A stretch of DNA of 64,000 nucleotides from Georgenia sp. SYP-B2076 (lineage in GTDB: Bacteria; Actinomycetota; Actinomycetes; Actinomycetales; Actinomycetaceae). Under the pieces are notes generated by a model, which worked only from the letters and a program-made list of their open reading frames with translations, was not told the DNA's origin and made no database searches. This document shows, in pieces, positions 1 through 64,000 of this stretch. The translations under genes and the position numbers were made by a program. The stretch spans positions 1-64,000 of the forward strand of contig NZ_RXOZ01000007.1 of the NCBI RefSeq assembly GCF_003991205.1. The letters are read 5' to 3'. Within the stretch, counting starts at the first letter, position 1. Each line of letters opens with the position of its first letter.

Positions 1-255
1 AAGACCAGCGGCGACTTCCTCGTCCGCCAGATCACCAACGGCGTGTTCGAGTGGACCTCCAAGCTCACCGGCCACACCTACCGCCGCGAGACCGACGGCT
101 CCACCACCGCCCTGCACCCCACCACCCGCACCCCACAAACCCCACCACCACCAGCACCCTGGACCACCACCCGCACCCCCTGGCCCACCACCACCGACCG
201 GGCCACCAACAACAACGACCCAACCACCAACAACGACGACGAACCGCCGTTCTGA
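1..255 (+). CDS. C-terminal fragment of a DUF222/HNH endonuclease-type protein
   Basis: The gene begins before the window; the frame is open from base 1 and only the last 84 residues are present. The visible part (WTSKLTGHTYRRE, then a Thr/Pro/Asn-rich tail ending in EPPF) resembles the extreme C-terminus of the DUF222-HNH proteins that are numerous in actinobacteria, where a Trp-Thr-Ser plus GHTY segment closes the HNH domain and a low-complexity tail follows. The catalytic HNH motif itself is outside the window, so the function is an inference from the tail. It is not part of the flagellar island; the next gene is convergent with it. Confidence 0.55.
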   Translation, partial: KTSGDFLVRQITNGVFEWTSKLTGHTYRRETDGSTTALHPTTRTPQTPPPPAPWTTTRTPWPTTTDRATNNNDPTTNNDDEPPF

Positions 256-379
256 CGCAGGACGGCCTGTCCAGGGAATCTCGGCGTAGCCGCCTGCGTA
301 CGGACGCGCAGACTGGTACGCCGTCAGCCCGGTGAGGTCCTGCGCGATACCGACGCCCGGCGACCGGCGCGTGCGCCAG

Positions 380-865
380 TCAGAGCACAACGACCGAGAT
401 GCCGCCGTCGCCGTACCCGCGGATGGTCACCCCCGTGTCCACGCGGCTGCCGTAGCCGCGCAACCAGCCGGCGACATCGGCCGGGAGCAGCTCCTGCGGG
501 CCGTGCACGCGGAAGAGGCGCACGTGCGGGGCGTCGTCGGCGTTGAGCAACGACGCGGTCACGTTGAGGATCTCGGCGACGTTCTCGGTCAGCGGCTCCG
601 AGAGGTACTGGTTCTCGATGGCGGCCTCGGCGGTGCGCGGCGGCATCAGCGCCAGCGCCGCGGCGGCGCGCGCGGCCAGCGGCATGTCCAGCGCCACGAG
701 CGCGGCGGTGCGCAGGCCCGTCGAGGTGTACACGCCGACCACGACGCCGCCGGGCGTGGCGGGGGTCAGCGGGTCGATGGAGCCGGTGGCGGCGACGTCA
801 CGGCCGAGCATGCCGTGCAGCATCTCTACCAGCGCCTTGGTGCTCGGCAGGGGCGTCTCTCTCAT
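380..865 (-). CDS. CheX/CheC-type chemotaxis phosphatase-like protein (second copy)
   Basis: 161 residues. It resembles the CheC/CheX/FliY family, which dephosphorylates CheY-P. The family signature ExxN is present (ENVAEILN, about residues 90-97), although the glycine that usually follows the Asn is not. It is the last gene of the chemotaxis operon and overlaps the preceding response-regulator gene by 4 bases (ATGA), so the two are probably translated together. A second, slightly better conserved copy lies two genes upstream. The likely role is to tune the lifetime of the phosphorylated regulator encoded next to it. A structural role without catalysis cannot be excluded. Confidence 0.7.
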   Translation of the reverse strand: MRETPLPSTKALVEMLHGMLGRDVAATGSIDPLTPATPGGVVVGVYTSTGLRTAALVALDMPLAARAAAALALMPPRTAEAAIENQYLSEPLTENVAEILNVTASLLNADDAPHVRLFRVHGPQELLPADVAGWLRGYGSRVDTGVTIRGYGDGGISVVVL

Positions 866-1224
866 CCGAACAAGGGGGCCAGGACGTCCCGGAAGGCCTC
901 GGGGGTGAACGGCTTCGCGATGAGGAACTGCGCGCCGGCGTCCTCGGCGATCTGGCGCATCTGTGTCGACCCCTCCGACGTGATGAACCCGATCGGAACG
1001 TCAGAGCCGCCCGCGCGCAGCGCGTGCACCACGTCGAGGCCCGAGAGGTTCGGCATGTTCCAGTCGGTCAGCACCAGGTCCGGGGACTCGCGATGGGCGA
1101 TCTCGAGCGCCTCGACGCCGTCGGCCGCCTCGAGGACCTCCCAGTCGTCGTAGCCTGCCTGGCGCAGCGTGCGGACGATGATCCGGCGCATGACCTTGCT
1201 GTCATCGGCCACAAGCACCTTCAT
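862..1224 (-). CDS. cheY: single-domain response regulator, CheY-like (second copy)
   Basis: 120 residues, a lone receiver domain. The acidic pair is Asp7/Asp8, the phospho-acceptor is Asp54 (DLVLTDWNMPN), and the switch Thr82 and conserved Lys104 (IAKPF) are present. No output domain follows, so it should act by binding a partner, most simply the flagellar switch protein FliM. It lies between two CheX-like phosphatase genes near the end of the chemotaxis operon and overlaps the downstream one by 4 bases. The ATG has GGGAAGAG just upstream. Which of the two CheY-like proteins here is the motor-binding one is not decided by sequence alone. Confidence 0.9.
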   Translation of the reverse strand: MKVLVADDSKVMRRIIVRTLRQAGYDDWEVLEAADGVEALEIAHRESPDLVLTDWNMPNLSGLDVVHALRAGGSDVPIGFITSEGSTQMRQIAEDAGAQFLIAKPFTPEAFRDVLAPLFG

Positions 1225-1235
1225 CTCTTCCCTCC

Positions 1236-1687
1236 CTACCCGTTGCGGGTGCCGTCAGCGAGCCCGAGGACCGAGACCGTGATGCCGTGCCCCCGCCAGT
1301 CCAGCACCACCCGCACCTGGGTGGTGCCACCGGGCTCGGCACGGTCGACCTCCGGCAGCCCCAGCGAGCCGCCTGCGGACATCCGGGCCTTGAGGTTCCC
1401 GGCCAGCATGTTGGCCACCTCCCCGACAGCATCCACCACCTCGGCCCCGTCGAGCTCCTCGCCAGGTTCGGCGCCGACGAGCGCCCGGGCGATCTGGTCC
1501 GCGGTGGCCGCCTCTGCGGAGAGCAGCACCCTGACAGGGTACGTGCCCGCAATGTCCACCCACGCGTGCAGCGGGGTGACATACACCGGCGTCTCCCCGC
1601 CCCGGCTGCGCAGCAGCCCGGGCTCGCCGTCGACCATGGTGGCGAAGACGTCCGTGCAGACGTCGACGACGGCGTCGGGGCCGGCCC

Positions 1688-1691
<4 letters not shown>
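1236..1691 (-). CDS. cheX: CheX-type CheY-P phosphatase-like protein (first copy)
   Basis: 151 residues from a GTG start that overlaps the stop of the upstream response regulator (GTGA). The open frame continues far upstream, but that part is out-of-frame reading of cheR and the regulator gene, so the GTG is preferred. It carries a complete CheC/CheX signature, D-x3-E-x2-N-x3-G (DAVGEVANMLAG, about residues 88-99), whose Glu and Asn are the catalytic residues of the family. It should dephosphorylate CheY-type regulators in the cytoplasm. No cheZ, cheC or cheD is seen in the window, so this and its relative downstream are the only candidates for signal termination. Confidence 0.78.
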
Positions 1692-2082
<391 letters not shown>

Positions 2083-2086
<4 letters not shown>

Positions 2087-2901
2087 CTGGCACCTCCGAT
2101 CGGTTGGTAGATGGATGTGCCCCGGATCGGCACGCGTTCCCACGCCTCGTCGACGCCGAGGGGCGTCTCCGCGGCGCCCAGCACGAGGAAGCCGCCGGGT
2201 GCGAGGCGCTCGCGGACGCGGCCGAGAACCAGGGCCCGGTTGGGCAGGTCGAAGTACATGAGCACGTGGCGCAGGAAGACGACGTCGAAGGTCTGCGGCA
2301 GGCTCGTCGCGCCCCCGAGGAGGTTGTGCCGGCGGAAGTCGACCCGGGCGCGGACCTCGTCACGGACCCGCCAGCCGCCGTCGGCGCGGCGGAAGTAGCG
2401 AGCACGCGCCTGGCGGGGCAGCCCGCGGCTGACCTCGAGCGCGTCGTACCGTCCGGCCTGCGCGCGCTCGAGCACCGCGCTCGAGATGTCGGTGGCCAGG
2501 AGGGAGAAGGTCGAGACGCCGGCGTCCAGCAGGACCATCGCGAGGGAGTAGGGCTCCTGACCGGTCGAGCACCCGGCCGACCACAGGCGCGGACCGCCGG
2601 CGCGCGCGGGCAGCGTCGGCAGCAGCGCCGTCGGCACGACGGCGAACGGCTCGCCGTCGCGGAACCACGAGGTCTCGGTCGTGACCATCGCCTCGACCAC
2701 CCGCTCCTGCTGCGCCTCGTCCTTGCGCTCACGCAGCAGGTCGATGTACGCCTCCACCGCGCGCCTGCCGCGGATGCCCTCGGCGCGGGCGAGAGGGGCG
2801 AGCCGGGCCCTCACGAGGTACTCCTTGCCGTCGAGCTCGACGGCGCTCGCGCGGCGCACGAGCTCGGCCACGTAGTCGACGGAGCGCGCGGGGAGGCTCA
2901 C
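2083..2901 (-). CDS. cheR: chemotaxis protein methyltransferase CheR
   Basis: 272 residues from the GTG that overlaps the cheB stop (GTGA). CheR uses S-adenosylmethionine to methylate glutamates of chemoreceptors during adaptation. The N-terminal helical domain (about residues 1-85) is followed by the SAM-binding motif LWSAGCSTGQEPYS and the conserved FLRHVLMYFD segment. Longer reading upstream into cheB is only shadow. It sits directly after cheB, the opposing enzyme, in the order cheB-cheR-cheY, with overlapping ends that suggest coupled translation. Confidence 0.93.
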
Positions 2902-4007
2902 CGTGCCGTCACCTCGACCGGTGCCCCGGCGCGGGCGATGCCTTGGGCGAGGTTCTCGAGCGAGAGCACCTGGTGCGCCAGGCCCGCGCCGGCGACGGCG
3001 CCGGGCATCCCCCACACGACGGAGCTGGACGCGTCCTGGACGTGGACGGTGCCGCCCGCGGCCACGACCGCCCCGGCGCCCTCGCGCCCGTCCAAGCCCA
3101 TGCCGGTCAGCACGACGGCGTGCACCGCGGCGCCGAAGGTGGCGGCCGCGGAGCGGAAGAGGACGTCCACCGAGGGGCGGTAGAAGTTCACCGGCGGGTC
3201 CTCGGTGACGACGGCGCGCGGGACGCCGCCGCCGGGCGCGACGACAAGGTGGCGGTCCCCGGGCGCGATGTAGGCGTGCCCGGGTTCGAGCGGCCCGGTC
3301 GTCGCCTCCCGCACGGTCGTCGGGCCGATCCGGTCGAGCCGGCCGGCGAGCTGCCGGGTGAAGACGGGCGGCATGTGCTGGACGATGAGGATCGGCACCG
3401 CGGGCGGCTCGCCCAGCGACCGGAAGAGGCGCGCCAGGGCCTCGGGGCCGCCCGTCGACGAGCCGACGACGACCATGCGTGCGGGGACCACGAGCGGCCG
3501 GGCGGCGGCCCGGACGAGGGCCGGCCTGGTCAGCGCCTCCGGGGCCGCCCTCGTCCCGCCGAGGGCGTGGATGCGCGGGAGGAGGTCACCCGTGAGCTGG
3601 CGCAGCGACTCGTTCAGGCTGGTGGTGCCGGAGGGCTTGGTGACGTAGTCCGAGGCCCCGGCGGCCAGCGCGTCGAGCGTCGCCGACGCGCCCTGCTCGG
3701 TCAGGGTCGAGAGCATGATGACCGGCACGCGGATCCCGGCGGCTCGCAGCGCGCGCACCGCCGCGATGCCGTCGAGCTCGGGCATCTCGACGTCCATGGT
3801 GACCACGTCCGGGAGCAGCTCGACCACCATCGCGAGCGCGCGGCGCCCGTCCGAGGCCGTGCCCACCACCTCGATGTCCCGGTCCCTGCCGAGCGCACCG
3901 GTGATGAGACGGCGCACGACGGCGGAGTCGTCGACGACGAGCACGCGCACCTTGCGCGCGTCGCCTTCGCCGTCGCCCGCGCCGAGGGCGCCGTCCCGGG
4001 TGAGCAT
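2898..4007 (-). CDS. cheB: protein-glutamate methylesterase CheB
   Basis: 369 residues. An N-terminal receiver domain (phospho-acceptor Asp72 in TMDVEMPELDG) controls a C-terminal methylesterase domain that removes methyl groups from chemoreceptors and deamidates glutamines. The catalytic triad can be read as Ser184 (GSSTGG), His211 (VQHMPP) and Asp306 (TGMGLDG). The ATG shares its A with the stop codon of the receptor gene (TGATG), so this start is well supported although the frame stays open far upstream. It has a short N-terminal leader of about 18 residues before the receiver domain. Confidence 0.95.
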   Translation of the reverse strand: MLTRDGALGAGDGEGDARKVRVLVVDDSAVVRRLITGALGRDRDIEVVGTASDGRRALAMVVELLPDVVTMDVEMPELDGIAAVRALRAAGIRVPVIMLSTLTEQGASATLDALAAGASDYVTKPSGTTSLNESLRQLTGDLLPRIHALGGTRAAPEALTRPALVRAAARPLVVPARMVVVGSSTGGPEALARLFRSLGEPPAVPILIVQHMPPVFTRQLAGRLDRIGPTTVREATTGPLEPGHAYIAPGDRHLVVAPGGGVPRAVVTEDPPVNFYRPSVDVLFRSAAATFGAAVHAVVLTGMGLDGREGAGAVVAAGGTVHVQDASSSVVWGMPGAVAGAGLAHQVLSLENLAQGIARAGAPVEVTAR

Positions 4008-6025
4008 CAGTACCGGAACTGCTCGACCCGCGCGCGCATGTCGCTGGACATGCGGGCAAGCTCGTCGATCGAGAGGTTCATCTGGGTGAGCGCGCCGTAG
4101 CTCAGCGCCGTGGTCTGGGCGACGTGCGCGATGTTGGTGGCGATGTTCATCGACCCGTCGGCCACCTCCTCCACCCCGCGGAGCATCTCGTTCGTGGTGG
4201 CGGTCTGCTCCTCGACGGCCGAGGCGATGGTGAGCTGGTAGTTGCTGATGGACGCGACGATCGCGGAGATCTCTCCGATGGCCTCGACGGCGCCCGCGGA
4301 GTCCGCCTGGATGGCCTGCACCCGGCGGGCGATGTCCTCCGTGGCGCGGGCGGTCTCGCGGGCCAGCTCCTTGACCTCGCTGGCGACCACGGCGAAGCCC
4401 TTGCCCGCCTCCCCGGCACGCGCCGCCTCGATGGTGGCGTTCAGCGCGAGGAGGTTGGTCTGCTCGGCGATCGTGGTGATGACACGGACCACGTTGCCGA
4501 TCTCCTGGGAGGAGGCCCCGAGCTTCGTGACGGTCGCGTTCGTGGAGGCGGCGACCTCGGTGGCGCGGGTGGCGACGTCGGCCGCCTCGTTGGCGTTCGT
4601 GGCGATCTCCCGGATGGAGGCGCCCATCTGCTCGGCGCCCGCGGCGACCGCCTGGACGTTGTGGGACACCTGCTCGGCGGCGGCCGCCGCGGCGCCGGCC
4701 TGCTCGGTGGTCTCCTCGGAGCCGCTGGCGAACTGCGTGCCGGCGGCGGAGAGCGCCTGCGACGCGGCCGCCACCGAGCTGGCCGTGCCCGCGACCTCGG
4801 CGACGAGCACGCGCAGGCTGGCCTGCGCCTTGGCCAGCGACCTGGCCATCCGCCCGACCTCGTCCCGGCCCGAGACGTCGGCGGGCACGGTGAGGTTGCC
4901 CTCCGCCAGTGCGGCGACGGAGCGGCCGACCTTCTCCAGCGACCCGCGGATGGACTGGCCCAGCCGGTACGCGGCGAAGAGGGCCGCGACGAGGGCCAGG
5001 GTCGAGGTCGACAGGAGGATGAGCATCCCGCGCTCGGTCCGTGCGTGCGCCTGCGCGGAGACGTTGTCGACCCACGTGTCGACCTCGACGCTGGCCGCGT
5101 CGAGCGCCGCGGTGTACCGCTCCGCGAGCTCTTCGCTCTTCCCCTCGGCGATGCGCGAGTAGATCTCCCGCAGGCCGTTCGGCACCAGGGTCTCGTCGCG
5201 CAGCACGCTCCACTCCGCCCACGCGGCGTGGAACTCCTGCCAGTGGGGGGAGTCGGCCGAGCCGGAGGCGTCGTAGGCGGCGATGGCCCGTTCGATCCCG
5301 GTGGTGACCGACGCCAGCTCGGCGACGAGCTCCTCCTCGGCCTGAAAGTTCGTCTGGGCTTCGATCTTCGCGACGAGGAGCTGGGACTTCAGTGCACCCG
5401 TCTCGATGGTGTTGCGAGTCTCGACGACCTCCCGCTGGACGGCGGCGAGCTCGCCCGTATCGCTGGCCATCGTCCGCATCACCGCGGTGGCGTAGAGCGC
5501 CGTGCCCACCACCACCACGGCGAGGAGGACGACGATCGTGAAGATGCGGGTCCGGATCGAGGTGAAGCGCAGACGGGTGCGCCGGGCGCGCGGCGGCCGG
5601 GTGCGGGCCCGTGCGGCGCGGGGCGCGCGCCGAGGGGGCGTGTCGTCGGACGCGGTCGCCGTGTCGGCCGCCGCACCCTCGCCCGCCACACCCTCGCTCG
5701 CCTCGCCGTCGACCGCCGGCACCCGGCCGGCGGGGCTGTCCGACCGGCCGGCGGGTCCGGGGCGGTCTGACAAGCCGGCGAGACCAGGGAGGGCCGCCCG
5801 GCCGGCGAGGTCGGGGCTCGTGGGAGTGCCCGGTCCACCCGGCGTCGCACCGCTGACCGGCATGCCGGCACCGCCCGGGGTGGCCGCACGCCCGCCGTCG
5901 CCCAGGGCCGTCCACGGGTGGGCCGGGACGATCCGGTCCCACGCCGGCGTAGTCGGCGTCGCGGCCGACGGCGCGGCCGACGTCGCGCCGGGGTCGGCCG
6001 GGTCGGTGCGGTCCTGGGCCTTCAT
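4007..6025 (-). CDS. methyl-accepting chemotaxis protein with a long cytoplasmic N-terminal extension
   Basis: 672 residues. The first transmembrane helix is near residues 161-183 and the second near 334-353, enclosing a mainly helical sensor domain of about 150 residues. A HAMP region (about 354-410) and the signalling domain follow, with the conserved hairpin tip [19 protein letters not shown]. Unusually, about 150 residues rich in Pro, Gly and Ala, with repeated LAG/PAG/SDRPG units and then an Arg-rich stretch, precede the first helix; most receptors start almost directly with it. It is the only receptor gene in the window, lies between cheW and cheB, and overlaps both by 1-4 bases. The ligand is not predictable. 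Confidence 0.93.
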
Positions 6026-6474
6026 GCGGGAGCTCCTTCGTGCTGCGGGGAAGTGGGTGCGGGCGCAGTCAGGGCGGCCAGGTCCAGGACCAGGAGCAGG
6101 CCCTGCGGCAGGGGGACCGCGCCGGTGATGTAGGTGCGCAGTGACGGGTGGAGCGTGCGGGGCGCCGCCTTGACCTGGTCCGGGTCGACGTCGACGACGT
6201 CCCCGACCTCGTCGACGAGCAGGCCGACCGTCTCCCCGTTCGCCTCGGCGACGATGAGCATCGGGCGCAGCTCCGCGGGCCGGGGCGGCAGCTGGAGGCG
6301 CCGGCGGGGGTCGATGCGCATGACGATCTGGCCGCGGAGGTTCGCCAGGCCGTCGACCTCCGGCGGGGCGAGCGGGACGGGCGTGCGGCGCGGTGCGCGC
6401 ACGGCCTCGCGGACGCTGGCCACGTCCACGCCGTACCGGTTCCCACCCACGGTGAACGTCACGAGCTGGGTCAT
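6022..6474 (-). CDS. cheW: chemotaxis coupling protein CheW
   Basis: 150 residues, a single CheW domain that links the receptor to CheA. Typical segments are [25 protein letters not shown] at the start, [18 protein letters not shown], and [13 protein letters not shown]; the first two are the two beta-barrel halves. It overlaps cheA upstream and the receptor downstream by 4 bases each, so CheA, CheW and the receptor are produced as a translationally linked set. Confidence 0.94.
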
Positions 6475-8864
6475 GACCCCACCAGCTCACGGACGGCGTC
6501 AACCAGGGGGTCGCCGTCCTCGCCGTAGAACCCCGGGGTGACGGAACGGACCAGCGCGTCGCCGTCGAGCAGCCCGGTGACGTGCTCGTCCAGGACGGTG
6601 GAGCCGATGAGCCCCGTGTCCTCGATGGCGCTGTGGCGGCCCTCGTCGTCCGCGACGATGTCGAGGATCTCGTTCACGACCATGGCCACGCTGCGGTCGT
6701 CGTGGTGGTACACGACGACCAGCAGCTCGGCGGGATCGGGGGCGTCGGCCACGCCGAGCACGCGGTCCAGCCGGACCAGGGGCACGATGACGCCGCGCAG
6801 CTGGACGACCTCGTGCCGGCCCACCCGTTCCACCCGGGTGGCGGCGATCCGCTCGATGCGGCTGACCGAGGAGATCGGGACGGCCACCCGCCGCCCGTCG
6901 CCGACGGCCAGCACGAGGACCCGCCGGGCCTCGGGGGCCGCCGGCTCCGGCACGGCCACCGGGGGCGCGACGCCCAGGACCGCGTGGGAGCGCCGGGCGA
7001 CGGCCCGGGGATCCAGGAGCAGGGCCACCCGCCCGTCGCCGAGCACCGTCGCGCCGTTGTACGCGCCGACCTGCCGCAGCCGCTCGGGCAGGGGCGTCAC
7101 GACGATCTCGACCGTGTCCAGGACGCGGTCGACGAGGAGGCCGAACCGGCGCCCGTGGGCCTTGAGCACCACGATGGTGCGGGCGCCCGCGCCGCCGCCG
7201 AGCCCGAGGAACCGGTCCAGCGCCACCAGGGGCAGCAGCTCGCCGCGGAGTCGGTACACCGGCGCGGGGCCGACGTGCTCGATCTCCTCTCCGTCGTCGA
7301 GCGCGATGAGCTCACGCAGCGCGGCCTGCGGCAGCGCGAAGGTCTGGTCGGCCGTCTCCACCGTGAGCACCGGCAGGATCGCCAGCGTCAGGGGGATCCG
7401 CAGGTGCCACGTGGTGCCCTCGCCGACCGTCGAGTCGAAGTCCACCGTCCCGCCGACGGCCTCGACCTTCGTGCGCACCACGTCCATCCCGACGCCGCGC
7501 CCGGAGACCCGGGAGACGCTCTCGGCCGTGGTGAAGCCCGGGAGGAACAGGAGCTGGAGGATCTCCGCCCGCGTCATCGTCTGGAGCTGCTCCGCGGTCC
7601 GCAGGCCGCGCTCGATCGCCCTGGCGGCGACCTTGGCCGGGTCGATGCCCCGGCCGTCGTCCCGGACCTCGATGACGACGTGCCCGCCGGCGTGCAGCGC
7701 CTGGAGCGCGACCGTGCCGAAGGGTGCCTTGCCGGCGGCCATGCGCTCGACGGCGGGCTCGATGCCGTGGTCGACGGCGTTGCGCACCAGGTGCGTGAGC
7801 GGGTCCTTGACGGCCTCGAGGAGCGTGCGGTCCGCCTCCGTGCTCCCGCCGACCATGCTCAGGTGCACCTGCCGCTTGCACTCCTCCGCGAGGGTGCGCA
7901 CCAGGCGGGGCATCGACGAGAAGATCTGGTCGACGGGCTGCATGCGGGCCCGGAGCACGCCCCCCTGCAGCTCGCCGGTGAGCAGGCTCAGGCGCTGAGC
8001 GGCCCGCGTCAGCACGGAGTCGTCGCCCGCGTCGGCGATCCGCCCGATCGTGTTGCGTAGCACCACGAGCTCGCCGACCTCCTGCATGAGGTGGTCGAGG
8101 AGGTCCACGCGCACCCGGATGGTGCTGTCCGCCGGGCGCGCGGGCGCCGGCCCGGGGCCGGGCTGCGCCGACGCGGAGTCCGCCGCGGTCGCCGAGCCCT
8201 GGGTTGGGGCGCCGGGGACCGGTTCGGTATCGACGTCGTCGTCGGGGTCGTCGTCGGGGTCGTCGTCGAGGTCGTCGTCGAGGTCGTCGTCGGGGGCGTC
8301 GTCATCGTCGGCGTCGTCCGAGACCGTTCCGCGCGGCTCGGGCGCCGGCGCGTGCGGCCGGTCGGCGCGTTCGGCGGAGGGCCGCTCCGCCGTCGTCGAC
8401 GCGGCGGGCGAACGCGTCGCCGATCCCGCTGACGGCCGCTCCGCCGTCGTCCCGGCGGCGGAAGGCTGTCCGGCGCCCGACCCGTCGCGGTGAGCCTCGA
8501 GCGTCGCCACGACCGGTTCGACGTCGACTGCGGCGTCGCCACCGTCCGACTCGATGGCCGCGAGGATGGCGCGGACCGTGTCGACCAGGGCGAGCAGGAC
8601 GTCGGTGGTGGGGCCGTCGAGGAGACGGCGGCCCTCGCGCAGGTCGACGAGGAGGCCCTCCCCCGTGTGCGTCAGCCGCTCGAGGTTGCCGAACGCGAGG
8701 AACCCGCTCGTGCCCTTGATGGTGTGGATGGTCCGGAAGATGCGGCTCAGGAGCTCGCGCGAGCCGGGGTCGTCCTCGAGCGCCACGAGGTCCTGGTCGA
8801 GCTGGTCGAGGTTCTCGTAGCTCTCGACCAGGAACTCCTGGACGATCTCATCGATGTCGTCCAA
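6471..8864 (-). CDS. cheA: chemotaxis histidine kinase CheA with two C-terminal CheW-like domains
   Basis: 797 residues from a TTG start; AGGAGGTG sits a few bases before it and the HPt domain begins immediately, which decides the start. The HPt phosphorylation site is His47 ([12 protein letters not shown]). A long disordered linker with duplicated TTAERPSA units and an Asp-rich repeat follows. Next come the dimerization helix pair ([14 protein letters not shown]), and the ATPase domain with N box ([13 protein letters not shown]), G1 box ([10 protein letters not shown]) and G2 box ([12 protein letters not shown]). The C-terminus contains two CheW-type domains (about 487-620 and 640-770) rather than one. 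It is the first gene of the chemotaxis operon and has a sigma-28-like promoter in its leader. Confidence 0.95.
8234..8306. repeat. 12-bp tandem repeat encoding an Asp-rich tract in CheA
   Basis: About six imperfect copies of a 12-bp unit (GTCGTCGTCGGG or GTCGTCGTCGAG on the plus strand) lie in phase with the cheA frame. Each unit encodes DDD plus Pro or Leu, giving a strongly acidic segment of about 30 residues between the HPt domain and the dimerization domain. A 12-bp period keeps the frame whatever the copy number, so the length could vary between strains by slippage. Confidence 0.9.
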
Positions 8865-8912
8865 CCCACACCTCCTCGCGCGCCGACAGAAGGGATGCCT
8901 CCCACTGTGCTG

Positions 8913-8939
8913 ACATCGGCCGCGAGCGCGACGAAATGA
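8913..8939 (-). promoter_or_regulatory. sigma-28-type promoter of the cheA operon
   Basis: On the minus strand TCAT, then exactly 15 bases, then GCCGATGT. The -10-like box lies about 50 bp before the cheA TTG. The same two boxes with the same spacing occur before flbD, flgB, fliC and flgN. The spacing and -10 sequence match the known sigma-28 (FliA) consensus TAAA-N15-GCCGATAA, apart from the -35. The remaining bases of the cheA-csrA gap (8865-9134) hold no gene that I can support. Confidence 0.75.
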
Positions 8940-9134
8940 GCGATCGCCTGTACCAGCGTGACTGGACGTGCACAAGTGGTAGGGGTGGCGTGTCATCACC
9001 GCAACCCTGCGGCGAATGATGTGCTCCGAGTAGAAACCTCGGTCATAGCCTGAGGGAAGTACTCCGGAGGAGGCGGCGCGGACCCGAACGTGTCAGTGGG
9101 GCGGCGGGCCGCGCGGTGTCGGTCGGCTGCGGTG

Positions 9135-9380
9135 TCAGCCGGCGGGCGTGTCGCGGGGTGCGGTGAGCGCGCGCAGGGCGGCTACGGCGGCGTCGTCGGC
9201 CGCGCTAGCCTCGCGGTTGGCCTCCTCGACCGCCCGCCGGACCTCCGCCCGGTTGACGGTGACGCTGCGCGGCGCGGCGATGCCGAGGCGCACGGTGTCG
9301 TTGCGGACCTCGACAACGGTCAGGACGATGTCCTCACCGATGACGATCTGCTCGCCCACGCGTCGACTCAGCACCAGCAC
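9135..9380 (-). CDS. csrA: carbon storage / translational regulator CsrA
   Basis: 81 residues. The first 60 are textbook CsrA (MLVLSRRVGEQIVIGEDI, VRLGIAAPRSVTVNRAEV), an RNA-binding dimer that blocks ribosome access at GGA motifs. The C-terminal tail of about 20 Ala-rich residues is longer than in many homologues. It is the last gene of the long flbD-to-csrA export/motor operon, 10 bp after the FlhF-like gene. Its known antagonist FliW is encoded at the other end of the same island, and several flagellar leaders here carry GGA-loop hairpins, so a role in flagellar translation control is likely. Confidence 0.96.
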   Translation of the reverse strand: MLVLSRRVGEQIVIGEDIVLTVVEVRNDTVRLGIAAPRSVTVNRAEVRRAVEEANREASAADDAAVAALRALTAPRDTPAG

Positions 9381-9390
9381 GCCGACGACA

Positions 9391-10656
9391 CTACCGGGCG
9401 GGCGGGGGCCCGGACGCCGGTGAACCGCCGGCCGGGCGGGCGCGGGCCTCGTCGAGGAGGCACGCCCACACGATCCCGGTGGCCGGGAGCCCGTCCAGCC
9501 AGCCCACGGGCACGCCGAGGTCGAGGAGCGCCCCGGGGTGGCGCGCCTGCCAGGCCCGCTGCCCCGCGAGGGCGTCGACCCGGCCCGCCGCGAGCGTCGC
9601 CAGCTGCTCGGCGAGGTCGCCGGGCGAGCGCCGGGCGTCGACGGCGGCCCATACCTGGTCCGGGTCGAGGGCGGCGACCAGGCTCTCCGCCAGGCGCCGC
9701 TCGCCGCGGCTGGTGCCTACGCCGACGGCGACGAGCAGCGCCGTCCCCGCGCTCGCGCTCTCCTCCCGGAGGCGGGCGGCGCGCCGCGGGCTCGTCAGGC
9801 GCACGCCGGCGCCCGGCATGGTGGCCTCCGCGCCCGCGAGGACCAGCTGGAAGGGGTGCTCGCGCTCGCGCACGAGCATCTGGGCGCAGGTCTCGAGCAC
9901 CTCGTCGGCCTCGCCGACGACGACCACCACCTTGCCCGGGCGCAGGGCCGGGGCGAGCGGCCGCGGCAGGCGGTCGGCCAGGGCCAGGAGGGCCGCGCTC
10001 ACGTCCGCGGTGGCCGGCACCAGCCTGCCGGGCACGCCGAGGTCGCGCAGCAGCGCGGGCGCGGACGTCCGCGAGCGGTCGGCGCGGCCAGGCGCCCCCG
10101 GGGCCGTGGCGGGCTCAAACGCCGCGACGCCACCGCCCGGCCCGGTGGAACCCGAGACGGCCGCAGACGCGGCGGCCGTGCCCGTCTCCTCAGCTTGCGC
10201 GGGCTGAGGTGTCGGGCTCCCGGCCGAGCCGGGCGTGGGCGCCGAGGCCGCGCTGGGGGTGAGTGGCACCCAGCTCGGCGCGCCGACGCCGTCGCCGCTC
10301 TCGGCCGCCGCCAGGAGCGCCGCCAGGCCGGCCACCCCCGCAGGGCCGGCCACGCCCGCAGGGCGGTCGGCGCCGCCCGGGGGCAGCGCGCCCGCGGGAC
10401 GCCCCACGCCGGCGCCCGGGAGGCGCACGGAGTCGCCCGACGCCGTGCCCGCGCGACCGGCTGCGCCCGGCGAGGCGCCGTCGTCGTCCGCCGCCAGCCC
10501 GGGCACGTCCACGGTGACCTCGTAGTGGGACCGGGCGAACGGGCCGAGGCCGCGGCGCACCCGCTCGGCCCGGACCACCCGGCCGCCGAGCTCGCGGGCG
10601 CGCTCGAGCAGCGGGTCGAGCTCGTCCCCGTCAAGCAGCAATTGCGTTTCCGACAC
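9391..10656 (-). CDS. FlhF-like protein with a degenerate SRP-type GTPase domain
   Basis: 421 residues, GTG start overlapping the flhA end by 26 bp. It lies directly after flhA, where flhF is normally found. A short N-terminal domain and a Pro/Ala/Gly-rich linker precede a C-terminal domain that aligns by eye with the NG domain of FlhF: GKVVVVVGEADEVLETCAQML stands where FlhF has a VGPTGVGKTTT P-loop, and ALLDLGVPVGWL resembles the end of the FlhF fold. The GKT/S nucleotide-binding residues are missing, so GTP hydrolysis is unlikely. FlhF places or assembles flagella; here it may be a structural relic of that role. The family assignment is an inference from position and this alignment. Confidence 0.6.
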   Translation of the reverse strand: MSETQLLLDGDELDPLLERARELGGRVVRAERVRRGLGPFARSHYEVTVDVPGLAADDDGASPGAAGRAGTASGDSVRLPGAGVGRPAGALPPGGADRPAGVAGPAGVAGLAALLAAAESGDGVGAPSWVPLTPSAASAPTPGSAGSPTPQPAQAEETGTAAASAAVSGSTGPGGGVAAFEPATAPGAPGRADRSRTSAPALLRDLGVPGRLVPATADVSAALLALADRLPRPLAPALRPGKVVVVVGEADEVLETCAQMLVREREHPFQLVLAGAEATMPGAGVRLTSPRRAARLREESASAGTALLVAVGVGTSRGERRLAESLVAALDPDQVWAAVDARRSPGDLAEQLATLAAGRVDALAGQRAWQARHPGALLDLGVPVGWLDGLPATGIVWACLLDEARARPAGGSPASGPPPAR

Positions 10657-12685
10657 CCACGACCCCGACCGTATCGATCGTCAGCGTGGTCCCGGCGACC
10701 TCGCTGTAGGAGAGCACCGGCAGCCGCGGCACGGCCAGCGCCACGAGGCGGCGCAGCGCCGGGCGGATCGCCGGGGCGCACACCAGCACCACCTGCTTGC
10801 CGCTCGCCTCCGCCGCCGTGACCTGCGTGTTCACCGACGCGAGCAGCTGCTCGACCCGGTCCTGCGGGAGGGAGAGCTGGGTGCCCTGCTCGCCGGCCCG
10901 CAGGCTCTCGAGGAGCATCTGCTCGGTGGCCGGGTCGATGGTGAGCACGCGCAGCACGCCGTCGGCCGCGTTGCGGTCCACGATGGTGTCCCCCAGCGCC
11001 ACCCGCGTCGCCTCCACCAGCCCCTCCGGCTCGGTGGAGACCTTCGCGCGCAGCGTGAGGGCCTCGTAGATGCGGGCGAGGTCGAGGACCGGGACCTGCT
11101 CGGCGAGCAGGCCCTGCAGGACCCGCTGGACCTCCCCGAGGGTGAGCAGGGCGGGCACGAGCTCCTCGACCACGGAGGGGTTCGTCTGCTTGAGCCCCTC
11201 GTTGAGCACGCGCACGTCCTCCCGGCCGAGCAGCCGCGGGGCGTGCGCGCTGACGAGCGAGGACAGGTGCGTGATGATCACCGAGGTCCGGTCCACCACG
11301 GTGGCCCCGGCCATCTCGGCGCTGTGGCGCAGCTCGGCGGGGATCCACTTGCCCGGCAGGCCGAAGACGGGCTCGTTGACGAGCGTGCCGGGCAGGTTCT
11401 CCAGCCCGTCGCCGAGGGCGAGCATCCGGCCCGACGGCGCCTGCCCGCGGGCTACCTCGACGCCGGACATGCGCACCACGTAGGTCGCGGTGGGCAGGTC
11501 GACGGAGTCGCGGGTGCGCACCGGCGGGAGGACGAAGCCCATCTCGAGCGCCGTCTTGCGGCGCAGCGCCCGAACACGGGCGAGGAGGTCCTGGTCGGCG
11601 GAGCCGCCCACGAGGTCGACGAGGTCGGGCGCGAGGAGGATCTCCAGCGCGTGGACGCGCATCTGCTCCAGGAGCTGCTCGGTGGTCTCGGTCGCCGGCT
11701 GCAGGGCGTTCTCGGCCGGCGGCGCGGCGTCCTGCTCGGCCTGGGCGTCGGACTTGCTCACCCGCTGCGCGAGGAGCAGCAGCAGGGCGCCGACCACCAT
11801 GAACGGCAGCTTGGGGATCCCCGGGATGATCGCCATGGCGACGGCGGCCCCGCCGGAGATCGCCAGCGCGTTCTTCGACTGCATGAGCTGGGTGGAGGCG
11901 GCCGAGCCCATGTCCGACTCCGCCGTCGCCCGGGTGACGACCAGGCCGGTCGCGACGGACATGAGCAGCGCCGGGATCTGGGTGACCAGGCCGTCGCCGA
12001 CGGTGAGGATCGCGTAGGTCTCGATCGACTCCGCGGCGGACATCTTGTGGGTGACCATGCCGATGATGAAGCCACCGACGAGGTTGATGATCGTGATGAT
12101 GATGCCGGCGATGGCGTCGCCCTTGACGAACTTCGACGCGCCGTCCATGGCGCCGTGGAAGTCGGCCTCGGCGGCCACGTCGGCGCGCCGCTGGCGCGCC
12201 TGGTGCTCGTCGATGAGTCCGGCGTTGAGGTCGGCGTCGATGGCCATCTGCTTGCCGGGCATGGCGTCGAGGGTGAAGCGGGCGCTGACCTCGGCCGCGC
12301 GGCCGGCGCCGTTGGTGATGACGGCGAACTGGATGATGACGAGGATCAGGAAGATCACGAGGCCGATGACGAGGGAGCCGCCGACGACGAAGTGGCCGAA
12401 CGCGTTGATGACCTCCCCGGCGTACCCGTCGCGCAGCACCAGGCGGGTCGAGGCGACGTTCAGGCCGAGGCGGAACAGGGTCGCGATGAGCACCAGCGAG
12501 GGGAAGATCGAGAAGTCCAGCGGGCGCTTGATGTACATGGTCGTGAGCAGCACCAGCACCGAGAAGGTGATGTTCACGGCGATGAGGACGTCGAGGAGCG
12601 GCGCGGGCATCGGCACCACGAGCAGCATCACGATGCCGACCACGCCGATGGGCGCGCCGACCCGGGAGAACGTGCCGTTCTTCAT
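10631..12685 (-). CDS. flhA: flagellar export-gate protein FlhA
   Basis: 684 residues, the usual length. About eight transmembrane helices occupy the first 330 residues, with the family segments [22 protein letters not shown] and [28 protein letters not shown]. The soluble C-terminal domain (from about residue 345) forms the nonameric docking ring for chaperone-substrate complexes. The ATG overlaps the flhB stop by 4 bases. The frame is open further upstream only as antisense-like reading of flhB. Confidence 0.97.
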
Positions 12686-13782
12686 GAGCGGTCCTTTCTG
12701 GGCTGCGGGACCCGGTGCGTGCCGGCGGCGCTGCCGCGCCGGCGCAGGGACATGACGAACGCGAGGACCCGGGCGACGGCCTCGTACAGGTTTTCGGGCA
12801 CTTCCTGACCGATGTCGCACGCCGCATGCAGCGTACGGGCCAGGCCGATGTCCTGGACGACGGCGACGTGGTGCTGGCCCGCCCGCTCGCGGATCCGCGC
12901 GGCCACGTGCCCCTGCCCCTTGGCCACCACGCGCGGGGCGCCCTCCCCCGGCTGGTAGCGCAGGGCGACGGCGATGTGGGTGGGGTTGACGATGACGACG
13001 TCGGCGTCCGCGACGGCCGCCATCATGCGGTTGCGGCTCATGGCCAGCTGCCTGGAGCGGATGGCGCCCTTGATCTCCGGGTTGCCCTCGGAGGACTTGT
13101 TCTCCTCCTTGACCTCCTGCTTGGACATCCGGGTCTGCTTGCGGTTGCGGCGCATGACGACGACGACGTCCGCGACGGCGAGCGCGAGGCCCGCGACGAC
13201 GGCCCAGATGATCAGGGCGTTCATCCGGGACTGGACCTCGCCGACGAGCTGGGCGACGGAGACCTGCCCCGAGGTGATCACCAGGGGGACCATCCCGGCG
13301 ATGGCGAGGTAGAGCACGGTCCCCACGACGGCGGTCTTGAGCGCCGCCTTGGCGCCCTGCCACCAGGCCTGGAGGCCGAAGACCCGCTTGATGCCCTTGA
13401 CCAGGTTGAAGTTGGTGAACTTCGGCTTGAGGCGCTTCATGGAGGGATGCACCCCGCCCTGCGCGGCCGAGCCGATGATCGCGGCGATCGCGGCGACGGC
13501 CAGGACCGGGGTGAGGGTGGGCAGCAGGGAGTCGAACCCGTCGGTGAGGGCCTGGACCGCCGTCGCCGTCTCGGGGGCCTCGACCGCGCTGGCGACCATG
13601 GCGAGCTGCCCGCGGGCGGCCTCCGCGCCCGCGGAGATGACCGCCGGCAGGGCCAGCGCGACGGCGGCCACGCCCAGCCAGGCCGAGAGGTCCTGGGAGC
13701 GGCCGAGCCCGCCGTCGGCGCGGACCTTCTTCATCCGCTGCGGCGTGGCCTTCTCGGTCTTCTCACCCGCCGAGGAGCTCAT
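12682..13782 (-). CDS. flhB: flagellar export switch protein FlhB
   Basis: 366 residues. The N-terminus ([18 protein letters not shown]) and four membrane helices are typical. The cytoplasmic domain contains the self-cleavage motif NPTH, with cleavage expected between Asn266 and Pro267; this event switches export from rod/hook to filament proteins. It overlaps fliR by 4 bases and flhA by 4 bases, within the fliO-P-Q-R-flhB-flhA export-gate block. Confidence 0.97.
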
Positions 13783-14525
13783 CCGGTCGCCTCCGCCAGC
13801 CGGCCGAGCGCCGACTCGGCCAGCGCGGAGATCACGCGCGGCAGGGCGATGAGCGCGAACGTGCCCAGGAACAAGGTGATGAGGATCTTCAGCGGGAAGC
13901 CGAGCGCGAACGCGTTCAGCGCCGGGGCCACCCGGGTGAGCAGGCCGAGGCCGACGTCGGCGAGGAAGAGGACCGCGATGAGCGGGCCGGCGATCTGCAG
14001 CGCCGCGAGGAACATCTGGCCCAGCGCCACGGTCATCGTGTCGGCCAGCGCCCCGAGGTCGAGGGTGGCGCCCAGCGGCAGGGCGTCGAAGGTGCGGGCG
14101 AGGCCGCCGATGACGAGCTGGTAGCCGTCGGAGACGAAGAGCAGCACGGTCGCGGTGAACGCGTAGAGCTGGGCGAGGGGGCCGCCGGACATGAGCGTCA
14201 TCGGGTTGAAGGCCATGCCCATCTGGAAGCCGCCGAACAGGTCGATGAGCTGCCCGGCGGACTGGACCGCCCCGAAGACGAGCGCGACGAGCACGCCCAG
14301 GCCCCCGCCGATGAGGGCCTCGCTGAGGAGCTGGCCGAGGAACGCGCCGGTGGTGAGGCTGGCGGCGGGCAGCGCGGGCGAGAGCGCGAACGCGATCGCC
14401 ACGCCGAGCATCGCCTTGACCGGGCCGGGGATCGCGCCGTGGGAGAACGGCGGGGCCAGGACGAGGAAGACCGTCACCCGCACCGCGGCCAGCAGCAGCG
14501 GCTCGAGCTCACGCACCAGGTCCAT
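13779..14525 (-). CDS. fliR: flagellar export-gate protein FliR
   Basis: 248 residues, six predicted membrane helices over almost the whole length, with the FliR-type stretch [25 protein letters not shown]. FliR forms the export channel together with FliP and FliQ. One base separates it from fliQ and it overlaps flhB. Confidence 0.95.
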
Positions 14526-14526
14526 C

Positions 14527-14799
14527 TCAGCCGGCCAGCAGCTCGGGGATGCGGTCGAAGAGGGTGTGGGTGGTCATCACGAGCTCGGAGATCATCCAGT
14601 TCCCGCACACCAGGAGCGCGACGGCGACGGCGATCGCCTTGGGCACGAAGCTGAGGGTGACCTCCTGGATCTGGGTGACCGACTGCAGGAGGGAGATGGC
14701 GAAACCGACGACGAGCGCGGTGATCAGCGCCGGGGCGGCGAGCTTGGCGGCGAGCCCGAGGGCGACCGCGCCGATGTCCAGGACGGCGTTGGTGTCCAT
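14527..14799 (-). CDS. fliQ: flagellar export-gate protein FliQ
   Basis: 90 residues with two membrane helices (about 15-37 and 52-70) and the family segment ISLLQSVTQIQEVTLSFVPK. FliQ forms the helical export channel with FliP and FliR. Its ATG shares one base with the fliP stop (TGATG). Confidence 0.96.
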   Translation of the reverse strand: MDTNAVLDIGAVALGLAAKLAAPALITALVVGFAISLLQSVTQIQEVTLSFVPKAIAVAVALLVCGNWMISELVMTTHTLFDRIPELLAG

Positions 14800-15701
14800 C
14801 AGTAGCTCCCCACCAGGGTCGTGACGATCAGGCCCCAGCCGTCGACGAGGACGAACAGCAGGATCTTGAAGGGCAGGGAGATCATCACCGGCGGCAGCAT
14901 CATCATGCCCATGCTCATCAGGACGGCCGAGACCACCAGGTCGATGACCAGGAACGGCACGAAGATGACGAACCCGATGATGAACGCGGCGCGGAGCTCG
15001 GAGAGCATGAACGCCGGGATGAGGGTCTGCATCGGCACCACGTCCGGGCTGGCCGGGTTGGGCAGCTCGGCGGCGCGGGTGAGCAGCGCGATGTCCTCCT
15101 CGCGGGTCTGGCCGAGCATGAAGCCCCGCAGCGGGGCCTCGGCGGCGCCGAGGGCGGCGGTGAAGTCCATGTCCCCCGCGAGGTAGGGCTGCACGGCCGC
15201 GGTGTTCACGTCCCCCAGCACCGGGGCCATGATGAAGATCGACAGGAACAGCGCCAGCCCGGCGAGCGCCTGGTTGGGCGGGACGCCCTGCAGGCCCAGC
15301 GCGTTCCGGGTCAGCGCGAGGACGACGAAGATCTTCGTGAAGCTCGTCATCATCAGCAGCAGCGACGGCGCCACCGAGAGCAGCGTGATGCCCAGCAGCA
15401 CCACCAGCGACGTGGACGGCGGGGTCTCCTCCCCGCCGAGGTCGATGGTGATCTGCGGCAGGGTCGGGTCCTGCGGCCGGGTCGGGTCCGTGGGGGCGGC
15501 GTGCGCGCCGGTGGCGCTCAGCACCAGCCAGAGGGCGGCGACGGCGAGCACGAGCGCGGCCAGGACGAGGGCGCGGCGCAGCGCCGGACGGGCGGCGTGG
15601 GCGGTCCCCGGACGGGACGCGTGGGCGGTCCCCGGGGACCGGGACGGCGGCGAGGCGGGGGCGCCGAGAGCCGGCGCCGCTGGGGCTTGGAGGACGCTCA
15701 C
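14799..15701 (-). CDS. fliP: flagellar export-gate protein FliP
   Basis: 300 residues from a GTG that overlaps the fliO stop (GTGA). A Pro/Ala-rich leader and a signal-like hydrophobic helix (about residues 36-58) precede the periplasmic segment and the conserved MMTSFTKIFVVLALTRNALG and MLSELRAAFIIGFVIFVPFLVIDLVV stretches. FliP is the main structural subunit of the export gate. The N-terminal leader, with two GTAHASRP-like repeats, is longer than usual; a later internal start is possible but lacks an evident ribosome-binding site. Confidence 0.95.
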   Translation of the reverse strand: MSVLQAPAAPALGAPASPPSRSPGTAHASRPGTAHAARPALRRALVLAALVLAVAALWLVLSATGAHAAPTDPTRPQDPTLPQITIDLGGEETPPSTSLVVLLGITLLSVAPSLLLMMTSFTKIFVVLALTRNALGLQGVPPNQALAGLALFLSIFIMAPVLGDVNTAAVQPYLAGDMDFTAALGAAEAPLRGFMLGQTREEDIALLTRAAELPNPASPDVVPMQTLIPAFMLSELRAAFIIGFVIFVPFLVIDLVVSAVLMSMGMMMLPPVMISLPFKILLFVLVDGWGLIVTTLVGSY

Positions 15702-16351
15702 CGCGTCGTCCGCTGCTGCAGCGCGGCCCACGTGCGGGTCCACGTGGCCTTGTCGAGCATCGAGCCCGCGAGCGGGCTCGACGACGACGCCGGCGGGGCG
15801 ATGCGCCGCCGGGCCCGGTGGCGCGGGACCTCCTCCGAGGCCAGGAGGTCCGCGAAGGAGCGGGCCGGCGCCGGCGGCGTGGCCGGAGCGTGGCTCCCGG
15901 GCGTCCGGGTCCCGGGCACCAGGCCGCCGGCCGCGCGCAGCCCGTCGGGCGGCGTGGGCCGGCCGGTGGACCGGAATCGGGGGGCGCCCACGGGACCGGC
16001 CCCGCCGGGACCGTAGGGCGTGGTGACCTCGCCCGTGGCCGGGCCGTACGGCGTGGCGACCTCGCCCGCGGCGGGATCGTCGTCGGACGGGAGCCTGGTT
16101 CCGTCGTCGTCGAGCTCGGTGATCAGCTGCACGCCGGTCTCGCTCACGCCCACGAGGAGCAGGCGGCCGCCGACCTCGACGACCGCCATCCCGGAGCGCC
16201 GGCCGAGGCTCTGGCGCCCGAGGACCGTGATGGGCACCCGGCGGGTGGCGCCGGCGCGGCCGTTCAGCTGCCGGGCGACGAACCAGAGGATGACCAGGAC
16301 GAGTGCGAGGGAGAGGGCGACGCGCAGCCCCAGCATCAGGGCGTCGGCCAC
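15698..16351 (-). CDS. fliO: flagellar assembly protein FliO
   Basis: 217 residues: one membrane helix near the N-terminus (about 5-26), the FliO-type segment VPITVLGRQSLGRRSGMAVVEVGGRLLLVGVSE, and then a long disordered Pro/Gly/Arg-rich tail with a duplicated EVATPYGP/EVTTPYGP unit. FliO helps assemble FliP into the export gate. It is poorly conserved in general; position between fliN and fliP supports the call. The tail of over 100 residues is long for the family. Confidence 0.88.
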   Translation of the reverse strand: MADALMLGLRVALSLALVLVILWFVARQLNGRAGATRRVPITVLGRQSLGRRSGMAVVEVGGRLLLVGVSETGVQLITELDDDGTRLPSDDDPAAGEVATPYGPATGEVTTPYGPGGAGPVGAPRFRSTGRPTPPDGLRAAGGLVPGTRTPGSHAPATPPAPARSFADLLASEEVPRHRARRRIAPPASSSSPLAGSMLDKATWTRTWAALQQRTTR

Positions 16352-17055
16352 TACCCGAGGTTCTCGGTGCCGGGGACGATCTCCGTGATCCGCACGGCGT
16401 ACTCGTCGTCGACCACGACCACCTCACCGCGGGCGACGAGCCGCCCGTTGACCATGACGTCCGCGGGGCTGCCGGCGGAGCGGTCGAGCTCGAGGACGGA
16501 GCCCGGCGTGAGCTCCAGGACGTCGCGCACGGGCAGGCGGGTGCGCCCGATCTCGGTGGTCAGGGTCATCTCGACGTCGTAGAGCACGCGCATGGCCCCG
16601 CTGGGCAGCGGCGTGGCGGACTCCGAGGGGTAGCTCGCGGAGGTGGCGGCCCCCTTCTCGCGGATGCCGAACCAGGCCTGGACGGCGCCGTCGGCCTCGA
16701 GGGCGAGCACGGCGATGCCGGGGCCGGTGAGGACCTCGGCCGCGGGCCGGAGCTCGGCGGTGCCCAGCACGCCGGCCCCGAGGGTGTGCGCGGCGGCCTC
16801 CAGGGCGGGGCGCAGCGCCTCGGCGAGGGACAGGTTGCCGGCGCCGGCCATCGCGTCGGCCACGGCCTGCTGGGCGACGACGACGAGCTCGGCGCTGGTC
16901 TGGCCGACGAAGCTGGCGACCACGGCGGTCGCGTCGGCGCCGGGGCGCTCGCCGTCGCGCGCCGGGCGGGGCACGAGGGCGACCGGGGAGGGCAGCAGGC
17001 GGGCGAGCTCCTCCGCCGCGCGCAGGTCGCGGCTGGTGGTGGCGATGGGGTTCAT
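16351..17055 (-). CDS. fliN: flagellar switch protein FliN with a FliY-like N-terminal region
   Basis: 234 residues. The last 85 form a SpoA/FliN domain (VLYDVEMTLTTEIGRTRLPVRDVLELTPGSVLELD, then DVMVNGRLVARGEVVVVDDEYAVRITEI), the C-ring subunit that binds FliM and FliH. Simple FliN proteins are about 100-140 residues; the extra N-terminal 140 resemble the CheC-like part of FliY, but where the phosphatase signature ExxN would lie I see ExxA (ALEAAAHTLG), so it is probably not a phosphatase. It overlaps fliM and adjoins fliO. Confidence 0.9.
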   Translation of the reverse strand: MNPIATTSRDLRAAEELARLLPSPVALVPRPARDGERPGADATAVVASFVGQTSAELVVVAQQAVADAMAGAGNLSLAEALRPALEAAAHTLGAGVLGTAELRPAAEVLTGPGIAVLALEADGAVQAWFGIREKGAATSASYPSESATPLPSGAMRVLYDVEMTLTTEIGRTRLPVRDVLELTPGSVLELDRSAGSPADVMVNGRLVARGEVVVVDDEYAVRITEIVPGTENLG

Positions 17056-17966
17056 GAGCTCTCCTTGACGTGGACGATCATGCCGGCGAGGCGGGAGCCC
17101 TGGGCCCCTGGGGCAGCCTGACCGAGCACCCGGTCCCCGACCACCACGTCGAGCGGCCGGGAGGCGGGGTGGTGGAGCGTGAGGACGTCGCCCACGCGCA
17201 GCTGGACGACCTCGCGGGGGTGGACGGTGATGGGGCGGAAGCGCACGGCGACGTCGACCGGGACCCGCTGGACGGCGACCTCGAGGATGCGGCTCTGCCG
17301 CTGCTCCTCGGCGATGTCCTCGCGGCTGCGCAGGTCCAGGTGCTCGCCGGCGCGCATGGCGGCGACGAGCCCCTCGGCGGGCACCATGACGGTGGCCGGG
17401 ACCTCATCGTCGTCGACCCGGAGCACGAGCCGCGCGATGATCACCGGCGTCGACGCCTCCGCCGCCTGGACGAACTCGGGCGTGTACTGGATGTTCTTGA
17501 ACTCCGCCTCGAGCGCCGTGATCCCGGCGAAGGAGTAGTTCAGGTCCCCCAGGGTGCGGCGCAGGAGCTCGCGGATGAGCTGCTGCTCGATCTCGGTGAG
17601 CTCGCGCGTGGGCACGGCGCCCGGGGTGCCGGGGCCGCCAAGCATGTGGTCGATCCACACCAGGGCGGAGTCCAGCGGGAACTGCACCACGCCGCGCCGG
17701 CCGGGCTCGACCGAGAACAGCACCATAGTGGTGGTCGTGGGCAGGGACGCGACGTACTCGTCGTAGGAGCGCATCTCCACGCCGGTGACGGACGCGGAGA
17801 CGGAGACCCGCAGCCGCGCGACGAGCTGGTTGGCCCAGTGCCGGGAGAAGGTCTCGAACGCCATCTCGAGCAGCCGGGCGTGCTCGCGCGCGAGCGTCAT
17901 GGGTCGCCGGAAGTCGTAGGCCACCGGCGCGCGGGTGGCGCCGGGCACGCTCGAGGAGACCGTCAC
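17052..17966 (-). CDS. fliM: flagellar motor switch protein FliM
   Basis: 304 residues, with the central CheC-like domain (YDEYVASLPTTTTMVLFSVEP, LVWIDHMLGGPG) and C-terminal SpoA domain. FliM is the C-ring protein that binds CheY-P and sets rotation. The GTG start has AGGAG immediately upstream, unusually close. The classical N-terminal CheY-binding peptide (LSQxEID) is not evident in this reading, so the CheY-docking site may differ or the start may lie elsewhere. Confidence 0.92.
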   Translation of the reverse strand: MTVSSSVPGATRAPVAYDFRRPMTLAREHARLLEMAFETFSRHWANQLVARLRVSVSASVTGVEMRSYDEYVASLPTTTTMVLFSVEPGRRGVVQFPLDSALVWIDHMLGGPGTPGAVPTRELTEIEQQLIRELLRRTLGDLNYSFAGITALEAEFKNIQYTPEFVQAAEASTPVIIARLVLRVDDDEVPATVMVPAEGLVAAMRAGEHLDLRSREDIAEEQRQSRILEVAVQRVPVDVAVRFRPITVHPREVVQLRVGDVLTLHHPASRPLDVVVGDRVLGQAAPGAQGSRLAGMIVHVKESS

Positions 17967-18027
17967 TCCTGGCCAATCGGCCGGGCGGCGGTCTAGTTGA
18001 GGGATAACGGAGGGGGAAGTTCCCCTC

Positions 18028-18531
18028 TCACTGGGTGACGAAGTCCGTGAGGTAGACGTCCATCACCTGCCCCTCGAACGCCTCGCTCAGCTGGCGCAGC
18101 AGCTCGTTCTTCAGCTCGGCGCGGCGCGCGGGGTCGTTGAGCTCGGCGGGATCGCGGCCTGAGAACACCTCGATGGCGATGTCCAGGGCCTTGGCGGTCT
18201 GGACCTCCGCCGTCGCCTCCTTGGTCATCTGCATCGTGAAGCCGAAGCGCAGGTAGTGCCCGTCCGTGAGGTTGACGCTGATCGGGTCGATCGGGACGAC
18301 GATGCCCGGCTCAGGCGCCGCGGGGGTGGCGGCCTCGCCGGCGGGCGGGCGCAGCAGCACGAACGCGACGGCGGCCAGGACGACCACGGCCACCACCGCG
18401 AGCAGCCACTTCTTGCGTCGGCGCGGCGGGGCGTCGGCGTCCTTGTCCACGGTCTTCCTCGTACTTCCCTCGGGGGCGGGCGTCCCGGTCACGGAGACCG
18501 GTCGCCCGACGGTGCGTTGCAGCTCGGCCAT
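18028..18531 (-). CDS. fliL: flagellar basal-body protein FliL
   Basis: 167 residues: a charged cytoplasmic N-terminus, one membrane helix (about 42-60) and a periplasmic domain with IVVPIDPISVNLTDGHYLRFGFTMQ. FliL surrounds the stator and stabilizes MotA/MotB. It stands between motB and fliM, 33 bp from motB. Confidence 0.93.
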   Translation of the reverse strand: MAELQRTVGRPVSVTGTPAPEGSTRKTVDKDADAPPRRRKKWLLAVVAVVVLAAVAFVLLRPPAGEAATPAAPEPGIVVPIDPISVNLTDGHYLRFGFTMQMTKEATAEVQTAKALDIAIEVFSGRDPAELNDPARRAELKNELLRQLSEAFEGQVMDVYLTDFVTQ

Positions 18532-18564
18532 CAGGCCACCTCCAGATCGTCGCTCTCGTCCACG

Positions 18565-19422
18565 TCAGGCCACTCCCGCCTCGGCGACCACCTGCGGCAT
18601 GAGCATCCGGACCGCCTCGGGGGCGTCGGAGAGGACGACGACGTCGACGCGGCGGTTCACCGTGAGGGGGTCCTGGCCGGGCGCGTCCACGGGGTGGGCG
18701 TCACCCAGCCCGACGGCGGCCATCCGGTCCGCGGGGATCTGCCCTGTCTCGACCATCCGGCGCAGCACCTGCGTGGCCCGGTCGGAGGAGAGCTCCCAGT
18801 TGGTGGGGTAGCGGCTGGTCGGGAGGACGTTCGCGTGCCCCTCCACCGACATCGAGTAGGGCGTGGTGACCAGGACCGGGGAGAGGGCGTCGAGGACCTG
18901 CAGCGAGACGTCGGTGAGCCCGGCGCTCTCGGCGGAGAAGAAGACGTCCGCGCTGACCAGGCCGATGACCAGGCCGCGCTCGGTGATGACGAAGCTGACG
19001 TCGCTGCCCAGCTGCCGGGAGTCCAGGGCCTCCGCGAGGCGGCGCTGGAGCTCGGCGAGCTCGGCGACCTCCTCGCGGGCGGCCTGCAGGTTCCCCGCCT
19101 CCTCGGCGCCCTGGACGGGGCCGCCGGACTGGTTGGTCACGTCGGGCGGGTCCGGGACCACGGAGTCCGCGGCGAGGACGCCCGTGCCGCCGTCGAGCAC
19201 CTTGACGTTGGCGCTGGCCGGCTGGCCGAAGCTGGCCGTGAGGGACTCGCGCAGCGCGAAGAACTTCTGCTGGTCCACCTGGCTGATCGCGAACAGCACG
19301 ATGAACAGGCACATCATCACCGTGACCATGTCCATGTAGCTGGTGGTCCACCGCTCGGTGTTGACCTCTTCCTCCTCGTGACCGCCGCCGCTGCGGCGCC
19401 GCCGGCGGGGCGAGGAGCTCAC
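18565..19422 (-). CDS. motB: flagellar stator protein MotB
   Basis: 285 residues from a GTG overlapping the motA stop (GTGA). The single membrane helix (about 30-50, YMDMVTVMMCLFIVLFAIS) carries the proton-carrying Asp31. A coiled region and an OmpA-type peptidoglycan-binding domain follow (EGHANVLP, NWELSSDRATQVLRRM, NRRVDVVVL). It pairs with MotA encoded just upstream. Confidence 0.96.
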   Translation of the reverse strand: MSSSPRRRRRSGGGHEEEEVNTERWTTSYMDMVTVMMCLFIVLFAISQVDQQKFFALRESLTASFGQPASANVKVLDGGTGVLAADSVVPDPPDVTNQSGGPVQGAEEAGNLQAAREEVAELAELQRRLAEALDSRQLGSDVSFVITERGLVIGLVSADVFFSAESAGLTDVSLQVLDALSPVLVTTPYSMSVEGHANVLPTSRYPTNWELSSDRATQVLRRMVETGQIPADRMAAVGLGDAHPVDAPGQDPLTVNRRVDVVVLSDAPEAVRMLMPQVVAEAGVA

Positions 19423-20186
19423 GCGGCCGCCTCGACGATCTCGCTCGCGGGGACCAGGCTGCGGAGCCGGTCGTTGACCATGCGCGGGTTGGCGCCCGAC
19501 TGCAGCGCGAGGAGGCCCTCGAGGGTGACCTCCATCTGGGCGCACTCGAGGTCGGAGAGGCGCTTGAGGCGGCTGCCCAGCGGCAGCCAGATCATGTTCG
19601 CGGAGAGGATGCCCCACAGGGTCGCGACGAACGCCGCGGCGATGAGCGGGCCCAGCGAGCCGGGCTCGGTGAGGTTCTCGAGCACGTGGACCAGGGAGAC
19701 GACCGTGCCGATGATGCCGATCGTGGGGGCGTAGCCGCCGAGCGCGTTGAAGAAGCCCGACGCGACCTTGTCCTGGGACCGCTTCGTCTCGATGCGGTCC
19801 TCGAGCAGCGTGCGCAGGTCCTCGGGGTCCGTGCCGTCGATGGCGGCGATGAGCCCGCCCTTGAGGAACTCGTCCTCGAGGTCGCGGGTCTCGTCCTCCA
19901 GCGCCAGGAGCCCCTCGCGGCGCGCCCGGTCCGCCAGGCCGACGATCGTGGGGATCGTCGCGCCCTGGAGGGGCGCCTTGCTGGTCAGCGCGCGGGGCAG
20001 CTGCTTGAAGGAGTGGATCGCGTCCTTGAGCATCCCGCCGGCGAGGCCGGCGCCGATCGTGCCGACGAAGACGAGCAGCATCGGCCCGGGCAGCAGGATC
20101 GACGTGAGGTGGGTGCCCTCGAGGGTCATCGCCCCGATCACCGCGGCGAACGCGATGACGAGGCCGAGAATGGTTGCCGGATCCAT
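19419..20186 (-). CDS. motA: flagellar stator protein MotA
   Basis: 255 residues with four membrane helices and a large cytoplasmic loop between helices 2 and 3. The conserved GGYAPTIGIIGTVVSLVHVLENL segment near helix 3 contains the functional proline. MotA and MotB form the proton-driven stator. The start follows the flbD stop codon directly. Confidence 0.96.
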   Translation of the reverse strand: MDPATILGLVIAFAAVIGAMTLEGTHLTSILLPGPMLLVFVGTIGAGLAGGMLKDAIHSFKQLPRALTSKAPLQGATIPTIVGLADRARREGLLALEDETRDLEDEFLKGGLIAAIDGTDPEDLRTLLEDRIETKRSQDKVASGFFNALGGYAPTIGIIGTVVSLVHVLENLTEPGSLGPLIAAAFVATLWGILSANMIWLPLGSRLKRLSDLECAQMEVTLEGLLALQSGANPRMVNDRLRSLVPASEIVEAAA

Positions 20187-20480
20187 CTACTCGCCCCGGG
20201 GACGCGTCGGGAGGGGGACGATCACGTTGTCACTGGTGTTGTCGCTGGCGTCGCGCAGGCGGTGGACGTGCTCGTCCGAGCCGGACATCTGCAGCGAGCG
20301 CGCGACGATGCTGGCGCGGTGGTCCTGAACCATCGAGACGATCTCGTCCAGCGACTCGTTCACGATGTAGCGGGTGCCGTCGAGCAGCACCAGGATCGTG
20401 TCCGGCGTGCACTCGATCCGCTCGATCAAGTCAGGGTTGATCGCGAACGGCTGGCCCGTCAGGCGTCTCACGATGATCAC
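20187..20480 (-). CDS. flbD: flagellar protein FlbD (SwrD-type)
   Basis: 97 residues from the GTG giving MIIVRRLTGQPFAINPDLIERIECTPDTILVLLDGTRYIVNE, the usual start and core of the short FlbD/SwrD family, which increases stator function in Bacillus. A reading 23 residues longer exists, but its duplicated SWTGP comes from translating the regulatory leader. AGGATGG lies about 10 bases before the GTG. It is the first gene of the motor/export operon. The C-terminal 35 residues are unconserved. Confidence 0.88.
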   Translation of the reverse strand: MIIVRRLTGQPFAINPDLIERIECTPDTILVLLDGTRYIVNESLDEIVSMVQDHRASIVARSLQMSGSDEHVHRLRDASDNTSDNVIVPLPTRPRGE

Positions 20481-20502
20481 GGTCGTTCCATCCTGTGTCT
20501 TC

Positions 20503-20547
20503 GGGCCCGTCCATGAGCCCTGCGCAGGCCCCGTCCATGAGGCCTGC
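20503..20547 (-). promoter_or_regulatory. two tandem GGA-loop hairpins in the flbD leader
   Basis: Read as RNA from the minus strand, a 7-bp perfect stem (GCAGGCC/GGCCTGC) and a 4-bp stem (GGGC/GCCC) each enclose the same ten-base loop, UCAUGGACGG. The two GGA triplets are 24 bases apart, and a third lies in the Shine-Dalgarno AGGAUGG. GGA in a hairpin loop is the known recognition feature of CsrA. The hairpins begin within a few bases of the transcription start expected from the upstream sigma-28 boxes. Confidence 0.7.
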
Positions 20548-20555
20548 ACCCTTTC

Positions 20556-20582
20556 TGATCGGCCACATGCGGCGGGGAATGA
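20556..20582 (-). promoter_or_regulatory. sigma-28-type promoter of the flbD-mot-fli-flh operon
   Basis: On the minus strand TCAT, 15 bases, GCCGATCA. It matches the boxes and spacing found before cheA, flgB, fliC and flgN. It lies about 75 bp before the flbD start. The rest of the interval from flbD to the next gene (20481-20844) holds only the leader hairpins and a terminator-like stem. Confidence 0.75.
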
Positions 20583-20786
20583 GGGATCGGAGCTGCGTGG
20601 TCGCGCGACGCCGCGCCGGACCGTCGGCGCGGGGGCGTGCGGGTGGAGGGCGGATTTGGTATCGCCTCATGGTGCTGACAGGTCAAGTCCCGACGAGGTG
20701 CCGCGGGATGAGGCGAACGGTGAGGAATCGCAGGCATATGACCGTCATTTCCTCACCGCAACATGAGACGACGACGGCGCAGCGAA

Positions 20787-20820
20787 CCGCCCCGCACCGG
20801 GTTGTCCGGGGGCGGGGCGG
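20787..20820. terminator. terminator-like hairpin
   Basis: CCGCCCCG and CGGGGCGG form a perfect 8-bp stem, and CCGG/CCGG pairs inside the loop. It lies 25 bp after the stop of the minus-strand membrane-protein gene, on the flbD side, and would insulate the flbD operon. There is no clear T tract. Confidence 0.6.
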
Positions 20821-20844
20821 CTCGTCGTGGACGAAGGCGGTCAG

Positions 20845-21393
20845 CTAGCGGCGGGACCACCAGCGCGTGGCGACGGGCTCGACCTCACGCTGCTGCTCCC
20901 CCTGCTGGGCGGCGAGCACGACGAGCGTCCCCGTCAGCACCGGGACCGCCCACTGCAGCGCCTTGAGCTGCTTCTGCGCGGCGCTGAGCTTGGTGGACGC
21001 GCCGGGGGTCGGCTCCGTCGCACCCAGTCCGCCCTCGTCCGCCTTCTTCGCCACCTTCGTGCCCAGCATCCCGCTGTAGGCGGTCAGACCCGCGGCGAGA
21101 ACGGTGAGCCCAGCCTTGACCACCGTGTTCGCCCCGGCCTCCGGCTGGGCCATCAACCGCTCCTTGTTGCCGGCGAGCAGGCCCAGGCTGCCGATGACAT
21201 GGCTGCCGACGGCGGCGGCGTTGACCGGGGCCCACATGCCCCAGCCCGTGGAGGCGAGCGTGAGCCGCTCCTTGGGGTCGGCCGCGTGGGATGCCGCGCC
21301 GTTGAGGCCGATCGCCCCCATGAGGGAACCGCCGAACCACGCTCCCAGGCCGAGATCGTGCAGGCTCCGCACAAACGTATTGCGTTCAGACAT
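20845..21393 (-). CDS. membrane protein of unknown function
   Basis: 182 residues starting MSERNTFVRSLHDLGLGAW; AAGGAGGCC stands at the right distance before this ATG, so a longer upstream reading is rejected. About four hydrophobic segments are seen (about 12-30, 52-75, 86-108 and 145-165). The sequence resembles unnamed actinobacterial membrane proteins; I do not recognise a named family. It stands alone between the flbD promoter region and another small membrane gene, inside the flagellar island but without visible flagellar features. Confidence 0.75.
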   Translation of the reverse strand: MSERNTFVRSLHDLGLGAWFGGSLMGAIGLNGAASHAADPKERLTLASTGWGMWAPVNAAAVGSHVIGSLGLLAGNKERLMAQPEAGANTVVKAGLTVLAAGLTAYSGMLGTKVAKKADEGGLGATEPTPGASTKLSAAQKQLKALQWAVPVLTGTLVVLAAQQGEQQREVEPVATRWWSRR

Positions 21394-21427
21394 GAGGCCT
21401 CCTTGCGACACGGACAACGGACGTGCC

Positions 21428-21479
21428 GCCCGCGGTGGTCGCCGGCGACACATGTAGTCTTGCCCGCCCGCGGTGGTCG
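21428..21479. repeat. 14-bp direct repeat in an intergenic gap
   Basis: GCCCGCGGTGGTCG occurs twice, 38 bp apart start to start, within the 211-bp gap 21394-21604. No gene is supported there. It may be operator-like or a trace of duplication; nothing else distinguishes it. Confidence 0.7.
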
Positions 21480-21604
21480 TGTCGCGTCAGGACTGCGCTG
21501 ACCTCCCGCCCTCGCACATGAGGATCGCCCGGCTCCAAGCGCTGGGTGCGGGGCGATGCGTCGCCGCGGCGCTGCCCACACGTGGGCCGGGGAACGCCTT
21601 CCCA

Positions 21605-21802
21605 TTACGGCACGCGCCGACGGCGTAACCCCCGCACGATGAGGACCACCCCCACGACGGCGACGACCGGCCCCACCACCGCCCACGTCGTCACGCCCGT
21701 CATGGCGCTCCCAGCCAGGTAGCCGAGCCCCTGCAAGGTCCAGACGAGGCCGACCGCGAAGACCACCACACCGACGGCAACCTGCACGGGGCTGCGCTTC
21801 AT
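21605..21802 (-). CDS. small two-helix membrane protein, unknown function
   Basis: 65 residues beginning MKRSPVQVAVGVVVFAVG, with a GGAGGG ribosome-binding site upstream. Two membrane helices (about 7-28 and 37-56) are followed by a positively charged tail (RGLRRRRVP), which suggests the C-terminus is cytoplasmic. Similar tiny membrane proteins are common in actinobacteria. The function is unknown. Confidence 0.7.
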   Translation of the reverse strand: MKRSPVQVAVGVVVFAVGLVWTLQGLGYLAGSAMTGVTTWAVVGPVVAVVGVVLIVRGLRRRRVP

Positions 21803-21905
21803 GCTCCGGCCCTCCTGAGAGACCTCCCAATCCTGAGTGGCCCACCGCCCGCCCACAAGGGGCTGTCGAGGCGCCGGTCCCGCCACGCTTCTCCAGGCGT
21901 CAAAG

Positions 21906-21970
21906 CCGGCGCGCGGCGTCGTGCTACCCGGCGCGCGGCGTCGTGCTACCGGGCGCGCGGCGCCGTGCTG
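21906..21970. repeat. three tandem copies of a 22-bp unit upstream of the photolyase remnant
   Basis: The unit CCGGCGCGCGGCGTCGTGCT repeats with a period of about 22 bp; the first two copies are identical and the third has diverged. It lies in the gap between the small membrane gene and the broken photolyase gene, about 60 bp before the latter's start. Confidence 0.85.
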
Positions 21971-22035
21971 TCTCCGCGCCCCCCGGCCGCGATGGCGGCG
22001 TGCCCGCACGCCGGAAGTCCCCCAGGATGGCACCC

Positions 22036-23143
22036 ATGACCGCGTTGCTGTGGTTGCGCCGTGACCTCCGCCTGCACGACCTGCCGGCGCTGCTCGCAGC
22101 GCACGAGGCGGGCGGCGACGTCCTGCCCGTGTTCGTCGCCGACCCGACGCTGCTGGGCTCGGCCGGCCCGGTACGGCCCGCGTACCTGCACGCCGCCCTG
22201 GCGGCCGCGCAGGAGTCGTACGACGGCGCGATCGTCATCCGCGCGGGCCGCCCAGAAGCGGTGATCCCGGCGCTGGCGCGAGAGGTCGCCGCCACGAGCG
22301 TGCACGTCAACAGGGAGACGACGCCGTACGGCCGACGCCGGGACCGGCGCGTCGAGGGGGCCCTGGGCGACGTGCCGCTCGTGACCACCGGCACGCCCTA
22401 CGCCCCCGGCCCCGGCGTCGTCCGCAAGGGGGACGGCAGGCCCTTCCAGGTGTTCACCCCCTTCTCGCGCGCCTGGCTCGAGCACGGGTGGCACTCCCCC
22501 GCGCCAGTCCTGACGGGCCTTCGCCTGCAGCAGGGGGTGTGTCAGAACCCCTGCCCGGGGAAGGCGACGACCGTCCGTTCGCCGTGGCGCCCAGTGGGGA
22601 GGCGGCCGCGCACGCCCGTTGGGAGAAGTTCCTCGACATCAACCCGGAGGATTACGGCCGCGACCGGGACCGGCCAGACCTGAAAAGCACCTCCCAGATG
22701 TCCGTCCACCTCAAGTACGGCACGATCCATCCGCGCACGATGCTGGCCGACGTCGCCGCACACCCGGCCGGCCAGTCAGAGGGCGCGCGCCGGTTCGTTG
22801 CGGAGCTGTGTTGGCGCGAGTTCTACGCGGACGTGCTGCGGCACCGGCCAAACTCCGCCTGGGGCGACCTGCGTACGGACCTGCGGGAGATGGCCTACGA
22901 GGCCCCGGGGGGCGCCGCGGCCGGGCACGTGCGCGCGTGGGAGCAGGGCCCGGACGGGGTTTCCGTTCGTCGACGCCGGGATGCGCCAGTTCCTCGTCGA
23001 AGGGTGGGTGCACAACCGGGTCCGCATGGTCGTGGCGAGCTTCCTCGTCAAGGACCTGCACATCTGGCGGCCGCACGGCGGATCGTCGACCACGGCACGG
23101 AGCGGGCGGAGGCTCGCGGCGCTATGAAGCTGCGCGGATGTGA
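22036..23143 (+). pseudogene. phr: deoxyribodipyrimidine photolyase remnant, frameshifted and internally deleted
   Basis: The N-terminus reads as a good photolyase/cryptochrome (TALLWLRRDLRLHDLPAL, then the alpha/beta antenna domain). The frame shifts near 22515-22535, continues coherently ([31 protein letters not shown]), then shifts back at the GGGCCCGG run near 22950 ([39 protein letters not shown]). Right after this a recognisable photolyase C-terminal end follows ([11 protein letters not shown], then RRYEAAR in another frame), so the roughly 100-residue FAD-binding core that normally lies between, including WQW and the AGxGxDA-type segment, is missing. The protein cannot be functional. 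Sequencing error could explain the two frameshifts but not the deletion. Confidence 0.85.
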
Positions 23144-23202
23144 GTGGTGAGGCGGCCCACCGTCGAGCTTACCGGCCCCGTCTGCGTTGTGCTCAAACAA
23201 CA

Positions 23203-23239
23203 AGAAGGGCTTCTCAGGACAATCCTGCGAAACCCTTCT
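23203..23239 (-). terminator. rho-independent terminator after flgE
   Basis: AGAAGGG and CCCTTCT form the base, and CAGGA/TCCTG forms the top of a 17-position stem interrupted by two mismatches. On the minus strand it is followed by a T-rich stretch (TTGTTGTTTG). It lies 20 bp after the flgE stop and ends the flgB-to-flgE operon. Confidence 0.85.
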
Positions 23240-23258
23240 CGTTGAAGCTGGGAACCCG

Positions 23259-24488
23259 TTACCGCTTGAGGTTGACCAGCTCCTGGAGCAGTTCGTCGGA
23301 GGTGGTGATCACCCGGGAGCCGGCCTGGAAACCACGCTGGGCGATGATGAGATTGGTGAACTCCTGAGAAAGGTCCACGTTGGACATCTCCAGGGCGCCG
23401 CTGCCCAAGGAACCGCGGCCACCGACGCCCGCCGCGCCGATCTGCGCCTCACCAGAGTTGACGGTGCTGCGGAACGTCGATCCGCCGGCCTTCTCGAGCC
23501 CGGCCGCGTTAGCGAAGTTGCCCAGTGCGATCTGGCCAACCGGCTCCTTGAACCCGTTGGAGAAGGACCCGATGAGGGTGCCGTCTGCGTTCATGCTGAA
23601 GGACTGGAGCGTCCCGGCGCCCATGCCGTTCTGACTGGCGGCTTCGATCGTCTCGAGATCGGCATAACCCGTTAGCTTGGAGAAATCGACGGCCACCGTC
23701 TTGTAGGTCAGGGCAGCGGTCGGTGCCTTCAACGTGCCATCCGTATTGAAAACGACGGTCGAAAGAACGGCGGGAGGCACGGCCGCGTCCGCAGGATCAG
23801 TCACATTCCACTGCGACTCGCCGGCGATTGCGTCAGGCGTCCTTGTGAAGCGCAGATTCAGGCTGGTGGCTTTACCAGCCGCGTCATAGACCTCAATGGA
23901 GCGATCAAGCCACGTGGCAGGCGCCGCAGGGGTACCAGTCGTGCCGTCCAGCGCATCGGCAGGCAAGTTGCCGGAGAAGACTGCCTCTGTGGTGGCCTTC
24001 GCTGCCATGGTTGTGGAGACCGGCAAAGTGATATTCCCCAGCGGCGCGTTCGCATTTACCACGCCGCCAACTGCCGGCCAGCCCTGAACGAGTGCACCGT
24101 TTGAGGTGACAAGCTGGCCGAGGGCATCGAGGGTGAACGCCCCGGCGCGGGTGTAGAGCTGCTCCCCGCCCTGCTCGACGATGAAGAATCCGTCGCCGGT
24201 GATCATCATGTCCAGGGCGCGACCGGTCTGCTGGGCGGCGCCGGCCGTGAAGTCGTTCGTGATGGCCGCGACCTGCACTCCGAGACCGACCTGCGCCGGG
24301 TTGGTACCGCCCTCTGCGTTCTGAGGCGCCCCGGCGGCCTTGACCACCTGGGACAGAGTGTCCTGGAACTGGGTGCGGGCGGACTTGTACCCGGTGGTGT
24401 TGACGTTGGCGATGTTGTTGCCGGTCACGTCGAGCATGGTCTGGTGCGACCTCAGGCTCGAAATGCCGGAGAAGAGCGAGCGGAGCAT
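23259..24488 (-). CDS. flgE: flagellar hook protein FlgE
   Basis: 409 residues. The N-terminal rod/hook signature (MLRSLFSGISSLRSHQTMLDVTGNNIANVNTTGYK) and the C-terminal coil (VDLSQEFTNLIIAQRGFQAGSRVITTSDELLQELVNLKR) are clear; the middle is the surface-exposed variable part. By eye the variable part uses more A/T at third codon positions than its neighbours, as is usual for exposed flagellar domains. It is the last gene of the flgB operon, after flgD. Confidence 0.96.
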   Translation of the reverse strand: MLRSLFSGISSLRSHQTMLDVTGNNIANVNTTGYKSARTQFQDTLSQVVKAAGAPQNAEGGTNPAQVGLGVQVAAITNDFTAGAAQQTGRALDMMITGDGFFIVEQGGEQLYTRAGAFTLDALGQLVTSNGALVQGWPAVGGVVNANAPLGNITLPVSTTMAAKATTEAVFSGNLPADALDGTTGTPAAPATWLDRSIEVYDAAGKATSLNLRFTRTPDAIAGESQWNVTDPADAAVPPAVLSTVVFNTDGTLKAPTAALTYKTVAVDFSKLTGYADLETIEAASQNGMGAGTLQSFSMNADGTLIGSFSNGFKEPVGQIALGNFANAAGLEKAGGSTFRSTVNSGEAQIGAAGVGGRGSLGSGALEMSNVDLSQEFTNLIIAQRGFQAGSRVITTSDELLQELVNLKR

Positions 24489-24514
24489 GGGAAGGTCCCT
24501 TCTGGTGGGGCGGG

Positions 24515-25015
24515 TCAGGCCTGGGTGGTGGCGCCGGACGACGCCGCCTTGGCGGAGGGGTCGGAGGCCGGGTCGGCAGGCTTGCTGACGACACCGGAGA
24601 TGTAGCTGAGCGACACGGAGGCCGTGCCGATCTTCAGCAGGGGGTCAGTGCCAGTGAGGTCGACGGACTCGACTTGCCCCTTGACGGTGTTGCCGTTGCC
24701 GTCGAGGTAGCTGACGTACTGCCCGACGAACGCGGCCGCGGAACTGCGCTGCTGCAGCGCGAAGCTCTGCTGGGCCATGGTGGTCAGCGAGACGAGCTGT
24801 TCCATCGTGGACAGCTGCGTGGTCTGCGCCATGAGCTCGGAGGTGTCCATCGGCGAGCTGGGGTCCTGGTACTTCAGCGACGCGACGAGCAGCTCGAGGA
24901 ACGCGTCCTTGCCGAGCGTCTGCTCGCCGGAGGCGGACTTCGTGGCAGTGGTGTCGGTGGTTGCGCCGACGTTCGCGAAGAAGTTTGATGCGCCGGAGAC
25001 GGCGGGGACGGACAT
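24515..25015 (-). CDS. flgD: hook assembly scaffold protein FlgD
   Basis: 166 residues. The N-terminal half has the FlgD signature LGKDAFLELLVASLKYQDPSSPMDTSELMAQTTQLSTMEQL; the C-terminal half (GQYVSYLDGNGNTVKGQVESV) is short, so this is a compact FlgD without the extra fibronectin-like part of the enteric protein. It caps the growing hook and is discarded later. It lies between fliK-like and flgE genes. Confidence 0.94.
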   Translation of the reverse strand: MSVPAVSGASNFFANVGATTDTTATKSASGEQTLGKDAFLELLVASLKYQDPSSPMDTSELMAQTTQLSTMEQLVSLTTMAQQSFALQQRSSAAAFVGQYVSYLDGNGNTVKGQVESVDLTGTDPLLKIGTASVSLSYISGVVSKPADPASDPSAKAASSGATTQA

Positions 25016-25024
25016 GATCGCTCC

Positions 25025-26467
25025 TTACGCGAAGAGGTCGAGGCCGCCGGGACGGCCCGGGACGGTCGGGGTGGTTGACGACGGCGGAGCCTGGCCCGGG
25101 CCGTCGGCCCGGGCGTCTTCGGTCCGGGCTTTATCGGGGGCGGCCTGGCGGCTGTTGAGTCCGCCGCCCTGGTTCGACAGTGCGTCGCCGCCGCGGTCCT
25201 GGCCGAGCTGGAGGTTGGCGTTCAGCCCCGTTGCAGCCAGATCGCGGCGCAGGTCGGTCATGACGTGGCGCAGCGCCTCGCGCGAGGCGTCGGTGCCGCC
25301 GAACAGCTCGATGCGCACCCCCTCGCCATTGATGTGCGCCACGACGCGCACCGGGCCGAGGTGCTCCGGGTCGACGCGGAGCGTGAGGACGTGGTCGCCG
25401 GCCGGCGCGGTGCGCAGCCGGGCGAGGGGACCGGTGAGCTGCTCTGTCAGCGGCACGGGAGTGCTGGGCGTGGTGCTGACTAGTGGCGCAGCGGGAGCTG
25501 CCGCCGTGACGGCGGGGGTTTGTGCAATGACGGGCAGCGCCGGGGCCGCTGTGCTGGCCGCCGGGCTCGGGGCCGCGACGGCCGGCGACGGCGCGACGCC
25601 CTCGGCGGGCGACGCGGCGGTGACATTCGGGTCGAGCGCCGTCGACGGAAGCGCGCTCGCCGCGGCGGCTCCAGTGGCGGCTGCGGCCGCGGCGGTCGCG
25701 GTCGTTGTCCCGAGCGCAGACGACGCGCCCTGGCTACCGGCGAGCGGCGTTCGACCAGCGGCCGGGTCGGTGCTGGCTTCGGATCCCGGGGCATCGGTGC
25801 CGGGCGTAGCGCGGGGGTCCGCGGCCGGGACGATGGCGCCCCCGGTGGTGGTGGTGGTGGCATCTCCGACTCCGGCGGCGGGGATGCCGACGGCGGTGGC
25901 GTTGGCGGCAGCGGTGGCGCTCGGGGCGGCGACCACGGTGGCCTCCGCGTCGGCGGTGGCGCCAGAGCTGACGGTCGCCGGTGCAGCGGCCGAGTCCGTG
26001 ACCCCGACAGTCTCTGCCGTGGCGGCGCCTGCGTCCGGGGGGTTGGCGGTAACCGGAGCGACCACGGCCGCGAGGACTGCGCCGCCCATCAAGGCGGCCG
26101 TCGCCGGCGCGCCGGTCGCCGCTACCTCCCCGCTCGCAAGACCCGTGCCGTCGAGCACGCCGGAGGGGTGAGCAGAATCGAGAGCAGCGGCGTCGGCCGG
26201 GTCGGCGGCGTCGCGGCCGAGGCGCTCCCCCGGCTTCGGGGCCGAACCATCGTTGTTCTGCGCAGGTCCGGGACGCACGGGCGAGGGGACGTCGCGATCG
26301 TCGCGCGCTGGCCGCGAGGGCTTGCGCTCGCCACGGCCGGCGCGGTCGGTCTCGGCGGCGAGGGTTGCCGCGAAGGCGTCGTCCGTGCCGGGACGGGCGG
26401 CGCGGGCGGGTCCGCCGCCGCTACCCGGAGCCGGGGCGGGCACGGGCGGCATCAGGGCGATGCTCAT
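25025..26467 (-). CDS. fliK: hook-length control protein FliK
   Basis: 480 residues. A long low-complexity Ala/Thr/Pro/Val region covers about residues 1-320. The C-terminal Flg_hook domain (about 340-430) has LTLRVDPEHLGPVRVVAHINGEGVRIELFGG and the following helix LRHVMTDLRRDLAATGLN. The protein measures the hook and triggers the FlhB specificity switch; its disordered N-terminus acts as the ruler in known homologues. It overlaps the NlpC/P60 gene upstream by 4 bases. Confidence 0.9.
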   Translation of the reverse strand: MSIALMPPVPAPAPGSGGGPARAARPGTDDAFAATLAAETDRAGRGERKPSRPARDDRDVPSPVRPGPAQNNDGSAPKPGERLGRDAADPADAAALDSAHPSGVLDGTGLASGEVAATGAPATAALMGGAVLAAVVAPVTANPPDAGAATAETVGVTDSAAAPATVSSGATADAEATVVAAPSATAAANATAVGIPAAGVGDATTTTTGGAIVPAADPRATPGTDAPGSEASTDPAAGRTPLAGSQGASSALGTTTATAAAAAATGAAAASALPSTALDPNVTAASPAEGVAPSPAVAAPSPAASTAAPALPVIAQTPAVTAAAPAAPLVSTTPSTPVPLTEQLTGPLARLRTAPAGDHVLTLRVDPEHLGPVRVVAHINGEGVRIELFGGTDASREALRHVMTDLRRDLAATGLNANLQLGQDRGGDALSNQGGGLNSRQAAPDKARTEDARADGPGQAPPSSTTPTVPGRPGGLDLFA

Positions 26468-27228
26468 GACAGTCCTCCGGTGGTGAGCTGCAGCGCTAAG
26501 CGGACGGGATCGGACAGACCGAGTGCCACGGCGTCGGACGTGGTCCCGGACATGCCGGGCAGGCCCGTCGTGGCCGTGGCCGGAGGCAGCACCCGACGGA
26601 TCGTGTTGATGTCGGCGTCGGTCTCGAAGAGCTCGCGGATGGAGACCTTCTCCCCCGGCCGCGGGGCGTGCAGGATCTTGTTGTCGCCGAGGTAGATGCC
26701 GATGTGCGCGCCGCCCCGGGTGACGATCAGGTCCCCGGGCTGCGCCTGCGCGAGCGAGGGCACCGCGGTGCCGACCGTCATCTGCGCCCGCGCGGTGCGG
26801 GGCACGGAGACTCCGATGTCCGCCAGAGCGCGCTGCACGAGCCCGGAGCAGTCCATGCCGGAGGCGCTCTCGCCGCCCCAGACGTAGGGCACGCCGAGGT
26901 ACTTCGACGCCGACTCCACCAGCGCGGCGCCGGTCCCAGAGGCCGCCGTCGCGCCCACGCCGGACAGTCCCGCCAGCCCGTTCAGCCCAGAGAACCCGGA
27001 CGTCCCCGAGAGCCCGGACACGCCAGACAGCCCCAGGCCGCCCAGCACCCCCGACGCACCGGACGTGCCGGCGCCGCCGAGCAAGGCCCCGGCCGCATCG
27101 GCGGCCACAGCCGAGCTCAGCGCCGTCGCGAACGCGTCACCCGACGCAGCGGAGCGCGGCGAGCTCACGGCCTCGATGCGCGTCTGGATCTCGGCGATCC
27201 GGGACTGGATGGCGGCGATGCCGGTCAT
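26464..27228 (-). CDS. flagellar-operon NlpC/P60 peptidoglycan hydrolase
   Basis: 254 residues. The C-terminal NlpC/P60 domain (about 101-215) has the catalytic Cys127 (MDCSGLVQ) and His175 (GAHIGIYLG), with His187 (ILHAPR) as likely third residue. The N-terminal 60 residues are helical, followed by a Gly/Ser/Leu stretch with repeated LSG units (about 62-92). No signal peptide is seen, so it is probably exported by the flagellar apparatus itself. It lies between fliJ and fliK, overlapping both, where a wall-opening enzyme for the rod (the role of FlgJ elsewhere) would be expected; no flgJ is present in the window. Confidence 0.85.
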   Translation of the reverse strand: MTGIAAIQSRIAEIQTRIEAVSSPRSAASGDAFATALSSAVAADAAGALLGGAGTSGASGVLGGLGLSGVSGLSGTSGFSGLNGLAGLSGVGATAASGTGAALVESASKYLGVPYVWGGESASGMDCSGLVQRALADIGVSVPRTARAQMTVGTAVPSLAQAQPGDLIVTRGGAHIGIYLGDNKILHAPRPGEKVSIRELFETDADINTIRRVLPPATATTGLPGMSGTTSDAVALGLSDPVRLALQLTTGGLS

Positions 27229-27653
27229 GAGTCTTCCTTGCGGCGGGTCGCCCGCTGCGTCGCGAGCTCGTCGAGGGTGTGCTGCTCGGCGCGGCCCTCG
27301 GCCTGCCGCTGGGCGGCGAGGTGCCGCTCGGCGAGCTTGTCCAGGGTCTTGGTGCGCGCGCGGGCCTGCGACCACTCCCCCTGCGCCTGACCCTCCTGCG
27401 CCTGGGCGACCTCGGCCGCGGCCTGCGCGGCGAGCACGGTCGAGCTCATGGCGGCCCGGGCGGCGACGGCGGCCTGGAAGATCAGCGCGCTGCCGCCGTT
27501 GCCGAGGTCGCTGCCGGCGAGCTGGGCGCGGGCGTTCTCGGTGCGCTTTTCGGCACGCTGGCGCTGGGCGGTGCTGCGGGCCAGCTCCGCGGCGGCCTGG
27601 TCCTCCTGGAGCCGGCGCAGCCGCCGGAGCCCGGCGAGGCGGAACGCGCTCAC
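27225..27653 (-). CDS. fliJ: flagellar export protein FliJ
   Basis: 142 residues from the GTG overlapping the fliI stop. Almost entirely alpha-helical and rich in Ala, Arg, Glu and Gln, as expected for the antiparallel coiled coil that is inserted in the FliI hexamer. Sequence conservation in this family is low; position after fliI and the coiled-coil character carry the call. Confidence 0.82.
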   Translation of the reverse strand: MSAFRLAGLRRLRRLQEDQAAAELARSTAQRQRAEKRTENARAQLAGSDLGNGGSALIFQAAVAARAAMSSTVLAAQAAAEVAQAQEGQAQGEWSQARARTKTLDKLAERHLAAQRQAEGRAEQHTLDELATQRATRRKEDS

Positions 27654-28969
27654 GCGGTCACCCCCATCGTCGCGACGAGCCGGGCCAGCTGCTCCCACGA
27701 CTGCGCGGCGGGCACGATGTCGTCCATGCCCTGGCGCAGGAAGGCGTCGATGGCGGCGGCGTGGTTGACGGCGGCGTCCACGCGCGGGTTCGAGCCGGCC
27801 ACGTACGCGCCGACGTCGAGGAGGTCCTGCGCCTGGCGGCGGGCGGCCAGCACGGTGCGCAGCGTCGTCGCGAGGCGCCGCTGCTCCGACGAGGTCACCC
27901 GGGACGCCACCCGGGAGACGGAGGCGACGGCGTCCACGGACGGGAAGTGGCCCTCGACGGCGAGCTTGCGGTCGAGCACCACGTGCCCGTCCAGGATGGA
28001 GCGGGCGGCGTCGGCGATGGGCTCGTTGTGATCGTCGCCATCGACGAGGACGGTGTAGATGCCGGTGACCGAGCCCGTGGTCCCGGTCCCGGCGCGCTCG
28101 AGCAGCTGGGCGAGCATCGAGAACGTCGACGGCGGGTAGCCGCGGGTGGCGGGCGGCTCGCCGACGGAGAGCCCGATCTCGCGCTGCGCCATCGCCGCGC
28201 GGGTCAGGGAGTCCATCATGAGCACGACGTCGGCGCCGGTGTCGCGGAAGTGCTCCGCGATGCGGGTGGCCGTGAACGCCGAGCGCAGCCGCACCACGGG
28301 TGGCTCGTCGGAGGTGGCGACGACGACGACGGACCGGGCCAGCCCCTCGGGGCCCAGGTCGTCCTCGAGGAACTCGCGGACCTCACGGCCGCGCTCCCCC
28401 ACCAGGGCGATGACGTTCACCTGCGCCTCGGTACCCCGCGCGATCATCGACAGCAGCGAGGACTTGCCCACTCCGGAGCCGGCGAACAGGCCAATGCGCT
28501 GCCCGCGCCCGACCGTGACGAGCGTGTCCAGCACCCGTACGCCCAGCTCGAGCGGGGTGTCCACCCGGGCGCGGTCCAGCGCGGAGGGGGCGTGCCCGGC
28601 CACCGGCACCTGCTCGGTGGCACCCAGCGGCCCCCGCCCGTCGATGGGCCGGCCCAGGCCGTCGAGCACCCGGCCGAGCAGCCCGGGACCCACCGGCACG
28701 GTCAGCGGATGACCGCTCGAGCGCACGGGCGCGCCGATGCGCAGCCCGTCCAGGGGCCCCAGCGGCATGCACTTGGCGACCGCCTTGTCCAGGGCCACGA
28801 CCTCCGCGCCCACGACGTGCCTGCCCCCGTCGATGCCCACGAGGTCCCCGACGGCGCAGGGCAGGCCCGCGATCTCGACGGAGAGCCCGACCACGGAGCG
28901 CACCGTGCCGACCCGCTGCGGGGCGGCGGTGGCGAGGGTGCGGGCCCAGGCGGGCGTGGCGGTGAGCAC
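27650..28969 (-). CDS. fliI: flagellum-specific ATPase FliI
   Basis: 439 residues. Walker A is at about 163-171 (AGSGVGKSS), Walker B is DVVLMMDSLTR, and the signature ATRGYPPSTFSMLAQLLERAG is present. FliI unfolds and delivers export substrates to the gate. It begins with GTG right after the fliH stop and overlaps fliJ by 4 bases. Confidence 0.96.
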   Translation of the reverse strand: MLTATPAWARTLATAAPQRVGTVRSVVGLSVEIAGLPCAVGDLVGIDGGRHVVGAEVVALDKAVAKCMPLGPLDGLRIGAPVRSSGHPLTVPVGPGLLGRVLDGLGRPIDGRGPLGATEQVPVAGHAPSALDRARVDTPLELGVRVLDTLVTVGRGQRIGLFAGSGVGKSSLLSMIARGTEAQVNVIALVGERGREVREFLEDDLGPEGLARSVVVVATSDEPPVVRLRSAFTATRIAEHFRDTGADVVLMMDSLTRAAMAQREIGLSVGEPPATRGYPPSTFSMLAQLLERAGTGTTGSVTGIYTVLVDGDDHNEPIADAARSILDGHVVLDRKLAVEGHFPSVDAVASVSRVASRVTSSEQRRLATTLRTVLAARRQAQDLLDVGAYVAGSNPRVDAAVNHAAAIDAFLRQGMDDIVPAAQSWEQLARLVATMGVTA

Positions 28970-29677
28970 CTAGCGCACCTCCAGCGCCGCGCGGGCGCGC
29001 TCGACGGCGGCGCTGATGCGGGCGTCGAGGTAGCCATCGGTGAGGTCGCTGATGGCGTCGCCGCGGGCGAGGGCGGGGTCGGCCGCGAGCTCGACGCCGG
29101 CGGGGATGTCCAGCTCGCCCGGGTGGGCCTCGATGAGGGCGCGGACCTGGGCGTGGTCCTCGGGGCTCAGGCGCACGCGCACGACGTCGGCCTCGCCCTG
29201 GACGGTCAGGGCCCGCAGCAGGGCCGCGCGGGCGGACGTCTCGCCGGTGGCAAGCTCGACGCCGAGCACGGCCTGGGCGAGCTCGAGGGCGCCGTGGCGC
29301 ACCTCGGTCAGGGCGGCGTCGACGACGGGCGCCGTGCGCCGGCGCGCCGCGGACGCGGCCTGGGCCAGCGCGGCCAGGGCGGCCTCGGCCTCCGCGGTGC
29401 GGTGCTGCGCGCGGGCGGCCTCGGCCGCCGCGACGCGGGCGGCCTCGGCGGCGGCGGCCTGGGTGGCCGCGCGCATGCCCGACGCCCAGCCCGCGGCGTA
29501 GCCGGAGGCGTACCCGTCGGCGCTCGCCGCGGAGACGCTCACGGACTCGACGCTCGCGGGGGTGAAGGTGACCGGGCCCGCCGAGGGGGCTGCGCCGTCG
29601 GGCAGGCGCGCCGGCACCGCGGAGAGCGAGGCGGGCGCGGCCAGGACGAACCCGGACCGGGCGGCGTCAGGAGACAT
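28970..29677 (-). CDS. fliH: flagellar assembly protein FliH
   Basis: 235 residues starting MSPDAARSGFVLA; the start overlaps the fliG end by 11 bp. The N-terminal half contains a GxxxG-like run (GYASGYAAGWASGM), typical for FliH, then a long Ala-rich helix. The C-terminal half resembles the FliH/V-ATPase-E domain. It regulates FliI and links it to the C ring. Confidence 0.9.
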   Translation of the reverse strand: MSPDAARSGFVLAAPASLSAVPARLPDGAAPSAGPVTFTPASVESVSVSAASADGYASGYAAGWASGMRAATQAAAAEAARVAAAEAARAQHRTAEAEAALAALAQAASAARRRTAPVVDAALTEVRHGALELAQAVLGVELATGETSARAALLRALTVQGEADVVRVRLSPEDHAQVRALIEAHPGELDIPAGVELAADPALARGDAISDLTDGYLDARISAAVERARAALEVR

Positions 29678-30686
29678 AGTCGTCCTCGCCGTCGCGGCGG
29701 ATGACGATCTGGCCGCTCTCCTCGAGCGTGCGGATGGCGTTGACGATCTGCCCGCGGGCCTCCTGCACCTCGGAGAGGCGGATCGGGCCGGACATCGACA
29801 TCTCCTCGGCGAGGTTCTCCCGGGCCCGCTCGGACAGGTTGCGCCGCGTCTTGTCCGAGACGGTGGTCGGCGCGCCCTTGAGGGCGACGGCGAGGGTGGC
29901 GATGTCGACCTGGCGCAGCACGAGCTGCACCGCGCGGTCATCGAGCAGCACGATGTCCTCGAAGGTGAACATCATGCCGCGCACCTGCTCGGCGAGCTCG
30001 GAGTCGAGCTCGCCGAGGCTCTCGATGATCTGCTTCTCGGTGCCGGGGTCGGCGCGGTTGAGGATCTCCACCAGGGGCTGCACGCCGCCGACGGCGGTCA
30101 TGTCGCCTGGGGTCAGGACGTTGGTGGCCTTGCGCTGGATGTTGTCCGCGACGATGGAGACCACCTCCGGGGACGCCCGCTCCATCAGGGCGATGCGGTG
30201 GGCGACGTCGGTGCGCAGCGCCGGCTCCAGCCCGGTGAGGATCGCCGAGGCCCGGTCGGGGCGCAGGTGCGCGAGCACGAGCGCCATGGTCTGGGGGTGC
30301 TCGCCGGAGATGAGGGACTGGACCTGGCGGGCGTCGGCGTGCTGGAGGAAGTCGAAGGGCTGCCCCGCCATCAGCGTGCTGAGCCGGTCCATGACGCCGG
30401 CGGCCTTGTCGGCGCCGAAGGACGCCTCTAGGAGCCGCTGGGCGTACTCGAGGCCGCCGTGGCCGACGGTCGGCTGGCCGGTGGTGACCTGCCGGTGGAA
30501 CTCGCGCACCACGGAGTCGGCGGTGGTCGCCGGCACGTCGTCCATGCGGACGATCTCCGCAGTGATCTCCTCGACCTCCTGCTGGCTGAGCTCGGCGAGC
30601 ACCTTGGCGGCCCGCTCGTGCCCGAGCTGGAGGAGCACGACGGCGGCCTTCTGCGCGCTCGTCAGCGTCCCGGCGGCCACGCTCAT
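29667..30686 (-). CDS. fliG: flagellar motor switch protein FliG
   Basis: 339 residues. The start MSVAAGTLTSAQKAAVVLLQLG overlaps the fliF stop by 4 bases (ATGA), which decides against an ATG six codons further upstream. The middle domain has SGEHPQTMALVLAHLRPDRASAIL and the C-terminal domain MMFTFEDIVLLDDRAVQLVLRQVD, with the charged residues that contact MotA. It sits on the MS ring made by FliF. Confidence 0.96.
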   Translation of the reverse strand: MSVAAGTLTSAQKAAVVLLQLGHERAAKVLAELSQQEVEEITAEIVRMDDVPATTADSVVREFHRQVTTGQPTVGHGGLEYAQRLLEASFGADKAAGVMDRLSTLMAGQPFDFLQHADARQVQSLISGEHPQTMALVLAHLRPDRASAILTGLEPALRTDVAHRIALMERASPEVVSIVADNIQRKATNVLTPGDMTAVGGVQPLVEILNRADPGTEKQIIESLGELDSELAEQVRGMMFTFEDIVLLDDRAVQLVLRQVDIATLAVALKGAPTTVSDKTRRNLSERARENLAEEMSMSGPIRLSEVQEARGQIVNAIRTLEESGQIVIRRDGEDDYVS

Positions 30687-32245
30687 CGGCGCACCGCCAG
30701 CCACTCGCGCAGCTGCTTCGCGACGGCGCGTGGGTCGTCCGCGGCCAGGTCCGCCAGCTCGGCGCGCACGGCGTCGGCGGCGCTGGTGACCTGGGGCACC
30801 GGGGCGGGCGCCGCGGGCAGGAACGCGGTCTCGTCCATGGGCAGCTCCTCGCCGATCTGGGTGGCCTCGAGCAGCTGGAGCTCGCGCAGGTCGATCTCCT
30901 CGCGCCGCTCACGCCGCGCCCGGCGCACCGCGATTGCGATGAGCAGCACGACGACGAGCACGACGGCGGCGATGATCCCCTGGCGCAGCAGCGCGGCCTG
31001 CCGGTCCGCGGCGGCGGCGTCCTCCGCGGCGGCGAGCGCGGCGGCGGCGGCGTCGGCGGCCGAGGTGTCGAACGCCATGCGGGAGACCTCCACGACGTCC
31101 CCGCGGGCGACGTCGATACCCGCGGCGGCGGTGACCATCCGCTCGAGGTCGGGCAGGTTGAGCCCGGCGCCGGCCTGGGCGTCCACGACCACGGAGACCG
31201 ACTGGCGGGCCACCCCGCCGGGGGCCACGTCCGTCTGCTCGGTCACCTTGTTCACCGAGTTGTTCAGCACCTGGTCCTCCTTGGTGTAGCTGCCGTCGGC
31301 GCCGTTGCCGTTGGGGACGGCAATGTTGTCCGGGCCCAGGACCCCGCCCACCGCGGCGCCGCCGCCGGTGTACTCCTCTTTGGAGGTGGACTCCGACAGC
31401 GGCGGCGCGCCGTTCGCGGGGGTGAACGTCTCGGTGGTGCGGGCGGTGGAGTCGCGGTCGAACTCGGCCTGGACGCTGACCACGGCGTTGCCCGGTCCCA
31501 CGACCCGGTCGAGCATGCCCTGGACCTGGGCGGCGACGCCGTCCTCGTAGTCGGTGTCTGAGCCGACCGCGCCGTCGGCCCCGGTGGCCGAGAGGACCTT
31601 GCCGTCGGCGTCGATGACGGAGACGCCGCCGGGCTCCATGTCCGGGATGGAGGAGGACACGAGGTTGACCACGGCCTCGACCGCGTTGGTGTCCATCGTC
31701 TTGCCCTGCTGCAGCTTGACGAAGACGGACGCGGTGGGCGCGACGGCCCGCTCGACGAAGACGCTCTCCTGGGGCAGGGCGAGGTGCACGGTGGAGGCGG
31801 CGACGCCGTCGATCGCCCCGATGGTCTTGGCGAGCTCACCCTCGAGGGCGCGCTGGTAGGTGACCTGCTGCTGGAAGTCGGAGCTGGTCATGCCCATGTT
31901 GTCGAGGAGGGAGTACCCGTCCTTGGAGGTGGGCAGGCCGGTGGCGGCGAGCGAGATGCGCAGGTCGTAGAGCTGGTCGGCGGGGACCAGGACGGTGCCG
32001 CCGCCCTCGGCGAGCTCGTAGGGCACGCCGTCGGCCTGGAGCTGGTCGACGACGGCGCTGGCGTCCTCCGCCGAGAGGTTGGTGAACACCGGGCTCATCG
32101 TCGGCTTGGACGCCCACGAGTACAAAGCGGCCCCGCCCAGGACGAGGACGGCCAGGCCGATGGCGACGAGGGTGCGCTGGGGCAGGGAGAACTGGTCCCA
32201 GACTGCTTTGAGGCGGCCGAAGAACCCGCTGACGGCTGCGGGCAT
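30683..32245 (-). CDS. fliF: flagellar MS-ring protein FliF
   Basis: 520 residues with a membrane helix near each end (about 26-44 and 424-441) and the large extracytoplasmic ring-building domains between them. Recognisable segments are MSPVFTNLSAEDASAVVDQL, TYQRALEGELAKTIGAIDGV and LALPQES. The C-terminal cytoplasmic tail binds FliG. It overlaps fliE by one base (TGATG). Confidence 0.96.
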   Translation of the reverse strand: MPAAVSGFFGRLKAVWDQFSLPQRTLVAIGLAVLVLGGAALYSWASKPTMSPVFTNLSAEDASAVVDQLQADGVPYELAEGGGTVLVPADQLYDLRISLAATGLPTSKDGYSLLDNMGMTSSDFQQQVTYQRALEGELAKTIGAIDGVAASTVHLALPQESVFVERAVAPTASVFVKLQQGKTMDTNAVEAVVNLVSSSIPDMEPGGVSVIDADGKVLSATGADGAVGSDTDYEDGVAAQVQGMLDRVVGPGNAVVSVQAEFDRDSTARTTETFTPANGAPPLSESTSKEEYTGGGAAVGGVLGPDNIAVPNGNGADGSYTKEDQVLNNSVNKVTEQTDVAPGGVARQSVSVVVDAQAGAGLNLPDLERMVTAAAGIDVARGDVVEVSRMAFDTSAADAAAAALAAAEDAAAADRQAALLRQGIIAAVVLVVVLLIAIAVRRARRERREEIDLRELQLLEATQIGEELPMDETAFLPAAPAPVPQVTSAADAVRAELADLAADDPRAVAKQLREWLAVRR

Positions 32246-32559
32246 CAGGCCTGCATCCGCATGATCTCGTTGAACGCGTCAACGGCCTTGTTGCGCACCG
32301 CCGCGGTCAGCTCCAGGGCCACCTGGGCCTCGGTGGCGGCGATCGTGTAGGCGTGGACGTCCTCGAGCTCGCCGGTCACGGCCTGGACGGCGAGGCCGCT
32401 GGAGGTGGCCTGGCGGGCGGAGAGGCCCTCGATGGCGCCGGCGAGGGAGGCGCCGAAGGCGGTGCCGCCGTCGCCGGAGCGCTGGCCCGGCTCGAGGGCG
32501 TCGGTGAGGTAGCCGGTGGGGGCAACGCCGGAGAGGCCGCCGATGGCGGGGATGGACAT
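32245..32559 (-). CDS. fliE: hook-basal body protein FliE
   Basis: 104 residues. The C-terminal half (LEDVHAYTIAATEAQVALELTAAVRNKAVDAFNEIMRM) is the FliE signature and ends as the family does. FliE joins the MS ring to the rod. It overlaps both flgC and fliF by one base. Confidence 0.94.
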   Translation of the reverse strand: MSIPAIGGLSGVAPTGYLTDALEPGQRSGDGGTAFGASLAGAIEGLSARQATSSGLAVQAVTGELEDVHAYTIAATEAQVALELTAAVRNKAVDAFNEIMRMQA

Positions 32560-32960
32560 CAGCTCTTCCCGATCTGCAGGGCCGCGGTGTAGGTCTCCTT
32601 GGCGCGGTCCACCACGGCCGCACTGGCCTGGTAGCCGCGCTGGGCCATGATCAGCTGCGTCATCTGGCTGGCCATGTCGATGTCCGGGTAGCGCACGTAG
32701 CCGTCGGCGTCCGCGAGCGGGTTGCTGGGCTCGTGCACGAGGCGGCCCTCGGCGTCGCCGAGCTCGATCCCGGCGACCTCGACGCCGCCCTCGTCGCCGT
32801 AGTCCATGGCCTGCGCGACGACGTAGCGGGCCTGGAACACCGGGTCGGTGGTGGCGGAGGCGTTGTTCATGTTGGCGAGGTTGTCGCTGACCGCGTCGAG
32901 CCACTTGCGGTGGACGGTCATGCCGGTGCTCGCGATGCCGATCGCGCCGAAGGTGGTCAT
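32559..32960 (-). CDS. flgC: proximal rod protein FlgC
   Basis: 133 residues with the rod signature at the N-terminus (FGAIGIASTGMTVHRKWLDAVSDNLANMNN) and the C-terminal YPDIDMASQMTQLIMAQRGYQASAAVVDRAKE. Standard length for FlgC. One-base overlaps with flgB and fliE. Confidence 0.95.
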   Translation of the reverse strand: MTTFGAIGIASTGMTVHRKWLDAVSDNLANMNNASATTDPVFQARYVVAQAMDYGDEGGVEVAGIELGDAEGRLVHEPSNPLADADGYVRYPDIDMASQMTQLIMAQRGYQASAAVVDRAKETYTAALQIGKS

Positions 32961-33301
32961 CAGTTCGTCCTCAGCGCGGTGCGGATGGAGGTGAAGGAGC
33001 CGTCGATGGAGCGGGTGGCGACCTGGTAGCGCAGGTTGGTGTCGATGTTCGACAGCGTCTCGGTGTCGAGGTTGACGTTGTTGCCGTCGGTGCGGGTGGG
33101 CTCGAGCGAGCGGTCCACGCGGGCGGTGACCGCGCCGCTGCCGCCGGCCACGGCGTCCGCGAGGGCGTCTTCGAAGGAGACCCGGCCGGCGAGGAAGCCG
33201 GGGGTCTGGACGTTCGCGATGTTGTCGGCGATGACGCGCTGGCGCAGCGCGAGCGCGTCGAGCGCGCTCTTCATCGCCACCGTGCTCACGGAGTCGAACA
33301 T
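32960..33301 (-). CDS. flgB: proximal rod protein FlgB
   Basis: 113 residues starting MFDSVSTVAMKSALDALALRQRVIADNIANVQTPGF, the usual FlgB beginning. A TTG seven codons upstream would add residues but has no better ribosome-binding site. First gene of the large rod/hook/export operon, about 80 bp downstream of a sigma-28-type promoter and directly after two GGA-loop hairpins. Confidence 0.93.
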   Translation of the reverse strand: MFDSVSTVAMKSALDALALRQRVIADNIANVQTPGFLAGRVSFEDALADAVAGGSGAVTARVDRSLEPTRTDGNNVNLDTETLSNIDTNLRYQVATRSIDGSFTSIRTALRTN

Positions 33302-33337
33302 GCCGGGTTGGGCCCCATCCAACTAGCGGGTGTGTTC

Positions 33338-33375
33338 GGCCGGTCCGTGGCCTGCTACGTGAGCGATCCGTGCTC
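33338..33375 (-). promoter_or_regulatory. two ACGGA-loop hairpins in the flgB leader
   Basis: As minus-strand RNA, GAGC-ACGGAUC-GCUC is followed by GGCC-ACGGACC-GGCC. Both are 4-bp stems with a seven-base loop starting ACGGA; the GGA triplets are 23 bases apart. A further GGA (UUGGAUGG) occurs just before the start codon. The first hairpin begins at the expected 5' end of the transcript. The arrangement parallels the flbD leader, with different stem sequences. Confidence 0.65.
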
Positions 33376-33383
33376 GTCAGTCC

Positions 33384-33410
33384 TCATCGGCAGGGTGTTG
33401 GCGCAGGTGA
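33384..33410 (-). promoter_or_regulatory. sigma-28-type promoter of the flgB operon
   Basis: On the minus strand TCAC, 15 bases, GCCGATGA. Same boxes and spacing as before cheA, flbD, fliC and flgN. It would drive flgB through flgE. Confidence 0.78.
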
Positions 33411-33462
33411 GAGATCGATGAGGGGGAAATCCCATCGATACTCAACCGTGATTATTGGGGGC

Positions 33463-33801
33463 TCAGCCGGCCATGTCGACGTAGACGGGGCGGGCGGGAC
33501 CGTTGGCGCGCATGGCCTGGACGGCGCGCGCGTGCCGCCGGCTCAGGCGGGCGGCCTCGGTGACCTGCCGGGCTACCTCCATCTGACGCGCGAGGAGGGT
33601 CTCCGCGCGGGTGCGAAGCTCGGCCGGGAGCGGGCCGAGGTCGGTCGGGGCCTGCCAGGGGGTGGTGCGGGTGGCGAGGTGGTCGGCGTTCAGGCTGGCC
33701 TCCGCCTCAGCGACGTCGAGCTCGAGCTCGGTGAGGGCGGCGGCCCAGCGCGCGTGGAAGCCGTTGGTCTCCTCGGGCGACGGCACGGCGTCAGGCGACA
33801 C
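33463..33801 (-). CDS. small helical flagellar protein, possible FliT-like chaperone
   Basis: 112 residues from a GTG overlapping the fliS end by 11 bp. The sequence is helical (WAAALTELELDVAEAEASL, LRTRAETLLARQMEVARQVTEAARLSRRHARAVQAM) without membrane segments. In other bacteria the gene after fliD-fliS is often fliT, the FliD chaperone. Size, charge and position fit, but I see no motif that proves it. It is the last gene of the fliD-fliS group. Confidence 0.55.
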   Translation of the reverse strand: MSPDAVPSPEETNGFHARWAAALTELELDVAEAEASLNADHLATRTTPWQAPTDLGPLPAELRTRAETLLARQMEVARQVTEAARLSRRHARAVQAMRANGPARPVYVDMAG

Positions 33802-34258
33802 CGAGGTCGCCCATCGGCTGGTACCCCGTCGGGGCGCTCGCCACCGCGGCGGCGGCCCGGGCACTGGCTACTGAGCCGCCGGTCGCCGTCGTGGCGTTGG
33901 CGGCCTCGTGCCAGGCGTCGCGCAGCGGGATGAGGAGGTCGCGGCAGGCGGTCACGCGCTTGGAGCTGCGGGCGATGTTCGCGCCGACGAGCTCGGAGAG
34001 GAGGTAGCCGTAAAGGTCCATGAGTCCCCGGGCGCCGTCCCAGGCATTCAGGTCTAGGCTGCTGCGGAGCTCGTGGATGATGTCCTGCGCGTGGGTGAGC
34101 TGGGTGTTGGCATCGGCGCGGTCGTCGGCCTCAAGGGCGGCGATGCCGCGGTCCAAGTCGAGGACGAGCCGGTCATAGAGCATCGTCAGCAGCTTCGCGG
34201 GTGACGCGGTGGCGACGGACTCGGTCTTGAAGCGGTTGAGCAGGGCGGCCTGGTTCAT
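33791..34258 (-). CDS. fliS: flagellin chaperone FliS
   Basis: 155 residues with the typical SPAKLLTMLYDRLVLDLDRGIAALE and AQDIIHELRSSLDLNAWDGARGLMDLYGYLLSELVGANI segments. FliS binds the C-terminus of flagellin and prevents premature polymerization. In Bacillus it also frees FliW from flagellin during secretion, which matters for the CsrA-FliW circuit proposed here. A non-conserved Ala-rich tail follows. Confidence 0.95.
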   Translation of the reverse strand: MNQAALLNRFKTESVATASPAKLLTMLYDRLVLDLDRGIAALEADDRADANTQLTHAQDIIHELRSSLDLNAWDGARGLMDLYGYLLSELVGANIARSSKRVTACRDLLIPLRDAWHEAANATTATGGSVASARAAAAVASAPTGYQPMGDLGVA

Positions 34259-34270
34259 GATCTCCCCGGA

Positions 34271-35665
34271 TTACTTGTTCGAGTTCCATGTGGGCAGGCC
34301 GGCGAGTTGGCTGGTGAGCCAGTTCGACTGGGACTGCAGGCCGCTGAGGGTGACCTCTAGGGCCGAATAGGTGCGCTGGAGTCCCTCGCGGCGCTGCGCG
34401 AGGCGACGGTCCCACTCCTCGATCTGCTTGCCGAGGTCGGAGACCATGCCCTCCTGGGACTTGATCTTGAGGGTTAGCGTGCCGTCGATGGAGTCCGACG
34501 AGGACTTGGCCAGGTCCGCAACGCGCTGCGCGATGGCCATGGCCATCTGCTGGGTGCCGTCGGGGTCCGCGGCCATGGCCTTGTCGAACGCGGCCTGGTC
34601 GAAGGTGATGGCGCCGGAGCGGTCCAGCATAATGCCGATCTCCGACGGCGACCGGCCGCTGACGGGCATCGACGCCGCCGAGCGGACGCTGTCCGCCAGG
34701 AATCGGATGGCGGAGTCGCCGGAGAAGAGGCCGCCGGAGACCACACTGCGCCCGTCACTGCCGGTCGATGTCGTCGCCGCGGTGCGAGAGGTGATCTCGG
34801 ACAGGACCACCGAGACCGAGCCGACGACGTCGGAGACGAGCTTGCGCATGCTGTCGTTGTCCGGGGTGACCGTGAGGACCGCGGGTGCGTCCGCCGGTGT
34901 CTTGGCGGCCACGCTGACCGTCACGCCAGGGAGAACGTCGGCGAAGGTGTTGGTCGCACTCGACAGAGTGAGCGGAATCGCGGCGCCGCTGGTGGGCCAC
35001 AGGGTGATCTTGGCATCCGCGGCTTTCACGAGAGGCTTTGTCGCACCCGTTGTCGCGGCACTGTCGACGAGGCGCGCGCCTGCCGTGCCCATCCCGGCGT
35101 ACACCTCGAATGCGTTTGCCTCTCCGGTCACACCCGAGAGCTGAAGCCGGTACTCGGGTTCGGCGCCGCCCACAGCGTTGCCAACCCGGACCGCGACAGC
35201 GCTGATGCCGAGCTCAGCAGCCTTGTTGATGAGCTCGGCCATTTCGGGGGCACTGTTCCCCTTGGCCTCCAGCGTCTTGACGACTCCGCCGCGGACGACC
35301 GTGAGGACCGGGGGTGTCCCCGCTTGGGCGAGATCGACCATAGCGACCTGCCCCTTCGCGAGATTATCGACGCTGAACTCAAGCGTTGACACCGTCGCGC
35401 CGGCGGATACCCTCGCGGTCACCGCGGTCGATGACGAGGCGACCTTGTGGCCGTCCCAGGACTCCACTTTTGTTGCCTTTGCGGCGTTGGTGGCGAGCGA
35501 GGCAACCTTCGTATTGAGCGCCTGAAGTGCGGTGACGAGGATCGAGGCGTTGGCCGACTTGTTCTTTAGCAGTGTCTGCGGAGCAGACTCGATCTGCATG
35601 AGGTTGTTGATCAGCGCTGTGGTGTCCAGCCCGCTGACCAGCCCGTCGATGCCAATGCTTGACAT
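34271..35665 (-). CDS. fliD: filament cap protein FliD
   Basis: 464 residues starting MSSIGIDGLVSGLDTTALINNLMQIESAPQ, with the characteristic C-terminus (EWDRRLAQRREGLQRTYSALEVTLSGLQSQSNWLTSQLAGL). It caps the growing filament. The start is set by homology; a longer reading includes the fliC terminator region. No sigma-28 boxes lie in the 104-bp gap to fliC, so it may be reached by read-through from fliC or from a promoter that I do not recognise. Confidence 0.95.
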   Translation of the reverse strand: MSSIGIDGLVSGLDTTALINNLMQIESAPQTLLKNKSANASILVTALQALNTKVASLATNAAKATKVESWDGHKVASSSTAVTARVSAGATVSTLEFSVDNLAKGQVAMVDLAQAGTPPVLTVVRGGVVKTLEAKGNSAPEMAELINKAAELGISAVAVRVGNAVGGAEPEYRLQLSGVTGEANAFEVYAGMGTAGARLVDSAATTGATKPLVKAADAKITLWPTSGAAIPLTLSSATNTFADVLPGVTVSVAAKTPADAPAVLTVTPDNDSMRKLVSDVVGSVSVVLSEITSRTAATTSTGSDGRSVVSGGLFSGDSAIRFLADSVRSAASMPVSGRSPSEIGIMLDRSGAITFDQAAFDKAMAADPDGTQQMAMAIAQRVADLAKSSSDSIDGTLTLKIKSQEGMVSDLGKQIEEWDRRLAQRREGLQRTYSALEVTLSGLQSQSNWLTSQLAGLPTWNSNK

Positions 35666-35673
35666 CTCGTCCG

Positions 35674-35684
35674 CCTTCCGTGGG
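35674..35684 (-). promoter_or_regulatory. fliD ribosome-binding region sharing an 11-mer with the fliC leader
   Basis: CCCACGGAAGG occurs on the minus strand shortly before the fliD ATG and serves as its Shine-Dalgarno region. The identical 11-mer forms the loop and inner stem of the GGA hairpin in the fliC leader. It would place a CsrA-type ACGGA site directly over the fliD ribosome-binding site. The stem here would be only 2 bp, so structure is weak. Confidence 0.5.
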
Positions 35685-35698
35685 TCATGTGCCGGTAC

Positions 35699-35733
35699 GG
35701 CCGGCGGTGAGCGAGTCCCGCTCACCGCCGGCC
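35699..35733 (-). terminator. hairpin terminator between fliC and fliD
   Basis: GGCCGGCGGTGAGC and GCTCACCGCCGGCC form a perfect 14-bp stem with a seven-base loop, 37 bp after the fliC stop. There is no T tract, so it may stop only part of the transcripts or stabilize the fliC 3' end, which would give much more fliC than fliD mRNA. Confidence 0.85.
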
Positions 35734-35769
35734 GCGGTCATTCTGGTTGCTGGGCTCAGCCAGCGAGAA

Positions 35770-36948
35770 TCACTGAAGGAGCTGGAGCACGCCCTGGGGG
35801 ATCTGGTTCGCCTGCGCGAGCATCGCGGTGCCGGCCTGGGACAGGATCTGCGAACGGGTGAAATTCGTCATCTCCTGAGCCATGTCGGTGTCGCGGATGC
35901 GGGACTCCGAGGCGGACAGGTTCTCGATCGAGACGTTGATGTTCTTGACCGTGTGCTCGAGCCGGTTCTGGTAGGCGCCGAGGTCTGCGCGGGCGGTCGA
36001 GATCTTCCCGATCTGCGCATCGATCATCTTGATCGACGCCTGGGCGTTAATTGCGCTGTCGAACTTGAGGCCGCCGGTAACGGCGGCACCCGCCACACCC
36101 GCGGCGAGTCCAGTGCCACCGGGGGTCGTGTTGTCAGCGGTAGCGAGGGTACGGCCGTCGAGCGCGGTCACAACGATGTCCGTGCCAGCACCGTTTGCGT
36201 CCTTCTTGACGGAAACCGAGAAGTGCTCCGCAAACGCCGCATCCTTGCGGAGCGCGTCCGCAAGACCCTCGACACTGGTGAAGGCGCCCGGAGCACCGAG
36301 GTTGCCAGTTGTAACTGTCGTCTTCTCACCACCGCCATTGGTAGTGAATGAGAAGGCGCCGCCCACCGCCGCGATGCTCGCGACCGCAAAGGTGGTGCCA
36401 GAGGTGGTCAGGTCCCCGCCTGTGAGGGTGTTAGCCACCGCCTTGACATTCGCGGCTCCGAGGTTGACGGCGATCTGACTGTTGGTGTCGCCATCGGCTC
36501 CGACCTGAAACTTCAAGGTGCCAGCCGTACCGTCCAGCAGCTTAGTGCCGTTGAAGTTAGTGGACTGCCCGATACGGTCGAGCTCAGCGACGAGGTTGTC
36601 AGACTCGGTCTTGATGTTGGTGCGTGCCGCGGGGTTGTTCGAGTCGTTGGCCGCCTGAACACCGAGGTCGCGCAGACGCTGCAGGATCGAGTGCACCTCG
36701 GTGAGCGCACCCTCAGCGGTTTGGACGACAGAGATACCATCCTGGGCGTTGCGGGCAGCGACCTTGAGGCCACCGACCTGCGAGCGCAGGCCCTCAGATA
36801 TGGCCAGACCGGCGGCATCGTCCGCGGCCCGGTTGATGCGGAACCCGCTGGACAGCTTCTCCAGCGACTTGCCGAGGTCGTTCTGGGTGTTGGAGAGGTT
36901 GCGGTACGCGTTGGTCGCCGCAATGTTCTGGTTGATCGAGAGACCCAT
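35770..36948 (-). CDS. fliC: flagellin
   Basis: 392 residues. The conserved N-terminus (MGLSINQNIAATNAYRNLSNTQNDLGKSLEKLSSGFRINRAADDAAGLAIS) and C-terminus (DTDMAQEMTNFTRSQILSQAGTAMLAQANQIPQGVLQLL) enclose a short variable centre of about 130 residues. It is the only flagellin gene in the window. Its leader has sigma-28 boxes, a GGA-loop hairpin and an AGGAAGAAG ribosome-binding site. Confidence 0.97.
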   Translation of the reverse strand: MGLSINQNIAATNAYRNLSNTQNDLGKSLEKLSSGFRINRAADDAAGLAISEGLRSQVGGLKVAARNAQDGISVVQTAEGALTEVHSILQRLRDLGVQAANDSNNPAARTNIKTESDNLVAELDRIGQSTNFNGTKLLDGTAGTLKFQVGADGDTNSQIAVNLGAANVKAVANTLTGGDLTTSGTTFAVASIAAVGGAFSFTTNGGGEKTTVTTGNLGAPGAFTSVEGLADALRKDAAFAEHFSVSVKKDANGAGTDIVVTALDGRTLATADNTTPGGTGLAAGVAGAAVTGGLKFDSAINAQASIKMIDAQIGKISTARADLGAYQNRLEHTVKNINVSIENLSASESRIRDTDMAQEMTNFTRSQILSQAGTAMLAQANQIPQGVLQLLQ

Positions 36949-36956
36949 GGTGTCTT

Positions 36957-37000
36957 CTTCTTCCTGAAGGCTGATCGAGAAACCGCCCTTCCGTGGGCAG
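36957..37000 (-). promoter_or_regulatory. CsrA-type GGA hairpin and Shine-Dalgarno in the flagellin leader
   Basis: As minus-strand RNA, CUGCCC-ACGGAA-GGGCGG forms a 6-bp stem (one U-G pair) with the loop ACGGAA at 36983-37000. A second GGA lies 28 bases downstream in the Shine-Dalgarno AGGAAGAAG. The hairpin begins a few bases after the expected transcription start. Bacillus subtilis hag has a similar pair: one CsrA site in an upstream hairpin and one over the ribosome-binding site. Confidence 0.72.
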
Positions 37001-37009
37001 TCACCCGTT

Positions 37010-37036
37010 ACATCGGCCGTAGACCTTCAGGTGTGA
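37010..37036 (-). promoter_or_regulatory. sigma-28-type promoter of fliC
   Basis: On the minus strand TCAC, 15 bases, GCCGATGT. Flagellin is the classic sigma-28 target, so this site anchors the interpretation of the other four copies of the motif. Confidence 0.82.
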
Positions 37037-37056
37037 GGAATTGGAGGAAGACTCTC

Positions 37057-37905
37057 TCAGACCGCTTCCAACTCCACTGATGTGCGGGCTGTAGCTACCT
37101 GGGTTGCCGAGGTGCGGGAGATGGTGCCGGTGGCGCGCTCGGCGACCGCCGCGTAGTACGCCTGCCGTCGGCGCTCGGCAACTCCAGGAACCGGGGGTGC
37201 CATCGGCACCAGCTCAGGGTCGAGCGAAGTATTGATGGCGTCCTTTAGCATCGACAGCGCCTGCGTGCGCAGCTGGCTGATCCGCGACTGGGTCACGCCC
37301 ATCTCGGCGGCCAGATCGACCACCGGCCGGTCGCGGAAGAAGAGCTCCTCGACAACATGGCGCAGCCGCTCGGGCAGCTCGACTACCGCGGCTGTGAGGT
37401 AGTGCAGTTTTTCGCCGACGAGCAGGCGCTCCTCTGGGCCAAGGCCGGAGGCCGACAGGTTTTCCGCGGCGGCGGCGCCATCACCGTCGATGCTGAGGAC
37501 GCGCCGCTCGACATCACCCTGGGTGGCCTCGACCTCGGCGACGTCGACCCCCATGGCTTCGGCAAGCTCCTCGCGGGAAGGCTTGCGCCCCAGTGCTGCG
37601 GTGAGCTGGTCGCTGAGCTCGGTGAGCTGGCGCGCGCGATGACGGGCCCCGCGGGACGCCCAGTCCATCCCCCGCAGCTCGTCCACGATGGCGCCGCGCA
37701 CCCGGACTGTGGCATAACGCCCAAAAGGCACGCCAAGGTCGGGATTGAACGCCCGAGCGGCCTGGACCAGCGCGAGCGACCCGGCGGCCGCGAGCTCGTC
37801 GCGCTGGACGTGTGCGGGGACGCGTCGGATCATCTCGGATACGTGGTACCCGACGAGGGGCAAGTTTTGGACGATGAGCTCGTCCTGCTCGCGGCGACCG
37901 ATCAC
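37057..37905 (-). CDS. fliA: RNA polymerase sigma-28 factor FliA/WhiG family
   Basis: 282 residues. Region 2 (NLPLVGYHVSEMIRRVPAHV, AARAFNPDLGVPFGRYATVRVRGAIVDELRGMDW) and region 4 with the helix-turn-helix VVDLAAEMGVTQSRISQLRTQALSML are clear; region 3 lies between. About 40 extra C-terminal residues follow. It starts with GTG. It should recognise the TCAY-N15-GCCGAT boxes found in this island. No such box precedes fliA itself, so it is probably expressed earlier than its targets. Whether an FlgM anti-sigma exists is not visible here. Confidence 0.93.
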   Translation of the reverse strand: MIGRREQDELIVQNLPLVGYHVSEMIRRVPAHVQRDELAAAGSLALVQAARAFNPDLGVPFGRYATVRVRGAIVDELRGMDWASRGARHRARQLTELSDQLTAALGRKPSREELAEAMGVDVAEVEATQGDVERRVLSIDGDGAAAAENLSASGLGPEERLLVGEKLHYLTAAVVELPERLRHVVEELFFRDRPVVDLAAEMGVTQSRISQLRTQALSMLKDAINTSLDPELVPMAPPVPGVAERRRQAYYAAVAERATGTISRTSATQVATARTSVELEAV

Positions 37906-37932
37906 GGGCCTGTCTCCAGTCGGGACATCCCT

Positions 37933-38014
37933 ATCTCGGCAGACCGAGATCAGGACGGTGTACGGGGAAGTTGATAAATAACAGATAGAACACGTTCATC
38001 AACAAGCGATGAAC
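37933..38014. promoter_or_regulatory. two palindromes and an AT-rich patch in the fliA-flgN divergent region
   Basis: ATCTCGG-CAGA-CCGAGAT (37933-37950) lies in the fliA leader, and GTTCATC-AACAAGC-GATGAAC (37994-38014) beyond it, separated by an AT-rich patch (GATAAATAACAGATAG) that is exceptional in this GC-rich DNA. The patch is the likely fliA promoter area and the palindromes possible operators or leader structures. The rest of the 378-bp gap holds the flgN promoter and no supported gene. Confidence 0.6.
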
Positions 38015-38213
38015 ACTCTGTCGTCAGGAATTCCGCCGCCCACCGGGTGCGTCATTCTTAGACAACCGGACGGTCTCACACCGCAATGTCGGGAGCAAGC
38101 ATTTCCGAAGGTGGTGTGATCGACGTCACAGCGCAAACTTCTAAGACCGCGTCAGAGACGCTTCAGCAAGCGGCCAAGGCGCCCCCGGAGCGTGAAGCAC
38201 AGCCACGATGTCC

Positions 38214-38240
38214 TCACACAACGCCCGCCGCGGCCGATCG
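38214..38240 (+). promoter_or_regulatory. sigma-28-type promoter of the flgN-flgK-flgL-fliW operon
   Basis: TCAC, 15 bases, GCCGATCG on the plus strand, 44 bp before the flgN ATG. It is the only copy of the motif on the plus strand that I found before a gene and precedes the only plus-strand flagellar operon. The leader has just one GGA, in the ribosome-binding site ACGGAGG. Confidence 0.76.
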
Positions 38241-38283
38241 TGAGGTCGACCGGCAAGTTGGCGATCGACAACGGAGGTGGGAC

Positions 38284-38766
38284 ATGCCCCTCAAGGACCT
38301 GTCAGATGTCCTCTGGCGCGAGCGCGAACTCCTCGAGCAGCTCCTGTTCAAGCTCGAGGTCGAGCAGCTCCTCCTGGTCAGCGGGCGCACCAAGCGTCTC
38401 CCGCTGGCCACCCGGGAGGTCGAAGAGGTTCTTGAGCTCATCCGTGAGGCCGAGCTGGGCCGCGCCGTCGAGGTCGACTACGCCGCCACCACGCTGGGCC
38501 TGCCCGAGGGCGTCAGCCTGCTGCAGCTTGCCCAGGCCGCGCCGGCCCCGTGGGACGGCATCCTGCTCGAGCACCGCACCAACTTCATCCGGTTGACGGC
38601 CGAGGTCTCGGACATCGCCCACAGCAACAGGGACCTGCTGGCGTCGTCGCACCGGGCCACGCAGGAGACCCTGATGGGTCTGCAGCTCAGCGTGCAGACC
38701 TATTCCCCCACCGGCGCCGCTACGCCCGCCTCGGTCGGCGCCCAACTGTTCGACGAGAAGTTCTGA
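38284..38766 (+). CDS. flgN: FlgN-type chaperone for hook-filament junction proteins
   Basis: 160 residues starting MPLKDLSDVLWRERELLEQLLFKLEVEQLLL; ACGGAGGTG precedes this ATG. Helical throughout, with the FlgN-like pattern of an early E-R-E-L-L-E-x-L-L-F-K-L helix. In known systems FlgN protects FlgK and FlgL before export, and here it is encoded directly before both. A longer upstream reading overlaps the promoter and is rejected. Confidence 0.85.
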   Translation: MPLKDLSDVLWRERELLEQLLFKLEVEQLLLVSGRTKRLPLATREVEEVLELIREAELGRAVEVDYAATTLGLPEGVSLLQLAQAAPAPWDGILLEHRTNFIRLTAEVSDIAHSNRDLLASSHRATQETLMGLQLSVQTYSPTGAATPASVGAQLFDEKF

Positions 38767-38776
38767 GGATTCATTG

Positions 38777-40249
38777 ATGAGTACCTTCTCCGGCCTCAAT
38801 GGGGCGCTGACGTCGCTCGTCGCCCAGCGCCAGGCGCTCGAGATCGCCGGGCAAAACATCGCCAACGTCAACACCCCCGGTTACACCCGTCAGCGGGCGA
38901 ACCTGCAGTCGATAGAGGGCTCGGCGGCGCCCTCTATGAACAGCACTGCCGGAGCCGGTCTGAACGGCGGCGTCAACGTCACCTCCTTCGATCGGCTCGG
39001 CGACATCTTCCTCGAGGCTCGGACACGCCAGGAGACCTCCTCGGCTGCTTACCTCGATGCCATCGCCGAGGCCTATTCGCTCCTGGAGTCTGGCATCGCC
39101 GAACCCGGCGAGAAGGGCCTTTCGGCTCAGCTCGACACCTTCTTCACGTCCTGGGAGGACGTCGGCAACCGCCCGGACGACCCGGCCGCCCGCGCCGTGC
39201 TGCTGGAGAACGCCAGTGCCCTGGTGGCCCGAATTGCGACCGGCTATCGCGCCGTGGAGTCCCAGTGGGAGGCCACACGCACACAGGCCGACGCGCTGAA
39301 GACAGAGGTCAACACCACCGCCGATGCCGTCGCCGACCTTAACGGCCGGATCCGCACCATCACCGTCTCGGGTGGCAGCCCCAACGCGTTGATCGACCAG
39401 CGCAACCAGCTCCTCACCAGCCTCGCATCGCTCATCGGTGGCGAGGCGCGGGCGCGCGAGGACGGCACGGTCGACCTCATGGTCGGCGGCAACGCGCTGG
39501 TGCGCGGCGACAAGGCCAATCATGTGGAGGTCGAGGGCGCAAGCACGCTGAGCGCGCTCGGGACACCCCCGGGGGCCACGGATCCGGTTGTGCTGACGTG
39601 GAAGGGGTCCGGCAATACGGTCGGTGCCACAGGCGGGCGTCTGGCTGGTTTGCTAGCCGTCCTCGCGCCGTCGAACGGTTCAGGCACAGGCGGCCCGCTT
39701 GCCGAGATGGCAAGCAAGTACAACGCGCTCGTCACCAACAACGGCGTTCCCTCAACGGGCCTGGTAGACGTTGTCAACGCGGCTCACCAAGGCGGCTATT
39801 TGCCAGACGGCACCACGGGCGGCCCATTCTTCACCGCGCCGCCCTACTCCGGAGCCGCCGCCCTCTCCGTCAAGGTGGAAGTGCCGAACATCACCGGAGT
39901 CGCCACGGTCGGGAAGGACGCAGCCGGCATCGGGCCCCTGGGTCCGATGGACGGCTCGAACGCAGAGAAGATATCGCGCCTGGCCGGTGGGGTCGGCGCA
40001 CTCTGGTCCCGGACCGTCGTCGACCTCGGTGTCCAGACCCGTACGGCCACCCAGCGTGCGGCCAGCGCCGAGTCCACCCGGTCGGTCGCCGAGGGCCTCC
40101 TGCTGTCGCAGACCGGCGTCAACCTCGATGAGGAGACGGTAAACCTCATGGCGAGCCAGCGCGCCTACGAGGCGGCCGCCCGGGTGATCACGACAGTGGA
40201 CGAAATGCTCGACACGCTCATCAACCGCACCGGCGTGGTGGGGAGGTAG
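38777..40249 (+). CDS. flgK: hook-filament junction protein FlgK (HAP1)
   Basis: 490 residues. The N-terminus has LTSLVAQRQALEIAGQNIANVNTPGYTRQR and the C-terminus SQTGVNLDEETVNLMASQRAYEAAARVITTVDEMLDTLINRTG, both diagnostic. The ATG is preceded by GAGG; a TTG one codon earlier is possible. It follows flgN by 10 bp and precedes flgL by 2 bp. Confidence 0.95.
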   Translation: MSTFSGLNGALTSLVAQRQALEIAGQNIANVNTPGYTRQRANLQSIEGSAAPSMNSTAGAGLNGGVNVTSFDRLGDIFLEARTRQETSSAAYLDAIAEAYSLLESGIAEPGEKGLSAQLDTFFTSWEDVGNRPDDPAARAVLLENASALVARIATGYRAVESQWEATRTQADALKTEVNTTADAVADLNGRIRTITVSGGSPNALIDQRNQLLTSLASLIGGEARAREDGTVDLMVGGNALVRGDKANHVEVEGASTLSALGTPPGATDPVVLTWKGSGNTVGATGGRLAGLLAVLAPSNGSGTGGPLAEMASKYNALVTNNGVPSTGLVDVVNAAHQGGYLPDGTTGGPFFTAPPYSGAAALSVKVEVPNITGVATVGKDAAGIGPLGPMDGSNAEKISRLAGGVGALWSRTVVDLGVQTRTATQRAASAESTRSVAEGLLLSQTGVNLDEETVNLMASQRAYEAAARVITTVDEMLDTLINRTGVVGR

Positions 40250-40251
40250 CC

Positions 40252-41187
40252 ATGATCGGACGCGTCACACAGCAGGGGCTGCAGCAGGCCTCGCTGAAGA
40301 ACCTGCAGAGCAACCTGTCGAGGATGTCGCAGCTGCAGTCCCAGCTCTCCTCGGGCAAGGGCATCACCAAGGCGTCGGACGACCCGGCCGGCATGGTCGA
40401 CGCCATGCGCATCCGTTCGGACCAGCGCGCCACCGCGCAGCACGCGCGCAACGCTTCGGACGGTGTCGGCTGGCTCAGCACCGTGGACACCGCGCTGCAG
40501 AACTCGACCGCACTCCTGCGCCAAGCTCGCGACCTTACGGTGCAGGGCGCCAACAGCGGCGCGCTCAGCCAGTCCGCCCGTGACGCATTGGCGGCGGAGA
40601 TCCGGGCCACCGGTGAGGCGATTCGGGAGCAGGCGAACTCCAAGTACCTAGGCCGGTCCGTCTTCGCGGGAACCTCCAATGCCACCGTAGCCTTCGACGG
40701 CCCTGGCGCTTCGCCTGGTACCGGCTACGGATTTAATGGCAATAGCGGCACGGTGAACCGCCGGATCTCCGATGCCACCACCGTGCGCGTCGACTCGAAC
40801 GGCGCGGCTGTCTTCGGCACGGAGCAGTGGCCGGCAAGCGGATCTGCCGCTCCCGACGTCTCCGTGTTCGCTCTGCTTGAGAAGATCGCGACGGACCTCG
40901 AGGCAGGGACTTCAAACGTCAGCACTCATCTCAACGACATCGACATCCGCATGAACAAGATGCTCGGCGAAATCGCCACCTCCGGCACCCGCTACAAGCA
41001 GGTCCTCGAGGCCCAGGACACCATCGAGGGTCGCGCACTCACCTTGAAGACCCAGCTGACCGCCGTCGAGGACGTCGACCTCGCCGAGACGATCGTCGAG
41101 CTCCAGATGCAGGAGGTGGCCTACCAGTCGGCGCTCAGCGCCACGTCCCGGGCGCTGCAGCCGAGTCTCCTAGACTTCCTGCGATGA
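40252..41187 (+). CDS. flgL: hook-filament junction protein FlgL (HAP3)
   Basis: 311 residues, flagellin-like at both ends: SNLSRMSQLQSQLSSGKGITKASDDPAGMVDAMRIRSDQRA at the N-terminus and a C-terminal helix ending in TSRALQPSLLDFLR. The second junction protein between hook and filament. It overlaps fliW by 4 bases. Confidence 0.95.
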   Translation: MIGRVTQQGLQQASLKNLQSNLSRMSQLQSQLSSGKGITKASDDPAGMVDAMRIRSDQRATAQHARNASDGVGWLSTVDTALQNSTALLRQARDLTVQGANSGALSQSARDALAAEIRATGEAIREQANSKYLGRSVFAGTSNATVAFDGPGASPGTGYGFNGNSGTVNRRISDATTVRVDSNGAAVFGTEQWPASGSAAPDVSVFALLEKIATDLEAGTSNVSTHLNDIDIRMNKMLGEIATSGTRYKQVLEAQDTIEGRALTLKTQLTAVEDVDLAETIVELQMQEVAYQSALSATSRALQPSLLDFLR

Positions 41188-41612
41188 GCACCGCCCCGAA
41201 CGACGCCCCCGCGCAGACCACCACTGACGACGGCGCGACCGTCCTGACGTTCCTCGAGCCGCCGCCAGGACTGGGGCACCTCGACCGCTTCGCGCTCAAG
41301 CCACTCGACGAGTCCGGGCAGCTCTTCACGCTGCGCAGCGTCGACGCCCCGGAGACGCGGCTGTTCCTGCTGGACCCGGAGCCTTTCTTCCCGGATTACC
41401 GCCCTCGCATCGGCGCCGAGACCTTCCAACGCCTCGGCGTGGACGGTGGCGAGGCGACCGTGCTCGTAGTCGTCCGCCCCGGCACGGAGGGCTCGCCGCA
41501 CACGGCGAACCTGCTCGCACCCGTCGTCATCAACGCGGCCACGGGCACGGCCGTGCAGACCGTGCTCGACGGCGACGAGTGGCCGCTACGCGCACCGCTG
41601 ACCGCCGCCTGA
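41184..41612 (+). CDS. fliW: flagellar assembly factor FliW (CsrA antagonist)
   Basis: 142 residues with the family run FLEPPPGLGHLDRFALKPLDESGQLFTLRSVDAPETRLFLLDPEPFFPDY and TANLLAPVVINAATGTAVQ. FliW binds either flagellin or CsrA; free FliW removes CsrA from its targets. It ends the flgN operon under a sigma-28-type promoter, while csrA ends another flagellar operon 32 kb away. The first 15 residues are disordered. It is convergent with the next gene, 23 bp apart. Confidence 0.93.
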   Translation: MSTAPNDAPAQTTTDDGATVLTFLEPPPGLGHLDRFALKPLDESGQLFTLRSVDAPETRLFLLDPEPFFPDYRPRIGAETFQRLGVDGGEATVLVVVRPGTEGSPHTANLLAPVVINAATGTAVQTVLDGDEWPLRAPLTAA

Positions 41613-41635
41613 GCGTCGTCGCCTGATACCGCGCC

Positions 41636-43132
41636 TCAGCCGGCCGCGTCCGGCCCCAGCTCCGGCGCCTGCCGGATCCCGAACCGCTCCCCCAGCGCGC
41701 GCCGGGCCGCGAACCAGCCGCTCATCCCGTGCACGCCCGGCCCGGGCGGGGTGGACTCCGAGCACAGGTACACCCCGGGCACCCCGCCGTCGTACTCGTT
41801 CCACGCCACCCGGGGGCGGGCGACCATCCGGAACATCGTGATCGCGCCCGCGGCGATGTCCCCGCCGATGTAGTTGGCGTTGTGCTTGGACATCTGCGCC
41901 GCCGGGATGCACTGGGAGGCCACGACGACGTCGCGGAAACCCGGCGCGAACCTCTCGATCTGCGCGATGACGGTCTCCGTGATGTCCAGGGTGGACCCGG
42001 CGGGCACGTGCGCGTACGTCCACAGCGGCCGCCGCCCGCCCACCTCGCGGCCAGGGTCCGTCACGGTCGGGTCGGACACGAGCATCGCCGGGTGCTCGGC
42101 GTGCCGGCCGCTCGCCACGGTCGCCTCCGCGGCCGCCATCTCCGCGCGCGTGCCGCCCACGTGGACGGTGCCTGCCGCGCCCACCCGCCCGTCCGCCCAG
42201 GGCACCGGCCCGGAGAGCACGAAGTCGACCTTCGCGGCCGCGTTGCCGTACCGGAACCGCTCGAACGCAGCCCGCACGCCGGGCCGCATCCGCTCCCCCC
42301 AGATCTCGACCAGCGCCCGGGGTGTGGTGTCGAACAGGTACGCCCGGGCCCGGGGCAGCTCGCGCCAGGACGTCACCTGCGCCCCGGTGCGCAGCTCGCC
42401 GCCGTGGGCGCGGATGTCCGCGACGAGGGCGTCGGTGATGGCCTGGCTGCCGCCGACGGGCAGCGGCCAGCCGTGGGAGTGCGCCAGCGTCCCCAGCAGC
42501 AGCGCGGTGCCCGCCGTCGCGAGGGAGGGCATGGTGGTAACGGCGTGCATCGCGATGCCGGTGAGGAGCGCGGGGGCGACGTCGCCCGTGAAGCGGAGAT
42601 TCCACGCCCGCGTGCCCTGCTCGAGCATCGCGGCGCCGAACGCGGCCGCGCCCAGCAGCCCCTTCGGGCTGAACACCTCCCTCGGGACCGAGCGGTGGTC
42701 GCCAAGGCCCAGGGCGACCACGGCGTCGGCGCCGGCCACCAGCGGGTTCATGAGGCGGCGCCAGGCGGCCCCGTCCGCGCCCAGGCCGGCCGCGGTCTTC
42801 TCGAGGTCGGGGTAGGCCAGGCCGGCCGGGCGACCCTCGAGCGGCTGGGCGTAGGAGACCTCGGGGACGCGCAGCTCCACCCCGCGCGCCGGCAGGTCGA
42901 AGGCGCTCAGGAAGGGGCTGGCGAAGCCGAGGGGGTGGACGGCGGAGCAGACGTCGTGCAGGAGGCCCGGGGCGAGGCCGAGCTCGAGGCTCCGGGCGCC
43001 CCCGCCGAGGGTGGGCTGCCCCTCGAGGACGAGGACGCCCAGCCCGGCCCGCGCGAGCGTGACGGCGGCGGCCAGGCCGTTGGGCCCGGCGCCGACGACG
43101 ACAGCGTCGTGCTGCTCCCGCGCACCCGTCAC
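41636..43132 (-). CDS. phytoene-desaturase-like FAD-dependent oxidoreductase
   Basis: 498 residues. The N-terminal FAD-binding fold ([38 protein letters not shown]) and the C-terminal [28 protein letters not shown] match the NAD(P)/FAD-dependent oxidoreductase family related to carotenoid desaturases and amine oxidases. No carotenoid genes lie nearby, so the substrate is unknown. It lies 14 bp after a LytR_C-domain gene and may be cotranscribed with it. Confidence 0.85.
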
Positions 43133-43146
43133 CGCATCAGTGTGAC

Positions 43147-43791
43147 CTAGTTGTAGTCGCCGCGGACCACGATCGCGATGTCGCTGTTCGCGGTCGCGCT
43201 GGCGGACTCGACGATGTTCGAGATGCCCAGGACCTTGGCCACCTGCTGCGCCGTCGCCTTGAGCTCGGCGTTGTTGTAGTACAGCGTGGTCGAGGCCGGG
43301 GCGGCGGAGCGGTAGTCGGCGGCGGCGCCGCCGCTGAAGCCCTCGCTGCTCAGCTCGGCGACGAGGTCGCCGGCGAGGCCGTTGATGCCGGCGCCGTTAA
43401 GGACGGCGATCTGGGCGGAGTACTTCACCGCGGGGGTGGGCTCCTCCTTCGTCGGCTCCTCGGTCGGCTCCGCGGTCGCCTCGGGAGTCGGGCTCGGCTC
43501 CGGGGTGGGCTCCGCCGTCGGGGTCTCGGGGGCCGCCTCGGCGGTCTCGGCGGCGGCCGGGGACGGCTCTGTGGTGGCGGTGGCGGACGCGGTGGGTGCG
43601 GCGTCGCCGGTGTTGCCCAGGAGCGTGATCGCGCCCCAGGCCAGGAGCGGGGCGAGGACGACGACGGCGACGATGGGGGCCAGCGCGTGCCACAGCGGGC
43701 GCGGGCTGCGGTGCACGCCCTGGGGGTTGCGGTCCCGGCCGGCGCGGTCGAACTCGTCCTCGGGAAAGTCCTCGTGGCTGTGCGTACTCAC
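43147..43791 (-). CDS. membrane-anchored LytR_C domain protein
   Basis: 214 residues: cytoplasmic N-terminus, one membrane helix (about 38-59), a Pro/Thr/Glu-rich spacer (about 62-122) and a C-terminal LytR_C domain (IAVLNGAGINGLAGDLVAELSSEGFSGG through IAIVVRGDYN). Such proteins are related to the tail of LCP cell-wall ligases but lack the catalytic LCP domain. The role is probably at the cell wall. Confidence 0.85.
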   Translation of the reverse strand: MSTHSHEDFPEDEFDRAGRDRNPQGVHRSPRPLWHALAPIVAVVVLAPLLAWGAITLLGNTGDAAPTASATATTEPSPAAAETAEAAPETPTAEPTPEPSPTPEATAEPTEEPTKEEPTPAVKYSAQIAVLNGAGINGLAGDLVAELSSEGFSGGAAADYRSAAPASTTLYYNNAELKATAQQVAKVLGISNIVESASATANSDIAIVVRGDYN

Positions 43792-43898
43792 GGGGTGCAG
43801 GGTATCCGTTCAGCCGCGCGCGGGCCGACTCCGACCCGGCCGAGGCGGCGCATTCGTGCCGTGCGCGAGTGGTTTGTCCTGTGAACCGTCCGGTGGGG

Positions 43899-44210
43899 CT
43901 ACAGGCCGGAGCCGAGGCGCCGCGAGGAGCGCTCGCGCTGGCGGGCGTCGCGCATGCGGCGCAGGCGCTTGACCAGCATGGGGTCGGCCGCGAGGGCGGC
44001 CTCGTTGTCGAGGAGGTGGTTGAGGACCTGGTAGTAGCGCGTGGCGCTCATGTCGAACAGCTCACGGATCGCCGTCTCCTTCGCGCCGGCGTACTTCCAC
44101 CACTGGCGCTCGAAGGAGAGGATCTGGGCCTCGGTCTCGCTCAGCCCCGCGGGAGCTGCGGCGTCGGCGGACGTGGCTGCGTCGTCGGCGTTCACGTGCG
44201 CTGAAGCCAT
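43899..44210 (-). CDS. DUF3263 protein
   Basis: 103 residues. The core ETEAQILSFERQWWKYAGAKETAIRELFDMSATRYYQVLNHLLDNEAALAADPMLVKRLRRMRD is the DUF3263 signature, a small helix-turn-helix-like protein common in actinobacteria and often near LytR_C genes, as here. GGAGG precedes the ATG. DNA binding is likely but not shown. Confidence 0.9.
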   Translation of the reverse strand: MASAHVNADDAATSADAAAPAGLSETEAQILSFERQWWKYAGAKETAIRELFDMSATRYYQVLNHLLDNEAALAADPMLVKRLRRMRDARQRERSSRRLGSGL

Positions 44211-44623
44211 CTCTGATCCTCCGGTCCGGCGGGCCTGCCTGTGGGGTGAGCCTCCCTATGCTAGGTGGCCCGCGGGGGGCGTGTCATGCCGTCCGGCGTG
44301 GCGCGCATGGGCGTGGCGCGCGGGGCCTGGGCGCAGCGTGCGGGTGCCCTGATCTGCGGTGATGCCGTCGGGGCCGACGTGACGCCATCCTGATCAGGGA
44401 CGACGGCGGCGGTCGCGAGGCGGCCCGACACCCCCAGCGCCGGGGCTGCTCCGGCGCCCCGCGATGCCGTCTGGCCGGCGTCCGGCGTGGCCTGCCGGCT
44501 CGAGTTCGGCATGGCCCTCGCCCCCCCCCTTTCGACGTCGCCCGCTGACCGCCGTCGGCGTGCCCACTGGTCACCGTCGGCGTGGGGACGACGGCCCCGC
44601 CCGGGCGTGGTTACCCTCGCCGG
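44211..44623. other. 413-bp divergent intergenic region without a supported gene
   Basis: Between DUF3263 and ung, both read outwards. It holds a 7-bp perfect hairpin (GCGCCGG-GGCTGCT-CCGGCGC, 44437-44457), several scattered copies of GTCCGGCGTGG or GTCGGCGTG, and a run of nine or more C near 44521. Promoters of both flanking genes must lie here; I cannot point to them. Confidence 0.6.
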
Positions 44624-45319
44624 GTGAGCGCCACTCCCCTCGCCGCCGTCCCGCCGCTGTCCGAGCTCGTCGACCCGGGCTGGGCCGCCGCCCTGGCACC
44701 CGTGGAGCCGCAGATCCACGCGATGGGCGCCTTCCTGCGCGGGGAGATCGCCGCCGGCCGCGGCTACCTGCCGGCCGGCAACGACGTGCTGCGCGCCTTC
44801 ACCTACCCGCTGGACGCGGTGCGGGTGCTCATCGTGGGCCAGGACCCCTACCCCACGCCCGGGCACCCGATGGGCCTGTCGTTCTCCGTCCAGCCGGACG
44901 TGCGCCCGGTCCCCCGCTCGCTGCAGAACATCTACCAGGAGCTGCACGACGACCTCGGCCTGCCCATCCCCACCACGGGCGACCTGACCCCGTGGGCGCG
45001 GCACGGTGTCCTGCTCCTCAACCGGGTGCTCACGGTCCGCCCGGGCGACGCCGGATCCCACCGCCGCCAGGGCTGGGAGGCGATCACCGAGCACGCCATC
45101 CGGGCGCTGGTCGCCCGCGACGCCCCGCTGGTGGCGATCCTGTGGGGCCGTGACGCCGGCACGCTCCAGCCCATGCTCGGCGCGACGCCGGTGATCGCCT
45201 CGGCGCACCCGAGCCCGTTGTCGGCCCGGCGTGGCTTCTTCGGCTCGCGGCCCTTCTCTCGGGCGAACGCGCTGCTGGCCGAGCTCGGCGCCGAGCCGGT
45301 GGACTGGTCGCTGGACTGA
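44624..45319 (+). CDS. ung: uracil-DNA glycosylase
   Basis: 231 residues from a GTG; family length about 225. It removes uracil from DNA. The water-activating motif GQDPYP has the catalytic Asp74, and the DNA-contacting HPSPLS loop has His195. The upstream ATG reading adds 14 poorly conserved residues and is less likely. Confidence 0.96.
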
Positions 45320-45335
45320 TCCGCACCGCGGCTGT

Positions 45336-45370
45336 AGGCGCCCTTTACCTGCCCGCGCCGCCGGGCGCCT
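45336..45370 (+). terminator. terminator-like hairpin after ung
   Basis: AGGCGCCC and GGGCGCCT form an 8-bp perfect stem around a 19-base loop, 16 bp after the ung stop. No clear T tract. Confidence 0.5.
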
Positions 45371-45505
45371 CGGGGCGGGAAGGTCGTTCGCGGACCGCGA
45401 GTTCCCTGGCCCCGGCGGCGTGATCCGGGCATGATCGAGGTTGTGGACGGCGTCACACCGAGACGCCGTCCCGGTGCCCCACGAAGGACCGAGGAGAAGT
45501 CGATC

Positions 45506-45763
45506 ATGAGCACGCGCGCACCCGGCTGGAGACCAGACCTGGTCCGAAACGCCCTCATCCACCGCGGTCTCGTGCAGCCCGAAGGCGTCAACGCCACGGA
45601 GCGCGCGCGTGTGCGCGACGTCCTCGGGGGCGGCATCGCCAGCAACGCCCCCCGCACCGACGAGGAGCGCTGGGGCCGGGACGCCGAGCTGGTCGGCGCC
45701 GGGCCCGACGACGACGAGCTCTTCCAGGACGACTCCGGCCAGGACGACGGCAAGATGGCCTGA
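45506..45763 (+). CDS. small acidic protein of unknown function
   Basis: 85 residues starting MSTRAPGWRPDLVRNALIHRGLV; GAGGAGAAG precedes this ATG. The C-terminal third is Asp/Glu-rich (DDDELFQDDSGQDDGKMA). No membrane segment or known motif. The next element is a tRNA on the other strand. Confidence 0.65.
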   Translation: MSTRAPGWRPDLVRNALIHRGLVQPEGVNATERARVRDVLGGGIASNAPRTDEERWGRDAELVGAGPDDDELFQDDSGQDDGKMA

Positions 45764-45815
45764 CTTGGTCCCGGCCAGCACGCCGCGTGGCTGCGGTCCG
45801 TGTGGACCACCATGG

Positions 45816-45888
45816 AGCCGCCTGTCGGAATCGAACCGACGACCATCCGCTTACAAGGCGGAAGCTCTGCCAACTGAGCTAAGGCGGC
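45816..45888 (-). tRNA. tRNA-Thr (anticodon TGT)
   Basis: 73 nt without encoded CCA. Acceptor arms GCCGCCT/AGGCGGC pair fully, the D arm is TAGCTCAGTTGGCAGAGC, the anticodon stem TCCGC/GCGGA encloses CTTGTAA with anticodon TGT (codons ACA/ACG), and the T arm contains GGTTCGATTCC. Confidence 0.97.
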
Positions 45889-45945
45889 GAGGCCGGGGAT
45901 GAGTCTGCCATGAAACCGGGACGGGACTCATCCCGCGGCCACGGA

Positions 45946-45971
45946 CCGGCCCGGCGTCGCCGCCCGGCCGG
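45946..45971 (-). terminator. terminator-like hairpin after the DsbA-like gene
   Basis: CCGGCCCGGCG and CGCCCGGCCGG pair in 10 of 11 positions around a four-base loop, 10 bp after the stop of the DsbA-like gene. It separates it from the tRNA gene. Confidence 0.6.
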
Positions 45972-45981
45972 CCCGTCGGCG

Positions 45982-46779
45982 TCAGGCCGCGGCGACCGCC
46001 TTGGCGAGGGCGCCCTTCTCGCTCCAGCCCTCGAAGTCCTTGCCGTTGATCAGGACCGTCGGGGTGCCGCGGTACCCGTCCTTGGCGAACTGCTCGAGCG
46101 ACGCCTTCGCCCAGTCCTTGAAGGTGCCGGCGGTGAACGTGTCGGCGACGGCCTGGGGCACGCCGGCCTGGACGGCGGCCGCGGCGATCTGCTCGCCGGT
46201 CGGGTTGGGGTCCGTCGCGTTGGCGTAGAGGGCGAACAGGGCCTTCTGGAACGCGTTGTACGCCTCGGGCGCCTTGTCGGCGACGGTCGCGGCGGCGTTG
46301 ACCGCGCGGCCGGAGAAGCCGGAGAGGTCACCGGACTGGTCGAGCAGCGGGATCGGGTGGTACACGACCGTGGCCTTGCCGGTGCTGACGAGCTCGTCGA
46401 CGTCGGCGCCGTTGATCTTCTCGAAGTCCGCGCAGTGGGGGCACGTGTAGTCGAGGTAGACGTCGATCGTCGGCGCCCCCTTGTTGGCGGTGCCCGCCAC
46501 GAGGCTCGAGCCGAGCGAAATGCCGCCGTCGGCCATGGAGCTGTTGGCGGGCACGTCGGAGACCTGTTCGATGGCGCTCTGGCCGGCCTTCTCGTTGCCG
46601 GCGGAGACGATCGAGTACACCGCGACGGCGACGATCGCGATCAGCGCGACGATGCCGATGATGATGAGGTTGCGGTTGCGCTTCTCCCGCTTGGCCTGGG
46701 CCTCGCGCAGCACGCGGGCCTGCTCCCGGGCCGCCTCGCGCTTCTCAGCCTTGGACATGTTCGACGAGCTGCTGGGCAT
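45982..46779 (-). CDS. membrane-anchored DsbA-like thiol-disulfide oxidoreductase
   Basis: 265 residues. A charged cytoplasmic segment rich in Lys, Arg and Glu, one membrane helix (about 37-59), then an extracytoplasmic thioredoxin-fold DsbA domain with the active site CPHC (113-116) and the cis-Pro loop GTPTVLING. Such proteins oxidize exported proteins in actinobacteria. AGGAA precedes the ATG. The gene is 95 bp from a membrane-protein gene upstream; I see no VKOR signature there. Confidence 0.92.
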   Translation of the reverse strand: MPSSSSNMSKAEKREAAREQARVLREAQAKREKRNRNLIIIGIVALIAIVAVAVYSIVSAGNEKAGQSAIEQVSDVPANSSMADGGISLGSSLVAGTANKGAPTIDVYLDYTCPHCADFEKINGADVDELVSTGKATVVYHPIPLLDQSGDLSGFSGRAVNAAATVADKAPEAYNAFQKALFALYANATDPNPTGEQIAAAAVQAGVPQAVADTFTAGTFKDWAKASLEQFAKDGYRGTPTVLINGKDFEGWSEKGALAKAVAAA

Positions 46780-46874
46780 GGTGGGTTCCTGTCCTTCGTG
46801 GGGTGGTCGGGGCGGCGCGTCGGTCCCGGCCTGGCCTGCGGGACGACGCATCCGGAGGGCACGACGTCGGCGCT

Positions 46875-47381
46875 TCAGCCGACGGCGCCCAGCAGCACGG
46901 GCGGGCCGCGCCGGTGCGGCCGCTGATCCTGGATCCGCCGCGCGGGTGCCGGGCGCGCGTCGGCGACGCCGAGACGCGGCTGCGGCGTCAGGGACACCGG
47001 CGCGCCCGGTGCGATGCGGGCCACGAGGTGCCGCGCGGCGGCGGCGATCACGGCGTGTGCGGCTCCGACGAGCGCGGCGGTGCCGCCGAGCAGCACGAGC
47101 TGGGCGAGCATGACCGGGACGGCCACCGCGACGACCAGCGTGATCGCCTGACCGGCGGCGCCGACGGCGAGAGTGCCGTCCGGGCAGGCCTCGTCGGGGC
47201 GCAGCACCGCGAGCCGCAGCCCGGCCTGCGCCCAGGCCCCCGGCGCGGGCACGCAGGCGTGGATCGTGGCCAGGCCGCTGAGGAGGGCGAGGAGCATGGG
47301 GGCGAGGACCAGCACGGCCAGGGCGGCCGGGGCGGTCACGGCGGCGAGGGCGGCCGGGCGCCGCCACTTGTCCCGTCGCAT
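46875..47381 (-). CDS. membrane protein of unknown function
   Basis: 168 residues starting MRRDKWRRPAALAAV. Membrane helices lie near 10-38, 76-98 and perhaps 95-112; two cysteines (HACVPAPG, DEACPDG) stand in the extracytoplasmic loop between the helices. The C-terminal 45 residues are Pro/Arg-rich and disordered. I do not recognise the family. The position directly before the DsbA-like gene and the cysteine pair would fit a partner in disulfide chemistry, but this is speculation. Confidence 0.65.
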   Translation of the reverse strand: MRRDKWRRPAALAAVTAPAALAVLVLAPMLLALLSGLATIHACVPAPGAWAQAGLRLAVLRPDEACPDGTLAVGAAGQAITLVVAVAVPVMLAQLVLLGGTAALVGAAHAVIAAAARHLVARIAPGAPVSLTPQPRLGVADARPAPARRIQDQRPHRRGPPVLLGAVG

Positions 47382-47459
47382 GCTCACCGCACCAGCGTAC
47401 GGCGCCCGCGCCCGCGCCATCTGGGACGAGACGCGAGCATGGCGGGCGCGCGGGACGAC

Positions 47460-49817
47460 TCAGGCCACGAACGGCAGCGCGGGGACCGGCAGCGGCGCCC
47501 AGTTGGGCTCGGGTGTGCCGCCGAGCACCGTCTGCGCCGCCATGACCGCGACGACGGCGAGCACGAGCACCACCAGCAGCGTGCGGAAACCCCGGGTCGG
47601 GGTGAGGACCGCGATCATGGCGCGGGCGCCCTCTCGGGACGCCGCGCTCGTCGGCATCAACCACGCGATGAGAAGAGCGATCAGTCCCGCCCCCCACAGG
47701 ACGACCTGCTCGGTGAGCCGCGGGTCCGCCGCCCCGGACCCCGCCCACCAGACCGCCGCCCACCAGGCCGCCGCCCCGAAGGCCCCACCGATGAGCACGC
47801 CGAGCAGGGAGCTGAAGATGCCGTGCAGCAGGTGCAACGGGAGCGCGACGAGCATGCGGGCGTCGTCGCCCTTGCGCGGGCCGCGGCGCAGGCGTGAGGT
47901 CCGCCGGGTGCGCCCGGCCCAGCCGGTGGTGGCGGTCAGCACGAGAAGCCCCACGGCGACCAGCACGAAGAGGCCCGGCAGGGGCGCCGCGAGCGCGCTG
48001 ACGCCGAGCCCGACGGTGCCGACCACAAGCGTGCGTCGCCGCGGCTGGATAGCCCACGCCGGGGCGCGTTCGGGGGCGCCCGGGTAGCCGCCGTCCTGCG
48101 GGTAGCCGCCTGGCGGATAGGCGCCCTGCGGGGTCGGCGGATAGCCGCCTCGGTCATAGCCCTGCAGGCCGGTGCCGTCCTGCGGATACTGGCCGCCCGG
48201 GGCATTCCCGCCCGCCTGTGGGTATCCGACCTGACCGGGGTATGCCTGGGCCCCGGGAGGCGACTGCCAGGAACCTGCGCCGTCGTAAGGCTGGACGGCG
48301 GTGGCGCCGCGAGCGTCGCCGGGGAGGTATGTCGGAGGGGGCGGGGACGGCGTGGCCGCGTCGGAGCCGTAGGACGCGTCGTCCGGCCTCGCGAGCGGGA
48401 TGGCGCGGGTGGCCGACTCGTCCCGTGTGGCCGACTCGCGCGGCAGCGCGCGGGCCGACTTCTGCGGCAGGACGCTGGTCGCCGGGTCCTGGGGCAGCGC
48501 CCGCGTCCCGGGCCCCTCGGGCAGCGCCCGTGTGCCCGACGTCGGCAGCACGCTGGTCGCCGGGTCTGCGGGCAGCCCCTGCGTCGCCGGGTCCTGGGGC
48601 AGCGCCCGCGTCCCGGGGCCCTCGGGCAGCGCCTGTGTGCCCGACGTCGGCAGCACGCGCGTGCCGTCGTCGAACGGCGAGGTGGCCGCGTCCCCGTGCG
48701 CTCGGCCAGCAGCGCCCGCCCCGACCGCAGGCATCGCCTCGGTGCCGACCCCGCCGTCGCCCTGTGCGGCGCCATCGGCGATGGTGGCCGCGCCGCCCAG
48801 GGCCGCGGCGCCGTCCCACCGGGCGGTGACGTCCCCATCGGCGTCGCTCTCACCCGCGGGATGTTCGAGGGCCCAGGCCCCCGCCGCGCCCGCGGCGACG
48901 ACGCCCGCCGCGAGCGCCCCGGCGCCTTCCCCGTCACCGGACCCCACGCCAACTCCGCCGTCGAGCACGCCGGAGCCGCCCTCCCCCGTCGCGCTCAGCA
49001 CCTGGGTGAGCTTCGCGTCGCCCCACTGCCCGTCGAGCACCGCGAGCACCGCGTCCGGGCCGAGCCGGTTCCGGGGCACCGGGTCCAGCGCCGCGCGCAG
49101 CGCCCGGCCGACCACGGGCTCGAGGCCCACAGTGTCGGCCTGGCCGGTGGCCACCCGGGCGAGGACCGCGCCCGTCGGGCCGCGACCGAACGGCGGCCGC
49201 CCGGTCGCGGCGAAGACCAGCACTGCGGACCAGCCCCACCAGTCGCACACGGGGCTCGGCTCGGCGCCGGCGATGACCTCCGGGTCGAGGTAGCCGGGCG
49301 TCCCCGTCACCAGGCCGGTCTGGGTGAGGCGCGCGTCGTCGGCGACCTGCGCGATCCCGAAGTCGATGACCACCGGGCCGTGGTCGCTCATCATGACGTT
49401 GCCCGGCTTGAGGTCGCGGTGGACCACCCCGACGGCGTGGATGGCGCGCAGGGAGTCGGCCAGGCCGTGCGCGAGCGTGGCGAGCTCCTCGGGAGCGAAC
49501 GGGCCGTCCGCGGCGACGTCGTCCTCGAGGGTCGGGCCGTCGATCAGCTCGGTGACGACGAAGGCCTCGGCGTCCTCCACCTCGGCGTCCAGGACACGGG
49601 CGACCCCGTCGCCGCGCACCCGGTGCAGCAACGACACCTCCCGGGCCAGGCGCCGGCGGGCGGTGGGATCCATCCCGATGTGCGGGTGCAGCAGCTTGAG
49701 GGCGACGTGGTGGCCGTCGCCGTCGACCGCCTCGTGCACCGTGCCCATCCCGCCGGACCCGAGGGTGCGCAGGAGACGGTAGCCGCCCACCTCGCGCTGG
49801 GAGTCTCCGGCAGTCAT
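47460..49817 (-). CDS. Ser/Thr protein kinase with repeat-rich linker and polytopic C-terminus
   Basis: 785 residues. The kinase domain (about 10-260) is complete: GSGGMGTV loop, Lys41, HRDLKPGN (133-140), DFG (152-154) and GTPGYLDPEV. A disordered linker follows, with repeated ALPEGPGTRALPQDPAT units (about 380-470), then a Gly/Pro/Tyr/Gln-rich part with GGYPQ-like units (about 510-585). The last 190 residues contain about five membrane helices instead of the single helix plus PASTA domains typical of PknB-like kinases. The start is one of two close candidates (GTG two codons earlier). Substrates unknown. Confidence 0.9.
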   Translation of the reverse strand: MTAGDSQREVGGYRLLRTLGSGGMGTVHEAVDGDGHHVALKLLHPHIGMDPTARRRLAREVSLLHRVRGDGVARVLDAEVEDAEAFVVTELIDGPTLEDDVAADGPFAPEELATLAHGLADSLRAIHAVGVVHRDLKPGNVMMSDHGPVVIDFGIAQVADDARLTQTGLVTGTPGYLDPEVIAGAEPSPVCDWWGWSAVLVFAATGRPPFGRGPTGAVLARVATGQADTVGLEPVVGRALRAALDPVPRNRLGPDAVLAVLDGQWGDAKLTQVLSATGEGGSGVLDGGVGVGSGDGEGAGALAAGVVAAGAAGAWALEHPAGESDADGDVTARWDGAAALGGAATIADGAAQGDGGVGTEAMPAVGAGAAGRAHGDAATSPFDDGTRVLPTSGTQALPEGPGTRALPQDPATQGLPADPATSVLPTSGTRALPEGPGTRALPQDPATSVLPQKSARALPRESATRDESATRAIPLARPDDASYGSDAATPSPPPPTYLPGDARGATAVQPYDGAGSWQSPPGAQAYPGQVGYPQAGGNAPGGQYPQDGTGLQGYDRGGYPPTPQGAYPPGGYPQDGGYPGAPERAPAWAIQPRRRTLVVGTVGLGVSALAAPLPGLFVLVAVGLLVLTATTGWAGRTRRTSRLRRGPRKGDDARMLVALPLHLLHGIFSSLLGVLIGGAFGAAAWWAAVWWAGSGAADPRLTEQVVLWGAGLIALLIAWLMPTSAASREGARAMIAVLTPTRGFRTLLVVLVLAVVAVMAAQTVLGGTPEPNWAPLPVPALPFVA
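48481..48660. repeat. 75-bp near-identical repeat, 105-bp period, inside the kinase gene
   Basis: 48481-48555 and 48586-48660 are almost identical over 75 bases and encode TSGT(Q/R)ALPEGPGTRALPQDPAT. The period of 105 bp (35 codons) preserves the frame. It looks like a recent in-frame duplication in the disordered linker. Confidence 0.9.
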
Positions 49818-49933
49818 GCTCACAACCTACCTAGCGAACCTTGACGTGCTACCCCGCCGGGCTTGGCGTGCGCCCAGACTGGCCCCGCGGCGGCACCGAG
49901 TGCGCCGCCGCGCAAGGCGCCGCCCCGGGATCA

Positions 49934-50001
49934 CGAGGTCGAACATCTGCGGCGAAATCGCCGGTTTGGGACCACTACCTCGCCGCAACTGTTCGACCTC
50001 G
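49934..50001. repeat. 22-bp interrupted inverted repeat upstream of otsA
   Basis: CGAGGTCGAACA-TC-TGCGGCGA faces TCGCCGCA-AC-TGTTCGACCTCG; 20 of 22 positions pair, around a 24-base loop. A third copy of GGTTCGACCTCG follows at about 50009-50020. It lies in the 398-bp gap between the divergent kinase and otsA genes (49818-50215), otherwise without a supported gene. Confidence 0.85.
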
Positions 50002-50215
50002 ACGCAAAGGTTCGACCTCGCGATTACGGCGGCCAGCCGGTGCGCTCCGGCCAGGTAGCGCCGACAGCCGTCCACCCGCCGTCCACCCGCCGTCCCTCCA
50101 TCGTCACCGCACCCCCGCCCGCCCATCGCGTGAGCGGCGCCACACCACCGGGCGCGCGGGCCGGGCCGCCGGTAGCGTGGCCGCTGACCGCTGCAACCTA
50201 GGAGCTGATCCCCCC

Positions 50216-51744
<1,529 letters not shown>

Positions 51745-51748
<4 letters not shown>

Positions 51749-52686
51749 CGACGACACCGGACCCCGGCGCCCACGACCAGCTCGTCGGGCCGCGCGGCGC
51801 GGCCGGCGAGCCGGACGCGGCCGGTCCCGACGCCGGCGTCCCCGGCCCCGGCGTGGGTGCGCCGCTGTTCACCGCCCACCTCGAGGAGGGCCTCGACCGC
51901 GCGCTCCGCGACCTCACCCGGGCGCCGCGCCTGCTGGTGGCCCTCGACTTCGACGGCGTCCTCGCCCCGCTCGTCCTGGACCCGAAGGACTCGCGGGTGC
52001 TGCCGGCGTCGGCCGCCGCGCTGGCCGAGCTCGCCCCGCTGGACGGCGTCGACGTCGTCCTCGTCTCCGGCCGCGAGGCCACCGACCTGATCCGCCTCGC
52101 CGAGGTCCCGCCGGGGACCCGCGTCATCGGCAGCCACGGCGCCCAGTTCGGCCGCACGGTCACCTCGCCCACCGGCGAGACGGTCCTGGAGGCCGAGCCC
52201 GTCGGGCTGACGGCGGAGCAGGCGGCGCTGCGCGCGGAGCTGCTGCGCGAGACCGAGGCGCTGGTGGCCGGCGCCGAGGGCGCGTGGGTGCAGGCCAAGC
52301 CGGCCGCCGTCGTCCTCCACACCCGCCAGGCGGCCCGGGACGACGCCGCCCGCCTCACCCGGGCGGCGGTGGACGGGCCGGCCGCCCGGCCCGGCGTCAC
52401 GACGATCGTGGGCAAGGAGGTCGTCGAGATGGCCGTCCTCGACGTGACCAAGGGCGACGCCCTGGTCCGCCTGCGCGACGCCGTCGGCGCCGATGCCGTC
52501 CTGTACGCGGGGGACGACACCACCGACGAGGACGCGTTCGCGGTGCTCGGCGAGGGCGACGTGAGCATCAAGGTCGGCGACGGCGAGACCGGCGCGGCCT
52601 ACCGGGTCACCGATCCCGACGAGTTCTCCGCGGTCCTGCTGCGCCTCGTCGAGCTTCGCGGCCACGCCACGGACACGCGCCCGTAA
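51745..52686 (+). CDS. otsB: trehalose-6-phosphate phosphatase OtsB
   Basis: 313 residues. HAD-family motifs: [14 protein letters not shown] with the nucleophile Asp, VSGREATDL, and [12 protein letters not shown]. It converts trehalose-6-phosphate to trehalose, completing the two-step pathway with OtsA. The first 50 residues are disordered. In this version the motif DFDGVLAPL replaces the commoner DYDGTL, which still keeps both aspartates. Confidence 0.95.
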
Positions 52687-52818
52687 CCCTGCTGTGACAC
52701 TATGAGCCCAACGCGGTCGTGAATTTTCGCGGGTGCGCTGTGTCAGAGCGGACACGACCTGGCACCTTCACAACGGATCGTCCGGCACGTACCTGCCGGT
52801 GAAGGAGTGTGTATCACC

Positions 52819-53946
<1,128 letters not shown>

Positions 53947-53966
53947 CCGCGTCCCTCCCGGATGTC

Positions 53967-54013
53967 CTCCGGAGGAGATTCCTCAGCCCTACGCCGAGGT
54001 TTCTCCTCCGGAG
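53967..54013 (+). terminator. strong hairpin terminator after the ABC ATPase gene
   Basis: CTCCGGAGGAGA and TCTCCTCCGGAG form a perfect 12-bp stem, extended inside by CCTC/GAGG. It lies 21 bp after the stop codon. There is no T tract. Confidence 0.8.
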
Positions 54014-54167
54014 CGCACGGCCGGGCCCGCCGCCGCCCGCCCCGCTGTCCCGCCGGCCAAGCCCGCGGTGCGGGGTCTCGACGTCGGCGCCGGGACCCGG
54101 ACGCACCTCACACCCCCGCCGGCCGCCGATCGTCGTCCCCGCACGTCCGACCTGGGAGAATCACCCC

Positions 54168-55412
54168 ATGGCCCAGCAGCTGCAGATCACCGCCGCGAGG
54201 GTGGACCCGGCGCTGCTCGACCTGCCCTGGGAGGTGCCGCTGGAGGAGTGGCCCGCCGACGTCCTCGCCGCCCTGCCGCGCGGCCTGTCCCGGCACGTGG
54301 TCCGCTTCGTCAAGCTCTCCGGCCGCGTCATCGCGGTCAAGGAGATCGGCGAGAAGGTCGCCCACCACGAGTACGACCAGCTGCGGGCCCTGAACCGGCT
54401 GGAGACCCCCGCCGTCGAACCCCTCGCCGTCATCACCGGCCGCTCGGCCCCCGACGGCGAGCCGCTGAACTCGGCGCTGATCACCGAGCACCTGCAGTAC
54501 TCCCTGCCCTACCGCGCCCTCTTCAGCCAGTACATGCGCCCGGAGACGGCGGACCGGCTCATCGACGCCCTCGCCGTGCTCCTCGTGCGCCTGCACCTGA
54601 CGGGGTTCTACTGGGGCGACGTGTCACTCTCCAACACCCTGTTCCGGCGCGACGCCGGCGCGTTCGCGGCCTACCTCGTGGACGCCGAGACCGGGGAGCT
54701 CCACCCCGACCTCACCCGGGGCCAGCGCGCCTACGACGTCGACCTCGCGCGCACGAACATCATCGGCGAGCTCATGGACCTGCAGGCCGGCGAGGTGCTC
54801 GACGAGGACGTGGACGTCATCGAGGTGGGCAACCAGATCGTCGAGCGCTACGAGTCCCTGTGGGCGGAGCTCACCCGCGAGGAGTCCTTCGAGGCCGGCG
54901 AGCGCTGGCGCGTGACCGAGCGGATCAACCGGCTCAACGCCCTGGGCTACGACGTCGGCGAGCTGACCATCACCACCGACATCGAGGGCACCACGGTGAG
55001 CATCCAGCCCAAGGTCGTCGACGCCGGGCACTTTCACCGCCAGATGATGCGGCTGACCGGGCTCGACGTGCAGGAGAACCAGGCGCGCCGCATGCTGAAC
55101 GACCTCGACTCCTACCGGGCGGTGCACGACCGGCAGAACGACGACCTCACCATGGTGGCGCACGACTGGCTGGCCGAGGTGTTCGAGCCCACCGTGCGCG
55201 CGGTGCCACGCGAGCTGCGTCGCAAGCTGGAGCCCGCGGAGATCTTCCACGAGGTGCTCGAGCACCGGTGGTTCATCTCTCAGCAGCAGCAGCGGGACGT
55301 GCCCATGGCCGAGGCGGTCCACTCCTACACGGAGAACGTCCTGCGCCACCGGCCCGACGAGCGGGCCTTCCTCCACCACGGCGGCATCGCGGACGACCCG
55401 AACGACTTCTAA
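54168..55412 (+). CDS. DUF4032 protein with a kinase-like N-terminal fold
   Basis: 414 residues. The N-terminal two thirds resemble the lipopolysaccharide-kinase clan: VRFVKLSGRVIAVKEI (Lys), LHLTGFYWGDVSLSNTLF (catalytic Asp and Asn) and AYLVDAETGE (metal Asp). The C-terminal part (LGYDVGELTITTDIEGTTVSIQPKVVDAGHFHRQMMRLTGLDVQENQARRMLNDL) is the DUF4032 domain. Common in actinobacteria, function unknown; a small-molecule kinase is plausible. Confidence 0.85.
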   Translation: MAQQLQITAARVDPALLDLPWEVPLEEWPADVLAALPRGLSRHVVRFVKLSGRVIAVKEIGEKVAHHEYDQLRALNRLETPAVEPLAVITGRSAPDGEPLNSALITEHLQYSLPYRALFSQYMRPETADRLIDALAVLLVRLHLTGFYWGDVSLSNTLFRRDAGAFAAYLVDAETGELHPDLTRGQRAYDVDLARTNIIGELMDLQAGEVLDEDVDVIEVGNQIVERYESLWAELTREESFEAGERWRVTERINRLNALGYDVGELTITTDIEGTTVSIQPKVVDAGHFHRQMMRLTGLDVQENQARRMLNDLDSYRAVHDRQNDDLTMVAHDWLAEVFEPTVRAVPRELRRKLEPAEIFHEVLEHRWFISQQQQRDVPMAEAVHSYTENVLRHRPDERAFLHHGGIADDPNDF

Positions 55413-55441
55413 GCCCGCGCGCGACGCGACGCTGCCGCGTC

Positions 55442-56659
55442 CTACCGCCGTCCGCGGCGCACCAGCGCGGCAACGGCAATGCCGGCGGCGACGGCGCCCA
55501 GCCCGGCGAGCGCGCCGCGCGCGACCCACCGCGACGTCGGCCCCTCGAGCACCGGCATGGCGGGCCCGTGCTGCTCGAGGGCGAGGCGGGCCGAGCTGGC
55601 GGCGGCGCGGCCGAGCCGCTGCGCCGGGTGGGTCACAGAGCCGGGCAGCTCGTCCGGGGTGATGTGCCCCTCGAGGATATCGGTGACCTCGGCCGGCAGC
55701 CCCAGGGCCGCGACGAAGGCCGCCAGGCCGGAGGGCCCGGTCATGGCGAGCGCCGCGGCGACGGCGTCGGGGTCCGCGCCCGGCACGGCGGCGACGAACG
55801 CGGCCACGTCGTCGGCGTCGCCGAGGAGCCGGTGGGTCAGCTCACGCATCGCGTCGCCGGAGGCGATCCCGGTCCGCGGCCCGACCGGGGGCGAGCCCGC
55901 GCTGGGGCCCGCGGCGCCGTAGACGAACCGGCTGCGCATGGCCCAGCTGTGCACCACCGCGCCCTCGACCTCGTCGGTCTCGGAGTCCTCCGGCGCCGGC
56001 AGGAGCAGGGCGCTGCGGTCGTCCTCGTCGACCTGCAGGCGCAGGACGGGGTAGGCGTCGGCGTCCCAGCCCAGCACGCCGAGGTCCCGGCCGGGCCCGG
56101 CGGTCACCAGGAGGCGCCGGGTCTCCTCGCCCACGGGGTGCTCGAGCACCGTCACGGCCCGCTCGAGGAGCGTGGCGTGCAGCGGCGCCTGGTGCGCGTG
56201 CATCGGGGTGAGCACCACGGTGCGGGCGTCGTGGATGTCGTCGGTGACCGTGGGGAGCGGGTCCGCCGTCGCCGGCTCGGTCCCGACGGCAGCACCGTCA
56301 CCGCCGGCCGTATCCCCGGGCGCGCGGTGGGCGCCGCGCCGGTCCTCGGGTGGCACGCCGTCCACGAGCACGTCGGCGTCGAACGCCCGGTCCAGGTCGG
56401 CGGCCATCGTCGCCAGGGTCGGGCCCGGGACGACGTCGTCGCCGCGGGTGACGGCGACGTGGCCGTCGGCGTCGGCCAGCACCGCCACCGACAGGAAGTG
56501 ACTGGTCGCGGGGTACCACTCCAGGCGCGCGACCACCCGGGCCGCGCTCAGGTGCTCGGCCACGGCGGCCGGGTCGATCGCGGCCGCGACCATCACCCCG
56601 TCGGTGCGGGTCCAGCTCTCGGCGGTCACGGCTGACGACTCCTTCGGGCGCGGGGTCAT
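55442..56659 (-). CDS. conserved hypothetical protein with a C-terminal membrane helix
   Basis: 405 residues. No catalytic motif is recognised. The first 130 residues are a compact alpha/beta region and a charged linker follows; a C-terminal helix (about 378-398, ALAGLGAVAAGIAVAALV) ends in RRGRR, suggesting a tail anchor with the protein in the cytoplasm. It overlaps rlmB by 4 bases and is probably the last gene of cysS-rlmB. Confidence 0.7.
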   Translation of the reverse strand: MTPRPKESSAVTAESWTRTDGVMVAAAIDPAAVAEHLSAARVVARLEWYPATSHFLSVAVLADADGHVAVTRGDDVVPGPTLATMAADLDRAFDADVLVDGVPPEDRRGAHRAPGDTAGGDGAAVGTEPATADPLPTVTDDIHDARTVVLTPMHAHQAPLHATLLERAVTVLEHPVGEETRRLLVTAGPGRDLGVLGWDADAYPVLRLQVDEDDRSALLLPAPEDSETDEVEGAVVHSWAMRSRFVYGAAGPSAGSPPVGPRTGIASGDAMRELTHRLLGDADDVAAFVAAVPGADPDAVAAALAMTGPSGLAAFVAALGLPAEVTDILEGHITPDELPGSVTHPAQRLGRAAASSARLALEQHGPAMPVLEGPTSRWVARGALAGLGAVAAGIAVAALVRRGRR

Positions 56660-57696
56660 ACGGCGGGCTGGGCGCGGCGCCGGGAGACCTCGTACAGGGC
56701 GATGCCGGTGGCGACGGAGGCGTTGAGCGACTCCACCGACGCGGCAATGGGGATGGACGCGACGACGTCGCAGGTCTCGCGCACGAGCCGGCTCAGGCCC
56801 TTGCCCTCGGAGCCGGTGACGACCACGAGCGGCTCGGACGCCAGCTCCAGGTCGCCGACGGCGACGGGGCCCTCGCCGTCGAGCCCGACGACGAAGCAGC
56901 CCGCCTCTTTGAGCTCCTTGAGGGCGCGCACGAGGTTCGTGGCCCGCGCGACGGGCACGCGGGCGGCCGCGCCGGCGGAGACCTTCCAGGCGGTGGCGTT
57001 GACGCCGGCCGAGCGCCGCTCGGGCAGCAGCAGGCCGTCCGCGCCGAAGGCCCCGGCGCTGCGCAGGACCGCGCCGAGGTTGTGCGGGTCGGTCACGCCG
57101 TCGAGGGCGACGATCAGCGGCGGGTGGTTGGCGCGCTCCGCGCGGGCGAGCAGGTCGGAGACGTCCCGGTAGGCGTACGCGGGCACCTCGATGGCCACGC
57201 CCTGGTGCACGGCGCCGTCGGTGAGCCGGTCCAGGTCCGTCCGGGTGACCTCGAGCAGGGGCGTCCCGAGCGCGGTGGCGGTGCGGAGCACCTCGGCGAC
57301 CCGCTCGTCGGAGGCCATGTTGCCGGCGAGGAAGACCTTGCTCAGCGGGACGCCGGCCCGGACCGCCTCGGTGACGGGGTTGCGCCCGGTGATGATCTCG
57401 TGGTCGCCGGGGATGCCGAGGGCCGCGCGGACCCGCTCGGCCGTCGCGCCGGCCTGGGCGGCCTCGCGCGCGCCGCGGGCGGCGGGGGCGCGGCCGGGTG
57501 TGCGCCCGGTCTTGGCCTCGTCCCGCTCTGCGTGGGCCTTGCGCTTGGCCGCGACGTGATAGGGCCGCTCGGCGGCCTTGGGCGTGGGCCCGCGCCCCTC
57601 GAGCTTCTTGCGGCGCTGCCCGCCGGAGCCGACGGTCTGGCCCTTCTTCGACCCGGGCTTGCGCACGGCTCCGCGTCGTTGTGAGTTACCAGCCAT
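56656..57696 (-). CDS. rlmB: 23S rRNA 2'-O-methyltransferase RlmB (SpoU family)
   Basis: 346 residues. A basic disordered N-terminus (about 1-95) is usual for actinobacterial RlmB. The SpoU core has the knot-forming motifs LDGVTDPHNLGAVLRSAGAFGADG, VVTGSEGKGLSRLVRETCD and IPIAASVESLNASVATGIALYE. It methylates a guanosine of 23S rRNA. The ATG shares a base with the cysS stop (TGATG). Confidence 0.92.
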   Translation of the reverse strand: MAGNSQRRGAVRKPGSKKGQTVGSGGQRRKKLEGRGPTPKAAERPYHVAAKRKAHAERDEAKTGRTPGRAPAARGAREAAQAGATAERVRAALGIPGDHEIITGRNPVTEAVRAGVPLSKVFLAGNMASDERVAEVLRTATALGTPLLEVTRTDLDRLTDGAVHQGVAIEVPAYAYRDVSDLLARAERANHPPLIVALDGVTDPHNLGAVLRSAGAFGADGLLLPERRSAGVNATAWKVSAGAAARVPVARATNLVRALKELKEAGCFVVGLDGEGPVAVGDLELASEPLVVVTGSEGKGLSRLVRETCDVVASIPIAASVESLNASVATGIALYEVSRRRAQPAV

Positions 57697-59144
57697 CAGT
57701 TCTTCCCCTTCAGTTGCCAGCGTGCGCCGCCGGCAGAGTCTTCGACCACGATGCCGGCGTCGGCCAGCTGGTCGCGCAGCGCGTCGGCCCGCGCCCATTC
57801 CTTGTTCTTGCGCGCCTCGACCCGCTCCGAGAGCACGGCGGAGACGAGGGTGTCGAGCGCCGCGTGCGGGGCGCCGTCGGCGCCCGCGAGCCGCGAGCCG
57901 GCGCGCCAGGGCTCGGCGAGCGGGTCGAGCCCGAGGACGTCGAGCATGGCCCGGACCTGGAGCTGGGCGGCGCGGGCGGCGACGTCGTCGTGCTCGGCGA
58001 GGGCCGTGTTGCCCGCCCGGAGCTGCTCGTGGATGACGGCGAGCCCGGCCGAGATGTTCAGGTCGTCGTCCAACGCCTCGACGAAGGCGGCCGGCAGCTC
58101 GGCCGGGCCCTGCTCGGCGACCTCCTCGGCCGGGACCTCCCCCACCGTCTCGACGGCGCGGGCGACGAAGTTCGAGAACCGCTCCCAGGAGCCGGCGGCC
58201 TCGGCGACGGTGACGTCGGAGAACTCCACCGTGGAGCGGTAGTGCACCGTGCCGAGTGCGTAGCGCAGCACCGGGGCGCTGGTGTGCTCCAGGACGTTGG
58301 CCACGATCAGGGAGTTGCCGAGCGACTTGCTCATCTTCTCCCCGCCCACGGTCACCCAGGCGTTGTGCATCCAGTGCCGCGCGAAGCCGTAGCCGGCGGC
58401 GTGGGACTGGGCCTGCTCGTTCTCGTGGTGCGGGAAGCGCAGGTCGATGCCGCCGCCATGGATGTCGAAGGTCTCCCCGAGGTACCGCTTCGCCATGGTC
58501 GAGCACTCGAGGTGCCAGCCCGGCCGGCCGCGCCCGAACGGGGTGGGCCAGCTCGCGGTCTCCGGCTCGCCGGGCTTGGTGGCCTTCCACAGGGCGAAGT
58601 CGCGCGGGTCGCGCTTGTCCGGCTCGACGTCGGCCTCGTCGTCGCCGACGGACATGTTCTCCAGCGACTGGCGGGTCAGCGAGCCGTACTCGGGCAGCGA
58701 GCGCACGTCGAAGTACACGTTGCCCGCGTTGCCGACGTAGGCGTGCCCGCGCTCGACGAGGCGCTCCATGAGCTCGACCATCTCGGTGACGTGACCGGTG
58801 GCGCGCGGCTCGTAGGTGGGCCGCCCCACCCCCAGCGCGTCGTAGGCGTCCGTGAACTCCTGCTCGAAGCGGTAGGCCCAGGCCCACCAGGGCCGGTCGG
58901 CGTCGGCGGACTTCGCGAGGATCTTGTCGTCGATGTCCGTGACGTTGCGGATGAGGGTCACCTCGTCGCCCGAGCGGCGCAGCCAGCGCACCAGCACGTC
59001 GAACGCGATCGCGGCGCGCATGTGGCCCACGTGGGGGGCTCCCTGGACGGTCGCCCCGCACAGGTAGATGCCGACCTTGCCCGGTTGGAGGGGGTCAAGG
59101 GCGCGCACCGACCTGGTCGCGGAGTCGTAGAGTCGCAGGGTCAC
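57696..59144 (-). CDS. cysS: cysteinyl-tRNA synthetase
   Basis: 482 residues. Class I motifs are HVGH ([10 protein letters not shown], variant of HIGH) and KMSKS; the zinc-binding Cys near residue 29 (YLCGATVQG) and the later CSTMA/HHENE residues are present. It charges tRNA-Cys and here leads into rlmB, the same order as I recall in Mycobacterium. Confidence 0.96.
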
Positions 59145-59428
59145 CCCTTTAGGCTACCGGCGACCGGTGTCATGCCTCCCCTCCCCAGGATGGTGAGCGG
59201 TCATCTCCTGACCGAACGGTCCCCCACCGGGTGAGACTTCGGGCACGTCCGGGACGCCGCGGCGGCGCATCGCGAACCGGTCACCGCACCGGCGGCGCCA
59301 CGTGCTGCCCTCCGGGCGGGAGCGCGTTCAGCGCGCGCGCCCACGAAAGCGGTGCAACTCTTGTTCAGAACCGCTTCACGATTGTCGCGATGCGGTACGG
59401 ACAACGCTTCACGACTGGAGATCCATCG

Positions 59429-59932
59429 ATGACTGCCCCCCACACGCCCACAACGGGCCGCGGACAGTACGCCCCTCGTCGCGCCAAGACCACAGGGCTC
59501 GCCACGGCCGCCGCCGGCATCGTGGTGTTCAACATCTCGCCGTTCCTGAACTGGGTGAACCCCGGGGGCGGCGCGGACCCGAGGACCGGCTATGAGACCG
59601 ACTCCCTCGTGCCCTTCATCGCCTACCTCGGCCTGGGGCTCCTCGCCGCCCTGATCTACGCCGGCAAGAGGGCCCGCCGCGGCCAGCACCGCGGCCTCAC
59701 CCTGGTCTCGATGGCGGTCGGGATCGCCGCCACGATCCAGTGCCTCGCCTTCGCGCTCAACCCGATGGGTGGGCTCGAGCGCGGTGACGACCTGTCGTCC
59801 GACATCGGGGTCTATGTCGGCCTCATCGGCGCGCTGATCTGGGCCATCGGCTCCTACCTGTTCGCCAAGGAGATCGAGGGCGACGACGAGGACGTCGTGC
59901 ACGACGACCGCGACGCTGCCCGCAACCGCTGA
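59429..59932 (+). CDS. membrane protein of unknown function
   Basis: 167 residues starting MTAPHTPTTGRGQYAPRR, with GGAG before the ATG. Four membrane helices (about 22-40, 58-78, 90-110 and 125-145) and an acidic tail (EGDDEDVVHDD). Unrecognised family. It is divergent from cysS; the 284-bp gap between them (59145-59428) has no supported gene. Confidence 0.7.
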   Translation: MTAPHTPTTGRGQYAPRRAKTTGLATAAAGIVVFNISPFLNWVNPGGGADPRTGYETDSLVPFIAYLGLGLLAALIYAGKRARRGQHRGLTLVSMAVGIAATIQCLAFALNPMGGLERGDDLSSDIGVYVGLIGALIWAIGSYLFAKEIEGDDEDVVHDDRDAARNR

Positions 59933-60175
59933 CGCGAACCTGACTTAGATCCTGTCCAGGACGGCGAAGAATGCCGTCCGCGGGCCCGGACGCCGCCCAC
60001 GCATGGAGATGCGCGGGCGGCGTTCGCGTTCCCGGGCGTGGGTCGGCACGACCGCCGTCAGGCGCGCACCCACGGGATCGGTCACATGCGGGCGGACGTG
60101 GTCAGGCCGGCGCCGCACCCTCCCCCCGCAACGGATGTTCACCGCGCCGCCGCCCGACGGCGCTACCGTGCGCTC

Positions 60176-61564
60176 GTGAAGAACCTCAGCACGCCGTCGC
60201 TCGGCGCATCCGACGCCCCCTCCCCGGACGGGTCGCCCGCCGCGGGCCGCGGCCGGTTCGGCTGGCCCGTCTACGCGTGGGGCCTGTGGGACTGGGGATC
60301 GGCCGCCTTCAACGCCGTCATCACGACGTTCGTCTTCACCGTCTACCTCACCTCGGACGCCTTCGGGCCGGGCGCCAGCGCGACGCTGGGGTGGGTGCTC
60401 GCCGGCGCCGGGATGCTCGTCGCGATCTTCGCGCCCGTGTCCGGCCAGAGCGCCGACCGCTCGGGGCGGCGCACCTTCTGGCTGACCGTGAACACCCTCC
60501 TGGTGGTGGCCGCGTCGGCGGGCATGTTCTTCGTCGCGCCGTCGCCGGACTTCCTGTGGCTGGGCATGCTGCTGCTGGCGGCCGGCAACATCTTCTTCGA
60601 GCTCGCCTCGGTCAACTACAACGCCATGCTCAACCAGATCTCGACCCCGGCCACGGTCGGGCGGGTGTCCGGGCTCGGCTGGGGGCTGGGCTACATCGGC
60701 GGCATCGTGCTGCTGCTCATCGTCTACTTCGGCCTCATCAAGCCGGAGGTGGGGCTGTTCGGCATCACGGGCGCGGACGGCCTGGACGTGCGCGTGACGA
60801 TGCTCATCTGCGCGGCGTGGACGCTGCTGTTCTCGCTGCCCGTCATCCTCACCGTCCGGGACAAGAAGGCCCCCCGCTCGGCGACGACGCGCACCGGGCT
60901 GGTGGCCTCCTACCGGCTGCTGTTCCGCTCCATCGCGGACCTGTGGCGCGCCGACCGGAACACCGTCTTCTTCCTGCTCGCCAGCGCCGTCTTCCGCGAC
61001 GGCCTGGCCGGGGTCTTCACCTTCGGCGGGGTGATCGCCGCGGGCACGTTCGGGTTCAGCGCCGGCCAGGTCATCATCTTCGGCGTCGCCGCCAACCTCG
61101 TGGCCGGGGTCGCGACGATCCTCTTCGGCGCCCTCGACGACCGCATCGGGCCCAAGCGCGTCATCGTGCTCGCGCTGGCGGCCATGGTCCTCGCGGGGAC
61201 CGCCGTCTTCGTCTTCCACGACGCCGGCCAGAAGGCGTTCTGGGTCCTCGGCCTCGTGCTGTGCATCTTCGTCGGGCCCGCGCAGTCCGCGTCGCGGACC
61301 TTCCTGGCCCGCCTCATCCCGGCCGGCAAGGAGGGCGAGGTCTTCGGTCTCTACGCCACCACCGGCCGCGCCGTCAGCTTCCTCGCCCCGGCCGCGTTCT
61401 CGGTCTTCCTCACGCTCGGTGCCGCGGCGACCGGCGCCGCCACCACCGACGAGGTGCAGTACTGGGGCATCCTCGGCATCGTCCTCGTGCTCGCCCTGGG
61501 GCTGGCGCTGCTGCTGCCGGTCCGCCCGCACGCGGGGACGCGCGCGCCGAGACGCGGTCGGTGA
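60176..61564 (+). CDS. MFS transporter, Atg22/UMF1-like family
   Basis: 462 residues from a GTG. Twelve membrane helices. The N-terminal WPVYAWGLWDWGSAAFNAVITTFVFTVYL is the hallmark of the UMF1/Atg22-like branch of the major facilitator superfamily, and the A-like loop DRSGRRTFWL is present. The substrate is unknown. The 243 bp before it contain no supported gene. Confidence 0.88.
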   Translation: MKNLSTPSLGASDAPSPDGSPAAGRGRFGWPVYAWGLWDWGSAAFNAVITTFVFTVYLTSDAFGPGASATLGWVLAGAGMLVAIFAPVSGQSADRSGRRTFWLTVNTLLVVAASAGMFFVAPSPDFLWLGMLLLAAGNIFFELASVNYNAMLNQISTPATVGRVSGLGWGLGYIGGIVLLLIVYFGLIKPEVGLFGITGADGLDVRVTMLICAAWTLLFSLPVILTVRDKKAPRSATTRTGLVASYRLLFRSIADLWRADRNTVFFLLASAVFRDGLAGVFTFGGVIAAGTFGFSAGQVIIFGVAANLVAGVATILFGALDDRIGPKRVIVLALAAMVLAGTAVFVFHDAGQKAFWVLGLVLCIFVGPAQSASRTFLARLIPAGKEGEVFGLYATTGRAVSFLAPAAFSVFLTLGAAATGAATTDEVQYWGILGIVLVLALGLALLLPVRPHAGTRAPRRGR

Positions 61565-61594
61565 GGCGGCACTGACGCGCCGCCCGCCGTCTAC

Positions 61595-62092
61595 TCAGGC
61601 CGCCTCGAGGGGCGCCCGCGCCACGAGCGCGGTCGCCACGGCGGCCACCCCCTCGCCCCGGCCCGTGAAGCCGAGCGAGTCGGTGGTGGTGGCGCTCAGG
61701 CTCACCGGGGCGTCGAGCGCCTCGCTCATGGCCTCCTCCGCCTCGGCCCGCCGGGGGCCGATCTTGGGCCGGATCCCGATAACCTGGACGGCGACGTTGC
61801 CGATCTCGTAGCCCGCCTCCCGGACGCGGCGGGCCGTCTCGGCCAGCATGCTGGCGCCCGACGCGCCCGCCCAGCGGGGGTCCGACGTGCCGAACTGCGT
61901 CCCGAGGTCCCCCAGCCCGGCGGCGGAGAACAGGGCGTCACAGGCGGCGTGGGCGGCGACGTCGGCGTCGGAGTGCCCCTCCAGCCCCGTCACGCCGGGC
62001 CAGGTGAGGCAGGCCAGGCGCATGGGGCGCCCTGAGCCCTCGGGTGCGAAGGCATGGACGTCCGTCCCGATCCCGGTGCGCGGCAGCTGCAT
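61595..62092 (-). CDS. ispF: 2-C-methyl-D-erythritol 2,4-cyclodiphosphate synthase IspF
   Basis: 165 residues starting [15 protein letters not shown]. Metal ligands Asp11/His13 (DVH) and the GHSDADV loop are present, and the C-terminus ([23 protein letters not shown]) is typical. Fifth step of the MEP isoprenoid pathway. It follows ispD with an 87-bp gap. Confidence 0.95.
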
Positions 62093-62179
62093 GACGCTCA
62101 CGGTAGCGGTGCGCCGCCCCTGCATTCCGGGACCCTTCGCATCGCGGAGCGGCACCCTCCGCTGCGAGGACTTGACCGG

Positions 62180-62917
62180 TCACGGGAGGAGGGGGGGTAT
62201 GTCCTCCACCAGGATGTGCGCCAGGGCCAGGTCGCGGGGGGTGGTGATCTTCATGGCGCGCTCGTCGCCCGGGACCACCCAGACCGGCTCGCCGAGGGCC
62301 TCGACGAGCCCGGCGTCGTCCGAGGCGGCCACGGACTCGTCCGCGGCCAGCGCGGCGCCGGCGGCGTGGGCGGCCGCGAGCAGCGCGCGGTCGAACCCCT
62401 GCGGCGTCTGCACGGCCCGCAGGCGCGTGCGTTCGAGGGTCGCGCGCACGGGCCGGGCGCCGCTCGCGTCGGGCTCGCCGACCTCCTTGACGGTGTCCGT
62501 CACCGCCAGGGCCGGGACGACCGCGCGGTGCCCGCCGCGGACGGCGGCCTCCACCGCGCGGACCAGGCCGGGCGGCGTCAGGCACCGGGCGGCGTCGTGG
62601 ACGAGGACGACGTCGACGTCGTCCGCCAGGGCCGCGATGCCGGCGGCGACGGAGGCCTGCCGGGTGGCGCCACCGGCCACGACGGTGGCCGGCAGGTCGC
62701 TCCCGGGCACCAGGCCGCCCGCGAAGAGCGCCTGGAACCCCCCGACCTCGAGGGGCGGGACGGTCACGACGACGGCGCTGAGGCAGCGGGCCAGCGCGAG
62801 GCCCTGGGCGGCGCGGACCACGAGCGGGACGCCGGCGAGCTCGACGAGCGCCTTGGGGACGGCGTGGCCGAGCCTGGAACCGGAGCCGGCTGCCGTGAGC
62901 ACGGCGGCCGTCGTCAC
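62180..62917 (-). CDS. ispD: 2-C-methyl-D-erythritol 4-phosphate cytidylyltransferase IspD
   Basis: 245 residues. The nucleotide-binding loop AVLTAAGSGSRLGHAVPKAL, the VLVHDAARCLTP motif and RAVQTPQGFDRALL are diagnostic. Third step of the MEP pathway. It lies 39 bp after carD. Confidence 0.95.
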   Translation of the reverse strand: MTTAAVLTAAGSGSRLGHAVPKALVELAGVPLVVRAAQGLALARCLSAVVVTVPPLEVGGFQALFAGGLVPGSDLPATVVAGGATRQASVAAGIAALADDVDVVLVHDAARCLTPPGLVRAVEAAVRGGHRAVVPALAVTDTVKEVGEPDASGARPVRATLERTRLRAVQTPQGFDRALLAAAHAAGAALAADESVAASDDAGLVEALGEPVWVVPGDERAMKITTPRDLALAHILVEDIPPLLP

Positions 62918-62956
62918 CGCGCGGCGGCCGGGGACGCGGTGGTCAGGACCGGCACG

Positions 62957-63439
62957 TCAGGAGGCGAGGACCTCGTCGAGCAGGGCCTCGGCCTTGACCT
63001 CCTCGGTCTTCTCCGCCAGGGCGAGCTCGGAGACGAGGATCTGGCGGGCCTTGGAGAGCATGCGCTTCTCGCCGGCGGAGAGTCCCTTGTCGGAGTCGCG
63101 GCGGGAGAGGTCACGCACGACCTCGGCCACGCGGATCACGTCACCGGAAGCGATCTTCTCCACGTTCGCCTTGTAGCGGCGGGACCAGTTGGTGGGCTCC
63201 TCGGTGAACGGTGCACGCAGCACCTCGAAGACCTTCTCCAGGCCTTCCTTGCCGACGACGTCGCGGACACCCACGAGGTCGACGTTCTCGGCGGGGACCT
63301 GGATCGTCAGGTCTCCCTGGGCGACGCGCAGGTGCAGGTAGAGCTTCTCTTCCCCGCGGATCGTGCGCTTCGAGATGTCCTCGATGAGCGCGGCTCCGTG
63401 GTGCGGGTAGACGACGGTCTCGCCGACTGCGAAGGTCAT
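62957..63439 (-). CDS. carD: CarD-family RNA polymerase-binding transcription regulator
   Basis: 160 residues: an N-terminal RNA-polymerase interaction domain ([22 protein letters not shown]) and a C-terminal DNA-binding helical domain with the conserved Trp ([17 protein letters not shown]). It stabilizes open promoter complexes at rRNA and other promoters. First gene of carD-ispD-ispF, with GGGAGC before the ATG. Confidence 0.96.
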
Positions 63440-63686
63440 TTTCCGGTGCTCCCTAGGTCGTGAGGACACCCATTCTAACATGCCAAAATGGCTGAATTCT
63501 GCGGCTCGTGAGCAACCAGACAGCCGCCCTCCCGGCACAGGGTCCGCGCCCGGAGGGCATTTGCGGCGCCACGACGGGGCAGACACGGCCCGCCGTGGGC
63601 CGGCCCGGGCGGTGCGCTCCGGTAGCCTCGGCCTGGGAGAGCGCTGTGCCGGGCTCCTCCCCCGACACCGATGAAGGAGACTTTTC

Positions 63687-64000
63687 GTGGCTCGCACCAC
63701 CCGCCGCTCGCTGATCGCCGCTGCCGCCCTGGGCGCCTCGCTCGTGCTGGCCGGGTGCTCGGTCGCGAACCCCATCACCACCCAGGGCGCCTACGCCGCC
63801 AGCGACGGGGTCCGCGCGGAGCTCGGCGGCGTCACGGTGGAGAACCTCCTGATCCTGACGGAGGGAGAGGGCGAGACCGGGCACGTGCTCGGCTCGATCG
63901 TCAACCACACCACCGAGCCCGTGCAGGTCACCCTCACGCTCGGCGAGAACGGCGGCTCGATCCCCTTCCGGCTCCCCGCCGAGGGCACGGTCAACCTCAC
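63687..64000 (+). CDS. LpqE-like lipoprotein, 3' end outside the window
   Basis: Starts with GTG after GGAGA. A Tat/Sec-like signal peptide ([25 protein letters not shown]) ends in the lipobox LAGC, so the mature protein is lipid-anchored outside the membrane at Cys25. The visible mature part is beta-rich. It is divergent from carD; as I recall, lpqE lies beside carD in Mycobacterium, so it is probably the equivalent gene. The last part is cut by the window edge. Confidence 0.8.

Follow-up and report, generated by a model that had tools for sequence, protein, structure and literature searches.

One sigma-28-type promoter appears to head most flagellar operons of Georgenia sp. SYP-B2076 and, together with a CRP-type site at fliA, hints at simple two-step control of swimming

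The flagellar island of Georgenia sp. SYP-B2076, contained in the stretch of 64,000 nucleotides analysed here (the window), raises the question of which promoters start its operons and what may stand above them. Most of the flagellar operons appear to start with one sigma-28-type promoter, and this shared promoter, taken with a conserved CRP-type site at fliA, would fit a simple switch of two steps that governs swimming. From sequence comparison, a probability of about 0.8 is given to the explanation as a whole, namely that FliA reads CTCA-N16-GCCGAT, that the flagellar genes form one tier, and that a CRP-like regulator stands above fliA.

An earlier note on this DNA had described five copies of TCAY-N15-GCCGAT before cheA, flbD, flgB, fliC and flgN, and their positions and letters are as claimed; the coordinates given there include two extra bases. 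The pattern has six exact matches in the window against 0.30 expected, and at least six were reached in none of 100 shuffles; the sixth match, unlisted in the note, lies antisense in flgC (32918..32942, plus strand) and is probably a decoy, and the promoter of fliM, which reads TCAA, had been missed. All five listed copies do read TCAY, but the position that follows TCA shows no conservation (A.08, C.31, G.29, T.32 at 72 sites with a spacer of 16), and the base before TCA is C at all five. The TCAY form was set aside as the consensus because of this unconserved base and because it keeps the flgC match, which has no C before TCA and is lost with CTCA-N16-GCCGAT; the latter form occurs six times in the window where 0.19 are expected, and each copy is correctly oriented before a gene for flagella or chemotaxis.

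Gene starts, and the genic and intergenic calls used below, come from our own codon-usage caller, and genes were assigned by Pfam. The minus-strand site at 8915..8940, a pattern match, precedes cheA (6471..8864, minus), with 50 nt from the -10 box to the called start at 8864. The site at 20558..20583 (minus), identified by pattern and conservation, heads flbD-motA-motB-fliL, with flbD at 20187..20480 (minus), and this unit probably runs on, judging from gene spacing, through fliM-fliN-fliO-fliP-fliQ-fliR-flhB-flhA-unknown-csrA; the TCAA copy stands between fliL and fliM (17976..18001, minus), its -10 box 9 nt 5' of the called start (17966) of fliM (17052..17966, minus). A further pattern match (33386..33411, minus) would serve flgB-flgC-fliE-fliF-fliG-fliH-fliI-fliJ-NlpC/P60-fliK-flgD-flgE, a predicted operon extent, in which flgB (32960..33301, minus) is a rod protein by Pfam Flg_bb_rod and owes its name to its position and to tblastn against relatives. 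Pattern and conservation likewise place promoters at 37012..37037 (minus) for the flagellin gene fliC (35770..36948, minus) and at 38213..38238 (plus) for flgN-flgK-flgL-fliW, with flgN at 38284..38766 (plus). An exact motif search of the window found no site belonging to fliD-fliS, downstream of fliC, and this pair may be read through from fliC; the leaders of fliA, fliD and csrA had been described as free of the motif, and an exact match is indeed absent from all three in the window.

Alignment of the leaders of orthologous operons, proposed in the note as a check, finds the motif conserved across genera, in counts that are not independent events because related strains were counted apart (three Georgenia satyanarayanai among them). 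With at most one mismatch, it is present in 28/28 flbD leaders (a match in 26/28 relatives) and 27/28 fliM leaders (exact in 22/28 other actinobacteria), both from 28 of 30 rows, since genomes G103 and G107 recur as G213 and G214. The same tolerance gives 17/18 relatives for flgB, at 76-88 nt 5' of the gene, and 19/25 for fliC, where 13/25 are exact, in a leader set restricted to matches that begin within the first 60 residues of the query and lie far enough from the ends of the locus; for flgN it gives 21/27, the sites of relatives often reading GTCA or being one off. The control leaders yield 1/26 for flgK and 0/18 for fliF. An exact match lies 53-55 nt before the called cheA start at 7 of 30 places in relatives, read out of 35 matches, and an eighth lies at 110 nt. 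The inexact flgN sites, the limited number of exact fliC matches and the low cheA count weigh against the reading. A blind dyad search in 126 leaders of five genes ranks CTCA-N17-CCGAT first, in 82 leaders, with one shuffled set reaching 7 and 83 control leaders reaching 22.

The -10 box GCCGAT is that of sigma-28 (FliA) promoters and is kept in relatives, and the -35 is CTCA at all six window sites, not the TAAA of enterobacterial and WhiG promoters; the claim of a sigma-28-type -10 and spacing with a -35 other than TAAA is borne out by the conservation in other genera. The -10, the spacing and the sigma family are like those of enterobacterial sigma-28, whereas the -35 and the inclusion of rod, export and motor operons are unlike its class III. 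Jang and colleagues are said to have mapped, in 2016 (J Bacteriol), eleven flagellar starts in Actinoplanes missouriensis to CTCA(N15-17)GCCGAA, and reportedly suggested that a single sigma factor serves every flagellar gene, so that a one-tier promoter design would already be known there. The elements of this Actinoplanes-type form (CTCA, a spacer of 15-17, GCCGA(A/T), and a position before flagellar units) are all found in the window, and in the Actinoplanes-group genomes examined CTCA-N17-GCCGA(A/T) precedes flbD and CTCA-N16-GCCGAT precedes fliM in nearly all cases. The window differs from the form reported for A. missouriensis in having GCCGAT and a spacing of 16 at all six sites, and from the Actinoplanes-type design in that its fliA and fliD-fliS have no CTCA-type promoter. 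With WhiG of Streptomyces and Rubrobacter the window shares an actinobacterial FliA/WhiG-family sigma factor and a GCCGAT-type -10; in PMC8325347, the WhiG flagellar consensus is TAAA, GCCGATAA, and the search described there used TAAA as the -35.

The fliA gene (37057..37905, minus) encodes a divergent FliA/WhiG-type sigma factor with sigma-70 regions 2, 3 and 4 over the Pfam cut-offs; its score against NCBIfam FliA_WhiG (TIGR02479), 149.1 bits, is below the cut-off of 189.6, yet this is still the best family listed. The protein is related to FliA structures in the PDB and is one of the two sigma factors with a region 3 that the genome yielded. In the helix expected to read the -35, Arg is present at 39/39 actinobacterial loci and His at 23/23 readable other FliA loci; 40 non-actinobacterial loci were considered, 14 of which (L159-L172) were left out as their helix is not FliA-like, and three of the remaining 26 were unreadable (L139 and L142 matched the wrong place, and L157 is cut off). 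In the 6pfv sigma factor, which we take to be Streptomyces WhiG, His follows SQI in the region 4 helix, unlike the Arg of flagellar FliA here. The 39 actinobacterial loci, with a G+C of 72%, hold 64 CTCA-type versus 1 TAA(A/G)-type sites, and the 40 other loci, 14 of them not FliA-type and with a G+C of 54%, hold 11 versus 24. The His-to-Arg change in region 4 is a candidate cause of a possible shift in preference from TAAA to CTCA, and the Arg/His split would be new as far as a limited literature search goes.

The FliA encoded in the island would be the sigma factor that reads CTCA-N16-GCCGAT, a recognition that we infer, and putative FliA sites would head the cheA, flbD, fliM, flgB, fliC and flgN units. 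Since the motif heads these six units, the rod, MS-ring, export gate, motor, filament and chemotaxis genes would constitute one FliA tier instead of an early/late cascade, and the data are best read as a single tier that spans rod, motor, filament and chemotaxis; the sharing of one promoter by rod, export and motor operons with filament and chemotaxis genes, which had been claimed before, finds support in its conservation across genera. The hierarchy of E. coli includes an FlhDC tier (PMC4183435), of which none is known here, and operons that are early in the classical hierarchy with a FlgM checkpoint carry the FliA motif here. The anti-sigma factor FlgM is reported to be missing from the later classes of actinobacteria (PMC10746217, section 7; its main text names neither Georgenia nor Cellulomonas), so no secretion checkpoint would be expected, and with one FliA tier and no checkpoint the decision to swim would rest on making FliA.

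A FliA promoter at fliA was looked for in the window, by eye in the leader and by the exact pattern, without success; on this the earlier account of fliA was right, but it missed the CRP/GlxR-type palindrome TGTGATCGACGTCACA (38115..38130, no strand assigned) between the divergent fliA and flgN, the only perfect one in the window. TGTGA-N6-TCACA in a leader is the sequence of a predicted CRP/GlxR binding site, and its perfect form occurs 6 times in the 4.28 Mb genome, against 0 for the reversed pattern. The palindrome, about 225 nt 5' of fliA in the window and 174-239 nt in relatives, is present at 9-10 of its 10 fixed bases in 20/22 fliA leaders of the Georgenia/Actinotalea/Cellulomonas group (20/39 overall), and 12 of the 15 perfect palindromes in the 22 group loci fall within 300 nt before fliA. 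The remaining 17 actinobacterial fliA leaders, which include those of the Actinoplanes group, Quadrisphaera and Nocardioides, yielded no CRP-type site; this division into 22 and 17 was made after the distribution had been seen and follows genus, and the window differs here from the Actinoplanes-group leaders examined. A FliA-like element with 9 of 10 bases precedes fliA in 14/39 leaders, and sister genera may therefore autoregulate fliA. No convincing -35/-10 of a fliA core promoter was found 3' of the palindrome in an alignment of 21 loci and the window, L110 being left out.

The palindrome lies between two divergent genes, and it is conceivable, though unlikely, that it serves the flgN operon, or another CRP/FNR-family protein with a signal other than cAMP. 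The 12 Crp-type HTH matches in the genome are in favour of this, as are the distances to fliA of 220-239 nt in L094, L095, L097 and the window, instead of 174-189 nt as elsewhere. Against it, the distance varies with an SD of 2.6 nt to fliA versus 41 nt to the flgN -10 across 13 loci, a set that excludes the four at 220-239 nt, and the top-scoring Crp-type protein is well ahead of the rest (68.6 bits, the next 38.3), has a cNMP-binding domain, for which this best match was examined, and has CRP/FNR-family proteins as its nearest solved structures, presumably actinobacterial CRP and GlxR. The genome holds one strong CRP-like protein and one cyclase-family gene. The order favoured runs from a CRP-like regulator to fliA and on to the flagellar operons, with CRP binding and its sign both putative. 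CRP acts on flhDC in E. coli. It acts there on the sigma-28 aer promoter as well (PMC2859248). As in CRP/GlxR regulons and E. coli motility, a TGTGA-N6-TCACA-type site lies 5' of a motility regulator gene and a CRP-like protein is encoded, but the site is at fliA itself, unlike in the E. coli cases; a limited literature search found no report of such a position, and within that search the fliA-leader palindrome would be new.

A single FliA tier has also to be weighed against a separate early tier, in which FliA reads the same promoters but the rod and motor operons have added housekeeping promoters and the FliA sites merely boost them. Flagellar genes with two promoters occur in other systems, and the leaders of 76-88 nt before flgB have space for a second start; nevertheless, the 12 highest-ranking dyads that the blind search listed are all shifted parts of one motif, and such an early tier is considered quite improbable.

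In the whole genome, the pattern of the note has 62 matches, genic and intergenic pooled, versus 5 for the reversed pattern, and CTCA-N16-GCCGAT has 30 versus 10, so the refined motif is not rare outside the window, and rarity was rejected as an argument; many equal matches elsewhere had been named in advance as a refutation, which the 62 partly provide, and it is position and conservation that carry the reading. Six of the 30 fall within about 33 kb (binomial 1.1e-7, the island being chosen afterwards), and 2 of the 24 outside the island precede a start within 260 nt. Four relatives' genomes hold 26, 16, 22 and 14 matches versus 4, 10, 8 and 8 reversed. Of 108 exact matches in five Georgenia genomes, 56 are inside called genes and 34 are intergenic with a called start at most 260 nt away, 23 of these at island flagellar or chemotaxis genes (cheA, flbD, flgB and fliC 5/5 each, fliM 2, flgN 1). 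The exact motif was found at neither of the two chemoreceptor genes outside the island, one of which has TTCA-N15-GCCGAT well upstream while the leader of the other has no match. That high G+C and codon usage gave rise to the matches, which came to lie before genes by luck, would suit the 62 matches, the 56 genic ones and the reversed matches, but is hardly credible given the expectation of 0.19 in the window and the conservation at similar distances across genera with a near-zero rate before flgK and fliF; chance alone was rejected on that expectation, the blind dyad search and the conserved leaders.

Taken jointly, and with rather less than even confidence, these elements may describe a hierarchy that in the Georgenia/Actinotalea/Cellulomonas group has collapsed to two steps, in which a cAMP-CRP/GlxR-type regulator would act directly on fliA and FliA alone, unchecked by FlgM, would run the entire machine, the -35 preference of the flagellated-actinobacterial sigma factor having shifted from TAAA to CTCA, with the region 4 His-to-Arg change as a candidate cause, and a secreted subtilase and a D-Ala-D-Ala carboxypeptidase belonging to the Georgenia regulon. 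Textbooks present flagellar genes as the prime example of transcription in stages, and a lineage whose early and late parts are apparently run by one sigma factor, apparently without FlgM, would be a natural test of the need for staging; the split between His with TAAA and Arg with CTCA leads to the hypothesis that one residue sets sigma specificity, and thanks to the palindrome at fliA the input signal can be put to the test.

All five sites that the earlier note had placed at the head of the cheA, flbD, flgB, fliC and flgN operons, under the pattern TCAY-N15-GCCGAT, are present as described (gene names in the window are based on Pfam), and the pattern is enriched there, 0.30 matches being expected; a further exact match lies inside flgC, antisense, at 32918-32942. 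The note's refuting condition of many equal matches elsewhere applies in part to this raw pattern, which has 62 matches in the genome against five for the reversed control. In the alignment of the five sites with their flanks, the TCA of the proposed -35 box is retained, the fourth base is variable and a C precedes TCA in every case. The refined pattern, CTCA-N16-GCCGAT, has six matches in the window against 0.19 expected, with none of 100 shuffles reaching six, and 30 in the 4,284,448-base genome against ten for the reversed control; it excludes the flgC match and gains a site at 17976-18001, in the fliL-fliM interval, whose -10 box is separated from the called GTG start of fliM by 9 nt (17966-17976). 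So short a distance suggests that the fliM message is nearly leaderless, or that the true start lies further downstream.

Named loci of relatives were fetched around fliA, and 39 actinobacterial loci were in use. Within 300 nt upstream of the gene, CTCA-N15-17-GCCGA(T/A) precedes flgB in 17 of 18 cases, fliC in 13 of 25, flgN in 7 of 27, fliD in 3 of 20, fliA in 0 of 39, and none of flgK, flgL, fliW, fliS, flgC, fliF, fliG or fliI; the motif stands before flbD in 26 and before fliM in 22 of 28 genomes, and before cheA at 8 of 30 places; in seven of these eight the distance to the called start is 53-55 nt. When up to one mismatch is admitted in 200-nt leaders, for which shuffles give 0.5 to 1.3 per gene, the counts are 28/28 for flbD, 27/28 for fliM, 17/18 for flgB, 21/27 for flgN, 19/25 for fliC, 14/39 for fliA, 3/20 for fliD, 1/26 for flgK and 0/18 for fliF. 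A blind search for dyads of a 4-mer, a gap and a 5-mer in 126 leaders of flgB, fliC, flgN, flbD and fliM returned CTCA-N17-CCGAT as the top dyad, in 82 leaders, the best dyad reaching 7 in one shuffled set and 22, with an unrelated dyad, in 83 control leaders (flgK, fliF and fliA). The spacer is 16 in 72 of 84 sites.

Over five Georgenia-group genomes, exact matches to CTCA-N16-GCCGAT number 30, 26, 16, 22 and 14 (reversed controls 10, 4, 10, 8 and 8); these 108 divide into 56 inside called genes, 34 in intergenic DNA no more than 260 nt from a start, and 18 of neither kind. Judged by protein sequence, 23 of the 34 belong to island flagellar or chemotaxis genes, with cheA, flbD, flgB and fliC found in all five genomes, fliM in two and flgN in one. 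The other 11, part of which may be due to chance, comprise one carboxypeptidase, two subtilases, a WhiB protein and an unknown one, both of which occur in one and the same pair of genomes, and four cases met once each. The carboxypeptidase, a D-Ala-D-Ala enzyme with a VanY domain (L034) in the window's genome, lies 28 nt downstream of its site; the subtilases of two genomes, L049 (the only one covered by the Pfam run) and L352, have sites 70 and 83 nt upstream and are 67% identical over 426 residues. Both subtilases are secreted and share the motif, the rest of their leaders appearing dissimilar. The WhiB-family gene of two related genomes (L317, L347) has an exact match 146 nt upstream, in leaders alike along their whole length, so that conservation of the motif there carries little weight. 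Two chemoreceptor genes lie outside the island; TTCA-N15-GCCGAT occurs at some distance upstream of one, and the leader of the other has no match.

FliA is one of two proteins with sigma region 3 in the genome, the second presumably being the primary sigma. It passes Pfam cut-offs, with FliA_WhiG as its best family at 149.1, below the curated cut-off of 189.6, and among solved structures FliA proteins are its closest relatives. The region 4 helix, which we take to be the part reading the -35 box, has Arg after SQ(L/M) in all 39 actinobacterial loci and His at this position in all 23 readable FliA-like loci of other phyla (26 in total, three unreadable); a stricter pattern read 18 of the latter FliA loci, all with His. 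The solved helices read SQLHSQ in 6pmi and SQLKAK in 1rp3, presumably the E. coli and Aquifex proteins, respectively. Whole-locus counts are 64 CTCA-type and one TAA(A/G)-type sites in actinobacteria versus 11 and 24 in 40 other loci, a difference explained in part by G+C content (72% versus 54%). The Arg/His residue is hypothesized to be the cause of the -35 change.

The window's fliA leader contains no exact FliA-type site; it holds a perfect TGTGA-N6-TCACA palindrome, TGTGATCGACGTCACA (38115-38130), which is unique in the window (0.00 expected). The genome has six such palindromes, against none for the reversed pattern, and of the five outside the window four have a called start within 175 nt. 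Among 22 fliA leaders of the Georgenia/Actinotalea/Cellulomonas group, 12 carry the perfect palindrome and eight retain nine of its ten bases; L095 keeps eight, and in L110 eight are matched in a different position. In the remaining 17 loci (Actinoplanes group, Quadrisphaera, Nocardioides and others) the match covers six to eight bases, in most cases a level that shuffled sequence also reaches. Twelve of the 15 perfect palindromes in the 22 loci (400,563 bases) are located within 300 nt before fliA; when 21 of these loci are aligned with the window, no conserved block of the leader is longer than the two palindrome arms. The distance from a good site to the projected fliA start is 174-189 nt in 18 of the 20 cases and 220-221 nt in the other two, L094 (Georgenia ruanii) and L097, and the window's palindrome is 225 nt away; in the 13 loci where both distances are measurable, the standard deviation is 2.6 nt to fliA versus 41 nt to the flgN -10 box. 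The genome encodes one strong Crp-type regulator (68.6 bits, the next 38.3), with a cNMP-binding domain and closest to solved CRP/FNR-family proteins, presumably actinobacterial CRP and GlxR, and one Guanylate_cyc-family gene. The sequence would be compatible with either activation or repression of fliA. A CTCAAG...CGA element stands shortly before the fliA start in Actinotalea/Cellulomonas-group loci (L101-L109, L111-L113, L127) and was not seen in Georgenia fliA leaders; 14 of the 39 leaders match nine of the ten bases of the FliA motif, and autoregulation is possible in the former group.

Read-through is inferred for fliD, downstream of fliC, and for csrA, last in the flbD unit. A G+C-rich inverted repeat between fliC and fliD (35665-35770) is perhaps a partial terminator holding fliD below fliC. 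Inside the flagellar island, non-flagellar ORFs lie between flbD and flgE (20845-23200), one of which, of 215 aa with only an N-terminal photolyase domain, may be what remains of a broken photolyase gene or one part of a split one, and a 416-aa ORF between csrA and flhA in the export operon (9391-10641) has no Pfam match.

Reportedly, Jang et al. 2016 mapped CTCA(N15-17)GCCGAA at eleven flagellar starts of A. missouriensis and proposed a single sigma for all; on this precedent, the promoter described here adds another example to a design already known. Among the literature matches listed, with most subscription journals outside their scope, no earlier report appeared of the CRP-type site at fliA or of the Arg/His split in FliA. 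PMC10746217, whose main text mentions neither Georgenia nor Cellulomonas, reports that FlgM is missing from those later actinobacterial classes that have no FlgF/FlgG, a reported absence that fits a system without a secretion checkpoint. In the likely mechanism, fliA transcription would be set by a CRP-type regulator whose ligand is cAMP or some other molecule, and FliA holoenzyme, recognizing CTCA-N16-GCCGAT, would transcribe in concert the rod, export, motor, filament, hook-associated and chemotaxis units.
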